Shown here: piece by piece, positions 1 to 64,000 of the stretch
Layout: each line of letters opens with the position of its first letter
Numbering within the stretch: the first letter of the stretch is position 1
Assembly (NCBI RefSeq): GCF_018128945.1
Contig: NZ_CP068393.1
Location: 2,914,001-2,978,000, forward strand
Reading direction: 5' to 3'
DNA: 64,000 nt
Origin: Aristaeella hokkaidonensis
GTDB lineage: Bacteria > Bacillota > Clostridia > Christensenellales > Aristaeellaceae
Notes under the pieces: generated by a model
Seen by the model: the letters and a program-made list of their open reading frames with translations, nothing else
What the model was told of the DNA's origin: nothing
The model's database searches: none
Program-made: the position numbers and the translations under genes

Positions 1-314
1 TGATTAACCAGTACAACGGCTGGCTGCTTCTGCCGATCCTGTCTGCAGTGAGCCAGTTTGCAATGTCCAAGGCGATGGGCACTGCCCAGCAGCAGCCTGC
101 AGCCCAGGGATCCGCTGCGGGAAGCGGAAAGTTTATGCAGTATTTCTTCCCGCTTTTCTCCCTGGTGATCTGTCTTGGTTATTCTGCCGCTTTCTCCCTG
201 TACTGGGTATTCAGCGGTGTGGCCAGCATGGCGCAGACCATTATCATCAACAAGTGGCTTGACAATAAGGAACAAGCGGCCAAAGCAGTGGCCGGGGAAG
301 GATCTGTGAAATGA
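1..314 (+). CDS. yidC: YidC/Oxa1 membrane protein insertase, C-terminal part (cut by window edge)
   Basis: The reading frame is open from base 3 to the stop at 312-314, so only about the last 104 residues are visible; the GTG at 48 is internal. Two hydrophobic stretches (around FFPLFSLVICLGYSAAF and the following VASMAQTIII) match the last membrane segments of the Oxa1/YidC insertase, which inserts and folds proteins in the cytoplasmic membrane with or without SecYEG. The stop overlaps the jag start in an ATGA, and yidC-jag is the classic Firmicute pair, so the two are probably translationally coupled. The family assignment rests on these segments and the neighbour. Confidence 0.9.
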   Translation, partial: INQYNGWLLLPILSAVSQFAMSKAMGTAQQQPAAQGSAAGSGKFMQYFFPLFSLVICLGYSAAFSLYWVFSGVASMAQTIIINKWLDNKEQAAKAVAGEGSVK

Positions 315-1219
315 AGCAGTATGAATTTTCCGCCAGAACCCAGGATGAAGCCGTAGAAATGGGTCTTCAGGAACTGGGTGTTTCCATTGCAGACGTAGAT
401 ATCCAGGTTGTTGAAGAAGGCAGCAAGGGCCTGTTCGGCCTGTTCGGTTCCCGTCCGGTGAAGGTTCGCCTGACGCTGAAGGACGCTGAAGAAGATCCGC
501 TGGCTGATCTGCTGGAAGACAAGAAGCCGGCCAAACCGCAGATCGAGCCCGAAAAGAAACAGGAAAAGAAGCCTGAGAAGAAAGCCGAAAAGAAGCCTGT
601 TGAGAAGAAGGCTGAAGAGAAGAAGCCCGCTCCCGAAAAGAAGAAGGCTGAGAAAAAGGCTGAACCCGCTGAGAAGAAGGAACAGGAAAAGCCTGCTGTG
701 AAGGCTGAAATCCGTCCGATGGAAAAGCCCGAAGTGACGATGATCGCCGCTGAAGAGCTGACTGATGATTCTCCCGCCGGTACCGCCCATGCTTTCCTGG
801 CTGAGCTGACCAAGCTGATGGGCGTGGACGTGACCATCGATATGGGCACAGACGCCGAAGGCAATGTTTACGGTTATATCAACGGTGATACGCTGGGCAT
901 CCTGATCGGCCGCCGGGGCGAAACTCTGGATGCCGTGCAGTACCTGACCAGCCTGAAGGTGAACCGGGGCCGTGAAGGCTATACCCGTGTGACCCTGGAC
1001 ACCGAAAACTACCGCGCGAAGCGGGAAGATACCCTGATCCGCCTGGCCAACCGGATGGCGAACCGTGCGCTGCGTACGGGCCGGAAGGTAAGCCTGGAGC
1101 CCATGAATCCCTATGAGCGCCGGATCATCCACTATGCGCTGCAGCAGACTGAAGGCGTTACCACCCACTCAGAGGGTGAAGAACCCAACCGTCACGTGGT
1201 CATTACCAACAAGAAGTGA
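311..1219 (+). CDS. jag: Jag / KhpB RNA-binding protein (SpoIIIJ-associated)
   Basis: 302 residues. The N-terminal Jag domain (about 1-55, with the SKGLFGLFG motif) is followed by a long Lys/Glu/Pro-rich linker (about 70-150) of repeated EKK blocks. A KH domain (about 155-230, GRRGETLDAVQYL as the GxxG loop region) and a C-terminal R3H domain (about 235-300, with NPYERRIIHYAL) follow. KhpB proteins bind RNA with KhpA and affect cell elongation and division. The start overlaps the yidC stop by four bases. The linker is longer and more charged than in Bacillus Jag. Confidence 0.95.
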   Translation: MKQYEFSARTQDEAVEMGLQELGVSIADVDIQVVEEGSKGLFGLFGSRPVKVRLTLKDAEEDPLADLLEDKKPAKPQIEPEKKQEKKPEKKAEKKPVEKKAEEKKPAPEKKKAEKKAEPAEKKEQEKPAVKAEIRPMEKPEVTMIAAEELTDDSPAGTAHAFLAELTKLMGVDVTIDMGTDAEGNVYGYINGDTLGILIGRRGETLDAVQYLTSLKVNRGREGYTRVTLDTENYRAKREDTLIRLANRMANRALRTGRKVSLEPMNPYERRIIHYALQQTEGVTTHSEGEEPNRHVVITNKK

Positions 1220-1264
1220 TAAATTGCGGAAACCAACACTATATGACTTTGGGAGGTTTAAGCA

Positions 1265-2545
1265 ATGTTAGACATTAATCTGCTCAGAAACGATCCCGAG
1301 AAAGTACGGGAGAATATCCGGAAAAAGTTCCAGGATGAAAAGCTGCCCATGGTGGACGAAGTGATCAGCATGGACAAGGAATACCGCGAAGCGATCCAGC
1401 AGGGTGACAACCTGCGCAACAAGCGCAAGGTGCTGTCCAAGGAGATCGGTGGACTGCTGGGCAAAGGCCAGAAGGAAGAAGCCGAGAAGGTCAAGGCCCA
1501 GGTGGCCGAGATGGCCGAAGAGCTGGCTGCGCTGGAAGTGAAGGAAGAAGAGCTGAAGGCGGAAATCCGCAAGCGCATGCTCGTGATTCCCAACATCATC
1601 GACGACAGCGTGCCGATCGGCAAGGACGACAGTGAGAACGTGGAAATCCAGCGATATGGCGAGCCCGTTGTGCCGGAATGGGAAGTTCCCTACCACGTGG
1701 ATATCATGGAACGGCTGTCCGGTATCGATCTGGATGCTGCACGTAAGACCAGCGGCAACGGATTCTATTACCTGATGGGCGACATTGCTCGCCTGCACAG
1801 CGCGATCCTGAGCTACGCCCGTGACTTCATGATTGACCGGGGCTTCACCTATGTTGTGCCGCCCTTCATGATCCATGGCAACGTGGTGACCGGCGTGATG
1901 AGCTTCGCCGAAATGGAAAACATGATGTACAAGATCGAAGGCGAGGATCTGTACCTGATCGGTACTTCCGAGCATTCGATGATCGGTAAGTTCATTGATA
2001 CCATCCTGGATGAAAGCCAGCTGCCCCAGACCCTGACCAGCTACAGCCCCTGCTTCCGTAAGGAAGTGGGTGCCCACGGCATCGAGGAGCGGGGTGTGTA
2101 CCGCATTCACCAGTTCGAAAAGCAGGAAATGATCGTTATCTGCAAGCCCGAAGAAAGCCCTATGTGGTTTGACCGGCTGTGGCAGAACACGGTGGACTTC
2201 TTCCGCACGCTGGATATTCCGGTGCGTACACTGGAATGCTGCAGCGGCGACCTGGCTGACCTGAAGGTGAAGAGCCTGGACGTGGAAGCCTGGTCTCCCC
2301 GCCAGAAGAAGTACTTTGAAGTGGGTTCCTGCTCCAACCTGGGCGACGCCCAGGCCCGCCGCCTGCAGATCCGCGTGAAGGGCGCTGACGGCAGCAAGTA
2401 CCTGGCCCATACCCTGAACAACACCTGCGTGGCTCCGCCCCGTATGCTGATTGCCTTCCTGGAAAACAACCTGCGGGCAGACGGCACTGTGGCGATTCCG
2501 GAAGCCCTGCGGATGTATATGGGCGGCAAGGATCATATCGGATAA
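1265..2545 (+). CDS. serS: Seryl-tRNA synthetase
   Basis: 426 residues, normal length for bacterial SerRS. The first 105 or so residues form the antiparallel coiled-coil arm that contacts the long variable arm of tRNA-Ser. The class II catalytic core follows, with motif 2 around PCFRKEVGAHGIEERGVYR and motif 3 near the C-terminus (NNTCVAPPRMLIAFLEN). It charges tRNA-Ser (and tRNA-Sec) with serine in the cytoplasm. The ATG follows a GGGAGG ribosome binding site at 1251-1256. It lies 45 bp after jag and a heptamer repeat tract follows its stop. Confidence 0.97.
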   Translation: MLDINLLRNDPEKVRENIRKKFQDEKLPMVDEVISMDKEYREAIQQGDNLRNKRKVLSKEIGGLLGKGQKEEAEKVKAQVAEMAEELAALEVKEEELKAEIRKRMLVIPNIIDDSVPIGKDDSENVEIQRYGEPVVPEWEVPYHVDIMERLSGIDLDAARKTSGNGFYYLMGDIARLHSAILSYARDFMIDRGFTYVVPPFMIHGNVVTGVMSFAEMENMMYKIEGEDLYLIGTSEHSMIGKFIDTILDESQLPQTLTSYSPCFRKEVGAHGIEERGVYRIHQFEKQEMIVICKPEESPMWFDRLWQNTVDFFRTLDIPVRTLECCSGDLADLKVKSLDVEAWSPRQKKYFEVGSCSNLGDAQARRLQIRVKGADGSKYLAHTLNNTCVAPPRMLIAFLENNLRADGTVAIPEALRMYMGGKDHIG

Positions 2546-2548
2546 AAA

Positions 2549-2578
2549 GGTAGGAAGTAGGAGGTAGGAAGCAGGAGG
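2549..2578. repeat. Heptamer tandem repeat, GGTAGGA family
   Basis: Four 7-bp units (GGTAGGA, AGTAGGA, GGTAGGA, AGCAGGA) directly follow the serS stop codon and end 47 bp before ftsY. The same family recurs at 7812-7846. It may also supply purine-rich ribosome-binding-like sequence, but ftsY has its own site closer in. Confidence 0.8.
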
Positions 2579-2624
2579 TTTATAATCTCCACTTCCTGGA
2601 CTCCGTTCCTCTGAGGAGTAAAAA

Positions 2625-3539
2625 ATGTCCGAAGAGAAGAAAAAGGGCCTTTTCGCGAGACTGCGGGAAGGACTGAGCAAAACCCGGGGAAACATGACCG
2701 AGAAAGTCGACGACATGGTCAGGGAGAACCGGAAGATCGACGATGACTTCTATGAAGAGCTGGAAGATATCCTGCTCATGGCCGACTGCGGCCTGAAGGC
2801 CACTGAGACGATCGTGGATGAGCTGAAGGACCGGGTAAAGGCCGGCAAGGTCAAGGATGCTGCGGAAGCCCGTGAGATGCTCAAGCAGATCATGGTGGAG
2901 CAGATGAATATTCCGCGACCCCCGCTGAAGTGGCCTATGGTGATGCTGCTGGTTGGCGTGAACGGTGTGGGCAAGACCACGACGATCGGCAAGCTGGCGC
3001 TGCGCTTCCAGGCTATCGGCCGGAAGGTCATGCTGTGCGCGGGAGATACGTTCCGCGCAGCGGCTGCTGAACAGCTGAGCGTATGGGCAGAGCGGGCGAG
3101 GGTTCCGATCATTAAGCATGCTGAAGGCGCGGATCCGGCTGCGGTGGTGTTTGACGCCATCCAGTCCGCCAAGGCCCAGGGTGTGGACCTGCTGATCGTG
3201 GATACCGCCGGACGGCTGCATAACAAGAAGAACCTGATGGATGAGCTGAGCAAGATGCGCAGGGTGATTGACCGGGAGTATCCGGAAGCAGATACCCGCT
3301 GCATCCTGGTGCTGGACGCCACCACAGGTCAGAACGGCCTTATGCAGGCGCGTGCATTCAAGGAAGTCGCTGAGATCGGCGGCATTATCCTGTCGAAGCT
3401 GGACGGTACCGCCAAGGGCGGCATCGCGCTGGCCATCCGGCAGGAGCTGGAAGTGCCGGTATGGTACATTGGCGTGGGTGAAGGGATTGATGACCTGCAG
3501 CCCTTTGACGCCAAGGAATTTGTGGAAGCGTTGTTCTGA
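2625..3539 (+). CDS. ftsY: Signal recognition particle receptor FtsY
   Basis: 304 residues with a short acidic N-terminus, then the NG GTPase module. The N domain occupies about 5-95. G-domain motifs are G1 GVNGVGKTTT (about 108-117), the DTFRAAA insertion region, G3 DTAGR, G4 TKLD-like SKLDGTAKGG and the closing GVGEGIDDLQPF. FtsY docks the Ffh-4.5S RNA-ribosome complex at the membrane and hydrolyses GTP in co-translational targeting. The long acidic A domain of E. coli FtsY is absent, as in many Firmicutes. A ribosome binding site (TGAGGAGT) precedes the ATG. Confidence 0.96.
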   Translation: MSEEKKKGLFARLREGLSKTRGNMTEKVDDMVRENRKIDDDFYEELEDILLMADCGLKATETIVDELKDRVKAGKVKDAAEAREMLKQIMVEQMNIPRPPLKWPMVMLLVGVNGVGKTTTIGKLALRFQAIGRKVMLCAGDTFRAAAAEQLSVWAERARVPIIKHAEGADPAAVVFDAIQSAKAQGVDLLIVDTAGRLHNKKNLMDELSKMRRVIDREYPEADTRCILVLDATTGQNGLMQARAFKEVAEIGGIILSKLDGTAKGGIALAIRQELEVPVWYIGVGEGIDDLQPFDAKEFVEALF

Positions 3540-3554
3540 TGAGAATCATCAGAA

Positions 3555-3576
3555 CAATTAACAATGAACAATTGTT
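3555..3576. repeat. Heptamer tandem repeat (AACAATT type)
   Basis: Three 7-bp units (AACAATT, AACAATG, AACAATT) sit between ftsY and the glycyl-tRNA synthetase gene. The outer units can also pair as a small hairpin, but no T-run follows, so it is probably not a terminator. Confidence 0.55.
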
Positions 3577-3594
3577 GCTGTGGAGGATACGAGC

Positions 3595-4974
3595 ATGGCT
3601 GAACTGACAATGGACAAGCTGGTAGCACTGTGTAAGAACCGCGGATTTATCTTCGCCGGTTCCGAAATCTACGGTGGTCTCGCGAACACCTGGGACTACG
3701 GCCCTCTGGGTGTGGAATTCAAGAACAATGTGAAAAAGGCCTGGTGGCAGAAGTTCGTGCAGGAAAGCAAGTACAACACCGGCCTGGACTGCGCGATCCT
3801 GATGAACCGTGAAGTCTGGGTGGCCAGCGGTCATGTGGGCGGCTTCAATGACCCCCTGATGGACTGCAAAGCCTGTAAAGCCCGCTTCCGTGCTGACAAG
3901 CTGATTGAGGACTTCACCAAGGGTGAAGAGACCGGCGACGGCTGGACCAATGCTGAACTGGAACAGTTCATCGCTGACCACGATATCGTTTGCCCGGTGT
4001 GCGGCAAAAAGGACTTCACCGGTATCCGTCAGTTCAACCTGATGTTCAAGACCTTCGCGGGCGTGAACGAGGACAGCGCGAACGAGATTTACCTGCGTCC
4101 GGAAACGGCCCAGGGCATCTTCGTCAACTTCCAGAACGCCATGCGTACCACCCGGAAAAAGCTGCCGGCCGGTATTGCCCAGATCGGTAAATCCTTCCGG
4201 AATGAAATTACCCCCGGTAACTTCATTTTCCGCGTACGTGAATTCGAGCAGATGGAACTGGAGTTCTTCTGCAAGCCCGGTGAGGACCTGGAGTGGTTCA
4301 ACTACTGGCGCGGCTTCTGCCGTGACTGGCTGCTGAGCCTGGGTATCAAGGAAGAAAGCCTGCGGCTGCGGGATCATGAGCCTGAGAAGCTGGCCTTCTA
4401 TTCCAAGGCTACCACGGACTTTGAGTTCCTCTTCCCCTTCGGCTGGGGCGAACTCTGGGGCGTTGCAGACCGTACTGACTACGATCTGGGTCGTCATCAG
4501 GAACACTCCGGAAAGAGCATGGAGTACCTGGATCCGGTGACCAACGAGAAGTACATCCCGTACTGCATCGAGCCCTCCCTGGGTGTGGACCGTATGGTTC
4601 TGGCCTTCCTGTGCAATGCTTACGAGGAAGAAGAGCTGGAAGGCGGAGACGTGCGTGTTGTGCTGCATCTGCATCCGGCGCTGGCACCGTACAAGGCTGC
4701 TGTGCTGCCTCTGCAGAAGAACAAGCTGGGCGGTCTGGCCAGCGAGATCCATGCTGAGCTGTGCAAGTACTTCCCGGTGGAATACGACGAAACCGGCTCC
4801 ATCGGCAAGCGCTATCGCCGTCAGGATGAAATCGGCACGCCCTTCAGCATCTGCGTGGACTTCGAGACGGAAGAGACCCAGACGGTCACTATCCGCGATC
4901 GTGACACCATGCAGCAGGAGCGCGTTCCGATCAGCGAGATCCGCAAGTACATCGAAGACAGAATGAGATTCTGA
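3595..4974 (+). CDS. glyQS: Glycyl-tRNA synthetase, single-chain class II type
   Basis: 459 residues from the ATG at 3595; the upstream GTG at 3580 lies within the ribosome binding site (TGGAGG, 3581-3586). This is the dimeric (alpha2) archaeal/eukaryal-like GlyRS used by many Firmicutes, not the alpha2beta2 GlyQ/GlyS enzyme. Visible features are [18 protein letters not shown] near the N-terminus, two CxxC pairs (CKACKAR and CPVCGKK) that probably bind zinc, motif 2 around [11 protein letters not shown], a glycine-specific [13 protein letters not shown] segment and a C-terminal anticodon-binding domain (from about 350). It charges tRNA-Gly. A strong terminator follows. Confidence 0.96.
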
Positions 4975-4978
4975 GTTA

Positions 4979-5006
4979 AAAGGCGTTCCTTGGGAACGCC
5001 TTTTTT
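4979..5006 (+). terminator. Intrinsic terminator after glycyl-tRNA synthetase
   Basis: An AAAGGCGTTCC arm pairs with GGAACGCCTTT across a short loop and runs into a T tract. It ends the serS-ftsY-glyQS block. Confidence 0.9.
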
Positions 5007-5066
5007 CAATGAATAATGTATAATGAACTGTGCAGAGAATCACATGCTGTAAATGGAGGGATATGT

Positions 5067-5792
5067 ATGCGGATTGACGAGCTTACCGTGGGACCGGTGC
5101 AGACCCGCTGTTATGTCCTGGGGAAAGAGGATCGACAGGAATGCATCGTGATTGATCCCGGAGACGAGGCAAAACGGATCCGAAAAGCTGCAGGGGACCG
5201 TAAAATTGCGGCGATTCTGCTGACGCACGGGCATTTTGACCACATAGGAGCAGTTCGGGAACTGCTCAATTCAGAATTCTGTGATCGCTGTGACCAAAGG
5301 GCTCATAAGCCTTTTGACAGCTGTAACATGGCTGCTGTTACCCAAATCAAAGATTTGGACAGCAGCTCAACAATGCAGAATTCAGAATTATCCGCTGAGG
5401 CGGGAAAAGATGACCTGTCAACAACAGGTTTTTCCCAAAGTACTAGAATTGTTATACACGAATTAGATGCACCGATGCTGGGAAATCCGGCGTTGAATGC
5501 CAGTATTGGGCTCATGGGGCAGCAGATTACAGCACCTGAAGCGACAGACCTGGTGAGGGAAGGCGATGAGCTGGATCTGGCCGGACTGAAGGTAAAGGTG
5601 CTGCATACGCCGGGCCATACGCCGGGCAGTGTCTGCTATGAAATTGAAGGAGAGCTCTTTACCGGCGATACCATCTTTGAATACGGCTGGGGCAGGACAG
5701 ATCTGCCGGGCGGGAACGAGAGTGACATGGTAGCGTCGCTGCGCCGCCTGTCATCTTTAGTGCGGACGATGCCAATGCATGCAGGACATTAA
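5067..5792 (+). CDS. Metallo-beta-lactamase-fold hydrolase (glyoxalase II-like) carrying an in-frame repeat insert
   Basis: 241 residues from the ATG at 5067, placed behind GGAGGG at 5055-5060. The zinc site THGHFDH (residues 53-59), a second histidine in PGHTPGS and the aspartate in FTGDTIF place it in the MBL fold close to small hydroxyacylglutathione hydrolase-like proteins (YcbL/GloB type). Between the first metal motif and the conserved VIHELDAPML segment lies an insert of roughly 60 residues. Residues 68-108 are encoded by a 123-bp repeat element that also occurs in the U32 peptidase gene, and a further hairpin follows. Without the insert the protein would have the usual length of about 200 residues. 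Whether it is functional cannot be seen, but the frame and metal ligands are intact. Substrate unknown. Confidence 0.88.
   Translation: MRIDELTVGPVQTRCYVLGKEDRQECIVIDPGDEAKRIRKAAGDRKIAAILLTHGHFDHIGAVRELLNSEFCDRCDQRAHKPFDSCNMAAVTQIKDLDSSSTMQNSELSAEAGKDDLSTTGFSQSTRIVIHELDAPMLGNPALNASIGLMGQQITAPEATDLVREGDELDLAGLKVKVLHTPGHTPGSVCYEIEGELFTGDTIFEYGWGRTDLPGGNESDMVASLRRLSSLVRTMPMHAGH
5268..5390 (+). repeat. In-frame double-hairpin repeat element, copy 1 (inside MBL hydrolase gene)
   Basis: 123 bp bounded by AATTCAG heptamers. Hairpin 1 has CAAAGGGCT pairing with AGCCTTTTG (one G.T) inside GCTGT/ACAGC. Hairpin 2 has CCAAATC pairing with GATTTGG inside GCTGCTGT/ACAGCAGC. It is translated without a stop to 41 residues including the segment MAAVTQIKDLDSSST. 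The copy at 18117-18239 has the same length, and its second half is nearly identical. Confidence 0.9.
5402..5436 (+). repeat. Additional in-gene hairpin downstream of the repeat element
   Basis: GGGAAAA at 5402-5408 pairs with TTTTCCC at 5430-5436, and ACCTGT pairs with ACAGGT inside it. It lies within the inserted part of the MBL hydrolase gene and is translated. It has no counterpart in the U32 copy. Confidence 0.7.
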
Positions 5793-5820
5793 TCAATTAA
5801 CAATTAATGGTTGGTAGGAT

Positions 5821-7263
5821 ATGACGGAAATAGAGAGCTATCTGGAGACGATTGAACCGGAGCTGAGGGTGTTAACCCGGATCTTTGGGTTTCCGGAGAG
5901 TGTGTGGGATGAACCCAGGAAGTTTATACCCCTTTCTGAAGAAAAGGAAGGGCAGTTTACGATTGCCTTTGCGGCAGACGGACACCGTGTGGAACGGAGT
6001 ACGCAGGCGCCGGAAGATGCGGATGAGCGGATCCGTACCCTGCACCGCAGACGCGCGGCAAGGCGCCTTTGTAAGCAGACGCTTTATGACCTGCTGAAGG
6101 AGATGACTGGTATCCAGCCTCCCTGGGGCAGTCTGACCGGCGTACGGCCGACGCATCTGATGCTGGAAGCTCTTGAGGAAGGGCTGACGCCGGAAGCGGC
6201 CATCGGACGGCTGACCGCAGATTTCGACGTGGCGCCTGACCGGGCAGCCCTGCTGGCGGAGATTGCGGCGGAACAGCGGAAACTGCCGAAGCCCGGGGAC
6301 GAATGGATGGACGTCTATATCGGAATTCCCTTCTGTACGACCCGTTGTGCCTATTGTTCCTTCTCGTCCGGGGAAATAGGCGACGGAAGCCTGATTGAGC
6401 CTTATATGGCCTCCCTGACGCGGGAAATGAGGGCTTGCGCGGAGATCCTGAAGGACAGCGGACGGAAGCTGCGTGCCCTGTATGTGGGCGGAGGTACGCC
6501 CACGGCATTGCCGCAGGGAGCCTTTGAGCAGCTGATGGAAGAAACCGTGCGCTGCTTTCCGGGTGCAATGGAGTATACCGTGGAAGCGGGACGGCCGGAT
6601 ACCCTGACCCGGGAAAAGCTTCGGGCAATCCGGAACGCCGGTATCGGCCGGATTTCCATCAATCCCCAGACTATGAATGACCGGACGCTGGAGATTATCG
6701 GCCGGGCCCATACGGCGCAGCAGGTACGGGAAGCCTATGCCCTGGCCCGGGAAGAAGCAATTCCCCATATCAATATGGACGTGATTGCCGGACTGCCGGG
6801 GGAAAATGAAGCGGATTTCGCCCACACCATGGAAGAAGCCCGGAAACTGCGGCCGGAGAGTTTGACTGTACATACCCTGGCAATCAAGCGCTCCTCACGG
6901 ATGAGCCTGGAAAACCATCCGCTTCCGGATGGAAATATGACAGCATGCATGGTGGAAACCGGACGGGAAACAGCACGGGCAATGGGCATGGCGCCATATT
7001 ACCTGTATAAACAGAAATACATGGCAGGGAACCTGGAGAACACCGGATATGCCCTGCCGGGTCACGCATGCCTGTATAACGTGGATATTATGGAAGAGAC
7101 GAGTCATATTCTGGCGATGGGTGCCGGCGGGATCTCGAAACGGATTTTCCCCGAAGAAGGACACATTGAGCGGGCGCCGAATGTGAGCAATATACATGAT
7201 TATCTTACCCGGACAGAGGAAATGATTAAGAGGAAAAGGGAACTTTTCCTTAATGAAAACTGA
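5821..7263 (+). CDS. hemZ: HemZ-type radical SAM protein (coproporphyrinogen III dehydrogenase family)
   Basis: 480 residues. The radical SAM motif CTTRCAYC (about residues 173-180) carries the three cysteines for the 4Fe-4S cluster, preceded by DVYIGIPF and followed by the glycine-rich GGGTPTAL. The long N-terminal extension of about 165 residues and the YKQKYMAGNLENTGY segment are typical of Firmicute HemZ rather than HemW. The family is annotated as oxygen-independent coproporphyrinogen oxidase, but many members lack proven activity and no other heme genes are in this window. The start follows a weak site (GGTAGGAT). The C-terminal codons run into a degenerate heptamer tract. Confidence 0.88.
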   Translation: MTEIESYLETIEPELRVLTRIFGFPESVWDEPRKFIPLSEEKEGQFTIAFAADGHRVERSTQAPEDADERIRTLHRRRAARRLCKQTLYDLLKEMTGIQPPWGSLTGVRPTHLMLEALEEGLTPEAAIGRLTADFDVAPDRAALLAEIAAEQRKLPKPGDEWMDVYIGIPFCTTRCAYCSFSSGEIGDGSLIEPYMASLTREMRACAEILKDSGRKLRALYVGGGTPTALPQGAFEQLMEETVRCFPGAMEYTVEAGRPDTLTREKLRAIRNAGIGRISINPQTMNDRTLEIIGRAHTAQQVREAYALAREEAIPHINMDVIAGLPGENEADFAHTMEEARKLRPESLTVHTLAIKRSSRMSLENHPLPDGNMTACMVETGRETARAMGMAPYYLYKQKYMAGNLENTGYALPGHACLYNVDIMEETSHILAMGAGGISKRIFPEEGHIERAPNVSNIHDYLTRTEEMIKRKRELFLNEN

Positions 7264-7277
7264 AAACTTAAGACTTA
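7252..7277. repeat. Degenerate heptamer repeat over the hemZ stop
   Basis: Units TTAATGA, AAACTGA, AAACTTA and AGACTTA follow with a 7-bp step. The hemZ stop codon (TGA, 7261-7263) lies inside, so the last residues (LNEN) come from the repeat. Confidence 0.5.
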
Positions 7278-7319
7278 AAAAAGATATAGTGTTTTTGAAC
7301 CTCTTGACCACATGTATTG

Positions 7320-7355
7320 AAAAAGCGTTCTGATCGTAAGATCAGAACGCTTTTT
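7320..7355. terminator. Bidirectional terminator between hemZ and dtd
   Basis: A perfect 16-bp stem (AAAAAGCGTTCTGATC with its complement) with loop GTAA has A-runs and T-runs on the two sides, so it can end transcription from both directions. It overlaps the last codons and stop of dtd on the minus strand. Confidence 0.9.
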
Positions 7356-7791
7356 CACTGTCCAGCAGGATGGTTACCGGGCCGTCGTTGATGAGGGATA
7401 CTCTCATTTCTGTGCGGAAGCGGCCGGTTTCCACGTGGATTCCCTGACTGCGCCAGGCTGCTACTGCCCGCTCATAAAACTCGTTGGCCATTTCGGGACC
7501 GGCTGCCTGGAAATAGGACGGCCTGCGGCCGCCCCGGGCATCACCGTAAAGGGTGAACTGGGAAACGGCAAGGATGCTGCCGCCCACATCCAGGATGGAG
7601 CGGTTCATAACGCCGTTCTCATCATCATAAATGCGAAGGTTCGGGACTTTTTCCACGATATATTTCAGATCCTTATCGGTGTCTTCCTTTGATACGCCGA
7701 TCAGGACCATCATGCCTGCGTCAATGGCGCCGACGGTTTCATTTTCAACGGTCACGGAAGCGCTTGTGACGCGCTGGACAACTGCTCGCAT
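7342..7791 (-). CDS. dtd: D-aminoacyl-tRNA deacylase
   Basis: 149 residues, the usual length. It starts with MRAVVQRVTSASVTV and contains the SQFTLYGD and conserved GxPSY-like regions (GGRRPSYFQAA) that form the active site. It removes D-amino acids (and mischarged glycine) from tRNA in the cytoplasm. The ATG at 7791 lies behind AAAGGAT; longer upstream frames are only repeat sequence. It lies downstream of rel on the minus strand in the familiar rel-dtd order, but 124 bp of heptamer repeats and an inverted repeat separate them. Confidence 0.95.
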   Translation of the reverse strand: MRAVVQRVTSASVTVENETVGAIDAGMMVLIGVSKEDTDKDLKYIVEKVPNLRIYDDENGVMNRSILDVGGSILAVSQFTLYGDARGGRRPSYFQAAGPEMANEFYERAVAAWRSQGIHVETGRFRTEMRVSLINDGPVTILLDSEKAF

Positions 7792-7811
7792 AGTAGATCC
7801 TTTCAGGAAAA

Positions 7812-7846
7812 GGTAGGAAGTAGAAGGTAGGAAGTAGGAGAGAGGA
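7812..7846. repeat. Heptamer tandem repeat, GGTAGGA family
   Basis: Five 7-bp units (GGTAGGA, AGTAGAA, GGTAGGA, AGTAGGA, GAGAGGA) lie between rel and dtd. They match the tract at 2549-2578. Confidence 0.8.
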
Positions 7847-7860
7847 GTTAAAAAGTGTTG

Positions 7861-7899
7861 AGTGATCAGTGAAGAGTGATGAGTGAAGAGTGTAGAGTT
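7861..7899. repeat. Heptamer tandem repeat, AGTGAAG family
   Basis: Units AGTGATC, AGTGAAG, AGTGATG, AGTGAAG and AGTGTAG step exactly by 7 bp. A related tract is at 33683-33710. It abuts the rel inverted repeat. Confidence 0.8.
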
Positions 7900-7936
7900 G
7901 TTTACCGTGCGACGATTACTTCGTCGCACGGTAAAC
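7900..7936. terminator. 16-bp inverted repeat over the rel stop codon
   Basis: GTTTACCGTGCGACGA pairs perfectly with its complement at 7921-7936 around a 5-base loop. The last rel codons and stop (7916-7918) lie inside the stem. No clear U-run follows on the minus-strand transcript, so it may act as an RNA 3'-end stabiliser rather than a classic terminator. Confidence 0.6.
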
Positions 7937-10120
7937 ATCAAGAATATCAGACTTGTTTCTCAGGGCCTGGATGACCTTGTTCATTTCCTCACGGGAGTGA
8001 ACGTCCAGGGTCAGATGAAGGGTGGAAATCTTGGTCTTTTCATCGCTCTGGATAGAGGCCGCGCGGATGGACACGCCGTTTTCACCGATGATGGTGGCGA
8101 TTTCGCTGAGCATGTTCAGCCGGTCATAGGCAATGATGGTAATGGTGGCATAGAATGTGTTCTGGCCGTCGCTGGCCCATTCCACGGGGATACGGCGTTC
8201 TTCCTCGCCAGTGGCGACGTTGACGCATTCGGCCTTGTGGATAGTCACGCCGCGGCCGCGGGTGATATAGCCCACAATCTCGTCTCCGGGAACAGGGCTG
8301 CAGCACTTGGCAAAGCGGACGGGAATATCCAGGTCCTCGCTGCCGGTGAGCACGATGCCGTGATGGGCACGGTGCTGGCTGAGGCGCTTTTCCTCAGAAA
8401 CCATATCGTCCACGGTCTGGACGGTCTGGACTGGCTGCTCCTTTGCCTTCTGCTCTTCGATCAGGCGGGTGACAACATAGACGACAGCCATGCCGCCGTA
8501 GCCGACAGCACTGCAGATGTCATCGAAGTCCGTGAAACCGGTGCGCTTCAGGATGGGCTCATAATACTCCGGCTTGACAATATCGGACATGCGGACGCCG
8601 CGGCGGACGCATTCCTTTTCAATCATGGCACGGCCGATTTCAACGTTTTCTTCCTTCAGGGATTTCTTCAGGAACTGGCGGATCTTGGCTTTGGCCTGGG
8701 GCGTTTTGCAGATCCGGAGCCAGTCGGTTCCCGGTCCCTTGGAGGAAGCGGAAGTCAGGATTTCCACCCGGTCGCCGGTGCCCAGGGGCGTATCCAGCGG
8801 AACGATTTTGCCGTTGATTTTCGCGCCGACGCACTGGTTACCGATGGCGGAGTGAATCCGGTAGGCAAAGTCCAGGGGAGTAGCGCCCTTGGGCATGGAA
8901 ATAACGTCTCCCTTGGGCGTAAAGAGGAATACTTCCTCAGAGAAAAGGTCTGTTTTCAGGGTATCCAGGAACTCACGTGAATCCCGGGTCTCCGTCTGCC
9001 AATCCAGCATCTGGCGAACCCAGAACAGTTTGTGGTCCAGGTTGTCTTCCCGGTTGGCGCCTTCCTTGTACCGCCAGTGGGCAGCAATGCCGAATTCCGC
9101 CACGCGGTGCATGTCCCAGGTACGGATCTGCACTTCGAAGGGGAAGGGAATCTTCCGGCCACCCACAACGGTGGTGTGAAGGGACTGGTACATGTTGGCC
9201 TTGGGGACAGAGATATAATCCTTGAACCGGCCGGGGACCTGATTCCACAGGGTATGGACAATACCCAGGACTGTATAGCAGTCCGGAATGGTATCCACAA
9301 TTACGCGGATGGCGATCAGGTCATAAATCTGGTCAAAGGCCTTCTGCTGAAGCACCATCTTGCGATAGATGGAATAGAAGTGTTTGCTGCGGCCGTCGAT
9401 GTTGTAGCGGATATGCTGCTGGTCCAGACGCTCTGAAAGTTCATTGATGACCAGCTTGATGCTCTCCTCCCGTTCCTGGCGCTTCATGCCGACGAGATGA
9501 ACAATGCGGTTGTAGCCTTCCGGATCAATGTACTTAAGGGACAGGTCTTCCAGCTCCTGCTTGATGGCATAAACACCGAGACGGTGTGCTAGGGGCGCAT
9601 AGATATCCAGCGTTTCCCGGGCAATGGCCTGACGGCGTGCTTCCGGCTGGAATCGCAGGGTGCGCATGTTATGCAGACGGTCCGCCAGCTTGATCAGAAC
9701 GACACGGATATCCCGGGACATCGCCAGGATCATCTTACGGAGGGATTCAGCCTGGGCTTCCTCACGATCCGCAAAATCCAGCTTGTTCAATTTGGTGACG
9801 CCGTCTACAAGATCCGCCACTTCATTGCCGAACTCCTCGCGGATGGTATCAAGGGTGATACCTTCGCAGTCCTCGACAGTATCATGCAGGAGACCCGCGG
9901 CGATGGTGGGGGGATCAATCATCAGATCCGTAAGGATCGAAGCGACAAGGGAAGGATGGGTGAAATAAGGCTCACCGGATTTGCGGAACTGGCCTTCATG
10001 GGCCTTTTCGGCAAACTTCCAGGCTTTTTCCACCAGCTTGTAGCCGTCACCGGGATGGTATTTCTGTATCCGGTTAAGCATCTGATCCAGAGGCATTGCT
10101 TCATAAGATGTGAAAGCCAT
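7916..10120 (-). CDS. rel: Bifunctional (p)ppGpp synthetase/hydrolase, RelA/SpoT family
   Basis: 734 residues, a full-length long Rel. In order: the HD hydrolase domain (HDTVED near 80 and neighbouring histidines), the synthetase domain (about 200-350, with YQSLHTTV), TGS (about 390-450, VFLFTPKGDVI), a helical and zinc-finger-like region (CCSPVPGD) and a C-terminal ACT domain. It makes and degrades (p)ppGpp in the stringent response on the ribosome. The start is well marked by AAGGAGGATC before the ATG. It ends at an inverted repeat and is followed by repeats and dtd. Confidence 0.97.
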   Translation of the reverse strand: MAFTSYEAMPLDQMLNRIQKYHPGDGYKLVEKAWKFAEKAHEGQFRKSGEPYFTHPSLVASILTDLMIDPPTIAAGLLHDTVEDCEGITLDTIREEFGNEVADLVDGVTKLNKLDFADREEAQAESLRKMILAMSRDIRVVLIKLADRLHNMRTLRFQPEARRQAIARETLDIYAPLAHRLGVYAIKQELEDLSLKYIDPEGYNRIVHLVGMKRQEREESIKLVINELSERLDQQHIRYNIDGRSKHFYSIYRKMVLQQKAFDQIYDLIAIRVIVDTIPDCYTVLGIVHTLWNQVPGRFKDYISVPKANMYQSLHTTVVGGRKIPFPFEVQIRTWDMHRVAEFGIAAHWRYKEGANREDNLDHKLFWVRQMLDWQTETRDSREFLDTLKTDLFSEEVFLFTPKGDVISMPKGATPLDFAYRIHSAIGNQCVGAKINGKIVPLDTPLGTGDRVEILTSASSKGPGTDWLRICKTPQAKAKIRQFLKKSLKEENVEIGRAMIEKECVRRGVRMSDIVKPEYYEPILKRTGFTDFDDICSAVGYGGMAVVYVVTRLIEEQKAKEQPVQTVQTVDDMVSEEKRLSQHRAHHGIVLTGSEDLDIPVRFAKCCSPVPGDEIVGYITRGRGVTIHKAECVNVATGEEERRIPVEWASDGQNTFYATITIIAYDRLNMLSEIATIIGENGVSIRAASIQSDEKTKISTLHLTLDVHSREEMNKVIQALRNKSDILDVYRATK

Positions 10121-10146
10121 GGGTGATCCTCCTTTCAGTCGGATTT

Positions 10147-10177
10147 AATTCACAATTCACAATTCATAATTCATAAT
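10147..10177. repeat. Heptamer tandem repeat, AATTCAC/AATTCAT
   Basis: Two AATTCAC and two AATTCAT units in the rel-recJ gap, which is otherwise AT-rich and featureless. Confidence 0.8.
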
Positions 10178-10256
10178 GCTTTTCTGTTGCTCCCGATGAA
10201 AATATGGCTTCAGGAACAATATATTATTATACCATACTTTATGATTTATGTTTACT

Positions 10257-11951
10257 CTATGGTGTCCGGGTGCGTCGAGAGGACAGTACTAATAATTCTG
10301 AATTATTGACACATGCCACCTGGGCTTCAATGCTGACGCGGCCGCGGAAGTCGTTCCGGATGGGACGATAGAGCAGGTCCAGGACGGCAGGGCTTTCGTC
10401 AGCGACGTCGCCCTTTGAGAAGGCAATGCCGTCCACAACGGACAGGTCCTCATCCAGGACGGTCAGCTTCAGATGGGAGCCGTCTTTGCCTACCCGGCGG
10501 AGTGACTGAACTTCAGCACCCTGCAACAGGAAGAGCGGTGCGGGGTTGCCGCAGCCGAAGGGCTCCATGCGATCCAGCATTGCAAGGGTTTCGGGAGTCC
10601 AGGTACGGAATGGGATAATCATGTCATATTCCATGGCGGGCAGGAAGCATTCCTCCGGTGTGGCGGAAGAGATTTCTTCTTCCAGCCGTTTCTGAAGCAG
10701 GGGAATATTCTCTGTTTTTACGGTCAGGCCGGCCGCCTGTTCATGTCCGCCGAAGCGCTCCAGCAGGTCGGCGCAGGCGGAGAGCATACGGTAAATATTG
10801 ACACCGGGAATGGAACGACAGGAACCGACGGCAGTGTCCTCATGAATGCTGAGAGCGATGGCAGGCAGGTGAAAGCGTTCACACAGCCGCCCGGCGGTGA
10901 GGCCGATCAGGCCGGGATTCCAGTCTTCTCCGGAAACAATGACTACATGGGATTTTGCCAGCTCAGCCGCATCCAGCTGGGTCAGGGCGGAGGCTGTCAT
11001 CTCCCGCTCCAGGTTCTGCCGGGTGCGGTTGGCTTCCTCCAGCAGACCTGCGATATGGGAGGCTTTGGCGGGATCCGGGGTCAGGAGCAGATGGACGCCG
11101 AGTTTTGCGTCTCCCAGGCGGCCGGCAGCGTTAAGCCGGGGACCGAGGCGGAACGCAAGATCATCGGCGGTAACCGCAGCCTGTAGTCCGGCTTTTTCCA
11201 GCAGCGCTTTCAGGCCGGGCCGGGAGGTATTCATGATACGATGAAGTCCTTCCCGGACGATGACCCGGTTTTCTTCCTGCAGGGGGACGATATCCGCAAC
11301 GGTGGCGAGGGCAGCAAGATCCAGCCGCTTTTCTACACCCGGCATCCCCTGAAGGGCCTGGCAGATTTTGAGCGCCACGCCCGCACCGCACAGATAGGGG
11401 CAGGGGTATTCTCCCAGAAGCGGATCCATCACCACGTCAGCCTGGGGGAGAATTTCCGGAGGCTGGTGATGGTCTGTCACGATGACGGTCAGACCAAGGG
11501 ACTTCGCCAGGGCAACTTCTTCCACGTTGGAGACACCGCAGTCCACTGTAATCAGAACCTGAGCTTTTTCCGCTATTTCACGGACAGCATCGGCATTCAG
11601 GCCGTAGCCTTCGGTGTGACGGGAAGGAATGCGGTATGCCAGGGACGCGCCTTCCTCGTGCAGGGTTTCCATCAGGATGGAGGCAGCGCAGACGCCGTCT
11701 GCGTCATAGTCGCCGTAAACGAGGATGGTTTTTTCTTCATCAATGGCCTTCCTGAGCAGGGCAACGGTTTCCGTCATGCCAGGGAGCAGGAAAGGGTCAT
11801 GGAGATCATCCAATGAGGGATTCAGGTAACGGCGGGATTCTTCTTCTGTATGGATGCCGCGGGCAAAGAGAAGCCTGGACATCCAGTCCGGAAGACCATT
11901 GAAAGGAGGGCAATCCGAAACACATCGCTGAATGAAACGTGTATGGGTCAT
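10257..11951 (-). CDS. recJ: Single-stranded-DNA-specific exonuclease RecJ
   Basis: 564 residues. The DHH phosphoesterase motifs are clear: VYGDYDADGVC (about 78-88), the DCGVSN aspartate and VTDHHQPP, then the DHHA1 domain with GGHEQAAG and a C-terminal OB-like domain. RecJ degrades single-stranded DNA 5' to 3' in RecF-pathway recombination and mismatch or base-excision repair. The last residues (about NNSELLVLSS) read through an AATTCTG-type heptamer, so the natural C-terminus seems to have been replaced by repeat-derived sequence. The protein is at the short end for Firmicute RecJ. Confidence 0.94.
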   Translation of the reverse strand: MTHTRFIQRCVSDCPPFNGLPDWMSRLLFARGIHTEEESRRYLNPSLDDLHDPFLLPGMTETVALLRKAIDEEKTILVYGDYDADGVCAASILMETLHEEGASLAYRIPSRHTEGYGLNADAVREIAEKAQVLITVDCGVSNVEEVALAKSLGLTVIVTDHHQPPEILPQADVVMDPLLGEYPCPYLCGAGVALKICQALQGMPGVEKRLDLAALATVADIVPLQEENRVIVREGLHRIMNTSRPGLKALLEKAGLQAAVTADDLAFRLGPRLNAAGRLGDAKLGVHLLLTPDPAKASHIAGLLEEANRTRQNLEREMTASALTQLDAAELAKSHVVIVSGEDWNPGLIGLTAGRLCERFHLPAIALSIHEDTAVGSCRSIPGVNIYRMLSACADLLERFGGHEQAAGLTVKTENIPLLQKRLEEEISSATPEECFLPAMEYDMIIPFRTWTPETLAMLDRMEPFGCGNPAPLFLLQGAEVQSLRRVGKDGSHLKLTVLDEDLSVVDGIAFSKGDVADESPAVLDLLYRPIRNDFRGRVSIEAQVACVNNSELLVLSSRRTRTP

Positions 11952-11969
11952 GGGATTGCCTCCTTTCTG

Positions 11970-11997
11970 CTAATTCAGAATTATGAATTCAGAATTA
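11970..11997. repeat. Heptamer tandem repeat, AATTCAG/AATTATG
   Basis: AATTCAG, AATTATG, AATTCAG and AATTAAC units immediately upstream of recJ, within its probable 5' region. A promoter for recJ was not clear. Confidence 0.75.
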
Positions 11998-12062
11998 ACG
12001 GTATGATGAGAATTCGGGACTAGTCAATACAGATGCGGTATACAGATCCATAAAAAGAAGAA

Positions 12063-12090
12063 GAAAGGACTGCGTATCCGCAGTCCTTTC
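12063..12090 (-). terminator. Terminator after secDF
   Basis: GAAAGGACTGCG pairs with CGCAGTCCTTTC around TATC. On the minus strand the stem runs into a pyrimidine-rich TTCTTCTTTTT tail. Confidence 0.8.
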
Positions 12091-12103
12091 CGTTTGTTTG
12101 TAA

Positions 12104-12997
12104 TCAGGCTTTGGCCTTGCGGCTGCGGCGTTTTTCTTCCAGGAAAGCCCAGACATAACCGTTGATCATGTTGGCGCTGTAGACACCGGAGAGGATACCG
12201 ACGATGATCGGCAGAGCGAACTCACGGATGGAAGCAACACCCAGGATGCACAGAGCCACGATGGTGATCAGGGTGGTTACTGTGGTGCAGATGGTGCGGC
12301 CCAGGCTCTCACGAATGGAGATGTTGGTAACTTCTTCACGGGGAGCGGTGGGCATCTTCTTGGCATTCTCACGAATACGGTCGAAGATAACGATGGTGTT
12401 GTTGATGGAGTAACCAACAATGGTCAGCGCCGCGGCGATGAACGAAGAGTTCATCTGGATCACGGAGCGGAAGATCACCATGAAGGAGAGCATGATCAGC
12501 ACGTCATGCAGCAGACCGAACACAGCGGCGAGGCCGGAGTTCAGGTCGAACCGGATGGCGATGTAGACCAGCATCAGGCCGGCGGCGAGAAGCACGGAGA
12601 TGATCGCGTTCCGGACCAGGGTGTCACCGGCTACGGGACCAACGTAGTTCACATCACCGATGGAAACGGCTTCCGGATAGGTTTCTTTGATGCCGGCTTC
12701 GAAATCAGCCTGAACCTTCTGGATGTCGTCCTTGGTAATGTCCTTGATGCGGATGTTCACTTCATTGTTGTCGCGGCCCTGAACGGTGACGGTGCTGTTT
12801 GTAACACCCATGTTTTCCAGGACGTTAGTCACGTCAGCGGAAGTGACGGCGGTCTTCATATCATACTGCATGGAGAGGCCGCCTGCGAAATCGATACCCA
12901 GGTTAATTCCATTACCGGAGAGGTGCAGGCCCAGGGCGACGAGGATGATCACGGCGGAGATGATAAGGCAGATCTTGGAACGATTCTTGATAGTCAT
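12104..12997 (-). CDS. secF: Protein translocase subunit SecF
   Basis: 297 residues. It has an N-terminal membrane segment followed by the GIDFAGGLSMQYD motif, a short periplasmic-type (here extracellular) domain, and five further membrane segments including the family motifs around GYSINNTIVIFDRIREN. SecF works with SecD to pull exported proteins through SecYEG with proton-motive force. It overlaps the secD stop at its start, indicating translational coupling, as expected where secD and secF are separate genes. Confidence 0.95.
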   Translation of the reverse strand: MTIKNRSKICLIISAVIILVALGLHLSGNGINLGIDFAGGLSMQYDMKTAVTSADVTNVLENMGVTNSTVTVQGRDNNEVNIRIKDITKDDIQKVQADFEAGIKETYPEAVSIGDVNYVGPVAGDTLVRNAIISVLLAAGLMLVYIAIRFDLNSGLAAVFGLLHDVLIMLSFMVIFRSVIQMNSSFIAAALTIVGYSINNTIVIFDRIRENAKKMPTAPREEVTNISIRESLGRTICTTVTTLITIVALCILGVASIREFALPIIVGILSGVYSANMINGYVWAFLEEKRRSRKAKA

Positions 12998-14322
12998 TAC
13001 GCCTCAACCTCCTTTTCATCAACAACGTTTACTTTGGTATAGAGGGAGGTGTTGGTAGCACCAGCATTCACGAAACGGTTCATGAGGAAGCGGGTAACAA
13101 TGATCGCGGTGAACATGGAAACAACCACGCCCAGCAGCAGGGTCTTGGCGAAGCCCTGGATGGAACCGGTGCCGTAGAACAGCAGCACGATGGCGGCGAT
13201 CAGAGTGGTGACGTTGGCGTCCAGGATAGCGGACATAGCGTTTTTGAAACCGGCGCGGACGGCAGCCTTCACGCTGCGGCCCTTGCGGACTTCTTCGTTG
13301 AAGCGTTCGAAGATGATGACGTTCGCGTCAACTGCCATACCGATGCCCAGAACCACACCGGCCAGACCGGGCAGGGTCAGCTGGATATGGAAGAGAGCGA
13401 TGAGCAGGAACAGCAGGATCGTGTAAATGGTCAGGGCCCAGGAGGCGATGAGACCATTCAGACGATAACGGAGGATCATCAGGAGCATGATCAGCAGGAT
13501 GCCGATCAGAGCGGCACGCACGGAGGAAGACACAGCGTCCTGACCGAGGGTGGCGGATACTTTATCAACCTTCTGCTGGGTCAGTTCCAGCGGCAGGGCA
13601 CCGGACTGGATCTTGGCGGCAACGCTGGTCGCCTGTTCTTGAGTGTAGTTGCCGGAGATGACGCCGTGGCCGTCCAGGATTGCAGTCTGGACAGTGGCGT
13701 TAACCAGCTGTTCACCGTCCAGCTCAATGATCAGGTTCTTACCGACATTGGCAGCGGTGACTTCGCCGAAGATCTTGGCGCCTTCTTCATTCAGTTCAAA
13801 GGCGATCTCATGACCTTTTTCGCCGTAGCTGTAAACGGCCTTCTTGACCATGTCGCCGGTCATGAAGACTTCGCCGTCGGGAGTTTTGAACTCCATCTTA
13901 GCGGCAGCGCCGATCAGGTCCAGTACGGTATCGTCCTGAACATCCGGGATTTCAACACGGATGCCGTCAGCGCCCAGCTGCTGGACATTGGCTTCATTGT
14001 AGCCCTTGTCAGACAGACGGGAGCGGATAATGGACATGGTACCTTCGCGCAGGCTGTCGAAGTCCGCGGTGGAACCTTCCGGAGCTTTGCCGGAATATTC
14101 AACATACATACCGCCCCGCAGGTCAAGACCCAGAGGCAGGGATTCAGGCCAGTTCTCGGAATTGGTGGTGGGCAGCCAGGACAGAACCTTGTACAGTCCA
14201 CGGGGAGGCAGGCTTACTCCGGTGACACCGATCACGCCAAGTGCGATGGTGACGACGAGCAGCACACACAGCGCGATGATGGCTCCGGTTTTGCCGCCAA
14301 CGCGCTTATTGCCGGATTTCAT
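12997..14322 (-). CDS. secD: Protein translocase subunit SecD
   Basis: 441 residues from the ATG at 14322, chosen because AAGGAGGAAACG precedes it; a GTG 27 bases upstream would lie in front of that site. It has one N-terminal membrane segment, the LGLDLRGGMYVEY motif, a large extracytoplasmic domain (about 60-260) and five membrane segments with GMAVDANVIIFERF. It partners SecF in the Sec complex. The gene is the first of the secDF pair and has a clean 110-bp gap to the divergently unrelated GNAT gene. Confidence 0.95.
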   Translation of the reverse strand: MKSGNKRVGGKTGAIIALCVLLVVTIALGVIGVTGVSLPPRGLYKVLSWLPTTNSENWPESLPLGLDLRGGMYVEYSGKAPEGSTADFDSLREGTMSIIRSRLSDKGYNEANVQQLGADGIRVEIPDVQDDTVLDLIGAAAKMEFKTPDGEVFMTGDMVKKAVYSYGEKGHEIAFELNEEGAKIFGEVTAANVGKNLIIELDGEQLVNATVQTAILDGHGVISGNYTQEQATSVAAKIQSGALPLELTQQKVDKVSATLGQDAVSSSVRAALIGILLIMLLMILRYRLNGLIASWALTIYTILLFLLIALFHIQLTLPGLAGVVLGIGMAVDANVIIFERFNEEVRKGRSVKAAVRAGFKNAMSAILDANVTTLIAAIVLLFYGTGSIQGFAKTLLLGVVVSMFTAIIVTRFLMNRFVNAGATNTSLYTKVNVVDEKEVEA

Positions 14323-14430
14323 ATTGATCGTTTCCTCCTTCGAAAACACAGTTGAAGATATTATAAACGCCTGACGTTTTTACGTCAAGCGCTATTCAAG
14401 GTAAATCAAGGGGAAGAACCGGAAAAGAAC

Positions 14431-15234
14431 TCAGTTCAGATACATGCCCGGGAAGATCATATTGACGCCCAGAACGGTGCCTCCGAAGTCCGCTGCCAGA
14501 CGCTGCTGGGGGACACTGCGGCTCATGATCCGGGTGGTGATGCGGGTAACACCTTCTGCGGCCATGATGGCCATCAGCCGATGCAGGAGTGCCTTGCCCA
14601 TGCCCTGATTCCGGCTGCCGGGCTCAATATAGATGGCAACCAGTTCACAGTCTGTGCCCTGTCCGGCCATGATCGCTTCGCCGATGAGTACCGCATTGCG
14701 GTACAGGCCGAGGGTCATGAAGTGGGGCATACGCTGGAGGCTCTTGAGATAGTTCATATCCACAAAGGAGATTTCATTCATCTGGAGCCGGTAGATGAGG
14801 CTGTTCTGCTCGTCCCAGGTATTGAGGGGAGTGGGAGCAACAGTGCAGCTCATCGGAATGCGCCCGTCACCGAAGGGGATGGCCAGCTGGAGGACTTCAT
14901 CGGTTTCGTTGCAGTCAAAACCGTTATGAGTATAGAAATCCTTCATCTGGATATCATTAGGGGCAATGCTTGTATACAGACGGCAGCGCATCTGCGGATT
15001 CACGTTCTGCAGAATGCGTGCACGGGCAACCAGCGCGCCGAAAAGGAGATACCGTGAAGCGGGATCTCCGGCCAGTGAAAAATACAGATTGACAGGACAG
15101 TCCGGATACAGGCCGGGCTGGAGCTGATAGAGGATAAAGCCATATCCGGTTTGTGTTCCAAGGTCGTCGACCGCGTAGAACACGTCTTCCGGGTTCAGCC
15201 CGTTTACAGGCTGCTGGGGATGTACGATCGTCAT
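14431..15234 (-). CDS. GNAT-family N-acetyltransferase with N-terminal extension
   Basis: 267 residues from the ATG at 15234 behind AAAGGAG. The C-terminal half has the acetyl-CoA-binding motif A of the GNAT fold (IYIEPGSRNQGMGKALL, about 215-231) preceded by the typical beta strands. The N-terminal half looks like a second, degenerate GNAT domain (FFSL/YTHNGFD region), so this may be a tandem-GNAT protein. Substrate unknown. Its upstream promoter is close to perfect consensus, suggesting strong constitutive expression. Confidence 0.8.
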   Translation of the reverse strand: MTIVHPQQPVNGLNPEDVFYAVDDLGTQTGYGFILYQLQPGLYPDCPVNLYFSLAGDPASRYLLFGALVARARILQNVNPQMRCRLYTSIAPNDIQMKDFYTHNGFDCNETDEVLQLAIPFGDGRIPMSCTVAPTPLNTWDEQNSLIYRLQMNEISFVDMNYLKSLQRMPHFMTLGLYRNAVLIGEAIMAGQGTDCELVAIYIEPGSRNQGMGKALLHRLMAIMAAEGVTRITTRIMSRSVPQQRLAADFGGTVLGVNMIFPGMYLN

Positions 15235-15262
15235 AGCGTGTACTCCTTTCGGGAATCCCCTT

Positions 15263-15291
15263 ATTATACAAAGTATGGAGAAGGTTGTCAA
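15263..15291 (-). promoter_or_regulatory. Consensus sigma-70/A promoter for the GNAT gene
   Basis: On the minus strand TTGACA (15286-15291), a 17-bp spacer and TATAAT (15263-15268) match consensus exactly. Transcription would start about 20 bases before the GNAT ATG. Confidence 0.88.
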
Positions 15292-15323
15292 AAAAGGCGC
15301 AGAGTATGCTCTGTGCCTTTTTT
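15290..15323. terminator. Terminator-like hairpin at the edge of the hairpin array
   Basis: GGCGCAGAG pairs with CTCTGTGCC around TATG, with an A-run on the left and a T-run on the right. It lies between divergently transcribed genes and touches the GNAT -35 box, so the transcript it ends on the plus strand is not obvious. Confidence 0.7.
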
Positions 15324-15324
15324 G

Positions 15325-15437
15325 AATGAAATATTTGCCCGCTGGGCAAATATGAAATATCGCTTTCGCGATGTGAAATACAGAACCGCAGCGCGGTTCT
15401 GTGTGAAATATCCGCCCAAGGGCGGATGTTATATTTA
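15325..15437. repeat. Tandem array of four hairpins separated by (G)TGAAAT spacers
   Basis: Stems are 15331-15353 (10 bp), 15359-15372 (5 bp), 15380-15402 (10 bp) and 15410-15427 (8 bp). All are perfect with 2-4 base loops, and short TGAA(AT) spacers separate them. Stem sequences differ completely while the spacer is kept. A fifth hairpin of the same look (ATTGAAGC/GCTTCAAT) is at 15458-15476. Confidence 0.85.
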
Positions 15438-15614
15438 CTTTTTACCTCCATGGTGTGATTGAAGCAAGGCTTCAATATCCCGGTGCTGCGGCACTGCTTG
15501 CCATGGGAAGGAAAAATCGTTATAATAGGGAAGCTTTCATTCTGAATGAAGGTAATTTATTTCAAAAACAATCTGGAACTGGAGCGGAGCTCCAAAGGGA
15601 GGAAAATCAGAAAC

Positions 15615-16133
15615 ATGGCACAGAATCCTGTGTTTACAATCACTATGAGCGACGGACGTGTGATGAAAGGCGAACTGTATCCTGAAGTCGCGCCGCAGTC
15701 CGTTGGCAACTTTACCGCGCTTGCCAACAGCGGTTTCTATGACGGACTGATCTTTCACCGGGTCATTCCGGGCTTCATGATCCAGGGCGGCGATCCCAAG
15801 GGGATAGGCATCGGCGGCCCCGGCTACTGCATCAAAGGCGAATTTGCCGCGAATGGAATTAACAATCCCCTGAAGCATACCTACGGTGTGCTGAGCATGG
15901 CCCGCAGCATGATGCCTGATTCCGCCGGAAGCCAGTTCTTTATCATGACCAGCGACAGTCCCCATCTGGACGGACAGTACGCTGCCTTCGGCAAAGTGCT
16001 GGAAGGAATGGATGTGGCAGAGGACATCGTGAAGGCAAAGCGGGATCGCTCCGATAAACCGCTTGAGCCGCAGGTTATGGCATCGATCCGGGTGGATACA
16101 TTCGGACAGTGCTATCCCTTTGACCAGATCTGA
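15615..16133 (+). CDS. ppiB: Cyclophilin-type peptidyl-prolyl cis-trans isomerase
   Basis: 172 residues from the ATG at 15615 with GGGAGG ahead of it; an in-frame upstream extension is non-homologous. It contains the cyclophilin core: [15 protein letters not shown] (catalytic Arg and Gln), AGSQFFI and the FGKVLEGMD segment. There is no signal peptide, so it is cytoplasmic. It catalyses proline isomerisation in folding. It is monocistronic and followed by a terminator. Confidence 0.95.
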
Positions 16134-16143
16134 GAAAAGCATT

Positions 16144-16180
16144 GAAGCGCGGAAAGGGTTGAACCCCTTTCTGCGCTTTT
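16144..16180 (+). terminator. Terminator after ppiB
   Basis: GAAGCGC and GAAAGGG arms pair with GCGCTTTTC and CCCTTTC with small bulges; a TTTT tail follows. Confidence 0.8.
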
Positions 16181-16240
16181 CACTTATGTACGGGATCATA
16201 TGTACTCAATGAGGCGGTTGACAGAGACAGGAGGCAGGAA

Positions 16241-16513
16241 ATGGAAAAGCAGAAAATCACCGTAACGGTTGCGGGCAAAAACTATACGCTGGTATCCGGC
16301 GACGCGCCGGAGTTTGTGAAGCGGGTGGCGTCTTTCGTGGACCGGAAGCTGAACGAAACGGCAGCGGTAACCAACCTGCCTTCCGGGCAGGCGGCTGTGC
16401 TGACCTGTTTTAACCTGGCGGAAGAGTTGCTGAAGGCGCAGGATGAGAATACGATGCTGCGCAGGCAGAACGAGCAATTGGCGCGGAGCGCCAAAGCAAT
16501 TCATAATTCATAA
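16241..16513 (+). CDS. zapA: Cell division protein ZapA
   Basis: 90 residues, normal for Firmicute ZapA. The N-terminal globular domain (KQKITVTVAGKNYTLVSGD) and the C-terminal coiled coil are both visible. ZapA bundles FtsZ protofilaments at midcell. The order zapA, U32 peptidase, mutS2 is common in Clostridia. The start lies behind an AGGAGG-like site. The final residues IHNS and the stop are encoded by an AATTCAT/AATTCAG heptamer tract, so the tail of the coiled coil has been rewritten by the repeat. Confidence 0.93.
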   Translation: MEKQKITVTVAGKNYTLVSGDAPEFVKRVASFVDRKLNETAAVTNLPSGQAAVLTCFNLAEELLKAQDENTMLRRQNEQLARSAKAIHNS

Positions 16514-16525
16514 TTCAGAATTAAG
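16498..16525. repeat. Heptamer tandem repeat overlapping the zapA stop
   Basis: AATTCAT, AATTCAT, AATTCAG and AATTAAG; the zapA stop codon TAA lies inside. The remaining gap to the U32 gene (16526-16646) is AT-rich and holds another AATTAATTC-like remnant. Confidence 0.85.
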
Positions 16526-16646
16526 TGCTGAGTTGATCCGGAAGATGACTTCCGACGTATGGATATAAAAGCTTTCAGCATGAAATTCAGGAGTATGCCG
16601 GTATATAATCATTATAACTCTGAATTAATTCAAGGAGTGTAGCGAC

Positions 16647-19082
16647 ATGGAGAATCTGGCTCCGGCAGGGAACCGCGCGGCTCTGGAACGGGCAGACGCG
16701 GCAGGTGCGGACGCGGTATACCTTGGGTATTCCGCTTTCAGTGCGCGCGCCGGTGCAGGGAATTTTAACCGGCAGGAGCTGGAGGATGCCATCCGCTATG
16801 CTCATCTGCGCCATATGCGGGTTCATGTGACCGTGAACACGCTGGTGAAGGACGGGGAACTGGCACAGGTGACAGAGGTACTGCGGCTGCTGAATGATCT
16901 TCATGCGGACGCTGTGCTGGTGCAGGACCTGGGTGTGCTGCGAATTGCCCGGAACCTTTTCCCGGATCTGACGGTGCACGCGAGTACCCAGATGGCCATT
17001 CACAACCGGACAGGAGTGGTCTGGTGCGGAAAACATGGAATCCGCAGGGCGGTGCTGGCACGGGAGTGCTCCCTGGAAGAGATTCGCAAGTGTGCGGATA
17101 CCGGTGTTGAGATTGAAGTATTTGTTCATGGCGCGCAGTGTGTGGCAGTGAGTGGACTGTGCCTGTTCTCCAGCATGGTTGGAGAACGAAGCGGAAACCG
17201 CGGCCGGTGTGCCCAGCCCTGTCGGATGGAGTATGACTACCGCGGACGCTGGGGCGCATGGCTGAGTCCCAGGGACGTATGCCTGCGGGATGAACTGCCG
17301 AAGCTTGCGGAGGCCGGGGTGGCGTCCTGCAAGATTGAAGGCAGGCTGAAGCGGCCGGAATATGTGGCCACTGTGGCGGCCAGCTACTGGAAAGGCATGG
17401 ACAGCCTGGAACGGGGATGCTTTGAGAAGGCCGACGAAGCAGAAAAAGAGGGGCTGCTCCAGATCTTTAACCGGGGCGGCTTCATGAAGGGATATGCCCT
17501 GGGCTGCGAGGACGCGGGGGTGATATTCCCGGACACGGTGAATCACCAGGGCGTCCGGATCGGCCGGGTGACGGCTGCGGACGGAAAACTGGCTAAGGTA
17601 CAGCTGGAAAAAGACCTGCGGAATGGTGACGGGCTTTCACTGCGGGGAGCACATGAGGAGATTAGCCTGGTTTATGCCGGACCGAACCTGAAGACCGGGG
17701 AGACGGCTATCCTGCGGCTGAGGCCAGACGTGAAGGCCAAAGGCGGGGATATCGTATTCCGCCTGACGGCTGTGGATCAGCTGGAAAAAGCGGAAGCGAT
17801 GAAAGGCCGGACAGTGCCGGTTGATCTTTTCCTGAAGGCAATGCCCGGAGAAGCACTGCGCCTGACCGCCACAGACGGGGAAAACACCGTAACGGTCACA
17901 GGTGACATCGTGGAAGCCGCGAAAACCCGGGCGGTCACAGAGGAAGAACTGGGACGCAGCCTGGAAAAGACCGGGGATACGGTCTTTGTTCCGCGTGAGG
18001 TTAAAACGAAGACGGCAGGCGCCTTTGTGCCGGTAAGCCGGGTGAACGCTATCCGACGGGAAGCGCTGGAAGCGCTGGCGGAGGAGAGAATAAGGGAATT
18101 CGAACAACGAATTCCCAATTCAGAACTTCTGCGATCGCTGTTACCAAAGGATCAAATATCCTTTGACATCTGTAGCATGGCAGCTGTTACCCAAATCAAA
18201 GATTTGGACAGCAGCTCAACAATTCAGAATTCAGAATTAAATGTTCCTGAAGAACACCTTCCTGCAGGAGAAGTGCCGCAGATTGCTTATATTCGTACGA
18301 AGGAACAGGCTGAGTTGGCCAGAACAGCAGGACTGTGGGTGGTCTGGTGTCCGGAGGATTACCGGACGGAAGCCCTGCAGGCGCTGAAGGCGGTAATCCA
18401 GCCGGGAGACTGGCTGGCCCTGCCGGATGTATGTGAGGAAGAGACCCTGCAGGCCCTGCGGCGTTATACAGAAGAAAACAAGGAACTGCTCGGCGGCGTT
18501 GTACTGGGTTCTGTCGGACAGCTGGGAACGGACTGGCCGGTAGCTTATGCGGCAGGCGCAGGGGTTCCGGTGATGAACCGTCAGGCGGCTTCGCTGCTGA
18601 TGGAGGAAGGGTGCGCGTTTGTGACAGCCTCTCCTGAACTGACGGGGCAGGAACTGAAGACGCTCCTGGCCGGGGGCGCGCCTGTTGTGACAACGGTTTA
18701 CGGACGGACACGGCTGATGCTGCTGCACCACTGTCCGGCGCGAACTGCCCTGGGACTGAAGAAAGGACATGCAGGCTGCCGGATGTGCGATGAAGGACAT
18801 CCGGACGCACTGAAGGACCAGGTGCTGGAAGACCGGAAGGGATACCGATTCCCGCTCCTGCGTCAGCGGCTGCCGGAAGGGTGTCTGGTACAGCTGATGA
18901 ATGCCTTCCCGACGGACATAATCAATTCAGAATTCAGAATTCAGAATTCAGAATTAAACAGAGCGGTTGTCCTGACTACGGAGGATCCGGAAGACACAAG
19001 AATGGTTCTAAAGGCTTTCAAAGAAGGACGGAAGACGGATGGGGAAACTACATCCGGACATTGGAAAAGACCGGTAGAATAA
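16647..19082 (+). CDS. U32-family peptidase (RlhA/YrrO-like) with two repeat-derived in-frame inserts
   Basis: 811 residues. The N-terminal U32 domain (LAPAGNRAALERADAAGADAVYLG, then FVHGAQCVAVSGLCLFSS and RGRCAQPCR with clustered cysteines) is followed by the DUF3656-type collagenase-related region and a C-terminal domain with further cysteines (HCPARTALGLKKGHAGCRMCDEGH). Relatives act in tRNA or 23S rRNA hydroxylation (TrhP, RlhA), so the peptidase name may be misleading. Residues 491-531 are encoded by the 123-bp repeat element also found in the MBL gene, and residues 760-770 by an AATTCAG tract. Both are in apparent linkers and leave the frame open. Confidence 0.9.
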   Translation: MENLAPAGNRAALERADAAGADAVYLGYSAFSARAGAGNFNRQELEDAIRYAHLRHMRVHVTVNTLVKDGELAQVTEVLRLLNDLHADAVLVQDLGVLRIARNLFPDLTVHASTQMAIHNRTGVVWCGKHGIRRAVLARECSLEEIRKCADTGVEIEVFVHGAQCVAVSGLCLFSSMVGERSGNRGRCAQPCRMEYDYRGRWGAWLSPRDVCLRDELPKLAEAGVASCKIEGRLKRPEYVATVAASYWKGMDSLERGCFEKADEAEKEGLLQIFNRGGFMKGYALGCEDAGVIFPDTVNHQGVRIGRVTAADGKLAKVQLEKDLRNGDGLSLRGAHEEISLVYAGPNLKTGETAILRLRPDVKAKGGDIVFRLTAVDQLEKAEAMKGRTVPVDLFLKAMPGEALRLTATDGENTVTVTGDIVEAAKTRAVTEEELGRSLEKTGDTVFVPREVKTKTAGAFVPVSRVNAIRREALEALAEERIREFEQRIPNSELLRSLLPKDQISFDICSMAAVTQIKDLDSSSTIQNSELNVPEEHLPAGEVPQIAYIRTKEQAELARTAGLWVVWCPEDYRTEALQALKAVIQPGDWLALPDVCEEETLQALRRYTEENKELLGGVVLGSVGQLGTDWPVAYAAGAGVPVMNRQAASLLMEEGCAFVTASPELTGQELKTLLAGGAPVVTTVYGRTRLMLLHHCPARTALGLKKGHAGCRMCDEGHPDALKDQVLEDRKGYRFPLLRQRLPEGCLVQLMNAFPTDIINSEFRIQNSELNRAVVLTTEDPEDTRMVLKAFKEGRKTDGETTSGHWKRPVE
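18094..18116 (+). repeat. In-gene inverted repeat abutting the repeat element
   Basis: GGGAATTCG pairs perfectly with CGAATTCCC around AACAA, directly before the 123-bp element in the U32 gene. Confidence 0.8.
18117..18239 (+). repeat. In-frame double-hairpin repeat element, copy 2 (inside U32 peptidase gene)
   Basis: Same length (123 bp) as copy 1 at 5268-5390. Hairpin 1 is CAAAGGAT/ATCCTTTG with loop CAAAT; its inner base pairs differ from copy 1 but pairing is kept. Hairpin 2 (CCAAATC/GATTTGG) and the following AGCAGCTCAACAAT are identical except for one base. The peptide again contains MAAVTQIKDLDSSST. Early in the copy a one-base insertion shifts the frame and the hairpin-1 loop restores it. 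Confidence 0.9.
18924..18956. repeat. AATTCAG heptamer tandem repeat inside the U32 coding region
   Basis: Four perfect AATTCAG units plus AATTA, read in frame as NSEFRIQNSEL between two conserved parts of the C-terminal domain. Confidence 0.9.
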
Positions 19083-19090
19083 GCCTGCTG

Positions 19091-19238
19091 GCAGGCCTGA
19101 CCTCGGAAGCCCCTCTGGCGGACCACTCCCGTTTAGTAAATTGCGTAGCAGTACAAAACTCTGACTTCGCTTTCGCTCGTCAATCGTTAAGTACTGACGC
19201 AATTTAATGTCCTGCGAGGGGCATTCCTCGCGGCCTGC
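19091..19238. repeat. Nested 148-bp palindromic element between the U32 gene and mutS2
   Basis: Arms pair from outside in: GCAGGCC with GGCCTGC, GCCCCTC (19109-19115) with GAGGGGC (19216-19222), TAAATTGCGT (19137-19146) with ACGCAATTTA (19197-19206), and CAGTAC with GTACTG. It fills most of the 226-bp gap and contains no gene. Confidence 0.75.
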
Positions 19239-19308
19239 CGAAGTATAGTTTAGGGATTTAAGGATCGGATTAGTTTCCTGAATTTAAGTAAAAGAGAGAT
19301 ATAAGGAT

Positions 19309-21666
19309 ATGATGAAAGAAAGAACACTGCGGGTGCTGGAGTTTACCAGGATCCGAGAGCTCCTGGCTGAGGGCGCACTGACGCCGGCAGGGGCGGAGAA
19401 GTGCCGGGCACTGGAACCGGCGGATGAACTGACTGCCGTGCAGGCACTGCAGGCGGAGACGGAAGAGGCAACCGTCATTCTTCAGTATACCGGCGGACAT
19501 CCGATGATTGCGTTTCCGGATGTAAAACCGGCGCTGGTGGTTTGCGAGAAAGGCGGAAGCCTGAGTGCCGGGATGCTGCTGAATGTGGCTGAACTGCTGC
19601 GGGCGAGCCGCGCGGCCCAGGATGCGCTGGTAACGGAACGGGAAAATACTCCCATACTGCGGGCAAAGGCGGAGGGCCTTTTTGTTGCTCGGAATATTGA
19701 AAGGGATATAACGGACGCGATTATCTCCGAAGATGAAATAGCTGACCGGGCCAGCAGCGAGCTGATGAATATCCGTCGGCATCTGCGGGGAGCCCAGGAC
19801 CGGATCCGGGATAAGCTGAATCAGATGATCCACTCCGCTACACTGCAAAAAGCACTGCAGGATCCGATCATCACCGTGAGAAACAACCGGTATGTGCTGC
19901 CGGTGCGGGCGGAATTCCGCTCCAGCGTCCCCGGCCTGGTTCATGACCAGAGCTCTTCCGGCGCAACGCTGTTCATCGAGCCGATGGCTGCGGTGGAAAT
20001 GGGCAATGAACTGAAACAGTGGGAACTGAAGGAACAGCAGGAGATTGCCCGGATTCTGGCGGCATTATCCGCTGAAGTGGCGCCCTATGCCGCGGCCATG
20101 GCGGAAACCCAGGAGCAGCTGGCGGAGCTGGATTTCATCTTTGCCAAGGGACTGCTGAGCCGCCGGTTTTTCTGCGTGAGCCCGAAGATGAACAATGAAG
20201 GACACCTGAAGATCATCCGCGGACGTCATCCGCTGATTGATCCGGAAAAGGTAGTGCCCTCTACAATATGGCTTGGAGAAGAGTTTACTTCCCTGATCAT
20301 TACCGGCCCGAATACCGGCGGTAAGACAGTAACACTGAAGACCGTGGGTCTGTTTACCCTGATGGCCCAAGCGGGCCTCCAGGTGCCGGCGGATCCGGGA
20401 ACAGAGCTGGCTGTATTTGAGCAGGTGTTTGCGGATATCGGAGACGAGCAGAGCATTGAACAGAGCCTGTCCACTTTCTCCGGACATATGACCAACATCG
20501 TGGAGATTATGCACGAGGTGACGCCCCGGGACCTGGTGCTGTTTGACGAACTGGGCGCCGGAACGGATCCCACGGAAGGTGCTGCCCTGGCCCAGAGCAT
20601 CCTGACACGGCTGCTGCATATCAAAGTGCGGACCCTGGCAACGACCCACTACAGCGAGCTGAAGGCTTTTGCCCTGACTACACAGGGCGTGGAAAATGCC
20701 TCGGTGGAGTTTGACGTGGAGACGCTGCGGCCGACATACCGCCTGTCCATCGGCGTGCCTGGAAAGAGCAACGCTTTTGAAATCAGCCGGCGGCTGGGAC
20801 TGCCGGAAAACCTGATTGACGCAGCCCGGAAACTGCTGAGCGGAAACGCGATCCGGTTTGAAGACGTGATTGCCAATGCAGAGTATCACCGGCAGGTGGC
20901 GGAAAAGGAACGCCAGCTGGCTGAGGAAGCGAACCGTGAAACCATCAAGCTGCGCAATGAAGCTGAACAGCTTCGCCGGGAGATGGAACAGAAGCGAGAA
21001 CAGGCGCTGCGCAAAGCCCGGGAGGACGCGAAGCATATTGTGGATCAGGCAAGACGGGAAAGTGAGAGCGTCATTGCCGAACTGAAGAAAATGAAGAAGA
21101 ACGCTGCGCAGGGAGACGCCTCTGTGAACGACCTGCGCAGGCGGCTGGACAAGGAAAGCGACGCGCTGGCGGAGGGCCTCGGACAGGCTGCACCCGACGG
21201 CGGCGAAGCGCCGAAGACCGTCAAGGCCGGGGATAAAGTGAAAATTCTGACCCTGGGCGTAGAGGGAACCGTGCTGGCGCCTCCGGATGAAAAAGGTGAG
21301 GTACGGCTGCAGACCGGTATGATGAAGTTTACGGCGGAGCTTTCGCAGCTTCGGCTGATTAAGGAAGCTCCGGCGAAGGAGAAGACAACCGTAAAGGCGA
21401 AGACAGGCATGATGACCCGGACGGTGAAGAGCGAATGCGACGTACGGGGAATGAACCTGGAGGAAGCGCTGGACGCGGTGAGCCTGTACCTGGATGAAGC
21501 GGTGCTGGCCGGACTGAATGAGGTTTATGTCATTCACGGAAAGGGAACAGGGATCCTGCGGGCCGGGATCCAGCAGGACCTGAGGAAGAACAAGCATGTG
21601 AAGAGTTTCCGTCGGGGCATGTATGGTGAAGGAGAAGACGGCGTTACGGTCGTAACACTGAAGTGA
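19309..21666 (+). CDS. mutS2: Endonuclease MutS2 (ribosome-collision / anti-recombination factor)
   Basis: 785 residues, full length. The MutS-type core and lever precede the ATPase with Walker A GPNTGGKTVTLKT (about 336-348), Walker B LVLFDELGAGTDP and a long coiled coil (about 515-620). The C-terminal Smr nuclease domain (about 705-785) carries CDVRGMNLEEAL and HGKGTGILRAGI. In Bacillus MutS2 splits collided ribosomes; in other bacteria it restrains homologous recombination. It follows the U32 gene after the palindromic element. Confidence 0.96.
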   Translation: MMKERTLRVLEFTRIRELLAEGALTPAGAEKCRALEPADELTAVQALQAETEEATVILQYTGGHPMIAFPDVKPALVVCEKGGSLSAGMLLNVAELLRASRAAQDALVTERENTPILRAKAEGLFVARNIERDITDAIISEDEIADRASSELMNIRRHLRGAQDRIRDKLNQMIHSATLQKALQDPIITVRNNRYVLPVRAEFRSSVPGLVHDQSSSGATLFIEPMAAVEMGNELKQWELKEQQEIARILAALSAEVAPYAAAMAETQEQLAELDFIFAKGLLSRRFFCVSPKMNNEGHLKIIRGRHPLIDPEKVVPSTIWLGEEFTSLIITGPNTGGKTVTLKTVGLFTLMAQAGLQVPADPGTELAVFEQVFADIGDEQSIEQSLSTFSGHMTNIVEIMHEVTPRDLVLFDELGAGTDPTEGAALAQSILTRLLHIKVRTLATTHYSELKAFALTTQGVENASVEFDVETLRPTYRLSIGVPGKSNAFEISRRLGLPENLIDAARKLLSGNAIRFEDVIANAEYHRQVAEKERQLAEEANRETIKLRNEAEQLRREMEQKREQALRKAREDAKHIVDQARRESESVIAELKKMKKNAAQGDASVNDLRRRLDKESDALAEGLGQAAPDGGEAPKTVKAGDKVKILTLGVEGTVLAPPDEKGEVRLQTGMMKFTAELSQLRLIKEAPAKEKTTVKAKTGMMTRTVKSECDVRGMNLEEALDAVSLYLDEAVLAGLNEVYVIHGKGTGILRAGIQQDLRKNKHVKSFRRGMYGEGEDGVTVVTLK

Positions 21667-21671
21667 TATGT

Positions 21672-21706
21672 AATTCAGAATTCAGAATTAAGAATTCAGA
21701 ATTTAT
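21672..21706. repeat. AATTCAG heptamer tandem repeat after mutS2
   Basis: AATTCAG, AATTCAG, AATTAAG, AATTCAG and AATTTAT begin five bases after the mutS2 stop. The following 90 bp contain an imperfect palindrome (CTTCGCC...GGTCGAAATGAC) and nothing gene-like. Confidence 0.85.
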
Positions 21707-21801
21707 AGTAAGGGATTTCTCCACTTCGCCTTCGGCTTCGGTCGAAATGACCCCTAGTGTATGTACGTATGTTTATGGAAAAGTTCAGGCCAAGCATCTC
21801 G

Positions 21802-21836
21802 AATTATGAATTATGAATTGTGAATTATGAATTGAT
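21802..21836. repeat. AATTATG heptamer tandem repeat before the response regulator
   Basis: AATTATG, AATTATG, AATTGTG, AATTATG and AATTGAT end just before the GGAGGA ribosome binding site of the response regulator gene. Confidence 0.85.
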
Positions 21837-21854
21837 AACGACGGAGGAGTTAGC

Positions 21855-22550
21855 GTGAAGGACAAGCCGTGTATTCTGGTAGTGGATGATGATCCGAATA
21901 TCAGCAGGCTGGAGCAGCTGTACCTGGAAAAGGAAAACTATGAGGTGAAGGTGGCTGCGGACGGAAATGAGGCGATTGACTCTTTCCGGAAGATGCCGCC
22001 GGATTTGGTGCTGCTGGATGTGATGCTGCCTGGAACGGACGGATATGAGGTGCTGAAGACTATCCGGAAGAGCGGCAGTATCCCGGTCATCATGGTCACG
22101 GCAAAGGGTGAAACCTTTGATAAAGTGCTGTGCCTGGAACTGGGTGCGGATGACTACATTGTGAAACCCTTTGACGGAAAAGAACTGGTTGCCCGGGTGA
22201 AGGCGGTGCTCCGCCGGAGCCGCGGCAGCGAGGAGGAACAGGCCGGGGATCTGACTTTCCCGGGGCTGACAGTGAGCCTGAAGGAATACGACGTACACTA
22301 TGAAGGAAAACGGCTTGAAATGCCGCCGAAGGAACTGGAAGTGCTGTATTTCCTGGCGTCCCATCCGAACCAGGTGTTTACACGGGAACAGTTGCTGAGC
22401 CAGATCTGGGGTTTTGACTTTTTCGGAGACAGCCGGACGGTGGACGTGCACATCAAGCGGCTGCGGGAAAAGCTGACAGACAGCGAGAAATACGGCTGGA
22501 GCCTGTACACCGTACGGGGGATCGGGTATAAGTTTTCTACCGACAGATAA
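21855..22550 (+). CDS. OmpR/PhoB-family response regulator
   Basis: 231 residues with a GTG start behind CGGAGGAGT. The receiver domain has the acidic pocket VVDDD (residues 9-13), phospho-acceptor aspartate in LLDVMLPG (about 55), the conserved threonine/alanine and lysine in VKPFDG. The C-terminal winged helix (about 130-230, ending YTVRGIGYKF) binds DNA. It pairs with the histidine kinase downstream, from which it is separated by 168 bp rich in repeats. Target genes are unknown. Confidence 0.95.
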   Translation: MKDKPCILVVDDDPNISRLEQLYLEKENYEVKVAADGNEAIDSFRKMPPDLVLLDVMLPGTDGYEVLKTIRKSGSIPVIMVTAKGETFDKVLCLELGADDYIVKPFDGKELVARVKAVLRRSRGSEEEQAGDLTFPGLTVSLKEYDVHYEGKRLEMPPKELEVLYFLASHPNQVFTREQLLSQIWGFDFFGDSRTVDVHIKRLREKLTDSEKYGWSLYTVRGIGYKFSTDR

Positions 22551-22555
22551 TCAAT

Positions 22556-22590
22556 AATTCAGAATTCAGAATTAAGAATTCAGAATTATT
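22556..22590. repeat. AATTCAG heptamer tract, left arm of an inverted pair
   Basis: AATTCAG, AATTCAG, AATTAAG, AATTCAG and AATTATT start six bases after the response regulator stop. They are inverted relative to the tract at 22665-22695. Confidence 0.85.
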
Positions 22591-22664
22591 AGTCCGGCGT
22601 TCCATTATCTTAAGCGGTGTATCCTGGCAGTGAATAGATCGGCGATTTATTTGGATCCATATTT

Positions 22665-22695
22665 AATTCTGAATTCTGAATTCATCATTCTGAAT
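22665..22695. repeat. AATTCTG heptamer tract, right arm of an inverted pair
   Basis: AATTCTG, AATTCTG, AATTCAT and CATTCTG lie just upstream of the kinase start and are complementary in orientation to the left arm. The 74 bp between the arms show no gene. Confidence 0.8.
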
Positions 22696-22702
22696 TTGCT
22701 AT

Positions 22703-22711
22703 GGGGGGGGG
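22703..22711 (+). repeat. Nine-G homopolymer at the kinase translation start
   Basis: A run of nine G lies 8 bases before the likely GTG start (22719) of the sensor kinase and provides its G-rich ribosome-binding sequence. Such tracts are prone to slippage. Confidence 0.8.
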
Positions 22712-22718
22712 TGAGACT

Positions 22719-24161
22719 GTGTTTGCGCGGATTATGGCTGTGGTGATGGCGGCAATTCTGCTGACCACAGTCTGCCTTTCTGCGGTCTGGTGGCTGACAT
22801 TGCGGAACCAGCAGATTGACACCAGACTGGACCACCTGAGTTCCGAAGCGGAGGGAATCGCCTACCTGGCCGGGAACCTGTCGGGCGAGAGCCTGATGGA
22901 TACCATGTGGGACCGGGACAGCGAAACACGAACTTACCTGAACCGGACAGCGGAAAAGGTAAGCCAGGAATTCAATGCGCTCATTATTGTAATGGACCGG
23001 AATCAAAACGGAATGATCTACAACGCGGTATCTTCCGGCCAGGAAGATCCTGCGTTTATAGACAGCCTGAACAGCGATGATATCAACGCGGCAATGGATC
23101 GCATCCTGAACGGGGAAATGATCCGCATGCGTTCCGAAAGCGGAGAAGCCCCCATGTTCACAGTCGGCGTGCCTTTTACCTGGGGCGGAAAAGTGAACGG
23201 AGCGGTATTTATCCGGACACGGGCCCAGAAAATCGAATCCGGACTCGGGGAAATTCTGTGGAGGATCGTGGCGCTTACGGTCGTGGTTATGGTATTGACC
23301 GGTATTGTGGTATTCCTGTTTGTGCGCCGGAGGCTGAAGCCGCTCAAGCAGTTGGAAACAGCGGCGGCGACGATCGCCGAGGGTGACTTCTCCGTGCAGG
23401 TGGATGAAAAGAAGGGCGACCGGGAACTGCGGGAGCTGAGCGGAGCGTTCAATACCATGACGCACAAGCTGCAGGGCGTGGAAGCCGGACGGAGGGAGTT
23501 TGTGGCGAATGTGAGCCACGAGCTTCGCAGTCCGATTACAAGCATCAAGGGTTTTGCGGAAGGTATGGCGGACGGCGTGATTCCCGCGGAGGAACAGCCG
23601 AAATACCTGCGGCTGGTGGCGGATGAAAGCAAACGGCTGAGCGGGCTGATCGATGACCTGCTGGCACTGAGCCGGCTGGAGCGGGATGACGCAAAGCCGG
23701 AGATGACCACCTTTGATATCAATGAGATGCTCCGGCGGGCAGTCATCCGGCGAATGAATGACCTGGAAGCCAAAGAGATCGATATCAGCTGCGAGTTTGA
23801 GACGGATCCCTGTCCGGTGAATGCGGACAGCGACCGGATTGAGCAGGTGGTGATTAACCTGCTGGACAACGCCATCAAATTCACGCCTGAGGGCGGAAAG
23901 ATTGTCCTCGAATCGGCAGCGGCGGAAGGCGTCGTGAAGGTCACGGTCAGAGACAGCGGCAGCGGCGTGGCACCGGAAGACCGGGACAAGATCTTTGACC
24001 GGTTCTTTACAGCGGACCGGGCGCATACCGCGGGCAAGGGAACGGGCCTGGGTCTGAGCATCTGCAAGCGGATCATGGATATGCACGGGCAAAGCATCCG
24101 CCTGCTGGATACAGACGAAGGAGCGGCTTTCCAATTTACTTTGGAAAGAGCGGAAAAATGA
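22719..24161 (+). CDS. Membrane sensor histidine kinase with HAMP domain
   Basis: 480 residues if translation starts at the GTG at 22719 (FARIMAVVMA follows); an ATG at 22701 is in frame but lies before the G-rich site. Two membrane segments (about 5-27 and 180-203) flank an extracellular sensor domain of about 150 residues. HAMP (about 204-255), HisKA with the phospho-acceptor histidine in NVSHELRSPI (about 265) and HATPase with NLLDNAIKFT, DSGSGVAPED and GTGLGLSI follow. It presumably phosphorylates the upstream regulator. Ligand unknown. Confidence 0.93.
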   Translation: MFARIMAVVMAAILLTTVCLSAVWWLTLRNQQIDTRLDHLSSEAEGIAYLAGNLSGESLMDTMWDRDSETRTYLNRTAEKVSQEFNALIIVMDRNQNGMIYNAVSSGQEDPAFIDSLNSDDINAAMDRILNGEMIRMRSESGEAPMFTVGVPFTWGGKVNGAVFIRTRAQKIESGLGEILWRIVALTVVVMVLTGIVVFLFVRRRLKPLKQLETAAATIAEGDFSVQVDEKKGDRELRELSGAFNTMTHKLQGVEAGRREFVANVSHELRSPITSIKGFAEGMADGVIPAEEQPKYLRLVADESKRLSGLIDDLLALSRLERDDAKPEMTTFDINEMLRRAVIRRMNDLEAKEIDISCEFETDPCPVNADSDRIEQVVINLLDNAIKFTPEGGKIVLESAAAEGVVKVTVRDSGSGVAPEDRDKIFDRFFTADRAHTAGKGTGLGLSICKRIMDMHGQSIRLLDTDEGAAFQFTLERAEK

Positions 24162-24322
24162 GGGAAGCCCGGAAGCGGGTGCTTCGTTATTTATTCGGAA
24201 TGATGCCGGGAAAGAACCATGGAAGAACGGTTCGGAAGGCTTCCGGCACTTGACGAAAAAGGAAAAAGTTGTATCATCTTGAAGAAAGAATAACGGGAAC
24301 GATACCGGCAGGAAGGGGGACC

Positions 24323-24835
24323 ATGGCAGTGGACAAGCATCTGTTTCTGATCGGCATGCAGGGCTGCGGCAAAAGCAGTCTGGGCAAGCGCACAGCAAAA
24401 GAAACAGGCGTTCCGTTTGCGGACACTGACGCCATGGTGGCTCAGAGTGCCGGTGGAACGGTGAACGAGTTCTTTGAGAAATACGGGGAAGAAACCTTCC
24501 GGCGGGCAGAAACAAACGCGCTGGCCGCGCTGACCTATGCCCGGCCGATGATCATCTCCACGGGCGGAGGCACGGTGCTGAATCCGGTAAACCGTCATAT
24601 CATGCGGTCCTGGGGTACGATTGTGCTGATTGACAGGCCTTTGGAAGACATCCTGAGTGACATCAAGCTGGACCGGCGACCTACCCTGCGGGACGGGGGC
24701 CTGGCTGAGGTGGAACGTGTTTATCATGAACGGCTCCCTATATACCGCGACTTGGCCGACATCACCCTGAGAAACGATCAGGGATATCATATGGCGGTGT
24801 ATATTCTTACCCGGCTGGTACGGGAAAGACTCTGA
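24323..24835 (+). CDS. aroK: Shikimate kinase
   Basis: 170 residues from the ATG at 24323 behind AGGAAGGGGG. It has Walker A GMQGCGKSSLG (about 10-20), the shikimate-binding DTD (residues 34-36, in FADTDAMV), the GGG loop in ISTGGGTVL and the lid RPTL. It phosphorylates shikimate at O3 in aromatic amino acid synthesis. No other aro genes are in the window, so it is detached from a pathway operon; it is followed after 22 bp by an amino acid kinase gene. Confidence 0.93.
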   Translation: MAVDKHLFLIGMQGCGKSSLGKRTAKETGVPFADTDAMVAQSAGGTVNEFFEKYGEETFRRAETNALAALTYARPMIISTGGGTVLNPVNRHIMRSWGTIVLIDRPLEDILSDIKLDRRPTLRDGGLAEVERVYHERLPIYRDLADITLRNDQGYHMAVYILTRLVRERL

Positions 24836-24857
24836 CCGCGGAAAGCAGGAACGGAGC

Positions 24858-25685
24858 ATGGATTATCAGTTTGAACTGGTTGGCAAGATCGGCAGCATGG
24901 CGCTGATCCGGCAGGAAGACCGGGATATTGACTACAACATTTTTTCCAGAATCGGGGCTGAACTGAAGCCCGGCATGATCTGGGTGACCAGCGGCGCGAC
25001 GGAAATCGGCCGGCTGGATTATATCAAGCGGACAGGATGCGAACTGAGCGGAGATCCGGATCAGGACAAGGCGGATTACGCTGCCCAGGGACAGACCATC
25101 CTGATGCAGAATTACCGTCAATTTGTTTCACCGGAATACGGCATCCGCCAGATCCTGGTGGAGCATACCCACTTCAATGACCCGGAAAAGAGTGAGCATA
25201 TCCGCTCACTGCTGATCCGCGCCGCACGGCAGAAAACTATCCCGATTGTGAATTACAACGACCCGGTATCCGACGAGGAAAACCGGAAGATGGAACTGGC
25301 TGCCCGGCGGGAAAAGGGTGAAGAGGTTCACGAGTGCGTGGACAATGATGAAACGGCAGCGGTGATTGCCGGCCTGGTGAAGGCGAAGACCCTGGTGCTG
25401 ATGACCTCCACGGAGGGGATTTACCAGGATCGCCGGGATCCCAGCACCCTGGTGCGGGACGTGATCGGCAAGACTTATGAAGAAGTGGAACGCAAGGTGC
25501 GGGAACTGCAGAATGCATGCATCGGCGCCAGCCGCGCCGGGGCAAACGGCGCCCGCGCCAAGCTGGAATACGCGCTGAGCTGCGTGAAGGGCGGCACCAC
25601 GGTGATTATCGGGCATGCCCGTCACCGGCTGAGCGACCTGAAAGAGGGAAGGGTGCCCTGTACCCGAATCGGTGTGGATGCCTGA
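24858..25685 (+). CDS. Amino acid kinase family protein (glutamate-5-kinase / UMP-kinase-like fold)
   Basis: 275 residues. WVTSGATEIGR (nucleotide/substrate glycine loop), NDPVSDEE, the DNDETAAVIAGLVKAKTLVLMTSTEGIY segment read in parts, and a C-terminal GGTTVIIG strand follow the amino acid kinase fold used by ProB, UMP kinase and carbamate kinase. It lacks a PUA domain and proA is not adjacent, so proline synthesis is not supported. The substrate is unknown. It lies between aroK and a serine hydrolase gene on the same strand with short gaps, probably one transcript. Confidence 0.75.
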   Translation: MDYQFELVGKIGSMALIRQEDRDIDYNIFSRIGAELKPGMIWVTSGATEIGRLDYIKRTGCELSGDPDQDKADYAAQGQTILMQNYRQFVSPEYGIRQILVEHTHFNDPEKSEHIRSLLIRAARQKTIPIVNYNDPVSDEENRKMELAARREKGEEVHECVDNDETAAVIAGLVKAKTLVLMTSTEGIYQDRRDPSTLVRDVIGKTYEEVERKVRELQNACIGASRAGANGARAKLEYALSCVKGGTTVIIGHARHRLSDLKEGRVPCTRIGVDA

Positions 25686-25701
25686 CCCGGGGAGACAAAG
25701 G

Positions 25702-26904
25702 ATGAGCGGTTCATCAATGGACACAACCCTCCTGAACGGCCTCCGGTTTTTTACCCGGGAAACGGTCATCCTGGAAGGTGTTTCCGCGGCATGCGGTGCC
25801 GGAAACAGAACAGTGTCAGCCATGGACGGGGCTGTCCGGGAGGACAGCGTTTTTGACCTGGCCAGCGTAACGAAACTGTTCACGGGCCTGTGCGCTATGA
25901 AACTGAAAGAAGAAGGTCTGCTGGATCCCGGCAGGCCTGTTTTTTCATATGATTCCCGATTCCGGTTCCTGAAGGATACCACGGTGTGGGATCTGATGAC
26001 CTTTGCGGTCACGGTCCGTACGCCTGTCCGCCTGGACGGGTGTACCGACCGGGAAAGCGCTATGGAAGCGTTGTTTGCATCCACAGCCGCGCCGCACGAG
26101 GATGTACGCCGGATCTATTCTGATATTCCGGCCATGATCCTGAAATATGTACTGGAAGCAGCAGCCGGGATGTCTTTTATGGACTGCGCACGGAAGCTGG
26201 TTCTGGAGCCGGCGGGCATGTCAGAGACCTGGTCCGCGGTTCCGCCGGAACGCCGGAAAGACTGCCAGTGCTACGACCGGGAACACCGGATCGAGAACGG
26301 GCAGCAGATTCTCCGGGAAGGATGGAAACCCGGGGTTCCGCATGATCCCAAGGCGGCGGTGCTGCAGGGAGATACGGGAGACCTTTGCGGGCATGCCGGC
26401 CTGTTTTCCACCCGAGGGGATATGGTGCGGTTCTGCCGGGCAGTGCTGGAACGGAAAATTGTCGGGGAGGAATCCCTGAGGGAAATGGCGGTCAACCGGA
26501 CCGGACGGAAGCGTACGAACGGTGCCTGGACACAGTTCCTGGGAATTCAGTGCTATGTGCGTCACCCGGATCAGTACTATTCGGAAATACCCTGCTATAT
26601 GGGGAAACAGGCCTTCGGAATCGGCGGTTTCACGGGCAACCATGTTTCCGTGGATCCGGAACATGATGTCTTTGCGGTCTTCCTGGGAAACCGGGTGCTG
26701 AACCGGCTGACGGTGCTTGTGCCGGAGGAGGGGAAAACCCTTGCGGATTACGGCCTGAACCCGGACGGGACCGGCTTCTTCCGCTGGAATGATGGGGAAG
26801 TAATCCCTTCCTCGGTGAAGTATGTGCATCAGAAGGATGAACACTTTCACAAATCAGTTGCGGAAACACTGCAGCTTTCGCTGATCGCTTTCAATGAAGA
26901 ATGA
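25702..26904 (+). CDS. Serine hydrolase, class C beta-lactamase / penicillin-binding-protein-like
   Basis: 400 residues from the ATG at 25702 (GGGGAG upstream). The catalytic SxxK is SVTK in LASVTKLFTGL (about residues 55-58), the second motif is YSD (about 139) and a HAG motif (HAGLFSTRGDM) takes the place of KTG. No signal peptide is evident, so it may act in the cytoplasm on an ester or peptide. This architecture belongs to the EstB/beta-lactamase-related hydrolases and does not by itself indicate resistance. The last codons fall in a heptamer tract (AATGAAG...). Confidence 0.85.
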   Translation: MSGSSMDTTLLNGLRFFTRETVILEGVSAACGAGNRTVSAMDGAVREDSVFDLASVTKLFTGLCAMKLKEEGLLDPGRPVFSYDSRFRFLKDTTVWDLMTFAVTVRTPVRLDGCTDRESAMEALFASTAAPHEDVRRIYSDIPAMILKYVLEAAAGMSFMDCARKLVLEPAGMSETWSAVPPERRKDCQCYDREHRIENGQQILREGWKPGVPHDPKAAVLQGDTGDLCGHAGLFSTRGDMVRFCRAVLERKIVGEESLREMAVNRTGRKRTNGAWTQFLGIQCYVRHPDQYYSEIPCYMGKQAFGIGGFTGNHVSVDPEHDVFAVFLGNRVLNRLTVLVPEEGKTLADYGLNPDGTGFFRWNDGEVIPSSVKYVHQKDEHFHKSVAETLQLSLIAFNEE

Positions 26905-26927
26905 ATAGTGATAAATGAATAATGATA
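26893..26927. repeat. Degenerate heptamer repeat over the serine hydrolase stop
   Basis: AATGAAG, AATGAAT, AGTGATA, AATGAAT and AATGATA step by 7 bp; the stop codon at 26902-26904 is inside. Confidence 0.65.
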
Positions 26928-26953
26928 TAATGTTATACTGTATTACCGGACTG

Positions 26954-27023
26954 TTTGACCTAAAAGCAGTTGTTGAATAAGTTGAGTTTGTGTGTTATAC
27001 TCAATAGGTCAAAGATAGTCAGA
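26954..27023 (+). promoter_or_regulatory. ctsR promoter with CtsR operator
   Basis: -35 TTGAAT (26973-26978), 17-bp spacer, -10 TATACT (26996-27001). Immediately downstream lies AGGTCAAA-GAT-AGTCAGA (27006-27023), which fits the CtsR heptad RGTCAAA-NAN-RGTCAAA with one or two mismatches. A reverse half-site TTTGACC is at 26954-26960, upstream of the -35. The arrangement predicts autorepression of ctsR-clpC. Confidence 0.85.
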
Positions 27024-27057
27024 AACTGCAGACCCTTTGACGAGGGGAGGGTTAATC

Positions 27058-27540
27058 ATGCGTTTGAGCGATTCGATAGAGCAGTTTATCAAGGAACTTC
27101 TGAATGAGGAATCCACGGAAGTGGAGCTGAAACGAAATGAACTGGCGGAGTATTTCGGATGCGCACCGAGCCAGATTAACTATGTGCTGGCAACCCGCTT
27201 TTCCCCGGATCATGGTTATCTGACAGAGAGCCGCCGGGGCGGTGGAGGGTATATCCGGATTGTACGTGTTGTGCAGGCCGGGTCACAGCGGCTGATGTAT
27301 CTGGTGAACGACCGGATCGGAGACAGCCTGGGAGAGGAAGAATGCCTCCGGCTGATCAGCCAGCTGAAAGAACAGCGGATTGTAACCGCGGATGAAGCCG
27401 CGCTGATGGCGTCGGCAGTCAGCACGCGCGCGCTGAGCGTTCCGGTTCCGGATTCGCTGAAGAACGCAATGCGGGCAAAGATGATGAAATCCATGCTGAT
27501 GACCATTGCGTCACGGAACAGAAATCAAATTCAGAATTAA
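27058..27540 (+). CDS. ctsR: Transcriptional repressor CtsR
   Basis: 160 residues from the ATG at 27058 behind GGGGAGG. The N-terminal winged helix-turn-helix includes LAEYFGCAPSQINYVLATRF and the wing RGGGGYIRI, the DNA-contacting glycine-rich loop that is also the thermosensor of the family. CtsR represses class III heat-shock genes (clpC, clpP, ctsR itself). In Bacillus its inactivation uses McsA/McsB; here no mcsB follows. The extreme C-terminus (QIQN) is encoded by a heptamer tract. Confidence 0.95.
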   Translation: MRLSDSIEQFIKELLNEESTEVELKRNELAEYFGCAPSQINYVLATRFSPDHGYLTESRRGGGGYIRIVRVVQAGSQRLMYLVNDRIGDSLGEEECLRLISQLKEQRIVTADEAALMASAVSTRALSVPVPDSLKNAMRAKMMKSMLMTIASRNRNQIQN

Positions 27541-27562
27541 GAATTCAGAATTCAGAATTATC
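27528..27562. repeat. AATTCAG heptamer tandem repeat overlapping the ctsR stop
   Basis: AATTCAG, AATTAAG, AATTCAG, AATTCAG and AATTATC. The ctsR stop TAA lies in the second unit. Confidence 0.9.
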
Positions 27563-27646
27563 TGTTATGAATAAAACAAGCTAACGAATTGTTTGGCTTT
27601 CAGGGGAACTTCGCTGAACTCCAATAAGAGAAAAGAGGCGAGAGAA

Positions 27647-30400
27647 ATGCTGTGCGAAGAATGCCATGTGAATGAAGCGAATTTTACGGTTTCCGTAGTA
27701 GCCGGTGAAGAGACTACGGTCAGACATCTGTGTGCCGACTGTATGAGCAAAATGAACGCGGACCTGATGAAAGGAAACGTCAGGAGCCTGCTGAGCACGG
27801 TGCTCAGTGCCATCAGGGCAACAGAAGATGATAACAGAAAGGAATTCTCCATGCCTATATTCGGTCGTTTTACCCAGAGAGCCCAGCAGACACTGATGCT
27901 GGCCCAGCGGATCGCTGCGGAGCTGCAGCAGCCGTACGTCGGAACGGAGCATTTCCTGCTCGCCCTGCTGAAGACAGGCGCTTCAGTGCCGGAAGCGGTT
28001 TCCGCCCGGATGAGCTATGACTCCGTCGTGGCGGAACTGCGGGAGCATCTGAAGGAAGTCGGCGATCCGGAAGAAGCCAGGAGCAATCGGATCGAGCTGA
28101 GTCCCCGGGCGAAGAAGACGTTGGAAAACAGTGTGCTGGAATCCCATAAGCTTGGACAGAACTACGTGACCGTTGAACACATCTGGCTGGCCCTGCTGGG
28201 AAATGACGACGGCGTGGCCGGCGGCCTGTTCCGGAAAGCCGGCGTTGATCTGTCCGCCGCGCGGGAGCAGCTGCTCCGGCAGATGCGGGAGAACGCAGGC
28301 AATGAAGAGGCTCCCCGCAGGATGCCCGGCTTCCCGCCCTTTGCACCTGCCCGGGGCAGAAACGGGAACGAGAACAACAAGAGCGAACTGGAGAAATACA
28401 GCCGGGATCTGACGGCAGCCGCGGAGAAGAATGAACTGGATCCGGTGATCGGCCGGGAGACGGAGATCCAGCGGATTATCCAGATCCTGATCCGCAGGAC
28501 GAAGAATAATCCTGTGCTGATCGGTGAGCCCGGCGTGGGCAAGAGCGCAGTGGCCGAAGGACTGGCACAGCGCATTGTGCAGGGGAATGTGCCGGAGCTA
28601 CTGATGGGAAAACGGGTCATGAGCCTGGATATCGGCAGCATGGTAGCCGGTACGAAATACCGGGGCGAGTTTGAGGAACGGCTGAAGAACGTGATGGACG
28701 AGCTGCACAAGGCCGGAAACGTGCTGCTGTTCATCGATGAAATCCATACGATTATCGGCGCCGGCGCCACAGAAGGCAGCCTGGATGCCGCGAATATCCT
28801 GAAGCCTGCCCTGAGCCGCGGGGAAATCCAGTGCATCGGCGCGACCACGCTGGATGAATACCGCAAGCATATTGAAAAAGACGCCGCACTGGAACGCCGT
28901 TTTCAGCCGGTGGTGGTGGGCGAGCCGACAGCGGAGGAAACCCTGTCGATCCTCTACGGCCTGCGTGACCGGTATGAGGCGCACCATAAAGTACGGATTA
29001 CAGACGAAGCGCTGGCAGCGGCTGTGAAGCTGTCTGACCGGTATATCCCGGACCGGTTCCTGCCGGACAAGGCCATCGACCTGATGGATGAAGCGGCCAG
29101 CCGGGTGCGGATTGCAGCCTGCACAGCTCCGCCGGACGTGCGGGAACAGGAGAAGCGCCTGGAGGCAGTGGTGATCGAAAAGAAAGAAGCCATCTCCCAC
29201 CAGGACTTTGAAAAGGCTGCTGCCCTGCGGGATCAGGAACGGAACCTGAACCGCGAGATTGAGGAAAAACGGGCGGAGTGGAACCGGGCCCAGAGTACCG
29301 CACGGGATACCGTGACGGAAGAGGATATTGCCCAGGTGGTGAGTCAGTGGACCGGTATTCCGGTATCCCGGATGACGGAACAGGAAGCTCAGCGGCTGGT
29401 TCGCCTGGAGGAGACGCTGCATCAGCGGCTGATCGGCCAGGAAGAAGCAGTCAGTGCCGTGGCGCGGGCAATCCGCCGGGCACGGGCAGGCCTGAAGGAT
29501 CCGAAGCGCCCCATCGGCAGCTTTATCTTCCTCGGACCGACCGGCGTCGGCAAGACTGAGCTGTGCCGCGCACTGGGCGAGGCAATGTTCGGGGATGAAG
29601 ACTCGGTGATCCGCCTGGATATGTCCGAGTATATGGAAAAGCATACGGTTTCCCGGCTGGTTGGTTCTCCTCCCGGATATGTGGGATATGAAGAGGGCGG
29701 CCAGCTGACAGAAGCGGTTCGGCGGAAGCCCTACAGCGTGGTGCTGCTGGACGAGGTGGAAAAGGCACATCCTGACGTATTCAACATGCTGCTGCAGATC
29801 CTGGAGGACGGGCGGCTGACGGATAATACGGGACGGGTGGTATCCTTCAAGAACACCATCCTGGTAATGACCTCCAATGCCGGCGCGCACGTGATCGGCA
29901 ACGGACGAACCATGGGTTTCGGTGCGGACCAGAAAGGCGAAGCCCGGAACTATGAAGCCATGAAGGAATCCGTGATGAAAGAGGTTAAGGAGATCTTCCG
30001 GCCTGAATTCATCAACCGGGTGGATGAACTGATTGTCTTCCACAGCCTGAATGAGGATGAGATCCACAAGATCACGGAGCTGATGCTCAAGCAGGTGGCG
30101 GACAGGCTGAAGGAACAGGAAATCCTGCTGACCTGGGATCCGCAGGTGACGGAGAAACTGGCGAAGGATGGTTATGATCCCAAGTTTGGCGCCCGGCCGC
30201 TGCGCAGGCTGATCCAGCGCACTGTGGAGGATACCCTGAGTGAAGAATTACTGGAAGGTCATGTTCAGCTGGGACAGGAAATCCGGCTGACGGTGAAGAA
30301 CGATACTATCGTGCCTGTGGGTAAGAAGGCCGTCAAAAAGAAAGCGGATCCGGAAACAGCAGCCGCTGTGCCGGAAAAGGAGGAAGATCCGGTTGGCTAA
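27647..30400 (+). CDS. clpC: ClpC-type AAA+ unfoldase with an in-frame N-terminal McsA-like zinc finger
   Basis: 917 residues from the ATG at 27647. Residues 1-68 form a McsA-like zinc finger with CEEC (3-6) and CADC (29-32); there is no stop before ClpC proper, which begins at Met69 ([13 protein letters not shown]). Then come the Clp N repeats, D1 with Walker [11 protein letters not shown] (about 294), a middle coiled coil with a UvrB/UvrC-like segment ([12 protein letters not shown]) and D2 with [10 protein letters not shown] (about 632). ClpC unfolds proteins for ClpP. Met69 (27851) has its own site AAAGGA 9 bases upstream, so both a fusion and a plain 849-residue ClpC could be made. mcsB is missing from its usual place. 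Confidence 0.93.
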
Positions 30401-30956
30401 ACTGTATTTTCGCTACGGAGCCATGGGTTCAAGCAAGACAGCAAACGCGATCATGGTGCAGTACAACTACGGAGAGCGGCATCAGAAGGTGCTGATGGTC
30501 AAACCGCAGTTGGAAAACCGTGACGGCGCCCGGATTATCCGTTCCCGCAGCGGGCTGGAAACGGAGTGCGTATTCGCTGAAGAACTGGAAACAATGGACC
30601 TGACCGGTTATGACTGTGTGATTGTGGATGAAGCCCAGTTCCTGACCAAGGCCCAGGTGGAATACCTGGTGCACATTGTGGATGACCTGGGAATCCCGGT
30701 CATCGCATACGGCCTGCGGGCGGACTTCAAGGGCAACTTCTTTGAAGGCAGCCAATGGCTGATGGCCTGGGCGGATACGATCGAAGAAGTGAAGACTATC
30801 TGCTGGTGCGGTAAGAAGGCTACCTGCAATGCCCGTGTGATTGACGGAAAGGTTGCCCGGGAAGGTGAGCAGATCGTGCTGGGCGGGGATGAGAGTTATG
30901 TGTCCCTGTGCAGGAAACACTGGATGAGAGGACAACTGGGTCCGAAGACCAATTAA
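30393..30956 (+). CDS. tdk: Thymidine kinase (type II)
   Basis: 187 residues with a TTG start, chosen because AAGGAGGA lies directly upstream and the gene overlaps the clpC stop by 8 bases. The P-loop is GAMGSSKT (about 9-16), the Walker B-like DCVIVDEAQFL (about 72-82) and lid cysteines CWCGKKATCN plus C-terminal cysteine and histidine form the zinc site. It phosphorylates thymidine in the salvage pathway. The coupling to the clp operon is by position. Its C-terminal KTN and stop are within an AATTAAG tract. Confidence 0.94.
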   Translation: MAKLYFRYGAMGSSKTANAIMVQYNYGERHQKVLMVKPQLENRDGARIIRSRSGLETECVFAEELETMDLTGYDCVIVDEAQFLTKAQVEYLVHIVDDLGIPVIAYGLRADFKGNFFEGSQWLMAWADTIEEVKTICWCGKKATCNARVIDGKVAREGEQIVLGGDESYVSLCRKHWMRGQLGPKTN

Positions 30957-30985
30957 GAATTAAGAATTCAGAATTCAGAATTATT
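30951..30985. repeat. AATTAAG/AATTCAG heptamer tract over the tdk stop
   Basis: AATTAAG, AATTAAG, AATTCAG, AATTCAG and AATTATT; the tdk stop codon (30954-30956) is in the first unit. Confidence 0.9.
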
Positions 30986-31004
30986 TCTGCTTCGACGGGG
31001 ATGA

Positions 31005-31039
31005 AATTATGAATTGTGAATTATGAATTATGAATTTAG
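31005..31039. repeat. AATTATG heptamer tract before araD
   Basis: AATTATG, AATTGTG, AATTATG, AATTATG and AATTTAG run into the AGGAGG ribosome binding site of araD. The 19 bp separating it from the previous tract contain CTTCGACGGGGATGAA, resembling the spacer at 21716-21756. Confidence 0.85.
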
Positions 31040-31051
31040 GAGGAAAGATCC

Positions 31052-31756
31052 ATGCTGGAGGAACTCAAAAAACAGGTATACGAGGCGAACATGCTGCTGC
31101 CCGCCTATCATCTGGTGACGTTTACCTGGGGTAATGTAAGCGGAATTGACCGGGAGAAGGGCCTGTTCGTAATCAAGCCCAGCGGCGTTCCCTATGAGGA
31201 ACTGAAGCCGGAAGACATGGTCGTGATTGACCTGGAGGGCAACAAGGTGGAAGGCAGTATGAATCCTTCTTCCGATACACCTACCCATGCGGAGCTGTAC
31301 CGCCGCTTTAAGGACATCGGCGGCGTGGTGCATACCCATTCCCGGTGGGCGACAATCTGGGCCCAGAGCGGAAGGGATATTCCCGCCTACGGCACAACCC
31401 ATGCGGACTATATCTATGGCAACGTTCCCTGCTGCCGGGATCTGACAAAGGAAGAAGTGGAAAGCGCCTATGAGCTGGAAACCGGACGGGTGATTGCTTC
31501 TCATTTTGAGCAGAACGGACTGAACCCGAAGCATGTGCCCTGTGTGCTGGCACGGCATCATGGCCCCTTTGCCTGGGGCAAGGACGCAATGGAAGCGGTG
31601 CACAACGCGGTGGTGCTGGAAGAAGTGGCCATGATGGCCTGGCATACCGAAGCGCTTCCCGAGACCCAGACCCGGATGAATCTGCCGGAGTATGTGAAGG
31701 AAAAACACTTCATGCGGAAGCACGGCCCGAACGCTTATTACGGCCAGAAAAAGTAA
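31052..31756 (+). CDS. araD: L-ribulose-5-phosphate 4-epimerase (class II aldolase fold)
   Basis: 234 residues. TWGNVSGID near the N-terminus, the substrate-phosphate loop [11 protein letters not shown], and zinc ligands in THAELYR and HTHSRWAT plus the later HHGPFAWGK histidine match AraD. It interconverts L-ribulose-5-P and D-xylulose-5-P in L-arabinose use. No araA or araB is nearby, so it is an isolated copy; L-fuculose-phosphate aldolase is the nearest alternative but the motifs fit AraD better. Confidence 0.92.
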
Positions 31757-31824
31757 GAAAACCAACTTTTGACCAAAAATAATGCATTTCGATTGTCTTT
31801 ATTTGTCAAAAATGGAAAAATATC

Positions 31825-31853
31825 TTGCGTTTTAGACATGGCGGTAATATAAT
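31825..31853 (+). promoter_or_regulatory. Promoter of the structured leader upstream of the zinc-ribbon gene
   Basis: TTGCGT (31825-31830), 17-bp spacer, TATAAT (31848-31853). Predicted start near 31860. Confidence 0.8.
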
Positions 31854-31859
31854 GTCGCC

Positions 31860-32104
31860 GGTTGAATCCTTCGGGTCTGTGGTTGCAAGCCGATGCCAGT
31901 CGCAGGCAAAGCGGTCCACGTAATCCGTCCAAAGCGGCGGGGAGCATGGTGCGGTCTAGATGTAAGTCCGTCCGGGAGCAATTCCGAGAGAAGCTAGTGA
32001 GGGTGCGTAAAGCACAGAGCAAACTTCCAGGCGGCGTGTGTGGGGGCAAAGACCAGGTCAGCCGGAGGAGTCGCCTATCAAAAAGTTATGGGGGTTACCA
32101 GATC
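31860..32104 (+). ncRNA. Candidate structured RNA leader (about 245 nt) before the zinc-ribbon gene
   Basis: GC-rich, non-coding stretch between a good promoter and the ATG at 32105. It contains several small stems (for example GTGC/GCAC around GTAAA at 32003-32015, and GGAGCAATTCC near 31976) and purine-rich unpaired-looking segments. An in-frame extension of the downstream gene through it has no recognisable protein features. The length and isolated promoter suggest a structured ncRNA or riboregulator. A raiA-type RNA is one possibility, but I cannot match a consensus from memory. Confidence 0.5.
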
Positions 32105-32383
32105 ATGTACGAAGACAAAACGCTGGTATGCAAAGACTGTGGCGCTGAGTTCGTTTTCACTGCCGGTGAACAGGAATTCTATGCCGAAAAGGGATTCCAG
32201 AACGAGCCCACCCGCTGCAAGGCCTGCCGTCAGGCGCGTAAGGCCAGCCGTGCTGCCGGCGCTCCGCGTCAGATGTACGACGCTGTTTGCGCGGAATGCG
32301 GAAAGCCCACTCAGGTTCCCTTCGAGCCTAAGGAAGACCGTCCCGTATACTGCAGCGAGTGCTTTGCCGCCCGCCGCGTGTAA
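32105..32383 (+). CDS. Small two-zinc-ribbon protein
   Basis: 92 residues. CKDCGAEF ... CKAC (about 10-41) and CAEC ... CSEC (about 62-86) form two CxxC/CxxC zinc ribbons of the probable zinc-ribbon family (zf-trcl-like) common in Clostridia. The ATG at 32105 follows GGGGGTT. Function is unknown; such proteins may bind RNA. It is monocistronic behind the long leader and is followed by a strong terminator. Confidence 0.8.
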   Translation: MYEDKTLVCKDCGAEFVFTAGEQEFYAEKGFQNEPTRCKACRQARKASRAAGAPRQMYDAVCAECGKPTQVPFEPKEDRPVYCSECFAARRV

Positions 32384-32400
32384 AAACCAGCAAACACAAG

Positions 32401-32436
32401 AAAATTCCCGGAAACCTGGTTTCCGGGAATTTTTTT
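32401..32436 (+). terminator. Terminator after the zinc-ribbon gene
   Basis: AAAATTCCCGGAAACC pairs with its complement, followed by TTTTTTT. It also faces the end of the DEAD-box gene on the other strand and could serve both. Confidence 0.88.
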
Positions 32437-32449
32437 ATTCGTATTCAGA

Positions 32450-33628
32450 TCAAATATTATCAAAGAATGCGGAGCCGTCTTCCCGGCGCAGTACGTCATC
32501 CTCAAACTTGAGGGGCGTCGGCGCGGTGAGCATATACTTCAGGATTTCATCCATGCGGACGCTTTCCCGGAAGGTGACCAGGGAGAAGCTGACACCGTGC
32601 TTGTGGGCGCGGCCGGTACGGCCGATGCGGTGGAGATAGTACTCGTTCTCGTTGGGAAGGTCATAGTTGATGACGGCTTCCACGTCATCCACGTCGATGC
32701 CGCGGGCGGCAACGTCGGTGGATACGAGAATCGGGAATTTGCCGCGCTTGAAATCGTTCATGACGGTGTTCCGCTTGGACTGGGGAATATCTCCGTGGAG
32801 ACACTGGGCGTTATAGCCTTCCTTGATGAGCCGGCTGGTCAGCTTGTCGGTCATGAACTTGGTGTTGCAGAAGATCATGATCCGCTGATACACGTTGGCG
32901 TCCAGCAGGTAGAGCAGGTTGTCGGTTTTGCAGTCCTGCTCGGTGGCGATAACGTACTGGGTGATCTGGGGCCGGTCGGCCTTGGTGGCTTCAACGGTGA
33001 TTTCCACCGGGTCATGCTGGTATTTCCAGGCGATAGTCAGCACGTCCTGATTGGTGGTGGCAGAAAACAGCACCAGCTGACGGTCAGAGGGGGTGGACTC
33101 GATGATCTTTGTCACGTCTTTGACAAAGCCCATGTTCAGCATTTCGTCCGCCTCATCCAGCACCATGGTGTGGACGGCATCCAGACGGATGTTGCCACGC
33201 TGCATATGGTCAAGCAGGCGGCCGGGGGTCGCGATGACGATCTGCGGCCGGCGCTTCAGGGCGGTAATCTGACGGGAGATGGACTGACCGCCATAGATAA
33301 CGGCAATACGCACGCCGTCAATGAACTTGGCCAGCTTGGTCAGTTCCTCGCCGATCTGGAGTGCCAGTTCCCGGGTGGGGGCCAGGACGATCTCCTGTAC
33401 GCGGCTGTCTTTCAGCTGGACGTACTCCAGCATGGGAATGCCAAAGGCACAGGTTTTGCCGGTGCCCGTAGGAGCAATGGCATTGATGTCATGACCTTCC
33501 ATCATCAGGGGAATGGTCTTCGCCTGAACAGTAGAGGGCTCTTTAAAGCCCATTGCCTGAACGGCACGGAGGATCTCTGAGGAGAGATCCATAGAATCGA
33601 AGGATGGTGTAGTTGATTCGGAATTCAT
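32450..33628 (-). CDS. DEAD-box ATP-dependent RNA helicase, core-only
   Basis: 392 residues. All helicase motifs are visible: Q motif (FKEPSTVQAKTIP), motif I APTGTGKT, Ia PTRELA, II DEAD in VLDEADEML, III SAT, V VATDVAARGID-like STDVAARGID, and VI HRIGRTGRAHK. It ends shortly after the second RecA domain without the basic C-terminal tail of CshA/DeaD, so it resembles a minimal cold-shock or ribosome-assembly helicase. No good ribosome binding site precedes the chosen ATG, whose first residues (MNSES) come from sequence next to a heptamer tract, so the start is uncertain. Confidence 0.9.
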   Translation of the reverse strand: MNSESTTPSFDSMDLSSEILRAVQAMGFKEPSTVQAKTIPLMMEGHDINAIAPTGTGKTCAFGIPMLEYVQLKDSRVQEIVLAPTRELALQIGEELTKLAKFIDGVRIAVIYGGQSISRQITALKRRPQIVIATPGRLLDHMQRGNIRLDAVHTMVLDEADEMLNMGFVKDVTKIIESTPSDRQLVLFSATTNQDVLTIAWKYQHDPVEITVEATKADRPQITQYVIATEQDCKTDNLLYLLDANVYQRIMIFCNTKFMTDKLTSRLIKEGYNAQCLHGDIPQSKRNTVMNDFKRGKFPILVSTDVAARGIDVDDVEAVINYDLPNENEYYLHRIGRTGRAHKHGVSFSLVTFRESVRMDEILKYMLTAPTPLKFEDDVLRREDGSAFFDNI

Positions 33629-33646
33629 ATCGTATAAATTATATAT

Positions 33647-33674
33647 AATTCAGAATTCAGAATTCTGAATTAAA
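33647..33674. repeat. AATTCAG heptamer tract upstream of the DEAD-box gene
   Basis: AATTCAG, AATTCAG, AATTCTG and AATTAAA, 18 bases before the helicase ATG; any promoter must lie here or beyond. Confidence 0.8.
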
Positions 33675-33682
33675 GGTCCAAA

Positions 33683-33710
33683 AGTTAAGAGTGAAGAGTG
33701 TAAAGTGAAA
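33683..33710. repeat. AGTGAAG heptamer tract
   Basis: AGTTAAG, AGTGAAG, AGTGTAA and AGTGAAA, the same family as 7861-7899. This is the rightmost heptamer tract found in the window. Confidence 0.75.
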
Positions 33711-33743
33711 GCATATCACGACTGATCAGTCGTGATATGCTTT
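33708..33743 (-). terminator. 36-bp perfect palindrome at the end of the TSCPD gene
   Basis: Perfect inverted repeat centred on TGATCA; the last codons and stop of the minus-strand gene (33726-33728) lie inside. It is followed on that strand by TTTCACTTTA, so it may terminate. Confidence 0.75.
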
Positions 33744-33965
33744 AATCGCCTGTGCGAGCTGATCAGGACAGGAAGTACCGCCGCGGCACTGAATGCCCTC
33801 GAGCGTAGCGGCAACTTCTTCAGCGGGACGGCCGAGAGCCAGCTTCGCCACACCCTGGGTGTTGCCCTTGCAGCCGTCGTTAATCCGGCAGAAGGTGATG
33901 ATGCCGTCCTGGATTTCCAGGTCAATGGAAGTGGAGCAGGTTCCTCTGCATTTATAGTTGAACAT
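33726..33965 (-). CDS. Small four-cysteine TSCPD-domain protein
   Basis: 79 residues from the ATG at 33965 behind GGAGGTT. Cysteines lie in YKCRGTCSTSI, GCKGN, QCRGGTSCPDQL; the TSCPD motif is intact. This matches the small TIGR03905-type family related to the C-terminal domain of vitamin B12-dependent ribonucleotide reductase. Function is unknown; a metal or cluster role is likely from the cysteines. It is the last gene of the tuf strand block. Confidence 0.85.
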   Translation of the reverse strand: MFNYKCRGTCSTSIDLEIQDGIITFCRINDGCKGNTQGVAKLALGRPAEEVAATLEGIQCRGGTSCPDQLAQAIKAYHD

Positions 33966-33990
33966 GATAACCTCCATAAACAGACAGAAA

Positions 33991-34017
33991 GGAACGCTCC
34001 CGCATCGGGAGCGTTCC
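33991..34017 (-). terminator. Terminator after tuf
   Basis: GGAACGCTCCCG pairs with CGGGAGCGTTCC around CAT; minus-strand tail TTTCTGTC is weakly T-rich. Confidence 0.75.
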
Positions 34018-34032
34018 GTTTAAGCGTTGAAA

Positions 34033-35247
34033 TTACTCAATGACCTTGGCCACAACGCCGGAACCAACAGTACGGCCGCCTTCACGGATAGCGAAGCGCA
34101 GTCCCTGCTCCATAGCGATGGGGGTGATCAGGGTGATTTCCATGTCGATGTTATCGCCGGGCATCACCATTTCCACGCCGTCGGGCAGCTTGATGTTGCC
34201 GGTAACGTCAGTCGTCCGGAAGTAGAACTGGGGACGATAGCCGTTGAAGAAGGGGGTATGACGGCCGCCTTCTTCCTTGGTCAGCACGTACACCTGGCCG
34301 ATGCAGTGGGTGTGGGGATGAATGCTGCCGGGCTTAGCCAGAACCTGGCCGCGCTCGACTTCGTTCCTCTGGATACCACGCAGCAGGGCGCCGATGTTGT
34401 CGCCGGCTTCCGCCTGGTCCAGCAGCTTGTGGAACATTTCAACACCGGTAACAACCGTGTTGCGGGGCTTGTCCATCAGGCCGACGATTTCGACCGGATC
34501 GGACACCTTAACGGTACCACGCTCAACACGGCCGGTAGCCACGGTGCCGCGGCCGGAGATGGAGAACACGTCTTCGACGGGCATCAGGAAGGGCTGGTCG
34601 GTTGCACGTTCGGGTTCGGGGATATAGCTGTCGACGGCGTCCATCAGTTCCCAGATGCACTTGCACTCGGGAGCGTTGTCAACGTCGGTGCCGCCAGCCT
34701 GCAGGTACTCAAGAACCTTCAGAGCGGATCCCTTGATGATCGGGATGTCGTCGCCGGGGAAGTCGTAGCTGCTCAGCAGCTCACGGATTTCCATTTCAAC
34801 CAGCTCCAGCAGCTCTTCATCATCCATCATGTCGGTCTTGTTCATGAACACGACGATGTAGGGCACGCCAACCTGACGGGCGAGCAGGATGTGCTCACGG
34901 GTCTGGGGCATCGGGCCATCGGGAGCAGAAACCACCAGGATAGCACCGTCCATCTGGGCAGCACCGGTGATCATGTTCTTAACATAGTCAGCGTGGCCGG
35001 GGCAGTCCACGTGAGCATAGTGACGCTTTGCGGTCTCATACTCAACGTGAGCGGTATTGATGGTGATTCCACGTGCTTTTTCTTCGGGAGCCTTGTCGAT
35101 TTCGTCATAGCGCATAGCCTGCGCTTCGCCCTTGATCGCCAGCGTCATGGTGATCGCAGCGGTCAGGGTGGTCTTGCCATGGTCAACGTGACCGATGGTA
35201 CCGATGTTTACATGGGGCTTTGTCCGTTCATAACGTCCTTTTGCCAT
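34033..35247 (-). CDS. tuf: Translation elongation factor Tu
   Basis: 404 residues. GTPase motifs are G1 [10 protein letters not shown] (residues 18-27), the switch [11 protein letters not shown]3 DCPGHADY, G4 NKTD and G5 SAL-like GSALK. Domains 2 and 3 follow with the conserved VGVEMF-like and GMVMPGDN segments. It delivers aminoacyl-tRNA to the ribosome. A strong TAAGGAGGAGA site precedes the ATG. Unusually for tuf it is not next to fusA or rpsJ; instead a tRNA-Gly gene lies upstream and shares its promoter. Confidence 0.98.
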
Positions 35248-35324
35248 TTGGGGTCTCCTCCTTAAAGTTATCGTCGCTCAAAAGCGAGCCAATAATTGCT
35301 TCCGAGTCATTGATGCGGTCTGGA

Positions 35325-35395
35325 GCGGGCGATGGGAATCGAACCCACGTGACCAGCTTGGGAAGCTGGAGCTCTGCCATTGAGCTACGCCCGCA
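35325..35395 (-). tRNA. tRNA-Gly (CCC anticodon)
   Basis: 71 nt cloverleaf with acceptor GCGGGCG/CGCCCGC, D arm AGCTC..GAGCT, anticodon stem CCAGC/GCTGG with loop TTCCCAA, and T arm GTGGGTTCGATTCCCAT. No CCA is encoded. It is co-oriented with tuf and probably processed from the same transcript. Confidence 0.95.
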
Positions 35396-35435
35396 TGCTC
35401 CGCATCAAGCCCTTGAAGACTTGCGAACAAACTGT

Positions 35436-35464
35436 ATTTTATCCGGTTTTCCCTTGCGTGTCAA
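35436..35464 (-). promoter_or_regulatory. Promoter of the tRNA-Gly/tuf transcript
   Basis: On the minus strand TTGACA (35459-35464), 17-bp spacer, TAAAAT (35436-35441). The -35 overlaps the stop codon of the AraC regulator gene. Confidence 0.85.
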
Positions 35465-36390
35465 CCCTTTGAGGGATGATTGGAAGGCGTTGCACGGGAA
35501 AAGGGGATCAGGGGTGAATGCCCCTGTATTTTCATCATGGAGCGGTACTGACCGGGGGTTGTACCGGTCATCCGGCGGAACTCCTTGACCATGTGACTGC
35601 AGTCGGTGTAGCCGGTCCGGTCACTGATGGAGGCCAGGTCCAGATCGGAATAGACGAGGTACAGTTCCACTGCCTCATTACGGAGCTGCTGGATGAACTG
35701 CTTACAGCTCAGACCGTAGAACTCGCGGAAACGCTTGGCAAACCAGGGATAGCTGAGGTTGCACTGAGCGGCCAGGTCCTCCACCTTCAGCGGTTCGGAG
35801 ATGTGCTGCTCAATATAGGCGGGAATATCCAGGATGGGATCCTGGGGCTGAGGCTGGTAGTCCGGCATGGTTTCGCGTTTGCCCAGCCAGAAACGGGAAA
35901 GGCCGGTGATCAGCAGGTAGATGAGCGCACGGACCTGGAGATCCCAGGCGAATTGCCGGTTATCACATTCCACTACGCATTCCCGGACGATGTTGTCCAG
36001 ATGCCAGGTCTGTACATCCTGGGCATTCATGTAAGCGGAGAGATGGGCATGTGATACGTCCAGGGAGAAGGAACGCAGGTCAGAAAGATAGGATGGAATC
36101 TCCCGCAGGCGGGTTGCGCTGAACTTGACCACATCAAAGACAACGGGATTGCCGTCCGCAGATTCGACAGAGTGGCGGACCAGCGGTGAGATATAGATCA
36201 GTTCACCCGGTTTCAGGATGTAGGTATAGCCTCCGCGGACAACCCGGCATACGCCGCTGCGCATCAGCATGACTTCGCTGAAATAGTGGCTGTGCGGCTC
36301 AACGGGGAAAAAGCTGCTGTGGGCAGGGGTATCCATTTGGTAGCACGCAAAGGCCTGGCAGAGGGAAGAATCCCGGATCAGTTCGCTCAA
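35461..36390 (-). CDS. AraC-family transcriptional regulator with cupin sensor domain
   Basis: 309 residues. The N-terminal cupin domain (about 20-120, with EPHSHYFSEVMLMRSG and LKPGELIYISP) probably binds a sugar or other ligand. The C-terminal double helix-turn-helix (about 200-300) includes LAAQCNLSYPWFAKRFREFYG and the signature GYTDCSHMVKEFRRMTGTTPGQYR. No sugar operon is adjacent, so the target is unknown. It lies just downstream of queA on the same strand, and its stop overlaps the tuf promoter. Confidence 0.9.
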   Translation of the reverse strand: MSELIRDSSLCQAFACYQMDTPAHSSFFPVEPHSHYFSEVMLMRSGVCRVVRGGYTYILKPGELIYISPLVRHSVESADGNPVVFDVVKFSATRLREIPSYLSDLRSFSLDVSHAHLSAYMNAQDVQTWHLDNIVRECVVECDNRQFAWDLQVRALIYLLITGLSRFWLGKRETMPDYQPQPQDPILDIPAYIEQHISEPLKVEDLAAQCNLSYPWFAKRFREFYGLSCKQFIQQLRNEAVELYLVYSDLDLASISDRTGYTDCSHMVKEFRRMTGTTPGQYRSMMKIQGHSPLIPFSRATPSNHPSKG

Positions 36391-36409
36391 GGGAGGGTAC
36401 CTCCTTGTA

Positions 36410-37438
36410 TTATTCGATAAACATCGCGTCGCCGAAGGAGAAGAAACGGTATCGCTCCTGAACGGCTTCGCGGTAAACGCTCAATGCTTCATCCCGGCCG
36501 GTCAGGGCGCTGACAAGCATGAGCAGGGTGCTCTGGGGAAGATGAAAGTTGGTAATCAGGGCATCCACTGCCTTGATTTTGACACCGGGGTAAATGAAGA
36601 TGGCCGTATCCCGGGCACCGGCATGGATGATTCCGTCCTCGGTGGCCATGGTTTCCAGGGTACGCACGGAGGTGGTGCCGACACAGACGATCCTGCCGCC
36701 GGACTGACGGATGCGGTTCAGCGTTTCGGCCGCTTCTTCCGTTACCTGGCAGAACTCACTGTGCATGACGTGCTCTTCCGCATTCTCCACCTTCACGGGG
36801 CGGAAGGTGCCAAGACCTACATGGAGCAGGACGGGAACGACTGTGATCCCTTTGGCCTTGATCCGCTCCAGCAGCTCCGGCGTAAAGTGGAGACCGGCGG
36901 TAGGAGCGGCGGCGGAACCTTCCTGTTTTGCGTAAACGGTCTGGTACCGGGTTGCGTCCTGCAGCTTTTCGTGAATGTAGGGCGGCAGGGGCATCTCTCC
37001 CAGCCGGTCCAGCACTTCCTCAAAGACACCGTCACAGTGGAAACGGACAATCCGGCCGCCGATATCCTCCACGTTGTCCAGCACCTCGCAGCGGAGAAGG
37101 CCGTCGCCGAAGGAACAGATGGTCCCGGGACGAAGCCTGCGGCCGGGGCGGACGAGGGCTTCCCAGTCTGTGGCGTTGTGCCGGCGCAGGAGGAGAACCT
37201 CCACCGGAACACCGGTGTCTTCCTTCACACCGAGCAGACGCGCGGGGATCACCTTGGTCTCATTAATGACCAGGGCATCTCCCGGGTTGAGATAATCAAT
37301 AATATCGTAGAAGTGCTTATGCTCAATCTGTCCGTTTTTCCGGTGGTATACCAGGAGACGGCTGTGATCCCGCGGTTCCACGGGGGTCTGGGCAATCAGC
37401 TCTTCGGGAAGGTCGTAGTTGAAGTCGGAAGTTTTCAT
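36410..37438 (-). CDS. queA: tRNA preQ1(34) S-adenosylmethionine ribosyltransferase-isomerase
   Basis: 342 residues. N-terminal [24 protein letters not shown], the PLPPYIHE segment, [10 protein letters not shown] and the C-terminal [15 protein letters not shown] are all QueA signatures. It transfers the ribosyl part of SAM to preQ1 in tRNA to form epoxyqueuosine. It follows ruvB by five bases, so ruvC-ruvA-ruvB-queA behave as one operon, an arrangement common in Firmicutes. Confidence 0.96.
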
Positions 37439-37443
37439 TAGGG

Positions 37444-38475
37444 TCAGATCTCCATCCTGATTTGGGCTTCTGCGGAGGCAGGCATGTTCTTTTTCATATG
37501 GTTCCAGGCGGCGGGGGTGCAGACCCGTCCGCGGGGAGTCCGCATGAGGAAGCCCAGCTGCATCAGATAAGGCTCATATACGTCCTCAATGGTGACGGCG
37601 TCCTCGCCGGTGGTGGCCGCCAGGGTATCCAGGCCGACCGGGCCGCCGGCAAACTTGTCCATCATGCAGGAAAGAATGTTCCGATCCACCTTGTCCAGGC
37701 CAAGTTCATCCACGTCCAGCAGGGCCAGGGCTTCCCGGGCGATATCCCGGCTGATATGGCCGCCGGCCTTCACTTCGGCATAGTCCCGGACGCGCTTGAG
37801 CATACGGTTGGCGATACGGGGCGTACCGCGGCTGCGGCGGGCGATCTCCAGCAGGCCTTCCGGATCCGCGTCCACACCGAGGATGCCGGCGCTGCGTTCC
37901 ACGATCTGCCGGAGCTCTTCAGGCGTATACATTTCCAGGCGGAACAGCATACCGAAACGGTCCCGCAGGGGGGCGGAAAGCTGTCCGGCGCGGGTGGTGG
38001 CACCGACCAGGGTGAACTTCGGCAGGTCCACACGGATGCTCCGGGCGGTGGGACCCTTACCGATCATGATATCGATGGCGTAGTCTTCCATAGCGGGATA
38101 AAGCACTTCTTCCACCTGACGGGAGAGGCGGTGGATTTCATCAATGAAGAGCACGTCGCCTGCGTTCAGGTTGCTGAGGATGGAAGCCAGGTCACCGGGC
38201 CGCTCAATGGCCGGGCCGCTGGTGACACGGATGTTCTGTCCCATTTCTGCCGCAACGATGCAGGCGAGGGTGGTTTTGCCCAGGCCGGGAGGGCCGTAAA
38301 GCAACATATGGTCCAGCGCGTCATGACGGGAGAGGGCTGCCTGGATATAGATATCCAGACTGCTCTTAACTGCCTGCTGGCCAACATAGTCCTTCAGTGT
38401 ATGGGGACGGAGGGTCTGCTCTACAGAGCTGTCCTCCGCCATATAGGACCCGGTCATCAATCTGTCGTCCATCAT
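37444..38475 (-). CDS. ruvB: Holliday junction branch-migration helicase RuvB
   Basis: 343 residues. N-terminal [13 protein letters not shown], Walker [12 protein letters not shown] (about 61-71), Walker B FIDEIHRL, sensor region GATTRAG and C-terminal winged helix with GLDTLA and a final RTPRGR. RuvB hexamers drive branch migration on RuvA-bound junctions. It is 51 bp after ruvA. Confidence 0.97.
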
Positions 38476-38526
38476 TTGCTGTAACTCCTGCCTTTGAGAT
38501 TCCTGTGCTTATAATCGTGCTTCGGA

Positions 38527-39135
38527 TCAGAATCCCGCCATAGCCCTGAGTGCAAGGCGGATCAGTTCTTCCGGCTTGTCGGTCTGGTCTTTGATCTGGG
38601 AAATGGCGTTCCGTGCTTCCGTGGAGGAATATCCCAGGGCAATCAACGCTTCGATCGCTTCGGTCACCGCATCGGAACTGAGAGAAGGCGCGGCGGCGCC
38701 CTGCGACGGAGCGGCCGCGGCGGAAACGTCCGCCTGGCTGATCTTGTCCTTCAGCTCCAGTGCGATCCGCTGGGCGGTTTTCTTTCCGATGCCCGGCGCG
38801 CGGGACAGGGCATTGACGTCCCCGAGCAGGATCGCGAGGTTCAGATCCCGCAGGGGCATGGCACCCAGGACACCCAGGGCGGTCTTGGGACCGATGCCCG
38901 AAACGGAGGTCAGCTGCAGGAACATCTCTTTCTCTTCCCGCGTGGCGAAGCCGAAGAGCTCCATCGCATCCTCCCGGACGGAAAGATAAGTGTAGCATCG
39001 CATTTTTTCCCCAACAGGCGGAGCCGCCTGCAGGGTGTTGTTGGAGCAGTTGAGCTGCCAGCCGACGCCGGAAGCCAGAAGGACGAGGCTGCCGTTCAGC
39101 TTTTCGCAGACTTCGCCTTCGATAAACGCGTACAT
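38527..39135 (-). CDS. ruvA: Holliday junction DNA-binding protein RuvA
   Basis: 202 residues from the ATG at 39135 (GGAGG upstream). It has an OB-fold N-terminus (MYAFIEGEVCEK), two helix-hairpin-helix motifs (SVSGIGPKTALGVLG and RAPGIGKKTAQRIALELK) and a C-terminal RuvB-contacting domain after an Ala/Ser-rich linker. It binds four-way junctions and recruits RuvB. Confidence 0.96.
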   Translation of the reverse strand: MYAFIEGEVCEKLNGSLVLLASGVGWQLNCSNNTLQAAPPVGEKMRCYTYLSVREDAMELFGFATREEKEMFLQLTSVSGIGPKTALGVLGAMPLRDLNLAILLGDVNALSRAPGIGKKTAQRIALELKDKISQADVSAAAAPSQGAAAPSLSSDAVTEAIEALIALGYSSTEARNAISQIKDQTDKPEELIRLALRAMAGF

Positions 39136-39194
39136 ATTGATTCCTCCATAACGTGATCGCAATAAACCAACGATGAAAAACCGGGATCCGTTCC

Positions 39195-39689
39195 CTATTT
39201 CATCAGGAACTGGGATTTGGCCACGCCGGCCTGGCAATGGGTGATGGCACAGGCGATGGCATCAGCGGCGTCATCCGGCTTCGGGATTTCATCCAGCTTC
39301 AGCAGGAGCTTGACCATCTGCTGGATCTGCTTCTTGTCGGCTTTGCCGTATCCGGTGATCGCCTGCTTGATCTGCATGGGGGTGTATTCGTAAAGGTTCT
39401 GGGTGTATTCAGCCGCAGCGATGATTGCCGCACCGCGGGCGGCGCCGACCATCAGGGCGGTGGTGACGTTCCGGGCGAAAAACAGCTCCTCAAATGCCAC
39501 GTCATCGGGGTGGTAGATGTTGAGCAGGTCCCGGACGCCAAGCTGCAGCGTGCGCAGGCGGTTCTGCATAGGGACGCCGGCTTTAGTCTCAATACAGCCG
39601 TAGTTGATCAGCTTCATACGGCTGCCTTCCGCCTCCACCACGCCCCAGCCCATCAGGGCATAGCCCGGATCGATGCCAAGAACGATCAA
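39195..39689 (-). CDS. ruvC: Holliday junction resolvase RuvC
   Basis: 164 residues with a TTG start (IVLGIDPGYALMGWG follows) behind AGAGGCGG. Catalytic acids are Asp7 in GIDPG, Glu in FEELFFARN and the aspartates in KPDDAADAIACAI. It cuts four-way junctions. First gene of the ruvCAB-queA operon. Confidence 0.96.
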   Translation of the reverse strand: MIVLGIDPGYALMGWGVVEAEGSRMKLINYGCIETKAGVPMQNRLRTLQLGVRDLLNIYHPDDVAFEELFFARNVTTALMVGAARGAAIIAAAEYTQNLYEYTPMQIKQAITGYGKADKKQIQQMVKLLLKLDEIPKPDDAADAIACAITHCQAGVAKSQFLMK

Positions 39690-39787
39690 AAAACCGCCTC
39701 TTTCCTATATAAATACAAAACCATGGTAAACGTTACCCCACGGAATGTCAAGGCGAACAAAAACGGTCTTTTTTCCGTACTGTTCTA

Positions 39788-39815
39788 TTGCGTAAACGGT
39801 TGTTTTGTGTACAAT
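39788..39815 (+). promoter_or_regulatory. Probable argH promoter
   Basis: TTGCGT (39788-39793), 16-bp spacer, TACAAT (39810-39815), 35 bases before the argH ATG. No obvious arginine operator was recognised. Confidence 0.6.
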
Positions 39816-39850
39816 GTTGATGTTATGTGAGACTGAAGGAGGCTTGTCGT

Positions 39851-41230
39851 ATGAAGCTTTGGGGAGGACGGTTCGAAAAGGCAACCGACGGACTGGTGGA
39901 TGATTTCCATTCCAGCATCTCTTTTGACAAGCGGCTTTTTGAGCAGGATATTACCGGTTCCATCGCCCACGCAACCATGCTGGGTGAGGAAGGCATCATC
40001 CCCGCGGCAGACGCGGAGAAGATCGTGGCCGGCCTGAAGGACATCCTGGAGGATGCCCGGGCCGGAAAGATCGAGTGGATGGTGGACGCCGAGGATATCC
40101 ATATGAATGTGGAAACCCTGCTGACACAGCGCATCGGCGACGCCGGAAAGCGCCTTCATACCGGCCGGAGCCGGAATGACCAGGTGGCACTGGATACCCG
40201 GATGTATGCCAAGGTGGCCTGCCGGGATACGGAGGCTATGCTGGAGGAACTGATCGACGCGCTGCTGACCATCGCCCAGGAAAACCTGCATACAATCATG
40301 CCCGGATATACCCATATGCAGAAGGCACAGCCCATCACGCTGGCTCATCATATGATGGCTTACGTCCAGATGTTCCTGCGGGACAGGAACCGTTTCAGCA
40401 ATGCCTACAAGGCAGCGGACGTCATGGTGCTTGGCTCCGGCGCGCTGGCCGGAACAACCTACCCCCTGAACCGGGAACGGGTGGCCGAACTGCTGGGTTT
40501 TGAAAAGATCTCCGAGAACAGCCTGGACGGCGTGGCCGACCGGGATTATATGCTGGATTACCTTTCCGCGGCGGCCATCTGCATGATGCACCTGAGCCGC
40601 TTCTGTGAGGAACTGATCCTTTGGAACACCAACGAGTTCCGCTTTGTGGAAATGGATGATGCTTTTGCCACCGGCTCCAGCATCATGCCCCAGAAGAAGA
40701 ATCCCGACGTGGCGGAGCTGATCCGCGGCAAGACCGGCCGGGTCTACGGACACCTGATGGGCCTGCTGACCGTGATGAAGGGCCTGCCGCTGGCCTACAA
40801 CAAGGATATGCAGGAAGACAAGGAAGCCTTCTTTGATACCCGGGATACGCTGGTGAAGGGCCTGACCGTTTTCACCGCGATGCTGAAGACCGTGACCTTC
40901 CGAAAGGATGTGATGGAACGCGGAGCATCCGGCGGATTCACCAACGCCACGGACTGCGCGGACTACCTGGTGAAGAAGGGCGTAGCCTTCCGCGACGCCC
41001 ACAAGGTGGTCGGTGAGCTGGTGGCTCACTGCCTGAACGAAAACAAGGCCCTGCTGGACCTGACCCTGGAGGAGCTGAAACAATTCCATCCGGCCTTTGA
41101 GCAGGACGTGTTTGATGATCTGAGCATGATCTCCTGTGTGGAGAAGCGGAAGATCCCCGGCGCTCCCGCTCCGGAAATGGTACAGCGGGCAATCAACGCC
41201 GCCAAGGCAGCACTGAAAAACGATCAATAA
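39851..41230 (+). CDS. argH: Argininosuccinate lyase
   Basis: 459 residues from the ATG at 39851 behind GGAGG. MKLWGGRF opens the protein; HTGRSRNDQV, THMQKAQP and the fumarase-superfamily signature GSSIMPQKKNPD (catalytic Ser loop) are intact. It splits argininosuccinate into arginine and fumarate. argG is not adjacent. The product, arginine, is the substrate of the decarboxylase in the polyamine operon at 58 kb, though the genes are 17 kb apart. Confidence 0.97.
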   Translation: MKLWGGRFEKATDGLVDDFHSSISFDKRLFEQDITGSIAHATMLGEEGIIPAADAEKIVAGLKDILEDARAGKIEWMVDAEDIHMNVETLLTQRIGDAGKRLHTGRSRNDQVALDTRMYAKVACRDTEAMLEELIDALLTIAQENLHTIMPGYTHMQKAQPITLAHHMMAYVQMFLRDRNRFSNAYKAADVMVLGSGALAGTTYPLNRERVAELLGFEKISENSLDGVADRDYMLDYLSAAAICMMHLSRFCEELILWNTNEFRFVEMDDAFATGSSIMPQKKNPDVAELIRGKTGRVYGHLMGLLTVMKGLPLAYNKDMQEDKEAFFDTRDTLVKGLTVFTAMLKTVTFRKDVMERGASGGFTNATDCADYLVKKGVAFRDAHKVVGELVAHCLNENKALLDLTLEELKQFHPAFEQDVFDDLSMISCVEKRKIPGAPAPEMVQRAINAAKAALKNDQ

Positions 41231-41236
41231 GCAATT

Positions 41237-41270
41237 AAAAAACTGATTCCATTCAGGAATCAGTTTTTTA
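41237..41270. terminator. Shared terminator between argH and the HAD gene
   Basis: AACTGATTCC pairs with GGAATCAGTT around ATTCA, with A-run and T-run on the two sides. It overlaps the last codons of the minus-strand HAD gene. Confidence 0.9.
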
Positions 41271-42078
41271 CAAGCAGCATAATGGCTTCTGTACAGCCGC
41301 TGTGGTCCTGATCGGAAACGATCCGGTCCGCGGCAGTTTTGACATAATCCGGTGCGTTGCCCATGGCGATTCCGAGACCGGCAGTCCGGAGCATGGGGAT
41401 GTCGTTGTCCGCGTCTCCCACGGCAATACAGGCTTCCAGCGGAATATTCAGCAGCCCGCACAGGCGTTCAAGCCCGGAACCCTTGCTGACGCCGGCGGCG
41501 GAGCATTCCAGGGAGGAAATCTCGGAATAGACCAGTTCCAGCTCCGGGGTTTCCAGCTGTGCCCGGGTGCGGATCCGTTCCTCCACTTCCGCGTGATACA
41601 GGTTGATCTTCAGGAAAGGCTCGGTGCAGGATTCGGCAAAGGCATAAATATCCGGCACCAGCGTCATGGCTTTTTCATACATAGGCCGGTAGACGCCCAT
41701 GTTGTAATGCTCCAGCCGATCCATCTGGGAGGCCTGGATCACATCCCGGTCCGCCAGCACCAGCTGGGGCATGATATCCTTTGTGCGGGCAACGGACAGG
41801 ATTCGTTTTGTCTGTGCGTCAGGAATAGGCTGCAGGCCGAAGACCTTCCTTTCCCGGGTATCATACAGGCCTGCGCCGCTGCAGAAGATCGCGTACCGTA
41901 CTTCCGGAAGCAGGGCGATCTGATCGGCCAGTTCTGGTACAGCCCGTCCGGTATCAAAGACCACCGTCTTTCCGGCAGCACAGACCTTCCGGATGGCCTG
42001 AACGGCATCCTCCGGGAGCTCCTTCCGGCTGTTGAGCAGGGTCCCGTCCAGATCCAGGGCGATCAGCTGATACTCCAT
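41260..42078 (-). CDS. Cof-type HAD-superfamily hydrolase
   Basis: 272 residues. HAD motif I is LDLDGTLL (about 8-15), motif II a threonine in FDTGR, motif III a lysine region near GVSKGSGL and motif IV GDADNDIPML. The cap domain is of the Cof/IIB type. It probably dephosphorylates sugar phosphates or nucleotide cofactors. It converges on argH and shares its terminator. Confidence 0.92.
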   Translation of the reverse strand: MEYQLIALDLDGTLLNSRKELPEDAVQAIRKVCAAGKTVVFDTGRAVPELADQIALLPEVRYAIFCSGAGLYDTRERKVFGLQPIPDAQTKRILSVARTKDIMPQLVLADRDVIQASQMDRLEHYNMGVYRPMYEKAMTLVPDIYAFAESCTEPFLKINLYHAEVEERIRTRAQLETPELELVYSEISSLECSAAGVSKGSGLERLCGLLNIPLEACIAVGDADNDIPMLRTAGLGIAMGNAPDYVKTAADRIVSDQDHSGCTEAIMLLVKN

Positions 42079-42159
42079 GCGCGGCCTTCCTTTCTATCAT
42101 AGTGCCGGAGCAGTTTACCACACACTTTCACGGATGTCCATGGGCGGTGAAAAAAAGGC

Positions 42160-42188
42160 TGGACAAACGAAAGTCCCTTTGATATAAT
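42160..42188 (+). promoter_or_regulatory. Promoter of the tRNA-Thr/tRNA-Pro transcript
   Basis: TGGACA (42160-42165), 17-bp spacer, TATAAT (42183-42188), 16 bases before tRNA-Thr. Confidence 0.85.
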
Positions 42189-42204
42189 AGCCGTTGCTGA
42201 TCGT

Positions 42205-42277
42205 GCCGATGTGGCTCAGTTGGTAGAGCAGCCGATTCGTAATCAGCAGGTCAGGGGTTCGAGTCCCCTCATCGGCT
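42205..42277 (+). tRNA. tRNA-Thr (CGT anticodon)
   Basis: 73 nt. Acceptor GCCGATG/CATCGGC, D arm GCTC/GAGC, anticodon loop TTCGTAA, T arm AGGGGTTCGAGTCCCCT. The anticodon stem GCCGA/TCAGC has one C.A mismatch at its third pair (29:41), where GCTGA would pair fully. CCA is not encoded. Confidence 0.93.
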
Positions 42278-42287
42278 CAGTTTATAT

Positions 42288-42361
42288 CGAGGTGTAGCGC
42301 AGTTTGGTAGCGCGTTTGGTTCGGGACCAAAAGGCCGCGGGTTCGAATCCCGCCACTTCGA
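42288..42361 (+). tRNA. tRNA-Pro (CGG anticodon)
   Basis: 74 nt. Acceptor CGAGGTG/CACTTCG, anticodon stem TTTGG/CCAAA with loop TTCGGGA, T arm CGCGGGTTCGAATCCCGC. CCA is not encoded. Its 3' end is duplicated downstream, marking it as an integration target. Confidence 0.95.
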
Positions 42362-42402
42362 CAGCAAAAAAGGCACCCCAAATGGGGTGCCTTTTTTTGC
42401 TG
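42362..42402 (+). terminator. Terminator after tRNA-Pro
   Basis: GGCACCCC pairs with GGGGTGCC around AAAT, extended by A-run/T-run pairing; typical tRNA operon terminator. Confidence 0.9.
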
Positions 42403-42450
42403 TTTCCGAAGCGGCAGGGATTCGGACCACGCAGCCTGTAAGGCTGTGGG

Positions 42451-42535
42451 GAAAGCCGCCGAGGACTGCCAGTGGCAGAAATTTCGTCGGCGGCTTTCTC
42501 AACCGAAACGAGCGATCTGTCCGGTGGACAGTCGC
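42451..42535. repeat. Two inverted repeats in the tRNA-Pro scar
   Basis: GAAAGCCGCCGA (42451-42462) pairs with TCGGCGGCTTTC (42487-42498) with an inner CTGCC/GGCAG stem, and GCGA-CTGTCC pairs with GGACAG-TCGC at 42512-42535. No gene is seen between the tRNA and the integrase remnant. Confidence 0.75.
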
Positions 42536-42627
42536 GACGATTGAGGTTGCGGCGCGAAGCGGAATCCCGCCACGAGACCAGTAACTATATCCGTTGCGGC
42601 GCAAAACGAAATCCCGCCACTTCGACT

Positions 42628-42663
42628 CCCGGAAGCGTTGATTTTCCTACGCTTCCGGGTTTT
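42628..42663 (+). terminator. Terminator after the second att-like copy
   Basis: CCCGGAAGCG pairs with CGCTTCCGGG, then TTTTC and T-rich sequence. It is the kind of terminator that may have belonged to the original tRNA locus before insertion. Confidence 0.75.
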
Positions 42664-42740
42664 CTTTTTTTTGCTGGTTTTCGGTTTTTTTCCGGGTTGC
42701 AACCTGCAGGGTTGCAGCGAGTCGCCAAGGCACTATCAAC

Positions 42741-43028
42741 TTGTGGGAGGCTACGCTGACGCCGCATTACTTCCGGCATAATTTCGTGACCCTGCTCTAT
42801 CGGGCTGGGGTGGACCCGCTGAAGGCCATGAAGATCGTGGGCCACAGCGAATACCAGACCACGGCAGATATTTATACGCACCTGGATCAGGAAATGCTGA
42901 GGGCCACGGCGGACGATTTGGCGGACGTGTTCAAGAAGGTGAATACGGCGGCCAGGAAGAGCTGGTACGAGATGCCCCAGAAGGTGCTGGCGGCACGCGT
43001 GATCCAATTTCCAAAGGCAGGTAGTTGA
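42741..43028 (+). pseudogene. Tyrosine recombinase (integrase), C-terminal remnant
   Basis: About 95 residues with the end of a phage/ICE-type integrase: TPHYFRHNFVTLL (His and Arg of box II), VGHSEYQTTADIY with the catalytic tyrosine, then a C-terminal tail. The N-terminal arm-binding and core-binding domains and the first catalytic arginine are missing; homology begins abruptly near 42757. It lies 115 bp after the second tRNA-Pro repeat, as expected for an element integrated in that tRNA. It cannot be active alone. Confidence 0.88.
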
Positions 43029-43036
43029 GCCTGATT

Positions 43037-43066
43037 TCCCGGAACGTCGGCTCCGGGACTTTTCCT
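43037..43066 (+). terminator. Terminator after the integrase remnant
   Basis: TCCCGGA pairs with TCCGGGA, followed by CTTTTCCTTTTTTT. Confidence 0.75.
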
Positions 43067-43112
43067 TTTTTTGGAACCTATGCACGACTATGCAAAGGTT
43101 ATAGAAAAAGGG

Positions 43113-43141
43113 TTGATGGAAACATGCCTAACTGGTATAAT
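43113..43141 (+). promoter_or_regulatory. Promoter of the AT-rich island genes
   Basis: TTGATG (43113-43118), 17-bp spacer, TATAAT (43136-43141), about 96 bases before the membrane protein gene. GC content falls sharply from here on. Confidence 0.82.
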
Positions 43142-43236
43142 TCTATTGTTTATGGATGTTCGTTAAAAAACTTCGAGGGAATGTGCGCTTCCCCCGCGTT
43201 TTTCACAATTTTATATATCGATGGAGGATAAATGTC

Positions 43237-43617
43237 ATGGAGCAAAATATCCAGACAGAAACTGCCCCCGCAGAAGGCACCACAAAAGTGAAAAAACCGC
43301 TGTGCGTATGGTCGGTTGTCGCTTTTCTTATCAGTGTTGTGGCCTTTGGTTCTTATTGCCTTGTGTTAGGGCCAAAGATCCGAGCATTTATTCCTGTATG
43401 GGAAGTGTTGGGCGTTGTTTCCATTTTTGTGCCAGCCATTGCTAAACACATAAGATTATCGAAGGATCAATCAGGTAGAGGATTGGAGATTGCTGCTATC
43501 GTTATAGGTGGATATGCATTTGCAATGATTATCTTTATTCTTACTAATTGGTCTATGTATTTCAGTTATTTGGGCTGGATTGTTGGTGGCTTAATTTATA
43601 AAGCTGTTAAGGGATAA
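43237..43617 (+). CDS. Small membrane protein of the AT-rich island
   Basis: 126 residues from the ATG at 43237 (GGAGG upstream). After a hydrophilic N-terminus of about 28 residues there are three to four hydrophobic segments (VWSVVAFLISVVAFGSYCLV, VLGVVSIFVPAI, IAAIVIGGYAFAMIIFIL, YLGWIVGGLIY). It resembles small DUF4190-type membrane proteins in layout only. Function unknown. First of three AT-rich genes that follow the integrase scar and differ in base composition from the flanking chromosome. Confidence 0.75.
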   Translation: MEQNIQTETAPAEGTTKVKKPLCVWSVVAFLISVVAFGSYCLVLGPKIRAFIPVWEVLGVVSIFVPAIAKHIRLSKDQSGRGLEIAAIVIGGYAFAMIIFILTNWSMYFSYLGWIVGGLIYKAVKG

Positions 43618-43637
43618 AAAGGACGGGGGTTAATTCA

Positions 43638-44189
43638 GTGCGGAGGATAATTGCATTTGCGCTAATTTGGGTGCTTGTCTTAGTTGTTGCTTTTTCGGAT
43701 GCAGAGGGGAACCGATTTACTGATGCTGAATCGGGTGTTAGTTTTGAAGTACCCGCAGGGTGGGAAGAGGTTCCCAATGTGGACAACAATGAATCGATAA
43801 AAATCCAATATACTCCTTCGGGTAGTGTTGGGCAGACAACCGTAGCGCTTGCTGTTCTTGATCTTTATTCTGCTATGAGCATGTCACAATATGGAGTAAC
43901 ACGAAAGGAGATAGATTTCTCTTTCTTGGATGATGATTTAGTTACGGCAATGCTTGGACCGCTGGAAGCTAAGAGCAATACTGTAAAACAATACGGCGAC
44001 TATCGATATAAAGTGATTACAACCACCATGGAAAGGACGAAAGCCGGATTGAAGTTTTCCTTTAACTGCGAAATGGTGGTTACCTTGGTTAATGGCTACG
44101 TGATTTTGTTTCAATATATGGAAATGAACCATTCTGAAGAGTATCATGCGGTCTTCGAGGATATACTTGCATCAGTTCAAATTAAATAG
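43638..44189 (+). CDS. Secreted protein with PsbP-like domain, AT-rich island
   Basis: 183 residues, GTG start. An N-terminal hydrophobic signal sequence (IIAFALIWVLVLVVAFSDA) is followed by GVSFEVPAGWEEVP, a motif seen in PsbP-like or lipoprotein domains. From about residue 95 it aligns with the middle of the next protein: FLDDDLVTAMLGPLE against FLEDDIVSLLMQPIE, and VNGYVILFQY against RDGYVHMFQL. So this gene encodes a stand-alone copy of that domain. Function unknown; exported. Confidence 0.78.
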   Translation: MRRIIAFALIWVLVLVVAFSDAEGNRFTDAESGVSFEVPAGWEEVPNVDNNESIKIQYTPSGSVGQTTVALAVLDLYSAMSMSQYGVTRKEIDFSFLDDDLVTAMLGPLEAKSNTVKQYGDYRYKVITTTMERTKAGLKFSFNCEMVVTLVNGYVILFQYMEMNHSEEYHAVFEDILASVQIK

Positions 44190-44240
44190 TGGTATACAAT
44201 ATTGCACTAAAGTACTTTAGACTATGAAAGGAGCAGCAAT

Positions 44241-46301
44241 ATGAAGAGAGCGTGGGTGCTGTGTTTGATCCTGGCAATGCTGTCTTTTGCTTCTTGTGCG
44301 TTGGCAGACTTATATGCAACAGAATATGGAGTCAAATTCGGAATGACGCCACAGGAAGTTCAAGATATTGAAACGGAGAACAGCCATGACCTTAAGGGAG
44401 ACTATCAGGACACAAAGTCATATCAGCTTTATTATGAGACAGATATCCATTTTTATTCTTTAAAATGTACCAGAATGCAATATGACTTTGATATTAATGA
44501 TCGTTTGCTATTCCAAGTATATTATGTCTCAAAAGGCGGAGCAGCCGATTTTGCATATATTAAGAGTTTAGTAACTGCACAGTACGGTTCTCCCGTAAAT
44601 GACAAAAGTGACTCTGGCGAGTATTCACTGTTGTATGATCAGATTGGTAAAGACAGCCATATTGATGTTACACATTGGCTCATTCCAGATCAGAATTTAG
44701 GAATTGACCTGTGGTATAATGATTATAATACAGTTTTTGCTTCTTTCTATGACACATCGAATCCGGCATCATATGGAGCGCTCCCTCAGTATTATATGGA
44801 TGAAACCGGTATTTCTTTTGCATATATGGATGGATGGGATGCAATGCCGTTCTCATTCAAGCCATTAATGATTTCCTTTACACACAGGCGAGATACACAG
44901 ACATCTGTCCAGTATATGCAGATGGACTTGTGGGAAAATCTGAAAGAATACTATGAACCAATGGGCTTTAAAAGAGAAGATATTGGCCCTGATTTCTTAG
45001 AGGATGATATTGTTTCTTTGCTTATGCAACCGATAGAACCTCAGAACCTGAGAATTAAAAAATACGGCTCTATTGATTTTAGAGTTTTTGAGTATCAGAC
45101 AGATAATAATGGAGCCTCACCTGATTTGTATTATTGCACTGCTGCGCTGACTATGCGGGACGGTTATGTACACATGTTCCAACTCTCATCAGTATCAAAG
45201 CATGATGAGAGTATGCCAGCGTTTGAAACACTGTTATCAACAGTATCATTTGAGGGTGCTCCTGCTACCTCTTCATCAAACGTACCGACTATAAACGCTC
45301 CAAGCAGCAAAGCTGCTTCAATTGACTTAGGTTCAATAGTTACATTTGGGCGTTATGAGCAAGACAACAAAACTACTAATGGTAAAGAACCGATTGAATG
45401 GATTGTCATAGGTATAGATGGCGATAATGTAAATCTCATTTCGAAAGATATTCTCGACCTTCAGAGGTATAATGTCCAGAAAGTTGATATTACGTGGGCT
45501 TCTTGCAATTTACGGAATTGGCTGAACAACGATTTCTTCAATTCCTCTTTTACACTTGATGAACAAAGGGCCATGAAGCGGTGGTCATATGCAGATACAG
45601 ATGGCTCACAATTGAAAGACTATGTATATTGCCTTTCTGCAAGCGAAGTTGAGGCAATTTGGCCTGCTCAGCAAGATCGTGCGGCTCTTGTCACAGATTA
45701 CGTATTTGCATTATCTGACTATACAAATGGGACAAAGTCTGGTCAGTGGTGGCTTCGTTCAGAAAGCGAGTATAACGGCCTTTTTCGTACAGCACAGGAT
45801 GTGTATGGCTCAGGCTCGATTGGGGTGGACAATTTCCGTAGCGCAACGGTTGGTGTAAGACCGTGTATCTGTGTGGATGCTTCTTCCGTTGATGTCATTT
45901 CATCAAAGACACCGGCTGTAACATCTTCGAATAATAAAGGCAAAAGGGTCACATTGACTGCGAGCAATGTTGAGCAGTATTTTGACATTGAATTGACAGG
46001 AAAGTCTTTTGAAGGCAACAAGCTGACAGTTTCTTATGATATTGCACCGAAAAAGAAAGATTATTCGCAAGAAGAAGAATCATCAAATGAAATTATCATT
46101 CGGCTTATTGTGTATGCATATGATGAAAAGGGATCAACAAACTCAATTGCGGAAAAAAGCTACTCAACTATATTGAAAAAGCAGAGTGATTATTCTGCCT
46201 CAGGGAAGATAGAGGTAATCTTGCCAACCAGTACTCTGGAAACAGTGTATTGGAATCACGACATAGATAGTTGTACAGGTACAATCGTGGATATACAATA
46301 A
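44241..46301 (+). CDS. Large secreted multidomain protein (PsbP-like domain plus DUF6273), AT-rich island
   Basis: 686 residues with a signal peptide (VLCLILAMLSFASCALA; the cysteine might be a weak lipobox). Residues about 25-165 form an unassigned N-terminal domain. About 185-335 is a PsbP-like domain paralogous to the upstream protein. About 365-560 matches DUF6273: FGRYEQDN, EPIEWIVIG, ASCNLRNWLNNDFF, WWLRS and GVRPCICVD. A C-terminal beta-rich domain closes it. Surface or secreted role is likely; function unknown. Codon use is AT-rich, unlike the core genes. Confidence 0.8.
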   Translation: MKRAWVLCLILAMLSFASCALADLYATEYGVKFGMTPQEVQDIETENSHDLKGDYQDTKSYQLYYETDIHFYSLKCTRMQYDFDINDRLLFQVYYVSKGGAADFAYIKSLVTAQYGSPVNDKSDSGEYSLLYDQIGKDSHIDVTHWLIPDQNLGIDLWYNDYNTVFASFYDTSNPASYGALPQYYMDETGISFAYMDGWDAMPFSFKPLMISFTHRRDTQTSVQYMQMDLWENLKEYYEPMGFKREDIGPDFLEDDIVSLLMQPIEPQNLRIKKYGSIDFRVFEYQTDNNGASPDLYYCTAALTMRDGYVHMFQLSSVSKHDESMPAFETLLSTVSFEGAPATSSSNVPTINAPSSKAASIDLGSIVTFGRYEQDNKTTNGKEPIEWIVIGIDGDNVNLISKDILDLQRYNVQKVDITWASCNLRNWLNNDFFNSSFTLDEQRAMKRWSYADTDGSQLKDYVYCLSASEVEAIWPAQQDRAALVTDYVFALSDYTNGTKSGQWWLRSESEYNGLFRTAQDVYGSGSIGVDNFRSATVGVRPCICVDASSVDVISSKTPAVTSSNNKGKRVTLTASNVEQYFDIELTGKSFEGNKLTVSYDIAPKKKDYSQEEESSNEIIIRLIVYAYDEKGSTNSIAEKSYSTILKKQSDYSASGKIEVILPTSTLETVYWNHDIDSCTGTIVDIQ

Positions 46302-46343
46302 TCTTCTTTATACGTGAACATTATGAAAAGGTGATAATTGTTT

Positions 46344-46502
46344 ATGAAAAAGAAGCTGAAAACCATTTTGTCATTTGCCTTATCAGTAATCTTGGCTTTA
46401 TCGACAATTCCGTGCCTACCTGGTTATTATTCGGGTATTGCTGTGGCAGAAGATGACACTACTCCCGGATCTTTCCGACGTGCTCAGGGTAAGCCTGAAT
46501 GA
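46344..46502 (+). pseudogene. Orphan signal peptide, gene cut at the island's right junction
   Basis: ATG at 46344 behind AAAAGGTGA opens a classic signal peptide (MKKKLKTILSFALSVILALS...) that continues to AVAEDDTT and then runs out of frame into host-type sequence, ending at a TGA (46500-46502). It looks like the first 40 or so residues of a larger exported protein whose remainder is missing. Confidence 0.7.
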
Positions 46503-46809
46503 GCTGCTGGGCAAGGAAGAAAACAAAGCCAGGATTGTCCCTGTCGGGGAACGCAAGGACACCAATGACCTGATCCTTAAGGTGCGCGCCAATCTGGCGG
46601 ATGGAGACAAGGTGACGGTCAATCTTCCGATGGGACTTGTCAAGGCCGGAATGATGATGAACATGAAGATGCCCCAGATCAGCGGGAGTGAAGCACTGCA
46701 GAAGGTGGACTTCGAGGAGATCATCCGGCTGGTGGATCAAGGTATGGTAGGGGAACTCGTTACTGTGGAGAGTCCAGACGGCGACAACGTGCGCGTGTTC
46801 GTGGAGTAA
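46438..46809 (+). pseudogene. XRE-type regulator fragment truncated by the island
   Basis: About 123 residues. After the junction the sequence reads LPDLSDVLRVSLNELLGKEE, which resembles the end of an XRE helix-turn-helix domain. It continues with a C-terminal domain (GDKVTVNLPMGLVKAGMMM ... VDQGMVGELVTVESPDGDNVRVFVE) found in Clostridial regulators that pair with a small partner. The helix-turn-helix N-terminus is missing or replaced by island sequence. The GC-rich codon use from about 46460 matches the host, not the island. Confidence 0.65.
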
Positions 46810-46812
46810 GCC

Positions 46813-47055
46813 ATGTGGATTAAAATCAAAACGCAGGACGGCCCAAACCTTTCATTTCCGGTGCCGCTTTCCCTCGTGGGCAGCAAACTGCTGCTCGGCC
46901 TTGCGGCGAAAAACGGTGATCCGCAGGCTGCTGAATATGCTCCTTATGCCGAGGACATTGTGCGCGAGCTGCGTGAGTACGTCCGCAGAAATGGTCACTT
47001 CATGCTTGTGGACGTGGAGCGTCAAAACGGGGATATCGTAAAGATTAAGGTATAA
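46813..47055 (+). CDS. Small protein paired with the truncated regulator
   Basis: 80 residues, starting four bases after the previous stop. IKIKTQDGPNLSFPVPLSLVG and the ending LVDVERQNGDIVKIKV echo the C-terminal domain of the upstream regulator, so the two share a domain type and are probably partners. Function unknown. A terminator follows at 47076-47109. Confidence 0.6.
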   Translation: MWIKIKTQDGPNLSFPVPLSLVGSKLLLGLAAKNGDPQAAEYAPYAEDIVRELREYVRRNGHFMLVDVERQNGDIVKIKV

Positions 47056-47075
47056 ACAGAGAAACATATGTTCAG

Positions 47076-47109
47076 GCCCGGCAGATCCGAAACTGCCGGG
47101 CTTGTTTTG
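47076..47109 (+). terminator. Terminator after the small regulator partner
   Basis: GCCCGGCAG pairs with CTGCCGGGC around an 8-base loop, followed by TTGTTTT. Confidence 0.85.
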
Positions 47110-47124
47110 AACCCCAAAAGTTTT

Positions 47125-47158
47125 TTGTTCCCCTTGAGTATCGGGATGTCTCATGATA
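47125..47158 (+). promoter_or_regulatory. Promoter-like module shared with 49621-49654
   Basis: TTGTTCCCCTT and CATGATA with exactly 16 bases between, upstream of the peptidase E-like gene. The same pair with the same spacing precedes the NUDIX gene at 49732. The MerR-family gene lies between them, so this could be its operator or a stretched-spacer promoter; the -10 is not certain. Confidence 0.45.
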
Positions 47159-47198
47159 CTGTAAGTTTCAGAGAACAAATCGGGGGAGGAACAGAATA

Positions 47199-47759
47199 AT
47201 GCGGGTAATGTTGACATCCTGCGGCCTGGAGACGAAGAAGATCGAAGAAGCGTTCCTGAAATTCCTGGGTAAAGCGCCGGAACAGGCCAATGCGCTTTTT
47301 ATTCCCACAGCCGCCATTGACGCGGATGCCATTGAAGTGCTGCCGAAGTGCATGGAAGACCTGCTGAAAGTCGGCATCCCGAAGAAGAACGTCCGGGTTT
47401 TTGACCTGCATCAGAATATGCCTGTTGAGGAACTGAAAACCTTTGACGTAGTGTATCTGTGCGGCGGCCGGACTTCATACCTGCTTGGCAGGATCAATGA
47501 CACGGGTTTTCGTGAAACACTCATGTCCTATATCCGAGAGAATGGTTTTGTAATCGGCGTCAGCGCCGGAAGCCTGATTTTTGCCAGCAACCTTCCGGAT
47601 AACCTGGGGTTGGTGGATACAAAGATGGACGTTCATTGTGAACATGGAGATCTGCCGGGACCGGTATCTTTTCCGCTGAAAGCGAATACAAAACTGACAA
47701 ATACGGCGGCAATGCTGATCAGGAGCATTCCGGATGATGTTGAAATTATAGATGACTGA
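47199..47759 (+). CDS. Peptidase E-like S51-family protein
   Basis: 186 residues behind GGGGGAGGAA. The nucleophile elbow GVSAGSLIF (serine about residue 127) and the upstream VYLCGGRTSYLL segment match peptidase S51 (aspartyl dipeptidase PepE, cyanophycinase). The C-terminal NTKLTNTAAM region is shorter than in PepE, and the histidine of the triad is probably in DVHCEHGD. Likely a cytoplasmic peptidase; substrate unknown. Confidence 0.85.
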   Translation: MRVMLTSCGLETKKIEEAFLKFLGKAPEQANALFIPTAAIDADAIEVLPKCMEDLLKVGIPKKNVRVFDLHQNMPVEELKTFDVVYLCGGRTSYLLGRINDTGFRETLMSYIRENGFVIGVSAGSLIFASNLPDNLGLVDTKMDVHCEHGDLPGPVSFPLKANTKLTNTAAMLIRSIPDDVEIIDD

Positions 47760-47838
47760 TCAGGACGGAAAGAGGCATTGACTCGAACACGGTGTCGCAG
47801 TTTATCCTCTTTCCTGAAGAGAGAAAGGAGAGGATTCC

Positions 47839-48828
47839 GTGACGGACATGCTGACTGTTTCCGAAGTATCCAGGACATACGGCGTTTCAGCAAGAATGCT
47901 GCGCCATTATGAAAAGCTGGGGCTGATCGGCAGCGACCGGAAAGAGGGGTATGCCTATCGCGTGTATCGTCCGGAAGATATACAGCGCCTGCGGCAGATC
48001 CTGGTACTGAGGAAACTGCGTCTTTCCCTGAAAGAGATTGGCGCGATCCTGAATGATCCCGGCCCGGCAACAGCGATCAGCGTGTTTGAAAAGAACCTGG
48101 CGGAAATGGATGAAGAGCTCAAATCACTGGGCGCTGTCCGTGACGTGATCGGGGAATTCTGTAACGCGCTGAAGCAGCGCCGTGCACTGCCTGCCGGGGA
48201 AATCATCCTGCAGGACAGCCGGCTGTTAGCCCTTGCGGATGAGCTTTCTCCCTCTTCAACACTGATACAGGAAGAGAGGAAGAGCATCATGGATAACCTG
48301 AAACAGGCCGACCAGGGCAGCAGGGAAATGAGAGATATTCGCATCGTGCACCTGCCGGAGAGCGACGTTGCTGCGGCACATGCAGCGGGCGACGAACCGG
48401 AAGACCGGGCGGGACGGATGATCGCTGAGTTTGCCCGAAAAACAAAGCTGTGGGAAAAGCATCCCGGGCTGCGGCTGTATGGTTTCAACCATCCGGGCAT
48501 TGTGGATGGAACAGAAATTCACGGGTACGAGTTCTGGATCACGATCCCGGAAGGAATGGAAGTGCCTGCTCCGCTGGTAAAGAGGCACTTTGCCGGAGGC
48601 ACCTATGCCGCGCATATGATCCAGATGGGGAACTTTGAAGAATGGGGACCCTTTTACGAAACGGTTGAAAAAAGCGACGAGTATGCGTACGCCGGCAGCG
48701 GAAACCCGGAAAACATGTTCGGAAACCTGGAAGAACACCTGAATTATCATGACCACATTATGGAAACAACAGACGGGGAACCGGTGACGCAGCAGCTGGA
48801 TCTCCTGATTCCCGTCAGGCGTAAGTAA
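47839..48828 (+). CDS. MerR-family regulator with GyrI-like effector domain
   Basis: 329 residues, GTG start after GGAGAGG. The N-terminal MerR helix-turn-helix (VSEVSRTYGVSARMLRHYEKLGLI, read in parts) is followed by a dimerisation coiled coil (about 85-125). A C-terminal GyrI/AraC-effector-like domain (about 165-329) has GFNHPG, GYEFWITIPEGM and GGTYAAH. Such proteins sense hydrophobic drugs or similar ligands. Its own upstream region has TTGACT and a dyad CGAACACGGTGTCG in a spacer of about 17-19 bp, typical of MerR autoregulated promoters. Confidence 0.88.
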   Translation: MTDMLTVSEVSRTYGVSARMLRHYEKLGLIGSDRKEGYAYRVYRPEDIQRLRQILVLRKLRLSLKEIGAILNDPGPATAISVFEKNLAEMDEELKSLGAVRDVIGEFCNALKQRRALPAGEIILQDSRLLALADELSPSSTLIQEERKSIMDNLKQADQGSREMRDIRIVHLPESDVAAAHAAGDEPEDRAGRMIAEFARKTKLWEKHPGLRLYGFNHPGIVDGTEIHGYEFWITIPEGMEVPAPLVKRHFAGGTYAAHMIQMGNFEEWGPFYETVEKSDEYAYAGSGNPENMFGNLEEHLNYHDHIMETTDGEPVTQQLDLLIPVRRK

Positions 48829-48844
48829 GAAAACCCATAAACAC

Positions 48845-48874
48845 AAGCCCGGAAGCACCAGCTTCCGGGCTTTT
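48845..48874. terminator. Terminator between the MerR gene and the CAT-like gene
   Basis: AAGCCCGGAAGC pairs with GCTTCCGGGCTT around ACCA; T-run on the plus strand. It separates convergent genes. Confidence 0.88.
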
Positions 48875-48876
48875 CT

Positions 48877-49518
48877 TTATTTCAATGCGTCAATTTCCTG
48901 CTGAAGACGAGTGAGGAAGAGCCGGACGTGCCAGCCGTCCGTTGTGGCATGATGGCAGGTCAGGGAAAGGGGCAGAAGCTCACAATCTCCCACTGTACGG
49001 ATTTTACCGGCTTCGACAGAAGGGAAGTAATAAGGCTTGTTTTCATAGGAGTGGACTGCAAAGTGACGGAAACTGATCCAGGGAAGTGTTGAAACAGTGT
49101 AGGCATTTTCCGGCGGGGTTCCGGGCTGGCAAAGTACGCCATGATTCCGGGCATAACGCTGCTGATTATCGCAGTACTGCCGGTGGAAGACGCTGAGATC
49201 ATTGTCGAATTCCGTCCACATGAGGGAAAAGGTCTTGTCATCCTCATGAAAGGAAGCGTAAAGGGGCGTCAGCGTATCGTAGTAGCCGATGATGTCGTCT
49301 TTACGGGCCACTTTGAATTCGATCTGTTCGTTCAGGCATTTTGTGACGAGCCACAAGTAAACGGGGAAAAAACGGTATCCTTTTGCTTTCAGCGCGGTGC
49401 GCAGACCGGTCACATCCACGTCCACGGTGATAGACCAGCCGGTGGGAGCCATCTGACTGAAATACCAGAACATCTGGCCACGGGGCCAGGTCTGCAGATC
49501 AATCGGTGTAAAGATCAT
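48877..49518 (-). CDS. Chloramphenicol acetyltransferase-like acyltransferase
   Basis: 213 residues, the length of type A CAT, with AGGAGG before the ATG. The catalytic motif is HHATTDGWHVRLFL (canonical HHxxxDGxH), the N-terminal half has the RGQMFWYF equivalent of the CAT substrate loop and the PWISF region is present. It may transfer acetyl groups to chloramphenicol or another hydroxylated compound. Chromosomal CAT-like proteins in Clostridia are often of unproven resistance function. It sits next to a MerR drug-sensing-type regulator. Confidence 0.82.
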   Translation of the reverse strand: MIFTPIDLQTWPRGQMFWYFSQMAPTGWSITVDVDVTGLRTALKAKGYRFFPVYLWLVTKCLNEQIEFKVARKDDIIGYYDTLTPLYASFHEDDKTFSLMWTEFDNDLSVFHRQYCDNQQRYARNHGVLCQPGTPPENAYTVSTLPWISFRHFAVHSYENKPYYFPSVEAGKIRTVGDCELLPLSLTCHHATTDGWHVRLFLTRLQQEIDALK

Positions 49519-49620
49519 GGATTAACCTCCTTCAGAAAGTATCCTGAGGGAAAGGTAGCATGACTGTCCCGTCGCGGCAACCTACGCTTCGTAGAGTCCG
49601 GCTTGTCAGTTAAATCCTTT

Positions 49621-49654
49621 TTGTTCCCCTTTTATTCTCCGGGAGAGCATGATA
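49621..49654 (+). promoter_or_regulatory. Promoter-like module shared with 47125-47158
   Basis: TTGTTCCCCTT, 16 bases, CATGATA, about 78 bases before the NUDIX gene; the spacer holds a TCTCCGGGAGA palindrome. See the matching module upstream of the peptidase gene. Confidence 0.45.
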
Positions 49655-49731
49655 AGATGACACCATGGATCCCATTTCTGAAGACGCGAAGAATGTGAAG
49701 TGCCGACCAATATTTGAAACGGAGACAGATT

Positions 49732-50250
49732 ATGGATAAATGGGTGGAAACAAAACAGCTTCAGGTACACTTTGTATCGGCTGCGGGTCTGGTATATAAA
49801 GACGGGGAGGTGCTGCTGATCAGATCCGCGAGAAGGGGCTGGGAGTTTCCCGGCGGCGTTGTTGAACAGGGCGAAGCAATCCTGGACGGCCTGAAACGGG
49901 AAATCTGCGAAGAAAGCGGGATCATCGCTGAACCGCGGTGCCTGGCCGGTGTCTATCAGAGGCTGACCATGAAAGAGGGATACGGACCGCTGGAAGGGAT
50001 AATGATCCCGCCAAACGTGAGCATATTATTTATATGCGACTATGTGAGCGGAGAACTTCACACCTCCGATGAGAGCCTGGAAGCCGGATGGTTTACACCG
50101 GAGGAGGCAAAAGAGATGGTGACGCTGCCTCACTTTAAAACGGCGCTCACAACGATGCTGGAGTATAACGGAAAAGTACGGTTCAGCGCGCTGGAAAATG
50201 CTGAAGATGGGGGCATGAAGACGGTTAGGGACCAGTATGTCGGACTGTGA
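49732..50250 (+). CDS. NUDIX hydrolase
   Basis: 172 residues from the ATG at 49732 (CGGAGA upstream). The NUDIX box is GGVVEQGEAILDGLKREICEESGI read as Gx5Ex7REUxEExGU (about 39-62), intact for metal binding. It hydrolyses a nucleoside diphosphate linked to another moiety, substrate unknown. It overlaps the start region of the metallophosphoesterase gene. First of a long same-strand run of small enzymes. Confidence 0.88.
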   Translation: MDKWVETKQLQVHFVSAAGLVYKDGEVLLIRSARRGWEFPGGVVEQGEAILDGLKREICEESGIIAEPRCLAGVYQRLTMKEGYGPLEGIMIPPNVSILFICDYVSGELHTSDESLEAGWFTPEEAKEMVTLPHFKTALTTMLEYNGKVRFSALENAEDGGMKTVRDQYVGL

Positions 50251-50282
50251 CCGGATTTGAAAGAAACCGAGGTGAAAGACAG

Positions 50283-50981
50283 ATGAAAATTGTGCTTTTG
50301 GCGGATCTCCACGGCAACATGGTTGCCACGGAGGCCATGGAACGGGAGCTGGAGCGGATCGAACCGGATGATATCTGGTTCCTGGGAGACGCGGTGGGCA
50401 AAGGGCCGGAAAGCGACAAAACCTGTGACTGGGTCAGGACCCACTGCAAACACTGGATTGCCGGGAACTGGGACCGGTCCATGAGCATGTATCCGGATTA
50501 CAATGCCTTTTATATCAGGCAGATCGGGCAGGAACGCATAGCCTGGCTGGATTCGCTGCCCCTGGAAGATGAGCTGGAAATCAGCGGGTTCCGTTTCCGC
50601 CTGGTGCACGGGCGTTTCCTGGACCCGCTGTACCTGAGTTTTGATCCGGATGAAAAGCTTCGGGAAGGCTTCCGCTTTCATGACGGCAGGCCGGAGGCGA
50701 ACGGCATGATCTGCGCGGACAGCCACAGGCCTTTTATCCGGCCACTGGAAGGGGGATACGCGCTGAATACCGGCAGCGTCGGCAACAACCTGAGCCTGAC
50801 CAGGGCTCACGCGCTGCTGCTGGAGGGAGAGGCCGGGCCGGATCCCGCACCGCTGGGTATCACAATCCTGTCCGTTCCCTACGACAGCCATAAAGCAGCT
50901 GAGCGGGCGGATCTGTATCCTGAGCTGCCCAATAAGGAGGCCTATCAGAAGGAAGTGTTGACGGGTCGGTATTCCCGGTAA
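50283..50981 (+). CDS. Metallophosphoesterase family protein (YfcE/serine-threonine phosphatase-like)
   Basis: 232 residues from the ATG at 50283 behind GAGGTGAAAG. Metal ligands appear as LADLHGN (residues 6-12), GDAVGKGP, GNWD and the later histidines near RLVHGR and NTGSVG, the standard calcineurin-like order. It probably cleaves phosphomono- or diesters. A longer frame upstream overlaps the NUDIX gene but lacks conserved sequence. Confidence 0.87.
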   Translation: MKIVLLADLHGNMVATEAMERELERIEPDDIWFLGDAVGKGPESDKTCDWVRTHCKHWIAGNWDRSMSMYPDYNAFYIRQIGQERIAWLDSLPLEDELEISGFRFRLVHGRFLDPLYLSFDPDEKLREGFRFHDGRPEANGMICADSHRPFIRPLEGGYALNTGSVGNNLSLTRAHALLLEGEAGPDPAPLGITILSVPYDSHKAAERADLYPELPNKEAYQKEVLTGRYSR

Positions 50982-51016
50982 TGAACAAAATCAAAAACTT
51001 GCTGAGGTATGATTAA

Positions 51017-51448
51017 GTGGAAGTCAGGTTCTATGATTCGGTGGATGACGCGCTGCTGAAGTTTGCGGTGATTTTAGCCAAAGCTGAGGGGAAATGGGTA
51101 TTCTGCAAGCATAAAGAAAGGGACACTTATGAAATACCCGGCGGGCACAGGGAACCCGGGGAGGCCATTGCCGATACGGCGGTCAGGGAACTGCAGGAAG
51201 AAACCGGGGCAAAGGACTTTGCCATCAAGCCTGTCTGCGCATACTCCGTGACCGGGAAAAACCGGGTCAATGATACCGGCGAGGAAATGTACGGCATGCT
51301 GTACTACGCTGATATTTCCGGATTTGATCAGGAACTGCACAGCGAAATGGAAAAGGTCTGCCTGTTTGATGAACTTCCGGAAGCACTGACCTATCCTGAG
51401 ATCCAGCCCAAACTTGTTCAGGAGGCCGGGCGGAGAGGATATGTGTGA
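51017..51448 (+). CDS. NUDIX hydrolase (MutT-like)
   Basis: 143 residues, GTG start. The NUDIX box (PGGHREPGEAIADTAVRELQ then EETGA, about 39-63) is complete. It is close to small MutT-like pyrophosphatases that clean up oxidised or unusual nucleotides. Second NUDIX gene in this run, only distantly similar to the first. Confidence 0.87.
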   Translation: MEVRFYDSVDDALLKFAVILAKAEGKWVFCKHKERDTYEIPGGHREPGEAIADTAVRELQEETGAKDFAIKPVCAYSVTGKNRVNDTGEEMYGMLYYADISGFDQELHSEMEKVCLFDELPEALTYPEIQPKLVQEAGRRGYV

Positions 51449-51588
51449 GGACGGGATTCATACCGGCGGCAGAGTACAGGGGATTTTTTTCATACAGCGG
51501 GTATGTTCCCTGTCTGCGAGGGAAAAAGTATAATCATTTTCCAGGTTCATGACGGCACACTGTCCATGGACGGGATGAGGTGAATTCC

Positions 51589-52026
51589 ATGAGGGAGCTG
51601 GAATATAAGGAGATATACAGGCTGGAGGAATGCCTGAAAGAGCTTGCGGAGCATCACAATGAGGTCTCCACCGGCTTTAAAGGCTGTTATCCGAAAAGAC
51701 CTTTCGCGGAAACCCTGGAATCCTTCCGGGAAGGCATTCAAAGCGGGAAATCCAGGATTGCGGTTGTTGAAGAGAACGGCCGGATACTGGGGTTCTGCAA
51801 AACAGACGTTTGCGGCGCGGAGGGAAAGATCGATTACCTGATCGTGCTGAAGGAAGCCCGGGGCGGCGGATACGGCAATGACCTGATGGACTGGGCAATG
51901 AATACGCTGAAGCAAAGCGGCGTCAACAGAATTGAGGTCCGGGTAGTGGACGGAAACGACGCGATCCGGTTCTACGAAAAATACGGGTTCCGGATCAACG
52001 CGCAGATCCTGAGAATGAACGTGTAA
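51589..52026 (+). CDS. GNAT-family N-acetyltransferase
   Basis: 145 residues from the ATG at 51589 (GATGAGGTG upstream). Motif A is LIVLKEARGGGYGNDLM (acetyl-CoA loop) and motif B includes the VNRIEVRVVDGNDAIRFYEKYGF segment read in parts. Substrate unknown. Followed 18 bp later by an MGMT-like gene. Confidence 0.85.
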   Translation: MRELEYKEIYRLEECLKELAEHHNEVSTGFKGCYPKRPFAETLESFREGIQSGKSRIAVVEENGRILGFCKTDVCGAEGKIDYLIVLKEARGGGYGNDLMDWAMNTLKQSGVNRIEVRVVDGNDAIRFYEKYGFRINAQILRMNV

Positions 52027-52044
52027 AGTGCCGGAGAATGAAAG

Positions 52045-52353
52045 ATGGGTAAAACGCTGAATACGGATCTGGTCTATGAGGTGCTTTCTGTCGTGGAAGA
52101 AATTCCGGAAGGCTGTGTGGCGACCTATGGCCAGATAGCCCGGCTGACGGGCAGGGACAGGAACGCGAGACTGGTGGGAAAAATCCTGAGCATGTCGGAG
52201 TACTACGGACAATACCCCTGCCACAGGGTGGTGAACCACGCGGGAAGGACGGCCCCGGCCTTTCGCACGCAAAGGGAACGGCTGGAGGAAGAAGGGGTTG
52301 AGTTCAAGGACAACGGCTGCGTGGACCTGAAAAAATACCAGTGGGACTGCTGA
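52045..52353 (+). CDS. Methylated-DNA-cysteine methyltransferase DNA-binding domain protein
   Basis: 102 residues consisting only of the C-terminal Ada/MGMT domain. The active motif is YPCHRVVN, keeping the cysteine, so it is not an alkyltransferase-like (ATL) protein in which this residue is usually tryptophan. GCVATYGQIARLTG is the DNA-binding helix-turn-helix. It may repair O6-alkylguanine or signal damage to excision repair; short forms like this are often of uncertain activity. Confidence 0.87.
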   Translation: MGKTLNTDLVYEVLSVVEEIPEGCVATYGQIARLTGRDRNARLVGKILSMSEYYGQYPCHRVVNHAGRTAPAFRTQRERLEEEGVEFKDNGCVDLKKYQWDC

Positions 52354-52383
52354 TGCCCGGGGAAATAAGGAGAAACAGCACAG

Positions 52384-53343
52384 ATGATCAAGGGATATTC
52401 CAGGGACGGATTTTCACGGCTGATGCTGGGTACACACCTGGGGGATTTTACGGATGAAGTATCCGAAAGCTACCGGGACGCAATTGCATTTGCGCTGCAG
52501 AACGGTATTTCATCCATAGACGGTGCGATCAATTACAGGGGAATGCGGTCGGAAAAAGATGAAGGCACAGCCGTTCAGGAACTGATCAGCAGCGGGAAGC
52601 TCCGGCGGGAGGATTTTTGTATCACCTCCAAAGCAGGGCTGCTCTTCGGCGATATTACAGAAAGAACCAATCCGCGGATGTACCTGGAAAAACACCTGAA
52701 ACCCTGCGGGATTACGGAAGATGACTTCTGTGAATATGACGGGCTTTTCCAGACGCTGAATCCCGTTTTCTTTGAGATTGCGCTTGAAAAGAGCCTGCAG
52801 AATCTCGGACTGGAAACGATTGATGTTCACTATATTCATATTCCGGAGATTACCCGTGCCGGGACAGATCTGGCAACGTTCTATGACAGGATGGAGAACC
52901 TGTTCCGCTGGTATGAAAGCAAAGTGGCAGAAGGAAGGATCCGGTACTACGGGCTGGCCCTCGAGTTTATGGGTACGGAGCCGGAAAAGGAAAAATGGCA
53001 TTTTGAACTGGAAGAGCTGAAAAAGAGAGCCCTGAAGGCGGGAAACGGCGGAAGCCATCTGAAATATGTTATCTATGAGTACAACAAGTTATGTCCGTAT
53101 CCGGTGACGGTTGCCAGCCAGAGGGTGGGCGGGGAACCGGTAACGCTGGCGGAGGCATGCCGCAGGCTGAACTTTGAAACAGTTGCCAGTATGCCTTTTG
53201 CGATGGGAAACGCACTGAAACAGTATTCTGTCCGGGAATTGCTGGAATTCGCACTGGGCGGAGCGGATCATGTGATCGTCGGAAGCAAAAGCAAAGAACA
53301 TATCCGGGAACTGCTGGCATATGTAAATGAGAAACAGATCTGA
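52384..53343 (+). CDS. Aldo/keto reductase family protein
   Basis: 319 residues. The barrel shows FSRLMLGTHLGDF, the conserved aspartate/tyrosine region SSIDGAINYRG, a lysine in ITSKAG and the histidine-containing IDVHYIHIPE. The tetrad D-Y-K-H is present. NADPH-dependent reduction of an aldehyde or ketone is expected; substrate unknown. Conserved C-terminus has VIVGSKSKEHI for cofactor binding. Confidence 0.87.
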   Translation: MIKGYSRDGFSRLMLGTHLGDFTDEVSESYRDAIAFALQNGISSIDGAINYRGMRSEKDEGTAVQELISSGKLRREDFCITSKAGLLFGDITERTNPRMYLEKHLKPCGITEDDFCEYDGLFQTLNPVFFEIALEKSLQNLGLETIDVHYIHIPEITRAGTDLATFYDRMENLFRWYESKVAEGRIRYYGLALEFMGTEPEKEKWHFELEELKKRALKAGNGGSHLKYVIYEYNKLCPYPVTVASQRVGGEPVTLAEACRRLNFETVASMPFAMGNALKQYSVRELLEFALGGADHVIVGSKSKEHIRELLAYVNEKQI

Positions 53344-53364
53344 GCAGGAACAGGAGGAAAAGCA

Positions 53365-53772
53365 ATGAAACGGGAACTGGGAATCGCACGCTGCGGGCTG
53401 GCCTGCTGCCTGTGCTCTGAAAACGTGGAATGTAAAGGCTGCAAGCAGGATGGATTCAAGGATCTTTGCTGGTGCAAGGACGCGGATTTCTGTGAAACCC
53501 GTAAATGTGTGCTCCGGAAAGGCCTGATGGGCTGCTATGAATGTGAGCCGGCAGGGTGCCGGATCGGCCTGTATGCAGATAAAATCAAACCGCGCGCTTT
53601 TGCGGAATATGCGCGCAGATACGGCGTGGAGGAGCTCCTGGACTGCCTGGAGCGGAACGAGCAGGCCGGGATTGTCTATCACCGGGAAGGAATCATGGGA
53701 GACTACGATGAGTTTGATGACCTGGAAAAGCTGATTGATTTCATCAGGACCGGAAAACGCAGGGAATCATGA
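53365..53772 (+). CDS. DUF3795 cysteine-rich protein
   Basis: 135 residues. Eleven or more cysteines in the first 70 residues (CGLACCLC, CKGCKQ, CWC, CYECEP) match DUF3795, a family that probably binds zinc or an iron-sulfur cluster. Function unknown. Starts 21 bp after the reductase with GGAGGAAAAG upstream. Confidence 0.85.
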   Translation: MKRELGIARCGLACCLCSENVECKGCKQDGFKDLCWCKDADFCETRKCVLRKGLMGCYECEPAGCRIGLYADKIKPRAFAEYARRYGVEELLDCLERNEQAGIVYHREGIMGDYDEFDDLEKLIDFIRTGKRRES

Positions 53773-53818
53773 AGCCAGGCACTGACGGCAGGCAGCACGG
53801 AAGGATGGACGGAGAAAG

Positions 53819-54697
53819 ATGCATTTTGTGGACGCAAAAGGAATCCTGACCGGCGGTAAAGGCCATTACGGGATGAATATTTACCGCGGCTGCTCCCACG
53901 GCTGTATCTACTGCGACAGCCGGAGCAAATGCTATCAGTTCACCCATGCGTTTGAAGACATTGAGGTCAAGCAGAACGCGCCGGAGCTGCTGGAGCAGGC
54001 GCTGAAATCCAAACGACAGAAGGCGATGATCGGGACCGGATCCATGTCGGATCCCTATATGCACTGCGAAGAGCAGCTCGGCCTGACCCGGAAATGCCTG
54101 GAGATCATCAGCAAATACGGCTTCGGGGCTGCGGTACAGACCAAGTCTGACCGGATCCTGCGGGATATCGACCTGCTGGAGGAGATTAACCGAAAAGCCA
54201 AATGCGTGGTCCAGATCACACTGACCACATATGATGAAAAGCTGTGCGGGATCCTGGAACCGAACGTATGCAAAACCCGGCGGCGGATTGAAGTGCTGGA
54301 AGCCATGCGGGAACGAGGCATTCCCACGGTGGTCTGGATGACGCCGATCCTGCCGTTTATCAACGATACAGAGGAAAACATCCGGGCGATCCTGGAGGCC
54401 TGTGGCCGGGTGAAAGTGAAAGGGATCATCTGCTTCGATATGGGGCTGACGCTCCGCGAGGGAGACCGGGAATACTATTACGCGGCACTGGACAGGCATT
54501 TCCCCGGACTGAAGGAAAAGTACATCAGGACATACGGGAATGCCTACGAGGTATCCAGCCCGAACCGGGAACCGCTGATGCGCCTGTTCCGGATGTTCTG
54601 CCGGGAACACGGGATGATGTACAAACCGGATGAGTGCTTCAACTATATGGGCACGCTGCCTGACAGGTTTGAACAGATGACGTTCCTGGATCTGTAA
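53819..54697 (+). CDS. Radical SAM protein, spore-photoproduct-lyase-like family
   Basis: 292 residues. The cluster motif is CSHGCIYCD (CxxxCxxC, about 25-33) after MNIYRG, and GTGSMSDPY and FGAAVQTKSD match the SPL/Rv2578c-like radical SAM family. It lacks the N-terminal domain of true spore photoproduct lyase. A DNA-repair or modification role is possible, consistent with the MGMT-like neighbour, but unproven. Confidence 0.87.
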   Translation: MHFVDAKGILTGGKGHYGMNIYRGCSHGCIYCDSRSKCYQFTHAFEDIEVKQNAPELLEQALKSKRQKAMIGTGSMSDPYMHCEEQLGLTRKCLEIISKYGFGAAVQTKSDRILRDIDLLEEINRKAKCVVQITLTTYDEKLCGILEPNVCKTRRRIEVLEAMRERGIPTVVWMTPILPFINDTEENIRAILEACGRVKVKGIICFDMGLTLREGDREYYYAALDRHFPGLKEKYIRTYGNAYEVSSPNREPLMRLFRMFCREHGMMYKPDECFNYMGTLPDRFEQMTFLDL

Positions 54698-54794
54698 AAA
54701 CATATAAGGAGAAACACTATGATGAGACTTCTCTTGCGCTGAACATCCTGAAGGATTTATACAAAATAAGAGTAAAACCTGAAAGGATAAACGC

Positions 54795-55343
54795 ATGTAT
54801 TATTATCACGTGATATCAGATATCCCCAAACATAAAGGGGAACATATCCTGCTGGATGAAAACCACCCCAACGGCGTTCACCAGCGGGTTTATGCACAGA
54901 TGGAAACCGTGAAGGATATCTACAAGAACCCGGAAGCCTACCGGGGAAAAGAACTGACCCATGTGGTGGACGTAGCCCTGCGGGAACTGGCGCTGGAAAA
55001 AGTCCGGAAAGAAAAATACCCCCACTATCCGTCCCGGATGGCCTCGCTGTATGTATCCCGGACCTATGAGGAAGCGGAACAGTGGGGAGACTATTTTGCA
55101 AAGATCGGCCGTCCGACCTACGGAATCGCGAAAATCAAGGTGAACGGAAACACGTTTACCGGCGACGCCTACAAATGCTTTGACGGTTCAATTGACGAAG
55201 AGGAAAACATCCGGCAGGCGGAAATTTACTGGCAGAACGGCCCGAACGAGGACGGGAGTCAACCCATTGTGGAGATCCTTGCGGACGGGGATATTGAAGT
55301 GGTGGAGATCATGAAGGAGATCAATGCCAATATTCCCGAATAA
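54795..55343 (+). CDS. DUF2441-family protein
   Basis: 182 residues. The opening MYYYHVISDIPKHKGEHI and the SRMASLYVSRTYEEAEQW region match DUF2441, whose fold resembles ADP-ribosyltransferases; function unproven. The 97-bp gap before it has a good AAGGAG site followed by a seven-codon frame (54720-54743) that leads nowhere, perhaps a decayed gene start. A terminator follows. Confidence 0.8.
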   Translation: MYYYHVISDIPKHKGEHILLDENHPNGVHQRVYAQMETVKDIYKNPEAYRGKELTHVVDVALRELALEKVRKEKYPHYPSRMASLYVSRTYEEAEQWGDYFAKIGRPTYGIAKIKVNGNTFTGDAYKCFDGSIDEEENIRQAEIYWQNGPNEDGSQPIVEILADGDIEVVEIMKEINANIPE

Positions 55344-55362
55344 GGAACAGGTGCCAGCAAAA

Positions 55363-55392
55363 ACACACCCCGCCGGCTGCGGCGGGGTGTGT
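55363..55392. terminator. Terminator between DUF2441 and the GNAT gene
   Basis: ACACACCCCGCC pairs perfectly with GGCGGGGTGTGT around GGCTGC; serves convergent genes. The flanking T-runs are weak. Confidence 0.8.
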
Positions 55393-55403
55393 CTGTTCCT
55401 GAT

Positions 55404-55952
55404 TTACTCGTCTGATTTCAGTTTGGCGTAGATCACCCGGTCATAAATGCCCTGGTTGTTTCGCCCGGCCTGGCGGAGGAGACCCTCCCGGCGCATGCCG
55501 ACTTTTTCCAGGACTTTGCCGGAATTGGGATTGCTCACGTCATAACCGGCTTCAATCCGGTTGAAGCCTACCTGGTTAAACAGAAAGTCCATGACCTTTT
55601 GCAGGGCTTCCGCTGTAATCCCTTTTCCCCACCAGTTTTTGCCGATGGAGTAGGAGACTTCCACCGCACGGGTATTTTTCCGGATGTTTGTGGCGGCGAG
55701 GGTGCCAATCACTTCTCCGCTTTCTTTCATCACGATGGCCCAGCAGTATCTTTCCGGGTCTTCATACCGCTGAATGAAGTCCATCATCAGCGCTTCAGTA
55801 TCGGCAACGCTTTTGTCGTTTTCCCAGGTGAGGAACCGGTTGACTTCTGGATCTGAAGTGACGTTTTTATAGAAATCCGGTGCGTCGGACAGCTGAAAAC
55901 GCCGCAGGACCAGCCTTTCGGTTTCCAGCTGTACGGTTTCGCAGTGGTTCAT
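55404..55952 (-). CDS. GNAT acetyltransferase, RimJ/RimL type
   Basis: 182 residues. LETERLVLRRFQLSDAPDFY is the standard RimJ-like opening; the acetyl-CoA loop is IGKNWWGKGITAEAL and the C-terminal VLEKVGMRREGLLR closes the fold. It probably acetylates a protein N-terminus or small amine. It is the only minus-strand gene between 49.5 and 64 kb. Confidence 0.88.
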   Translation of the reverse strand: MNHCETVQLETERLVLRRFQLSDAPDFYKNVTSDPEVNRFLTWENDKSVADTEALMMDFIQRYEDPERYCWAIVMKESGEVIGTLAATNIRKNTRAVEVSYSIGKNWWGKGITAEALQKVMDFLFNQVGFNRIEAGYDVSNPNSGKVLEKVGMRREGLLRQAGRNNQGIYDRVIYAKLKSDE

Positions 55953-56099
55953 GACAGAACACCTCCCGGATTTAAGCAGATTGTATACTGATGCCAGGAG
56001 AAGTATAACACAGAAAAGGGTAAAGCAGAAGCGGGATCCTTTTCAAAAACGGTATGTCCGGAGTATGATAAATCCATGCCGAAGAAAGAAGGAGTGCCG

Positions 56100-56678
56100 G
56101 TGTATTATCACGCATCACAGGTTCAGGGAATCACCACACTGGAGCCCAGGATATCCAATCACGGTATCCCGCTGGTTTATTTATCCCGGAAAAGGGAAAA
56201 CGTGCTGGTTTACCTGAGCAACGCCATCGAAAAATACTGCCGGGAAACCGGCTTTGCCTATGACGGCGTATGGCAGAAGTGGGGACCGTACGGATTCGGA
56301 CCGGATGGCCGGCTGTGCCTGGAAGAGTATTATCCGGACGCCATTGAACGTACCTACAAAGGAGTATCCGGGTATATTTATCATGCGGAAGAAATAAAGG
56401 ATTCGGGATTTGAGGTGCAGATTCCCGATGCCGCCACCAGCAGTGAGCCGGTCATTGTGACAGGTTCAGAGTATGTACCGGACGCCTATGAAGCGATCCT
56501 GGAGGCGGAGCGGGAAGGACTGATCATCCTCCGGCGGTATGGGGAGATGACCGACAGGAAGAAGGAATGGATCGCAGCCACAATCCGGGAGGAATATGCT
56601 TCCGCGGAGGGACATCCTGAATACCGGCACTTTTTACGGGGCTGTTTCCCGGAAATCCTGGAAGGGGAGAAAAACTGA
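56100..56678 (+). CDS. Unassigned protein, possibly ADP-ribosyltransferase-like
   Basis: 192 residues from the GTG at 56100 with AAGGAG five bases upstream; an in-frame ATG at 56076 lacks such a site. It opens YYHASQVQGITTLEP, followed by VYLSRKRENVLVYL and later TGSEYVPDAYEAI. A histidine strand, a YLS strand and a Glu near EYV are reminiscent of ADP-ribosyltransferase folds, but I do not recognise the family. It overlaps by one base the nucleotidyltransferase gene that follows, so the two form a pair. Confidence 0.55.
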   Translation: MYYHASQVQGITTLEPRISNHGIPLVYLSRKRENVLVYLSNAIEKYCRETGFAYDGVWQKWGPYGFGPDGRLCLEEYYPDAIERTYKGVSGYIYHAEEIKDSGFEVQIPDAATSSEPVIVTGSEYVPDAYEAILEAEREGLIILRRYGEMTDRKKEWIAATIREEYASAEGHPEYRHFLRGCFPEILEGEKN

Positions 56679-57064
56679 TGAAGAAAGCTGAAATGATCGA
56701 AAAACTGAAAGCCTTCCCGTATGATCCGGCGGAATACTGGGTGATCACCGGCGGGGCGATGGTGCTGTACGGTATCCGGGAGGAGTCCTCGGATATTGAC
56801 CTGGGGTGCACGGCCGGATTGGCGAACCGGCTGGAGCAGGAAGGATACCTGTATAAGGTCACGGACGACGGGAACCGGTGGTTCAAGCTGGGTGAGGATA
56901 TCGAAGTGTTCGAAAACTGGCTGTTTGACACAGTGGACCATGTGGACGGGATTCCCGTGATCTCGGTGCAGGGACTGATTGAAATGAAAAAGGACCTGGG
57001 ACGGGAAAAGGACCTGCGGGATATCGCCCTGATCAATGACTTCCTGGCCCACAGCGCGAAATAA
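56678..57064 (+). CDS. Nucleotidyltransferase-fold protein (MNT/AbiEii-like)
   Basis: 128 residues. WVITGGAMVLYGIREESSDIDLG contains the GG...DxD core of the minimal nucleotidyltransferase fold used by AbiEii, MNT antitoxins and kanamycin nucleotidyltransferase. The rest is short and acidic. It is translationally coupled to the previous gene (stop and start share a base). Such pairs can be toxin-antitoxin or modification systems, but neither partner shows the matching HEPN domain. Confidence 0.7.
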   Translation: MKKAEMIEKLKAFPYDPAEYWVITGGAMVLYGIREESSDIDLGCTAGLANRLEQEGYLYKVTDDGNRWFKLGEDIEVFENWLFDTVDHVDGIPVISVQGLIEMKKDLGREKDLRDIALINDFLAHSAK

Positions 57065-57084
57065 CCATACAAGAGGACGAACAG

Positions 57085-57720
57085 ATGAAAAATCCCTGGG
57101 AAGAGATCAGCCTGGACGACTATGAAAACCATATGAGCCTGGATTCCGTGAAGCAGCTTCAGGCGTTGAACGTCCTGATGAAGGAACAGTTTGATGCCTA
57201 TCCGGTTCACACTGCCATGGTGCTCGGCGTGGCCGGAGGCAACGGTATTGAGCATGCCCGGCCGGAAAAGTACCGGGCGGTATACTGCGTGGATATCAAT
57301 GAAGCATATCTGCAGGCGGTGCGGGAAAGGTATGCCGGGCAGCCTGCCGTGCAGTGCCTGCGGGCGGACCTGGCGGAAGAAGCGGACAGACTGCCGGCGG
57401 CGGAGCTGGTGATTGCCAACCTGCTGATTGAATACATCGGATACCCGGCGTTTACGGCGGTAATCCGCAAGGTTGGCCCGGAATATGTGTCCTGTGTGAT
57501 CCAGATCAACAGGGATGAGCAGAAATGGGTTTCCGATTCTCCCTACCTTCACGCGTTTGACGGACTGGACCGGGTCCACCACCAGATGGAAGAAAACGCA
57601 CTGACCGTGGCGATGGAAGAGGCCGGATATACCGGGATCCTGCGGGCGGAAGAGGGGCTGCCCAACGGCAAGGCGCTGGTCCGGCTGGATTACCGGAGGA
57701 TAGTAGAGGAGGAATTGTAA
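57085..57720 (+). CDS. Class I SAM-dependent methyltransferase
   Basis: 211 residues. The SAM-binding motif I is VLGVAGGNGIEH (about 47-58) and the acidic motif II is VYCVDINEAY. Motif IV is VIANLLIEYIGY, with no DNA-methylase NPPY. Small-molecule or peptide methylation is likely; substrate unknown. It follows the nucleotidyltransferase gene by 20 bp and ends just before the polyamine leader. Confidence 0.85.
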   Translation: MKNPWEEISLDDYENHMSLDSVKQLQALNVLMKEQFDAYPVHTAMVLGVAGGNGIEHARPEKYRAVYCVDINEAYLQAVRERYAGQPAVQCLRADLAEEADRLPAAELVIANLLIEYIGYPAFTAVIRKVGPEYVSCVIQINRDEQKWVSDSPYLHAFDGLDRVHHQMEENALTVAMEEAGYTGILRAEEGLPNGKALVRLDYRRIVEEEL

Positions 57721-57759
57721 AAAACGCTGGCGGAAGACTGTATTTTTTTGCATTTTCTC

Positions 57760-57787
57760 TTGACGGGGAAAAAGAAAATGATAATAT
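57760..57787 (+). promoter_or_regulatory. Promoter of the polyamine operon
   Basis: TTGACG (57760-57765), 16-bp spacer, TAATAT (57782-57787). Predicted start near 57794, giving a 438-nt leader. Confidence 0.75.
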
Positions 57788-57793
57788 AGTGCC

Positions 57794-58231
57794 AGTGCTT
57801 TCCTGAGAGAGGCAGGAGAGAAGGAATATTAAGACAAGGTGATCCAGTCATCAGCGTCTTAAGCAATTTACGGGACCACTCCGAAAACGGAGTCGAGGCC
57901 ATACGGACAGCCGGGTCCACTGCCGATGAGCGGTTTCCGCTCTATTGATTGAGTTAAAAGCTCAGTTTTATAAGTTGGTTACTTTATAACCGAAATGCGT
58001 AATCTGCGCAAACTTGTGAAATGGTCAATAAGAGTAGTAAAAGTAAGTATTGCTATATAGACTCTGTATGCCGAGCACCACTGATATTCTGTTCCGAACC
58101 TCTATGCCGTATCCTGGGCGGCGGGATCTGATTCCCGTATGCCGCAGCAGACGGTAACCGGGACCTGACTGCATGTGGATAATAACGCAAGTTGTGTGAT
58201 TACAGCTTGCGTTTTTTGTTTGAGGTGGAGT
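57794..58231 (+). ncRNA. Long structured leader of the polyamine operon, riboswitch/attenuator candidate
   Basis: 438 nt without a plausible gene. Visible stems: TTAAGAC/GTCTTAA (57829-57862), ACTCCG/CGGAGT around AAAA (57878-57893) enclosed by GGACC/GGTCC (57873-57918), GAGCGG/CCGCTC (57928-57942) and GGTTA/TAACC (57977-57991). AACTTGTG at 58011-58018 can pair with CGCAAGTT (58186-58193), the 5' side of the terminator that ends the leader, so it is a candidate antiterminator. It matches no riboswitch class I can recall. Confidence 0.6.
58184..58219 (+). terminator. Intrinsic terminator at the end of the polyamine leader
   Basis: AACGCAAG pairs with CTTGCGTT, extended by TGT/ACA, loop GTGATT, then a T-run. 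Only 12 bases separate it from the first gene, whose site (GGTGG) lies just beyond. So it must be controlled for the operon to be expressed. Confidence 0.88.
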
Positions 58232-59758
58232 ATGGGGAAGTACATGTACGACCAGTCCCGGGCGCCCATCTATGAGGCGCTGGAGCGCTTCCGTGAAATG
58301 CGGGTGGTGCCCTTTGACGTACCGGGACACAAGCATGGCAAAGGGAATCCGGAACTGACAGCTTTCCTTGGAGAAAAGTGCGTGGGCGTGGACGTGAACA
58401 GCATGAAGCCGCTGGACAATCTGTGCCATCCCGTATCGGTGATCCGCGAGGCGGAGATCCTGGCGGCGGACGCTTTCGGCGCGGCCAACGCCTTTCTGAT
58501 GGTGGGCGGTACCACCAGCTCTGTGCAGAGCATGGTGCTGTCCAGCTGCAAGCGGGGAGACAAGATCATCCTGCCCAGGAACGTGCACAGGAGCGTCATC
58601 AACGCGCTGGTGCTTTGCGGCGCTGTGCCGGTGTACGTCAATCCGGACGTGGACCGGAAGCTGGGCATCTCCCTGGGTATGAGCGTGGATCAGGTGCGGA
58701 AAGCCATCCGGGAGAACCCCGACGCGGTGGCCGTACTGGTGAACAACCCCACTTATTACGGTGTGTGCAGCGACCTGCGCACCATCGTGAAGCTGGCCCA
58801 TGAAGCCGGGATGATGTGCCTGGCGGACGAGGCCCACGGAACCCACTTCTATTTCGGCGACGGCATGCCGGTGACCGCCATGGAGGCGGGCGCGGACATG
58901 GCTGCGGTTTCCATGCACAAGAGCGGCGGCAGCCTGACCCAGTCCAGCCTGCTGCTGACCGGAGAACGGGTGAATGCCGGCCATGTGCGCCAGATCATCA
59001 ACCTGACCCAGACCACCTCCGGCAGCTACCTGCTGATGTCCAGCCTGGATATCAGCCGGAGAAACCTGGCCCAGCGCGGCAAGGCCGTTTTCCGGAAGGT
59101 GACGGAAATGGCGGAATATGCCCGGGAGGAAATCAACGCGGTGGGCGGCTACTATGCCTACGGCCGGGAACTGATCAACGGGGACTCCATTTTCGACTTT
59201 GACCCCACCAAGCTGAGCGTGCATACGCGGGATATCGGCCTGGCGGGCATTGAGGTATATGACATCCTGCGGGATGAGTATGATATCCAGATCGAGTTCG
59301 GCGATATCGGCAATATCCTGGCTTACCTTTCCATCGGCGACCGGATGCAGGAGCTGGAGCGGCTGGTGAGTGCGCTGGCGGAGATCAAGCGCCGGTACAT
59401 GAAGGATTCTTACGGCCTGCTGAGCCAGGAGTATATCGCTCCGGAAGTGGTTTACAGCCCCCAGGAGGCCTTCTATGCCAACAAGAAGAGCGTGCCGCTG
59501 AGCGAAAGCGAGGGCTACATCTGCAGCGAGTTCGTGATGTGCTACCCTCCGGGAATCCCGATCCTGGCCCCCGGTGAGCGGATCACCCGGGAAATCCTGG
59601 ACTACATCGTCTATGCCAAGACGAAGGGCTGCTCCCTGACCGGACCGGAAGACCCGATGATTGAGAACATCAACATTATCAGGGAGGAGGAGAAGATCTC
59701 ATGGAACTCTGGTTCAGTGAATGCCATGCCCCGGATGTTAAGCACAGCCTGCGTGTAA
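58232..59758 (+). CDS. speA: Arginine decarboxylase-like, Orn/Lys/Arg decarboxylase fold I
   Basis: 508 residues from the ATG at 58232 (GAGGTGG upstream). VPGHKHGKG opens the family; the PLP aspartate is in DEAHGTH and the Schiff-base lysine in SMHKSGGSLTQSS (about 229-241). It is the SpeA/CadA fold without the N-terminal wing domain, like Bacillus SpeA. Arginine is the likely substrate because agmatinase follows, but lysine or ornithine decarboxylation cannot be excluded. The 58-base overlap with speE gives it an unusual C-terminal tail. Confidence 0.9.
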   Translation: MGKYMYDQSRAPIYEALERFREMRVVPFDVPGHKHGKGNPELTAFLGEKCVGVDVNSMKPLDNLCHPVSVIREAEILAADAFGAANAFLMVGGTTSSVQSMVLSSCKRGDKIILPRNVHRSVINALVLCGAVPVYVNPDVDRKLGISLGMSVDQVRKAIRENPDAVAVLVNNPTYYGVCSDLRTIVKLAHEAGMMCLADEAHGTHFYFGDGMPVTAMEAGADMAAVSMHKSGGSLTQSSLLLTGERVNAGHVRQIINLTQTTSGSYLLMSSLDISRRNLAQRGKAVFRKVTEMAEYAREEINAVGGYYAYGRELINGDSIFDFDPTKLSVHTRDIGLAGIEVYDILRDEYDIQIEFGDIGNILAYLSIGDRMQELERLVSALAEIKRRYMKDSYGLLSQEYIAPEVVYSPQEAFYANKKSVPLSESEGYICSEFVMCYPPGIPILAPGERITREILDYIVYAKTKGCSLTGPEDPMIENINIIREEEKISWNSGSVNAMPRMLSTACV

Positions 59759-60555
59759 ACCGGCACCTGTACTCCGGAAAGAGCGAATACCAGCAGATTG
59801 ATATCTTTGACACCCCTGAATTCGGCCGGGTGCTGGCCCTGGACGGAAACGTGATGCTGACGGAACGGGACGAGTTCATCTACGACGAAATGATCACGCA
59901 TATCCCCATGTCTGTCCACAAGAACGTGAAGGATATCCTGGTGATCGGCGCGGGAGACGGCGGTGTGGTGAAGGAACTGACCCGCTATGACACCGTGGAA
60001 CGCATCGACCTGGTGGAAATGGACGGACAGGTGATTGAGGCCTGCCGCACCTACCTGCCGGAAAATGCCTGCAAGCTGGATGACAGCCGGGTGCATATTT
60101 ACTTTGACAACGCGCTGCGGTTTATCCGGCGGTGCACGGATGAATATGACCTGATCATCGTGGACTCCAACGACCCCTTCGGTCCCTCCGAAGGCTACTT
60201 CACAAGGGAGTTTTACGGCATCTGCTACAACGCCCTGCACGAGGACGGTATTATGGTCAACCAGCAGGGAAGCCCCTTCTACAAGCATGACGCGGAAGCC
60301 ATGCAGCGGAGCCACAAAAGGATCGTGAACACCTTCCCGATCAGCCGGGTCTACCAGGCGCACATCCCGACCTACGCGGCGGGCTACTGGCTGTTCGGTT
60401 TTGCGAGCAAGAAATACCATCCCATTGATGATTTTGACGAAGAACACTGGAAGAGCCTGCACCTGAGCACGAAGTACTACACGACCAAGCTGCACATCGG
60501 CTCCTTCTATCTGCCGGCTTACCTGGAGAAAATGCTTGAGGAGGTGGAGGCATGA
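59701..60555 (+). CDS. speE: Spermidine synthase (aminopropyltransferase)
   Basis: 284 residues. The SAM-fold motif VIGAGDGGVVKEL (about 82-94), the acidic DLVEMDGQVIE that holds the aminopropyl donor, and the catalytic IIVDSNDPFGP are intact. It transfers an aminopropyl group from decarboxylated SAM to putrescine. No speD is in the window, so the donor must come from elsewhere. The start lies inside speA with GAGGAGG ahead; the end overlaps speB in an ATGA. Confidence 0.93.
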   Translation: MELWFSECHAPDVKHSLRVNRHLYSGKSEYQQIDIFDTPEFGRVLALDGNVMLTERDEFIYDEMITHIPMSVHKNVKDILVIGAGDGGVVKELTRYDTVERIDLVEMDGQVIEACRTYLPENACKLDDSRVHIYFDNALRFIRRCTDEYDLIIVDSNDPFGPSEGYFTREFYGICYNALHEDGIMVNQQGSPFYKHDAEAMQRSHKRIVNTFPISRVYQAHIPTYAAGYWLFGFASKKYHPIDDFDEEHWKSLHLSTKYYTTKLHIGSFYLPAYLEKMLEEVEA

Positions 60556-61406
60556 ACAGGAATATTGAAACCTTTATCGGATGCGACGGGGATTATGACT
60601 ACGCGCAGATCGTGCTGTTCGGCGCGCCGTTTGATTCCACCACCAGCTTCCGGCCGGGCGCGAGATTCGGTTCTTCCGCCATCCGCCATGAAAGCTTCGG
60701 GCTGGAGACCTACAGCCCTTACCAGGACAAGGACCTGACCGATATCAAGGTGTTTGACTGCGGGGACCTGGAGCTCTGTTTCGGTTCCGCGGAGGCGGCG
60801 CTGAAGGATATCGGGGAAAAGGCCGGGGAGATCCTGTTTGACGGCAAGACGCCCTTCCTGATCGGCGGCGAGCACCTGGTGACGCTGGGCGCGGTACGGG
60901 CGGTGGCCGAAAGGTATCCGAACCTGCACATCATCCACTTTGACGCCCACGCAGACCTGCGGGACGACTACCTGGGGGCACAGCTGAGCCATGCCTGCGT
61001 GATGCGGCGGTGCCACGAGCTGACAGGTGACGGCAGGATCCACCAGTTCTGCATCCGCAGCGGCGACAAGGCGGAATTCACCTTTGCCAAAGCGCATACG
61101 GACATGCATAAGTTCGGCTTTGAAGGACTGAAGGAGCTGGCGGAGAAGCTGGCGGAGGAGCATACCCCGGTTTACCTGACCGTTGACCTGGACTGCCTGG
61201 ATCCCGCCCTTTTCTGCGGAACGGGCACACCGGAAGCCGGCGGTGTGAGCTTCACGGAGCTGCTGAACGCTATCCTGACAGTGAGCAAAACCAACATCGT
61301 AGGCGCGGACGTGAATGAACTGGCTCCCATGCTGGACGCCAGCGGCGCGTCCACGGCGGCGGCCTGCAAGATTGTGCGGGAAATGCTGCTGGCCATTTAC
61401 AAATAA
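60552..61406 (+). CDS. speB: Agmatinase (ureohydrolase)
   Basis: 284 residues. Manganese ligands are in GGEHL, HFDAHADLR and DLDCLDPA, and ELAPMLDAS closes the active site. It splits agmatine to putrescine and urea. With the upstream decarboxylase it forms an arginine-to-putrescine route. Overlaps speE at its start, 27 bp before the next gene. Confidence 0.95.
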   Translation: MNRNIETFIGCDGDYDYAQIVLFGAPFDSTTSFRPGARFGSSAIRHESFGLETYSPYQDKDLTDIKVFDCGDLELCFGSAEAALKDIGEKAGEILFDGKTPFLIGGEHLVTLGAVRAVAERYPNLHIIHFDAHADLRDDYLGAQLSHACVMRRCHELTGDGRIHQFCIRSGDKAEFTFAKAHTDMHKFGFEGLKELAEKLAEEHTPVYLTVDLDCLDPALFCGTGTPEAGGVSFTELLNAILTVSKTNIVGADVNELAPMLDASGASTAAACKIVREMLLAIYK

Positions 61407-61433
61407 GAAAGACCAAAACAGGAGGATACAGAA

Positions 61434-62693
61434 ATGAGCAGAGTATTGGTAATCGGATGCGGCGGGGTGGCCAATGTGGCGATCCGGAAGTGCTGCCAGG
61501 CGGACGACGTGTTTACGGAAATGTGCATAGCCAGCCGGACGAAGTCCAAGTGCGACGACCTGGCGAAGGCGCTGGAAGGCAAAACCGCCACAAAGATCAC
61601 AACCGCGCAGGTGGACGCGGACGACGTGGAGCAGCTGAAAAAGCTGATCACGGATTATCAACCTGACCTGGTAATGAATATCGCCCTGCCGTACCAGGAC
61701 CTGACCATCATGGACGCATGCCTGGCCTGCGGCGTGAACTATATGGATACCGCGAACTACGAGCCCGAAGACACGGACGATCCGGAATGGCGGGCGATCT
61801 ACGAAAAGCGGTGCAAGGAACAGGGTTTTTCCGCCTACTTCGACTACAGCTGGCAGTGGGCATACCGGGAGAAGTTTGAGAAAGCCGGCCTGACCGCCCT
61901 GCTGGGCTGCGGCTTTGACCCCGGCGTGACACAGGCATACTGTGCCTACGCGAAAAAGCATGAGTTTGACACCATTGACACCATTGATATCCTGGACTGC
62001 AACGGCGGCGACCACGGCTATCCCTTTGCCACCAACTTCAACCCGGAGGTTAACCTGCGGGAGGTTTCCGCACCCGGAAGCTATATGGAGAACGGCAAGT
62101 GGGTGGAGATTCCCGCGATGAGCATCAAACGGGAATACAACTTCGAGGACGTGGGTCAGAAGGATATGTACCTGCTGCATCATGAGGAGATCGAATCCCT
62201 GGCCCAGAACATTCCGGAGGTGAAGCGGATCCGCTTCTTCATGACCTTCGGCCAGAGCTACCTGACCCATATGCGCTGCCTGGAGAACGTGGGCATGCTG
62301 TCCACTACTCCCGTGATGTTCGAGGGACACGAGATCGTGCCGATCAAGTTCCTGAAGGCGCTGCTGCCCGATCCGGCCAGCCTGGGTCCGAGAACCCACG
62401 GCAAGACCAATATCGGCTGCATCTTCACCGGCAAAAAGGACGGCAAGGAAAAAACCTACTACATCTACAACGTGTGCGACCATCAGGAATGCTATCGTGA
62501 GGTGGAAAGCCAGGCGATCAGCTATACCACGGGCGTTCCGGCAATGTGCGGCGCCATGATGCTGCTGACCGGCAAGTGGAACAAGCCCGGTGTGTATACG
62601 GTGGAAGAGTTCGATCCCGATCCCTTCCTGGACGCGCTGGACCGCTACGGCCTGCCCCGCAGGGAGAACCATAATCCGGTTCTGGTGGACTGA
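61434..62693 (+). CDS. Carboxynorspermidine/carboxyspermidine dehydrogenase (saccharopine-dehydrogenase family)
   Basis: 419 residues. The Rossmann motif is VIGCGGVANVAIRK (about 6-19), followed by ASRTKSK for the NADP phosphate. Segments NIALPYQDL, YMDTANYEPEDTDDPEW and GCGFDPGVTQAY match the LYS1-like CASDH/CANSDH group rather than true saccharopine dehydrogenase. It would condense putrescine (or diaminopropane) with aspartate semialdehyde and reduce the imine. The decarboxylase for the product is encoded next and overlaps it. Confidence 0.92.
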   Translation: MSRVLVIGCGGVANVAIRKCCQADDVFTEMCIASRTKSKCDDLAKALEGKTATKITTAQVDADDVEQLKKLITDYQPDLVMNIALPYQDLTIMDACLACGVNYMDTANYEPEDTDDPEWRAIYEKRCKEQGFSAYFDYSWQWAYREKFEKAGLTALLGCGFDPGVTQAYCAYAKKHEFDTIDTIDILDCNGGDHGYPFATNFNPEVNLREVSAPGSYMENGKWVEIPAMSIKREYNFEDVGQKDMYLLHHEEIESLAQNIPEVKRIRFFMTFGQSYLTHMRCLENVGMLSTTPVMFEGHEIVPIKFLKALLPDPASLGPRTHGKTNIGCIFTGKKDGKEKTYYIYNVCDHQECYREVESQAISYTTGVPAMCGAMMLLTGKWNKPGVYTVEEFDPDPFLDALDRYGLPRRENHNPVLVD

Positions 62694-63895
62694 TGAAAAA
62701 GAGAGAAGTATTCAAAGGGCTTGCCGGCCGAAACGCGCCGGACTGCTTTGCCCCCCTCCGGACGCCATGCTATGTGATTGATGAAGAACGGCTGAAGGAA
62801 AACGGCAGGATCCTGGCCTCGGTGGCGGAACGCACCGGGTGCCGGATCCTGCTTGCCCAGAAAGCCTTCTCCAACTATGATTTCTATCCGCTCCTGGCTC
62901 CGTATCTTGCCGGAACTGAGGCCAGCGGCCTGTATGAAGCCCGGCTCGGCGCTGAGGAGATGCCTGGAAAAGAGGTGCACGTCTTCTGTGCCGCCTACCG
63001 GGAGGATGAATTCGAAGAGCTGCTGCGGTATGCGGACCATATCGTGTTCAATTCCGTGAACCAGCTGAAGCGGTTCGGGAAAAGGGCGAAAGACAGCAGA
63101 AAAAGCATCGGGCTGCGGATCAATCCGGAATGCTCCACCCAGGAGGGGCACGAAATCTACGATCCCTGCGCGAAGGGCAGCCGCCTGGGCGTGACGCGGG
63201 AAGCCTGGATCCGGGAAATGACGGAAGAACTGCTGGAACTGCTGGACGGCCTGCATTTCCATACGCTGTGCGAGCAGGACTCCGACGCCCTGGAAACGAC
63301 CCTGGAGGCGGTGGAACGCGGCTTCGGCGACGTGCTGTCCCGGATGAAGTGGCTGAACATGGGCGGCGGACATCACATTACCCGGGAGGATTATGATCTG
63401 CCGCGGCTGGAGAACCTGATCCGCCGGGCACAGGAAAAGTGGCAGCTGCAGGTTTACCTGGAGCCGGGCGAGGCTGTGGCGCTGAACGCGGGCTACCTGG
63501 TTACCACGGTGCTGGACGTGACAGAGAACAGCGGAATCCGGACGGCTGTGCTGGATGTGAGCGCAGCCTGCCATATGCCGGACGTGATTGAAATGCCCTA
63601 TATGCCGCCGCTGATGAACGGCGAAACGGAAGGGGAACTGAAGCATCCGTACCGGCTGGCGGGCCCTACCTGCCTGGCAGGAGACGTGATCGGTGAATAT
63701 GGCTTTGAAGCCGGGGTGAAGCCGGGAGACCGGCTGGTGTTCGGAGATATGGCGATCTATACCACCTGCAAGAACAACACCTTCAACGGGATGCCGCTTC
63801 CGGACATTTACGGGATGGATCGGGACGGGCAGTTTGTGAAACTGACCGCGTTCGGCTACGTGGACTTCAAGGGCAGGCTCGGCAAAAAAGGATAA
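62693..63895 (+). CDS. nspC: Carboxynorspermidine/carboxyspermidine decarboxylase
   Basis: 400 residues, overlapping the dehydrogenase stop by one base. It is an alanine-racemase-fold PLP enzyme: TPCYVIDEERL, the Schiff-base lysine in LLAQKAFSNY, and the conserved HFHTLCEQ and NMGGGHHIT segments. The C-terminal half carries the DLVFGDMAIYT-type cysteine region (YTTCKNNTFNGM). It decarboxylates carboxyspermidine or carboxynorspermidine to spermidine or norspermidine. Confidence 0.94.
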   Translation: MKKREVFKGLAGRNAPDCFAPLRTPCYVIDEERLKENGRILASVAERTGCRILLAQKAFSNYDFYPLLAPYLAGTEASGLYEARLGAEEMPGKEVHVFCAAYREDEFEELLRYADHIVFNSVNQLKRFGKRAKDSRKSIGLRINPECSTQEGHEIYDPCAKGSRLGVTREAWIREMTEELLELLDGLHFHTLCEQDSDALETTLEAVERGFGDVLSRMKWLNMGGGHHITREDYDLPRLENLIRRAQEKWQLQVYLEPGEAVALNAGYLVTTVLDVTENSGIRTAVLDVSAACHMPDVIEMPYMPPLMNGETEGELKHPYRLAGPTCLAGDVIGEYGFEAGVKPGDRLVFGDMAIYTTCKNNTFNGMPLPDIYGMDRDGQFVKLTAFGYVDFKGRLGKKG

Positions 63896-64000
63896 AAAGT
63901 CTGAAAAAGGCGATTTCTCTGTATACAATCGCATAAACGAATTACAGATCATGGTTTTTATGATACAATCCGGGAGGATTCCCAATCCTCTACAGACTGA
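63896..64000 (+). other. Intergenic end of the window
   Basis: 105 bases after the polyamine operon. There is a small possible stem (GCGATTTC...ATCGC) and AT-rich sequence with TATGATACAAT that could be a -10 region for a gene beyond the edge. No gene is visible. Confidence 0.4.

Follow-up and report, generated by a model that had tools for sequence, protein, structure and literature searches.

The window analysed here, a 64,000-nucleotide (nt) stretch of the Aristaeella hokkaidonensis genome, contains genes for two unrelated proteins, an MBL-fold hydrolase and a U32 peptidase, and as read from the sequence each carries an in-frame copy of the same short element. The features are as follows.

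5067..5792, + strand: MBL-fold hydrolase gene, host of copy 1 (PF00753, E 1.2e-27)
5268..5279, + strand: left part of a heptamer array, AATTCAGAATTC, which predates the element and is present in the empty site of the relative G089
5280..5369, + strand: element copy 1, 90 nt, inside the hydrolase gene (matched by R1 at 93.6 bits, E 8e-22) and precisely absent from the empty site of G089
5287..5321 (approximate edges), + strand: copy 1 hairpin 1, with outer stem GCTGT/ACAGC, 3-nt bulge GAC and an inner stem, from fold and alignment
5331..5366, + strand: copy 1 hairpin 2, with outer stem GCTGCTGT/ACAGCAGC, 3-nt bulge TAC and inner stem CCAAATC/GATTTGG, from fold and alignment
5370..5389, + strand: right part of the heptamer array, of the same length in the G089 empty site, with two substitutions
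16647..19082, + strand: U32 peptidase gene, host of copy 2 (PF01136, E 7.9e-68; PF12392, E 1.3e-21)
18130..18218, + strand: element copy 2, 89 nt, inside the peptidase gene (R1 match, 91.5 bits, E 2.6e-21)

The first-pass annotation had described two 123-bp segments, 5268–5390 and 18117–18239, bounded by AATTCAG. The segments lie where it placed them, are 89% identical over 123 nt and share a reading frame that gives MAAVTQIKDLDSSST in both genes. The boundaries were misplaced: the element spans 90 or 89 nt, TGYG...CTCA, and the AATTCAG edges belong to the older heptamer array, which is kept in the G089 empty site. The element ends are TGYGATC and KCA, alike only in TGNG/CNCA. Only two R1 matches occur in the window (E 8e-22 and 3e-21), and there is thus no third copy, in line with the annotation that no full intergenic copy occurs. 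Inner stem 1 differs in sequence between the two copies with its pairing intact in both, and the one-base shift noticed in copy 2 is real, the frame being regained since copy 2 has one base more in its left flank and a shorter hairpin 1. Each of the two outer stems of this copy contains a single broken pair.

The hydrolase site is empty in the close relative G089, where exactly 90 nt are missing with neither target duplication nor target loss, which defines the ends of the element. The insert is also missing from all eight aligned congener homologues and from all 11 aligned homologues of other genera, with two of the ten MBL loci failing to align. At the U32 position, five aligned homologues have a copy at the same place (among them those of G089, G080, G076 and G096), and three others have the heptamers without the element (G065, G086 and G060). 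Between loci L113 and L036, the spacer without the element measures 22 nt in both. A whole-genome search found 29 copies in this genome (G000), and numbers range from 0 to 42 per genome across the genus, which, together with the precise empty site, bears out the annotated mobility. No copy was found in 96 genomes from 49 other genera, and the phage and plasmid collections gave no match to the element; the hairpin-1 pattern occurs in five viral contigs. The element is a short mobile DNA without genes, made of two hairpins and spread in one group of gut bacteria. Copies abut head to tail with zero gap in G076, G096 and G079. When 88 short copies were compared with their closest non-orthologous relatives, identities were 75–98%, with no set of near-identical copies, and we rejected a recent burst. 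Within its own genome, copy 1 has no match closer than 89% identity, a point against the reading favoured below, given a dS of 0.09 to G089 in the host-gene comparison; G089 may have lost copy 1 by precise excision, or the source of copy 1 may be gone.

The two hairpins share one design, in which an outer stem is followed by a 3-nt unpaired bulge on the 5′ side and an inner stem, and the stem letters vary in pairs while this shape stays constant. In a structure alignment of 46 of the 79 distinct short copies, 97.3% of the cells are paired, against 79.7% in shuffles and 32–41% in slid controls, and two-sided changes number 235 against 67, upholding the compensated double hairpin of the first-pass annotation; a fifth measure, further pair types, gave no excess (37 versus 40.1 in shuffles). 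Because the collection patterns required outer stem 2 to have 7 or more of its 8 pairs, along with hairpin-1 motifs, helices 1, 2 and 4 were partly selected for pairing. Helices 3 and 5, free of this selection, are 91.6% and 98.7% paired, with two-sided changes at 7/7 and 4/7 of their pairs, respectively. Twelve hairpin-1 matches without a parsed hairpin 2 were dropped, and the short-form tally left aside 24 of the 104 copies, which have larger hairpins. Among the 80 short copies, 74 keep the 3-nt bulge and 7-bp inner stem 2, outer stem 2 takes 37 different sequences, and 79 have a linker with GTAG or GTAA, motifs found between the hairpins only. Quasi-palindrome correction as the sole cause of pairing was rejected, since it ought to erase the bulge. 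Wobble pairs in 103 distinct copies (8 G–T versus 15 C–A, plus 4 U–G in helix 1) gave no clear answer on RNA as the folding strand.

With the origin and terminus located by GC skew, 26 of the 29 copies in G000 are oriented with replication, as are 15/16 in G060 and 24/30 in G089 among the copies listed; in G000, 8 of the 10 copies whose neighbours are not both co-oriented still follow the replication direction. In G000 the folding strand therefore lies on the lagging-strand template. The reading we favour, at about an even chance of being right, is that of a mobile element that is non-autonomous and travels as single-stranded DNA, perhaps moved by an HUH-type enzyme. The TGYG...KCA strand would fold into its two tandem bulged hairpins, and the likeliest kind of mover may be a Y1 enzyme of the IS200/IS605–REP type. 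Insertion, with exact ends at one empty site, structure, array preference, strand bias and open frames are observed directly; the single-stranded route, recognition by shape and the enzyme class are inferred. The empty site, array phase, compensatory pairing, strand bias, head-to-tail pairs and the lack of RVT_1 in most copy-rich genomes count for this reading; the Y1 results, the lack of fixed bases on the left and the stop-codon copies, of which only 2/13 match the local skew, count against it.

Array context was analysed in the 109 of 111 copies with 40-nt flanks. Heptamer arrays hold 42 of these, compared with 20 of 5,000 random sites, and the heptamers on either side of the element stay in phase, no base being skipped (0.511 matches, compared with 0.24–0.32 off the 7-bp period). 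Left of the element, 104 copies show no fixed bases apart from array sequence. These arrays allow an unlikely alternative, in which homologous recombination or slippage brings the cassette, flanking heptamers included, into other arrays of like flavour, with no transposase needed now. Flavour goes with hairpin-1 subtype (long in 21/23 AACTT copies, short in 34/41 AATTC copies), the second base beyond the element's right end goes with flavour too (T in 21/23 AACTT, C in 37/41 AATTC copies), as though a founder had given rise to each flavour, and the phase is preserved exactly. That base also mismatches the array, a point against the mobile-element reading. However, recombination between arrays does not explain the strand bias, the 13 rows (12 places) that lie outside arrays immediately after TGA stops, or the pyrimidine two to the right that is common to three array flavours and the stop sites.

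No enzyme that would move the element was found in the searches for Y1 and RVT_1 in genus genomes. G000 itself encodes two Y1 proteins, both on the minus strand (matches at 2443636–2443965 and 1296679–1297014). No element lies within 1 kb of any of the 20 Y1 genes examined, leaving a RAYT/Y1 flanking partner unsupported; R1 matches two of the 20 loci at E ≤ 0.01, in each case some 1.5 kb away from the gene. No Y1 match was found in G076, G080 and G096, all incomplete genomes with more than 20 copies each, and the loci examined showed no element ends on a transposase-bearing element. REP-type enzymes fall only partly within PF01797, however (PMC6006769). Rather doubtfully, recognition might rest purely on the shape of the two bulged single-strand hairpins, their stem letters being free to change in pairs; the enzyme would be unrelated to known RAYT/IS200 proteins, its targets would be heptamer arrays of any sequence and TGA stops, and the element could lodge in frame in enzymes.

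Quite unlikely, in our view, is an RNA intermediate, with an element transcript that reverse-splices or is copied into DNA by a reverse transcriptase. It would suit the strong secondary structure; lagging-strand bias occurs in some retroelements, and the ends TGYG and AY resemble those of group II introns, in likeness only. Yet RVT_1, matched in 14 of 45 congeners, is unmatched in seven of the nine genomes with more than 20 copies (G000, G060, G065, G076, G086, G089 and G096, with 25 to 42 copies each) and present in G066 and G080, and we rejected a reverse transcriptase as the mover; the wobble counts give no sign of an RNA strand either.

A very improbable reading is a host regulatory RNA or terminator retained for function and spread by duplication. 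The conserved fold and the copies right after TGA stops would fit such a role, but the patchy numbers within one genus, the in-frame copies within enzymes and the decay of pairs by which the two window copies and the G089 homologue differ do not. Nor does it have an Rfam family: the five matches in the window lie away from both copies, and a lax scan of the MBL region reached a best E of 0.058, under the gathering score.

In the two PDB matches shown for the hydrolase, the alignment is interrupted between residues 65–68 and 126–128. A context count covered 107 copies, viral loci excluded. Among the G000 copies outside the window, the 22 with a neighbourhood read were none of them called inside an open reading frame. 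A Pfam scan of 18 copy-overlapping frames, including the two of the window, found domains on both sides of the copy in one further case, L075, in which the element lies between NlpC/P60 and PG-binding domains and its first half is translated in another frame. At L067, an opposite-strand DUF2213 match stops at the insert, and at L053 a copy lies ahead of a CTP synthase domain. Across 85 copies, 2.02 of 6 frames per copy are open, a moderate excess over the 1.43 obtained from 200 mononucleotide shuffles, which reached 1.69 at most. The suggestion that the frame is under selection stands in part: the frame is open in each of the five aligned U32 homologues that contain the element, and the host genes have dN/dS values of 0.12 and 0.17 against G089, whereas the insert peptide is unconserved. 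Because the U32 insert region has a single synonymous change among its 11 altered codons, the inserted peptide appears to be tolerated rather than conserved. An in-gene copy would persist only if its frame stays open, and its peptide would be a harmless, drifting loop. An ordinary domain common to both proteins, suggested by their similar peptides, was rejected as having a negligible chance, given the hydrolase homologues without the insert (11/11 in other genera, 8/8 in congeners), the copies outside genes and the other frame used in L075.

In-frame small mobile repeats have been described for Rickettsia, enterobacteria, Yersinia and Neisseria, in the part of one source used here (PMC2229807). 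To these, gut Clostridia add a case in which one empty site is exact, five species have a copy at one position and orientation bears the mark of the replication strand. Because shape is conserved without sequence, the idea of a structure-reading transposase can be tested directly, and the heptamer link offers a handle on the origin and use of such arrays.

Among small repeats, cyanobacterial small dispersed repeats and STRRs are tiny (21–27 nt) and have a common fold, compensatory changes, heptamer arrays and nesting. By description, our element resembles them in these features and differs in that those repeats are far shorter and belong to another phylum. Mobile double-hairpin elements of fungal mitochondria, as partly described, also have two hairpins, but are organellar. 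In the same partial account (PMC2229807), some enterobacterial and Neisseria MITEs (ERIC/RU and Correia) fuse in frame with genes and have terminal inverted repeats and mostly target duplications; our element has neither. We found no paper, among open-licence papers, whose title or abstract describes it.

Rickettsia palindromic elements (RPEs), to which the first-pass annotation had likened it, are mobile hairpin-forming repeats of about 100 nt in Rickettsia and Wolbachia, inserted in frame in conserved protein genes, and one host enzyme remains active despite carrying an insert (PMC2229807, in part); excerpts of another source describe long stem-loops from terminal inverted repeats, tagged by CGTC (PMC3733652). 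The likeness holds as an analogy, through in-frame insertion in protein genes (MBL, U32 and L075). By these descriptions, our element differs in having two tandem bulged hairpins instead of one long terminal-inverted-repeat stem, ends TGYG...KCA without a CGTC tag, a tie to heptamer arrays and a clostridial host. With REP/REPIN and IS200/IS605 it shares the character of a hairpin-bearing non-autonomous repeat. IS608 and ISDra2 insert at the lagging-strand template via hairpins (PMC6006769, in part), and our element resembles the IS200/IS605 system in its hairpins near the ends, lack of target duplication and lagging-strand bias (PMC6006769 and PMC3116915, each in part); the orientation in G000 fits, whereas that of the stop-codon copies does not. 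It lacks a fixed tetra- or pentanucleotide target on its left, a terminal GTAG/GTRG or CGTC tag and a RAYT gene flanked by copies in the 20 Y1 loci examined, and its hairpins are in direct rather than inverted order. By analogy, then, the element appears to join the in-frame tolerance of RPEs to the single-strand hairpins of the IS200/IS605–REP systems, while fitting the definition of neither.

The repeat that interrupts two genes of the window is a real, mobile double hairpin with a conserved shape, and a few proteins tolerate it in frame. The first-pass annotation had described two 123-bp copies of a supposedly translated and mobile element, at 5268–5390 and 18117–18239, with no intergenic full copy in the window. 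The copies and their number stand, and their boundaries are revised. A covariance model built on 46 copies (R1) matches only the following units:

5280–5369, in the MBL-fold hydrolase gene (5067–5792, plus strand): element copy 1, parsed unit
18130–18218, in the U32 peptidase gene (16647–19082, plus strand): element copy 2, parsed unit

Across the whole 3.39-Mb genome (G000), of which the window is part, the search proposed in that annotation yields 29 places with R1, and BLAST with copy 1 as the query yields 15. The consensus unit, derived from 104 parsed copies from G000 and public records, consists of TGYGATC, hairpin 1 (a 5-bp outer stem, a 3-nt bulge on the 5′ side and a variable inner stem), TGTARCATG, hairpin 2 (an 8-bp outer stem, a 3-nt bulge and a 7-bp inner stem) and then TCA or GCA. 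The bulge and 7-bp inner stem of hairpin 2 recur in 74 of the 80 short copies, among which outer stem 2 takes 37 different sequences. In 46 aligned copies, in which helices 1, 2 and 4 are partly selected for pairing because the collection required hairpin-1 motifs and an outer stem 2 with 7 or more of its 8 pairs, 97.3% of cells are paired, as the double-hairpin proposal implied, falling to 32–41% when the partners are slid by 1–3 columns. Two-sided changes number 235, versus 67.0 in the shuffles, none of which, in 500, reached that number; further pair types do not exceed shuffles (37 versus 40.1). The unselected helices 3 and 5 have 91.6% and 98.7% of cells paired, with two-sided changes at 7/7 and 4/7 pairs, respectively.

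The ends are defined by the MBL gene of the congener G089, in which AATTCAGAATTC runs straight into AGAATTCAGAATTCAGAATTATCC, whereas the window gene has 90 nt more between them; the right remainder of the surrounding heptamer array is equal in length, with two substitutions. The two genes thus differ here by 90 nt, with nothing duplicated or lost, so that the empty site sought earlier supplies the boundaries and reveals no target duplication, and displaces the 123-bp ends. It also shows heptamers in place without the element. Strictly, this alignment (dS 0.093, dN 0.012) would fit either an insertion in G000 or a precise excision in G089; the closest match of copy 1 inside G000 has only 89% identity, contrary to the expectation for a very recent copy. 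Among the other aligned congeners (two loci were unalignable), the MBL site carries a heptamer array in G080, a trace in G060 and no heptamers in G096, G094, G076 and G072.

The heptamer phase resumes after the element without skipping a base (0.511, versus 0.24–0.32 at offsets off the 7-bp period; 109 copies), and 42 of the 109 copies lie inside arrays, versus 20 of 5,000 random sites; the host flavours include AATTCAG, AACTTAA and AGTGAAG among several. At the second position 3′ of the element, 93 of 104 copies have C or T, mostly differing from the array expectation, which would mostly be G, A or T. This observation concerns 5370–5390 and all loci. Behind the MBL array, an additional inserted stretch at 5390–5438 (ATCCGCTGAGGCGGG plus a hairpin) is also present in G089, and similar letters follow the array in loci L003, L008 and L115. 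A further in-frame heptamer array, this one without the element, lies towards the 3′ end of the U32 gene (18881–18930, NSEFRIQNSELN) and is missing in aligned relatives other than G080. A heptamer-like reading, LFTHHSSLITQHF, occupies 7860–7941 (minus strand) at the start of the ORF at 7342–7941.

The two host genes are unrelated, as originally stated. The MBL insert is absent from 11/11 aligned homologues from other genera and from 8/8 aligned congeners, and its position corresponds to a connector of about six residues in two solved relatives. The U32 copy occupies one common position in five genomes (G000, G089, G080, G076 and G096), whose reading frames stay open over 803–852 aa; among the other aligned congeners, the site holds just heptamers in G065, G086 and G060, and neither feature in G094, G085 and G088. 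The inner stems differ between the five copies, which may derive from one insertion or from several, heptamer arrays being a hot spot. Both host genes look constrained by their dN/dS relative to G089 (0.12 for MBL, 0.17 for U32). Comparison with G089 over the U32 insert region shows changes in 11 of 63 codons, just 1 of them synonymous. The reading frame is thus preserved, but the encoded peptide is not, and the proposed selection on the frame is supported in part. In L075, a third copy is in frame, with an NlpC/P60 domain on one side and a PG-binding domain on the other; its first half is read in another frame. The G000 copies are mostly intergenic, with 0 of 22 placed copies inside an ORF by a simple gene caller.

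Within the genus, 34 of 45 genomes, G000 included, contain an R1 match (0–42 each), which, together with the exact empty MBL site in G089, bears out the suggested mobility; none was found in 96 genomes that represent 49 further genera of the family. A pattern scan in which each species was represented by one genome gave 87 stretches; the 80 listed all belong to uncultured Clostridia or Clostridiales, many ruminant-derived, in 17 assemblies. The hairpin-1 pattern is also present in five viral contigs (L121–L125), and L123 and one copy in L124 have the right flank ACGGGCAGAAAGGG in common.

With origin and terminus placed roughly, from the GC skew of 20 stretches sampled in each genome, the TGYG...KCA strand follows leading-strand synthesis in 26/29 copies in G000 (P = 8e-6, one-sided), in 15/16 in G060 (best-scoring of 34 matches) and in 24/30 in G089 (best-scoring of 42), and thus lies on the lagging-strand template. 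In G000, 8 of 10 copies with neighbours not both co-oriented still follow replication, a small number that nevertheless makes gene direction alone a poor explanation. Local skew agrees for 81/94 copies away from stop codons but for only 2/13 at stop codons, most of which run against it. These 13 rows represent 12 places adjoining TCA, the complement of a TGA stop:

L034, L040, L046/L191 (one place), L054, L057, L066, L071, L077, L083, L093, L100 and L113: KCA end exactly against the TGA of an opposite-strand gene

None of them has TAA or TAG at this end. An ORF of at least 162 aa stops exactly at the element in 11 cases, and homologues of four such genes terminate at the same residue (L066/L087, L083/L089, L093/L091 and L113/L036); the L054/L111 homologue ends one residue later. 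Without the element, L113 and L036 have spacers of equal length, 22 nt.

Other repeats are associated with the element. A second dispersed structured repeat of ~104 nt (CCGCA...TTCGCC) occurs either on its own or within the bulge of hairpin 1 or 2, in both orientations (L007, L004, L009–L012, L018, L020, L024 and L026–L030); the homologous copies L007/L062 and L011/L117 differ by its presence. A smaller double hairpin is nested in hairpin 2 of several copies (L016, L017, L045 and L059). Elsewhere, the window contains a raiA RNA (31866–32070), and 57873–57926 matches the Streptococcus sRNA SpF59.

The lack of duplication, the fixed bulge and free letters, the lagging-template bias and the zero-gap head-to-tail pairs (in G076, G096 and G079) are, as a set, reminiscent of the way HUH Y1 enzymes transpose single strands. 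PMC6006769 describes such transposition for IS608 and ISDra2, and PMC3116915 discusses it for REPINs. We infer that a Y1-like enzyme may move the element. Y1 matches occur in 28/45 genus genomes; none of 20 Y1 genes examined has the element within 1 kb, and no Y1 match was found in G076, G080 and G096, each with more than 20 copies and all incomplete. Of the nine genomes with more than 20 copies, 7 lack a reverse transcriptase, and G066 and G080 have one. The main rival is a mixed model: transposition would found the site, which recombination between arrays would then spread. This model agrees with the association of array flavour and hairpin-1 subtype.

In-frame small repeats are described, in PMC2229807, from Rickettsia, enterobacteria, Yersinia and Neisseria, including a Rickettsia guanylate kinase that is active with its insert. 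The earlier likening to Rickettsia elements holds for in-frame insertion but not for structure, as their single long stem is missing here; the tags that mark the ends of GTAG and CGTC repeats, as given in PMC3733652, are likewise missing. The element is a new variant among small non-autonomous bacterial repeats. The small dispersed repeats of cyanobacteria, which are set in heptamer arrays, are probably its nearest overall analogue.
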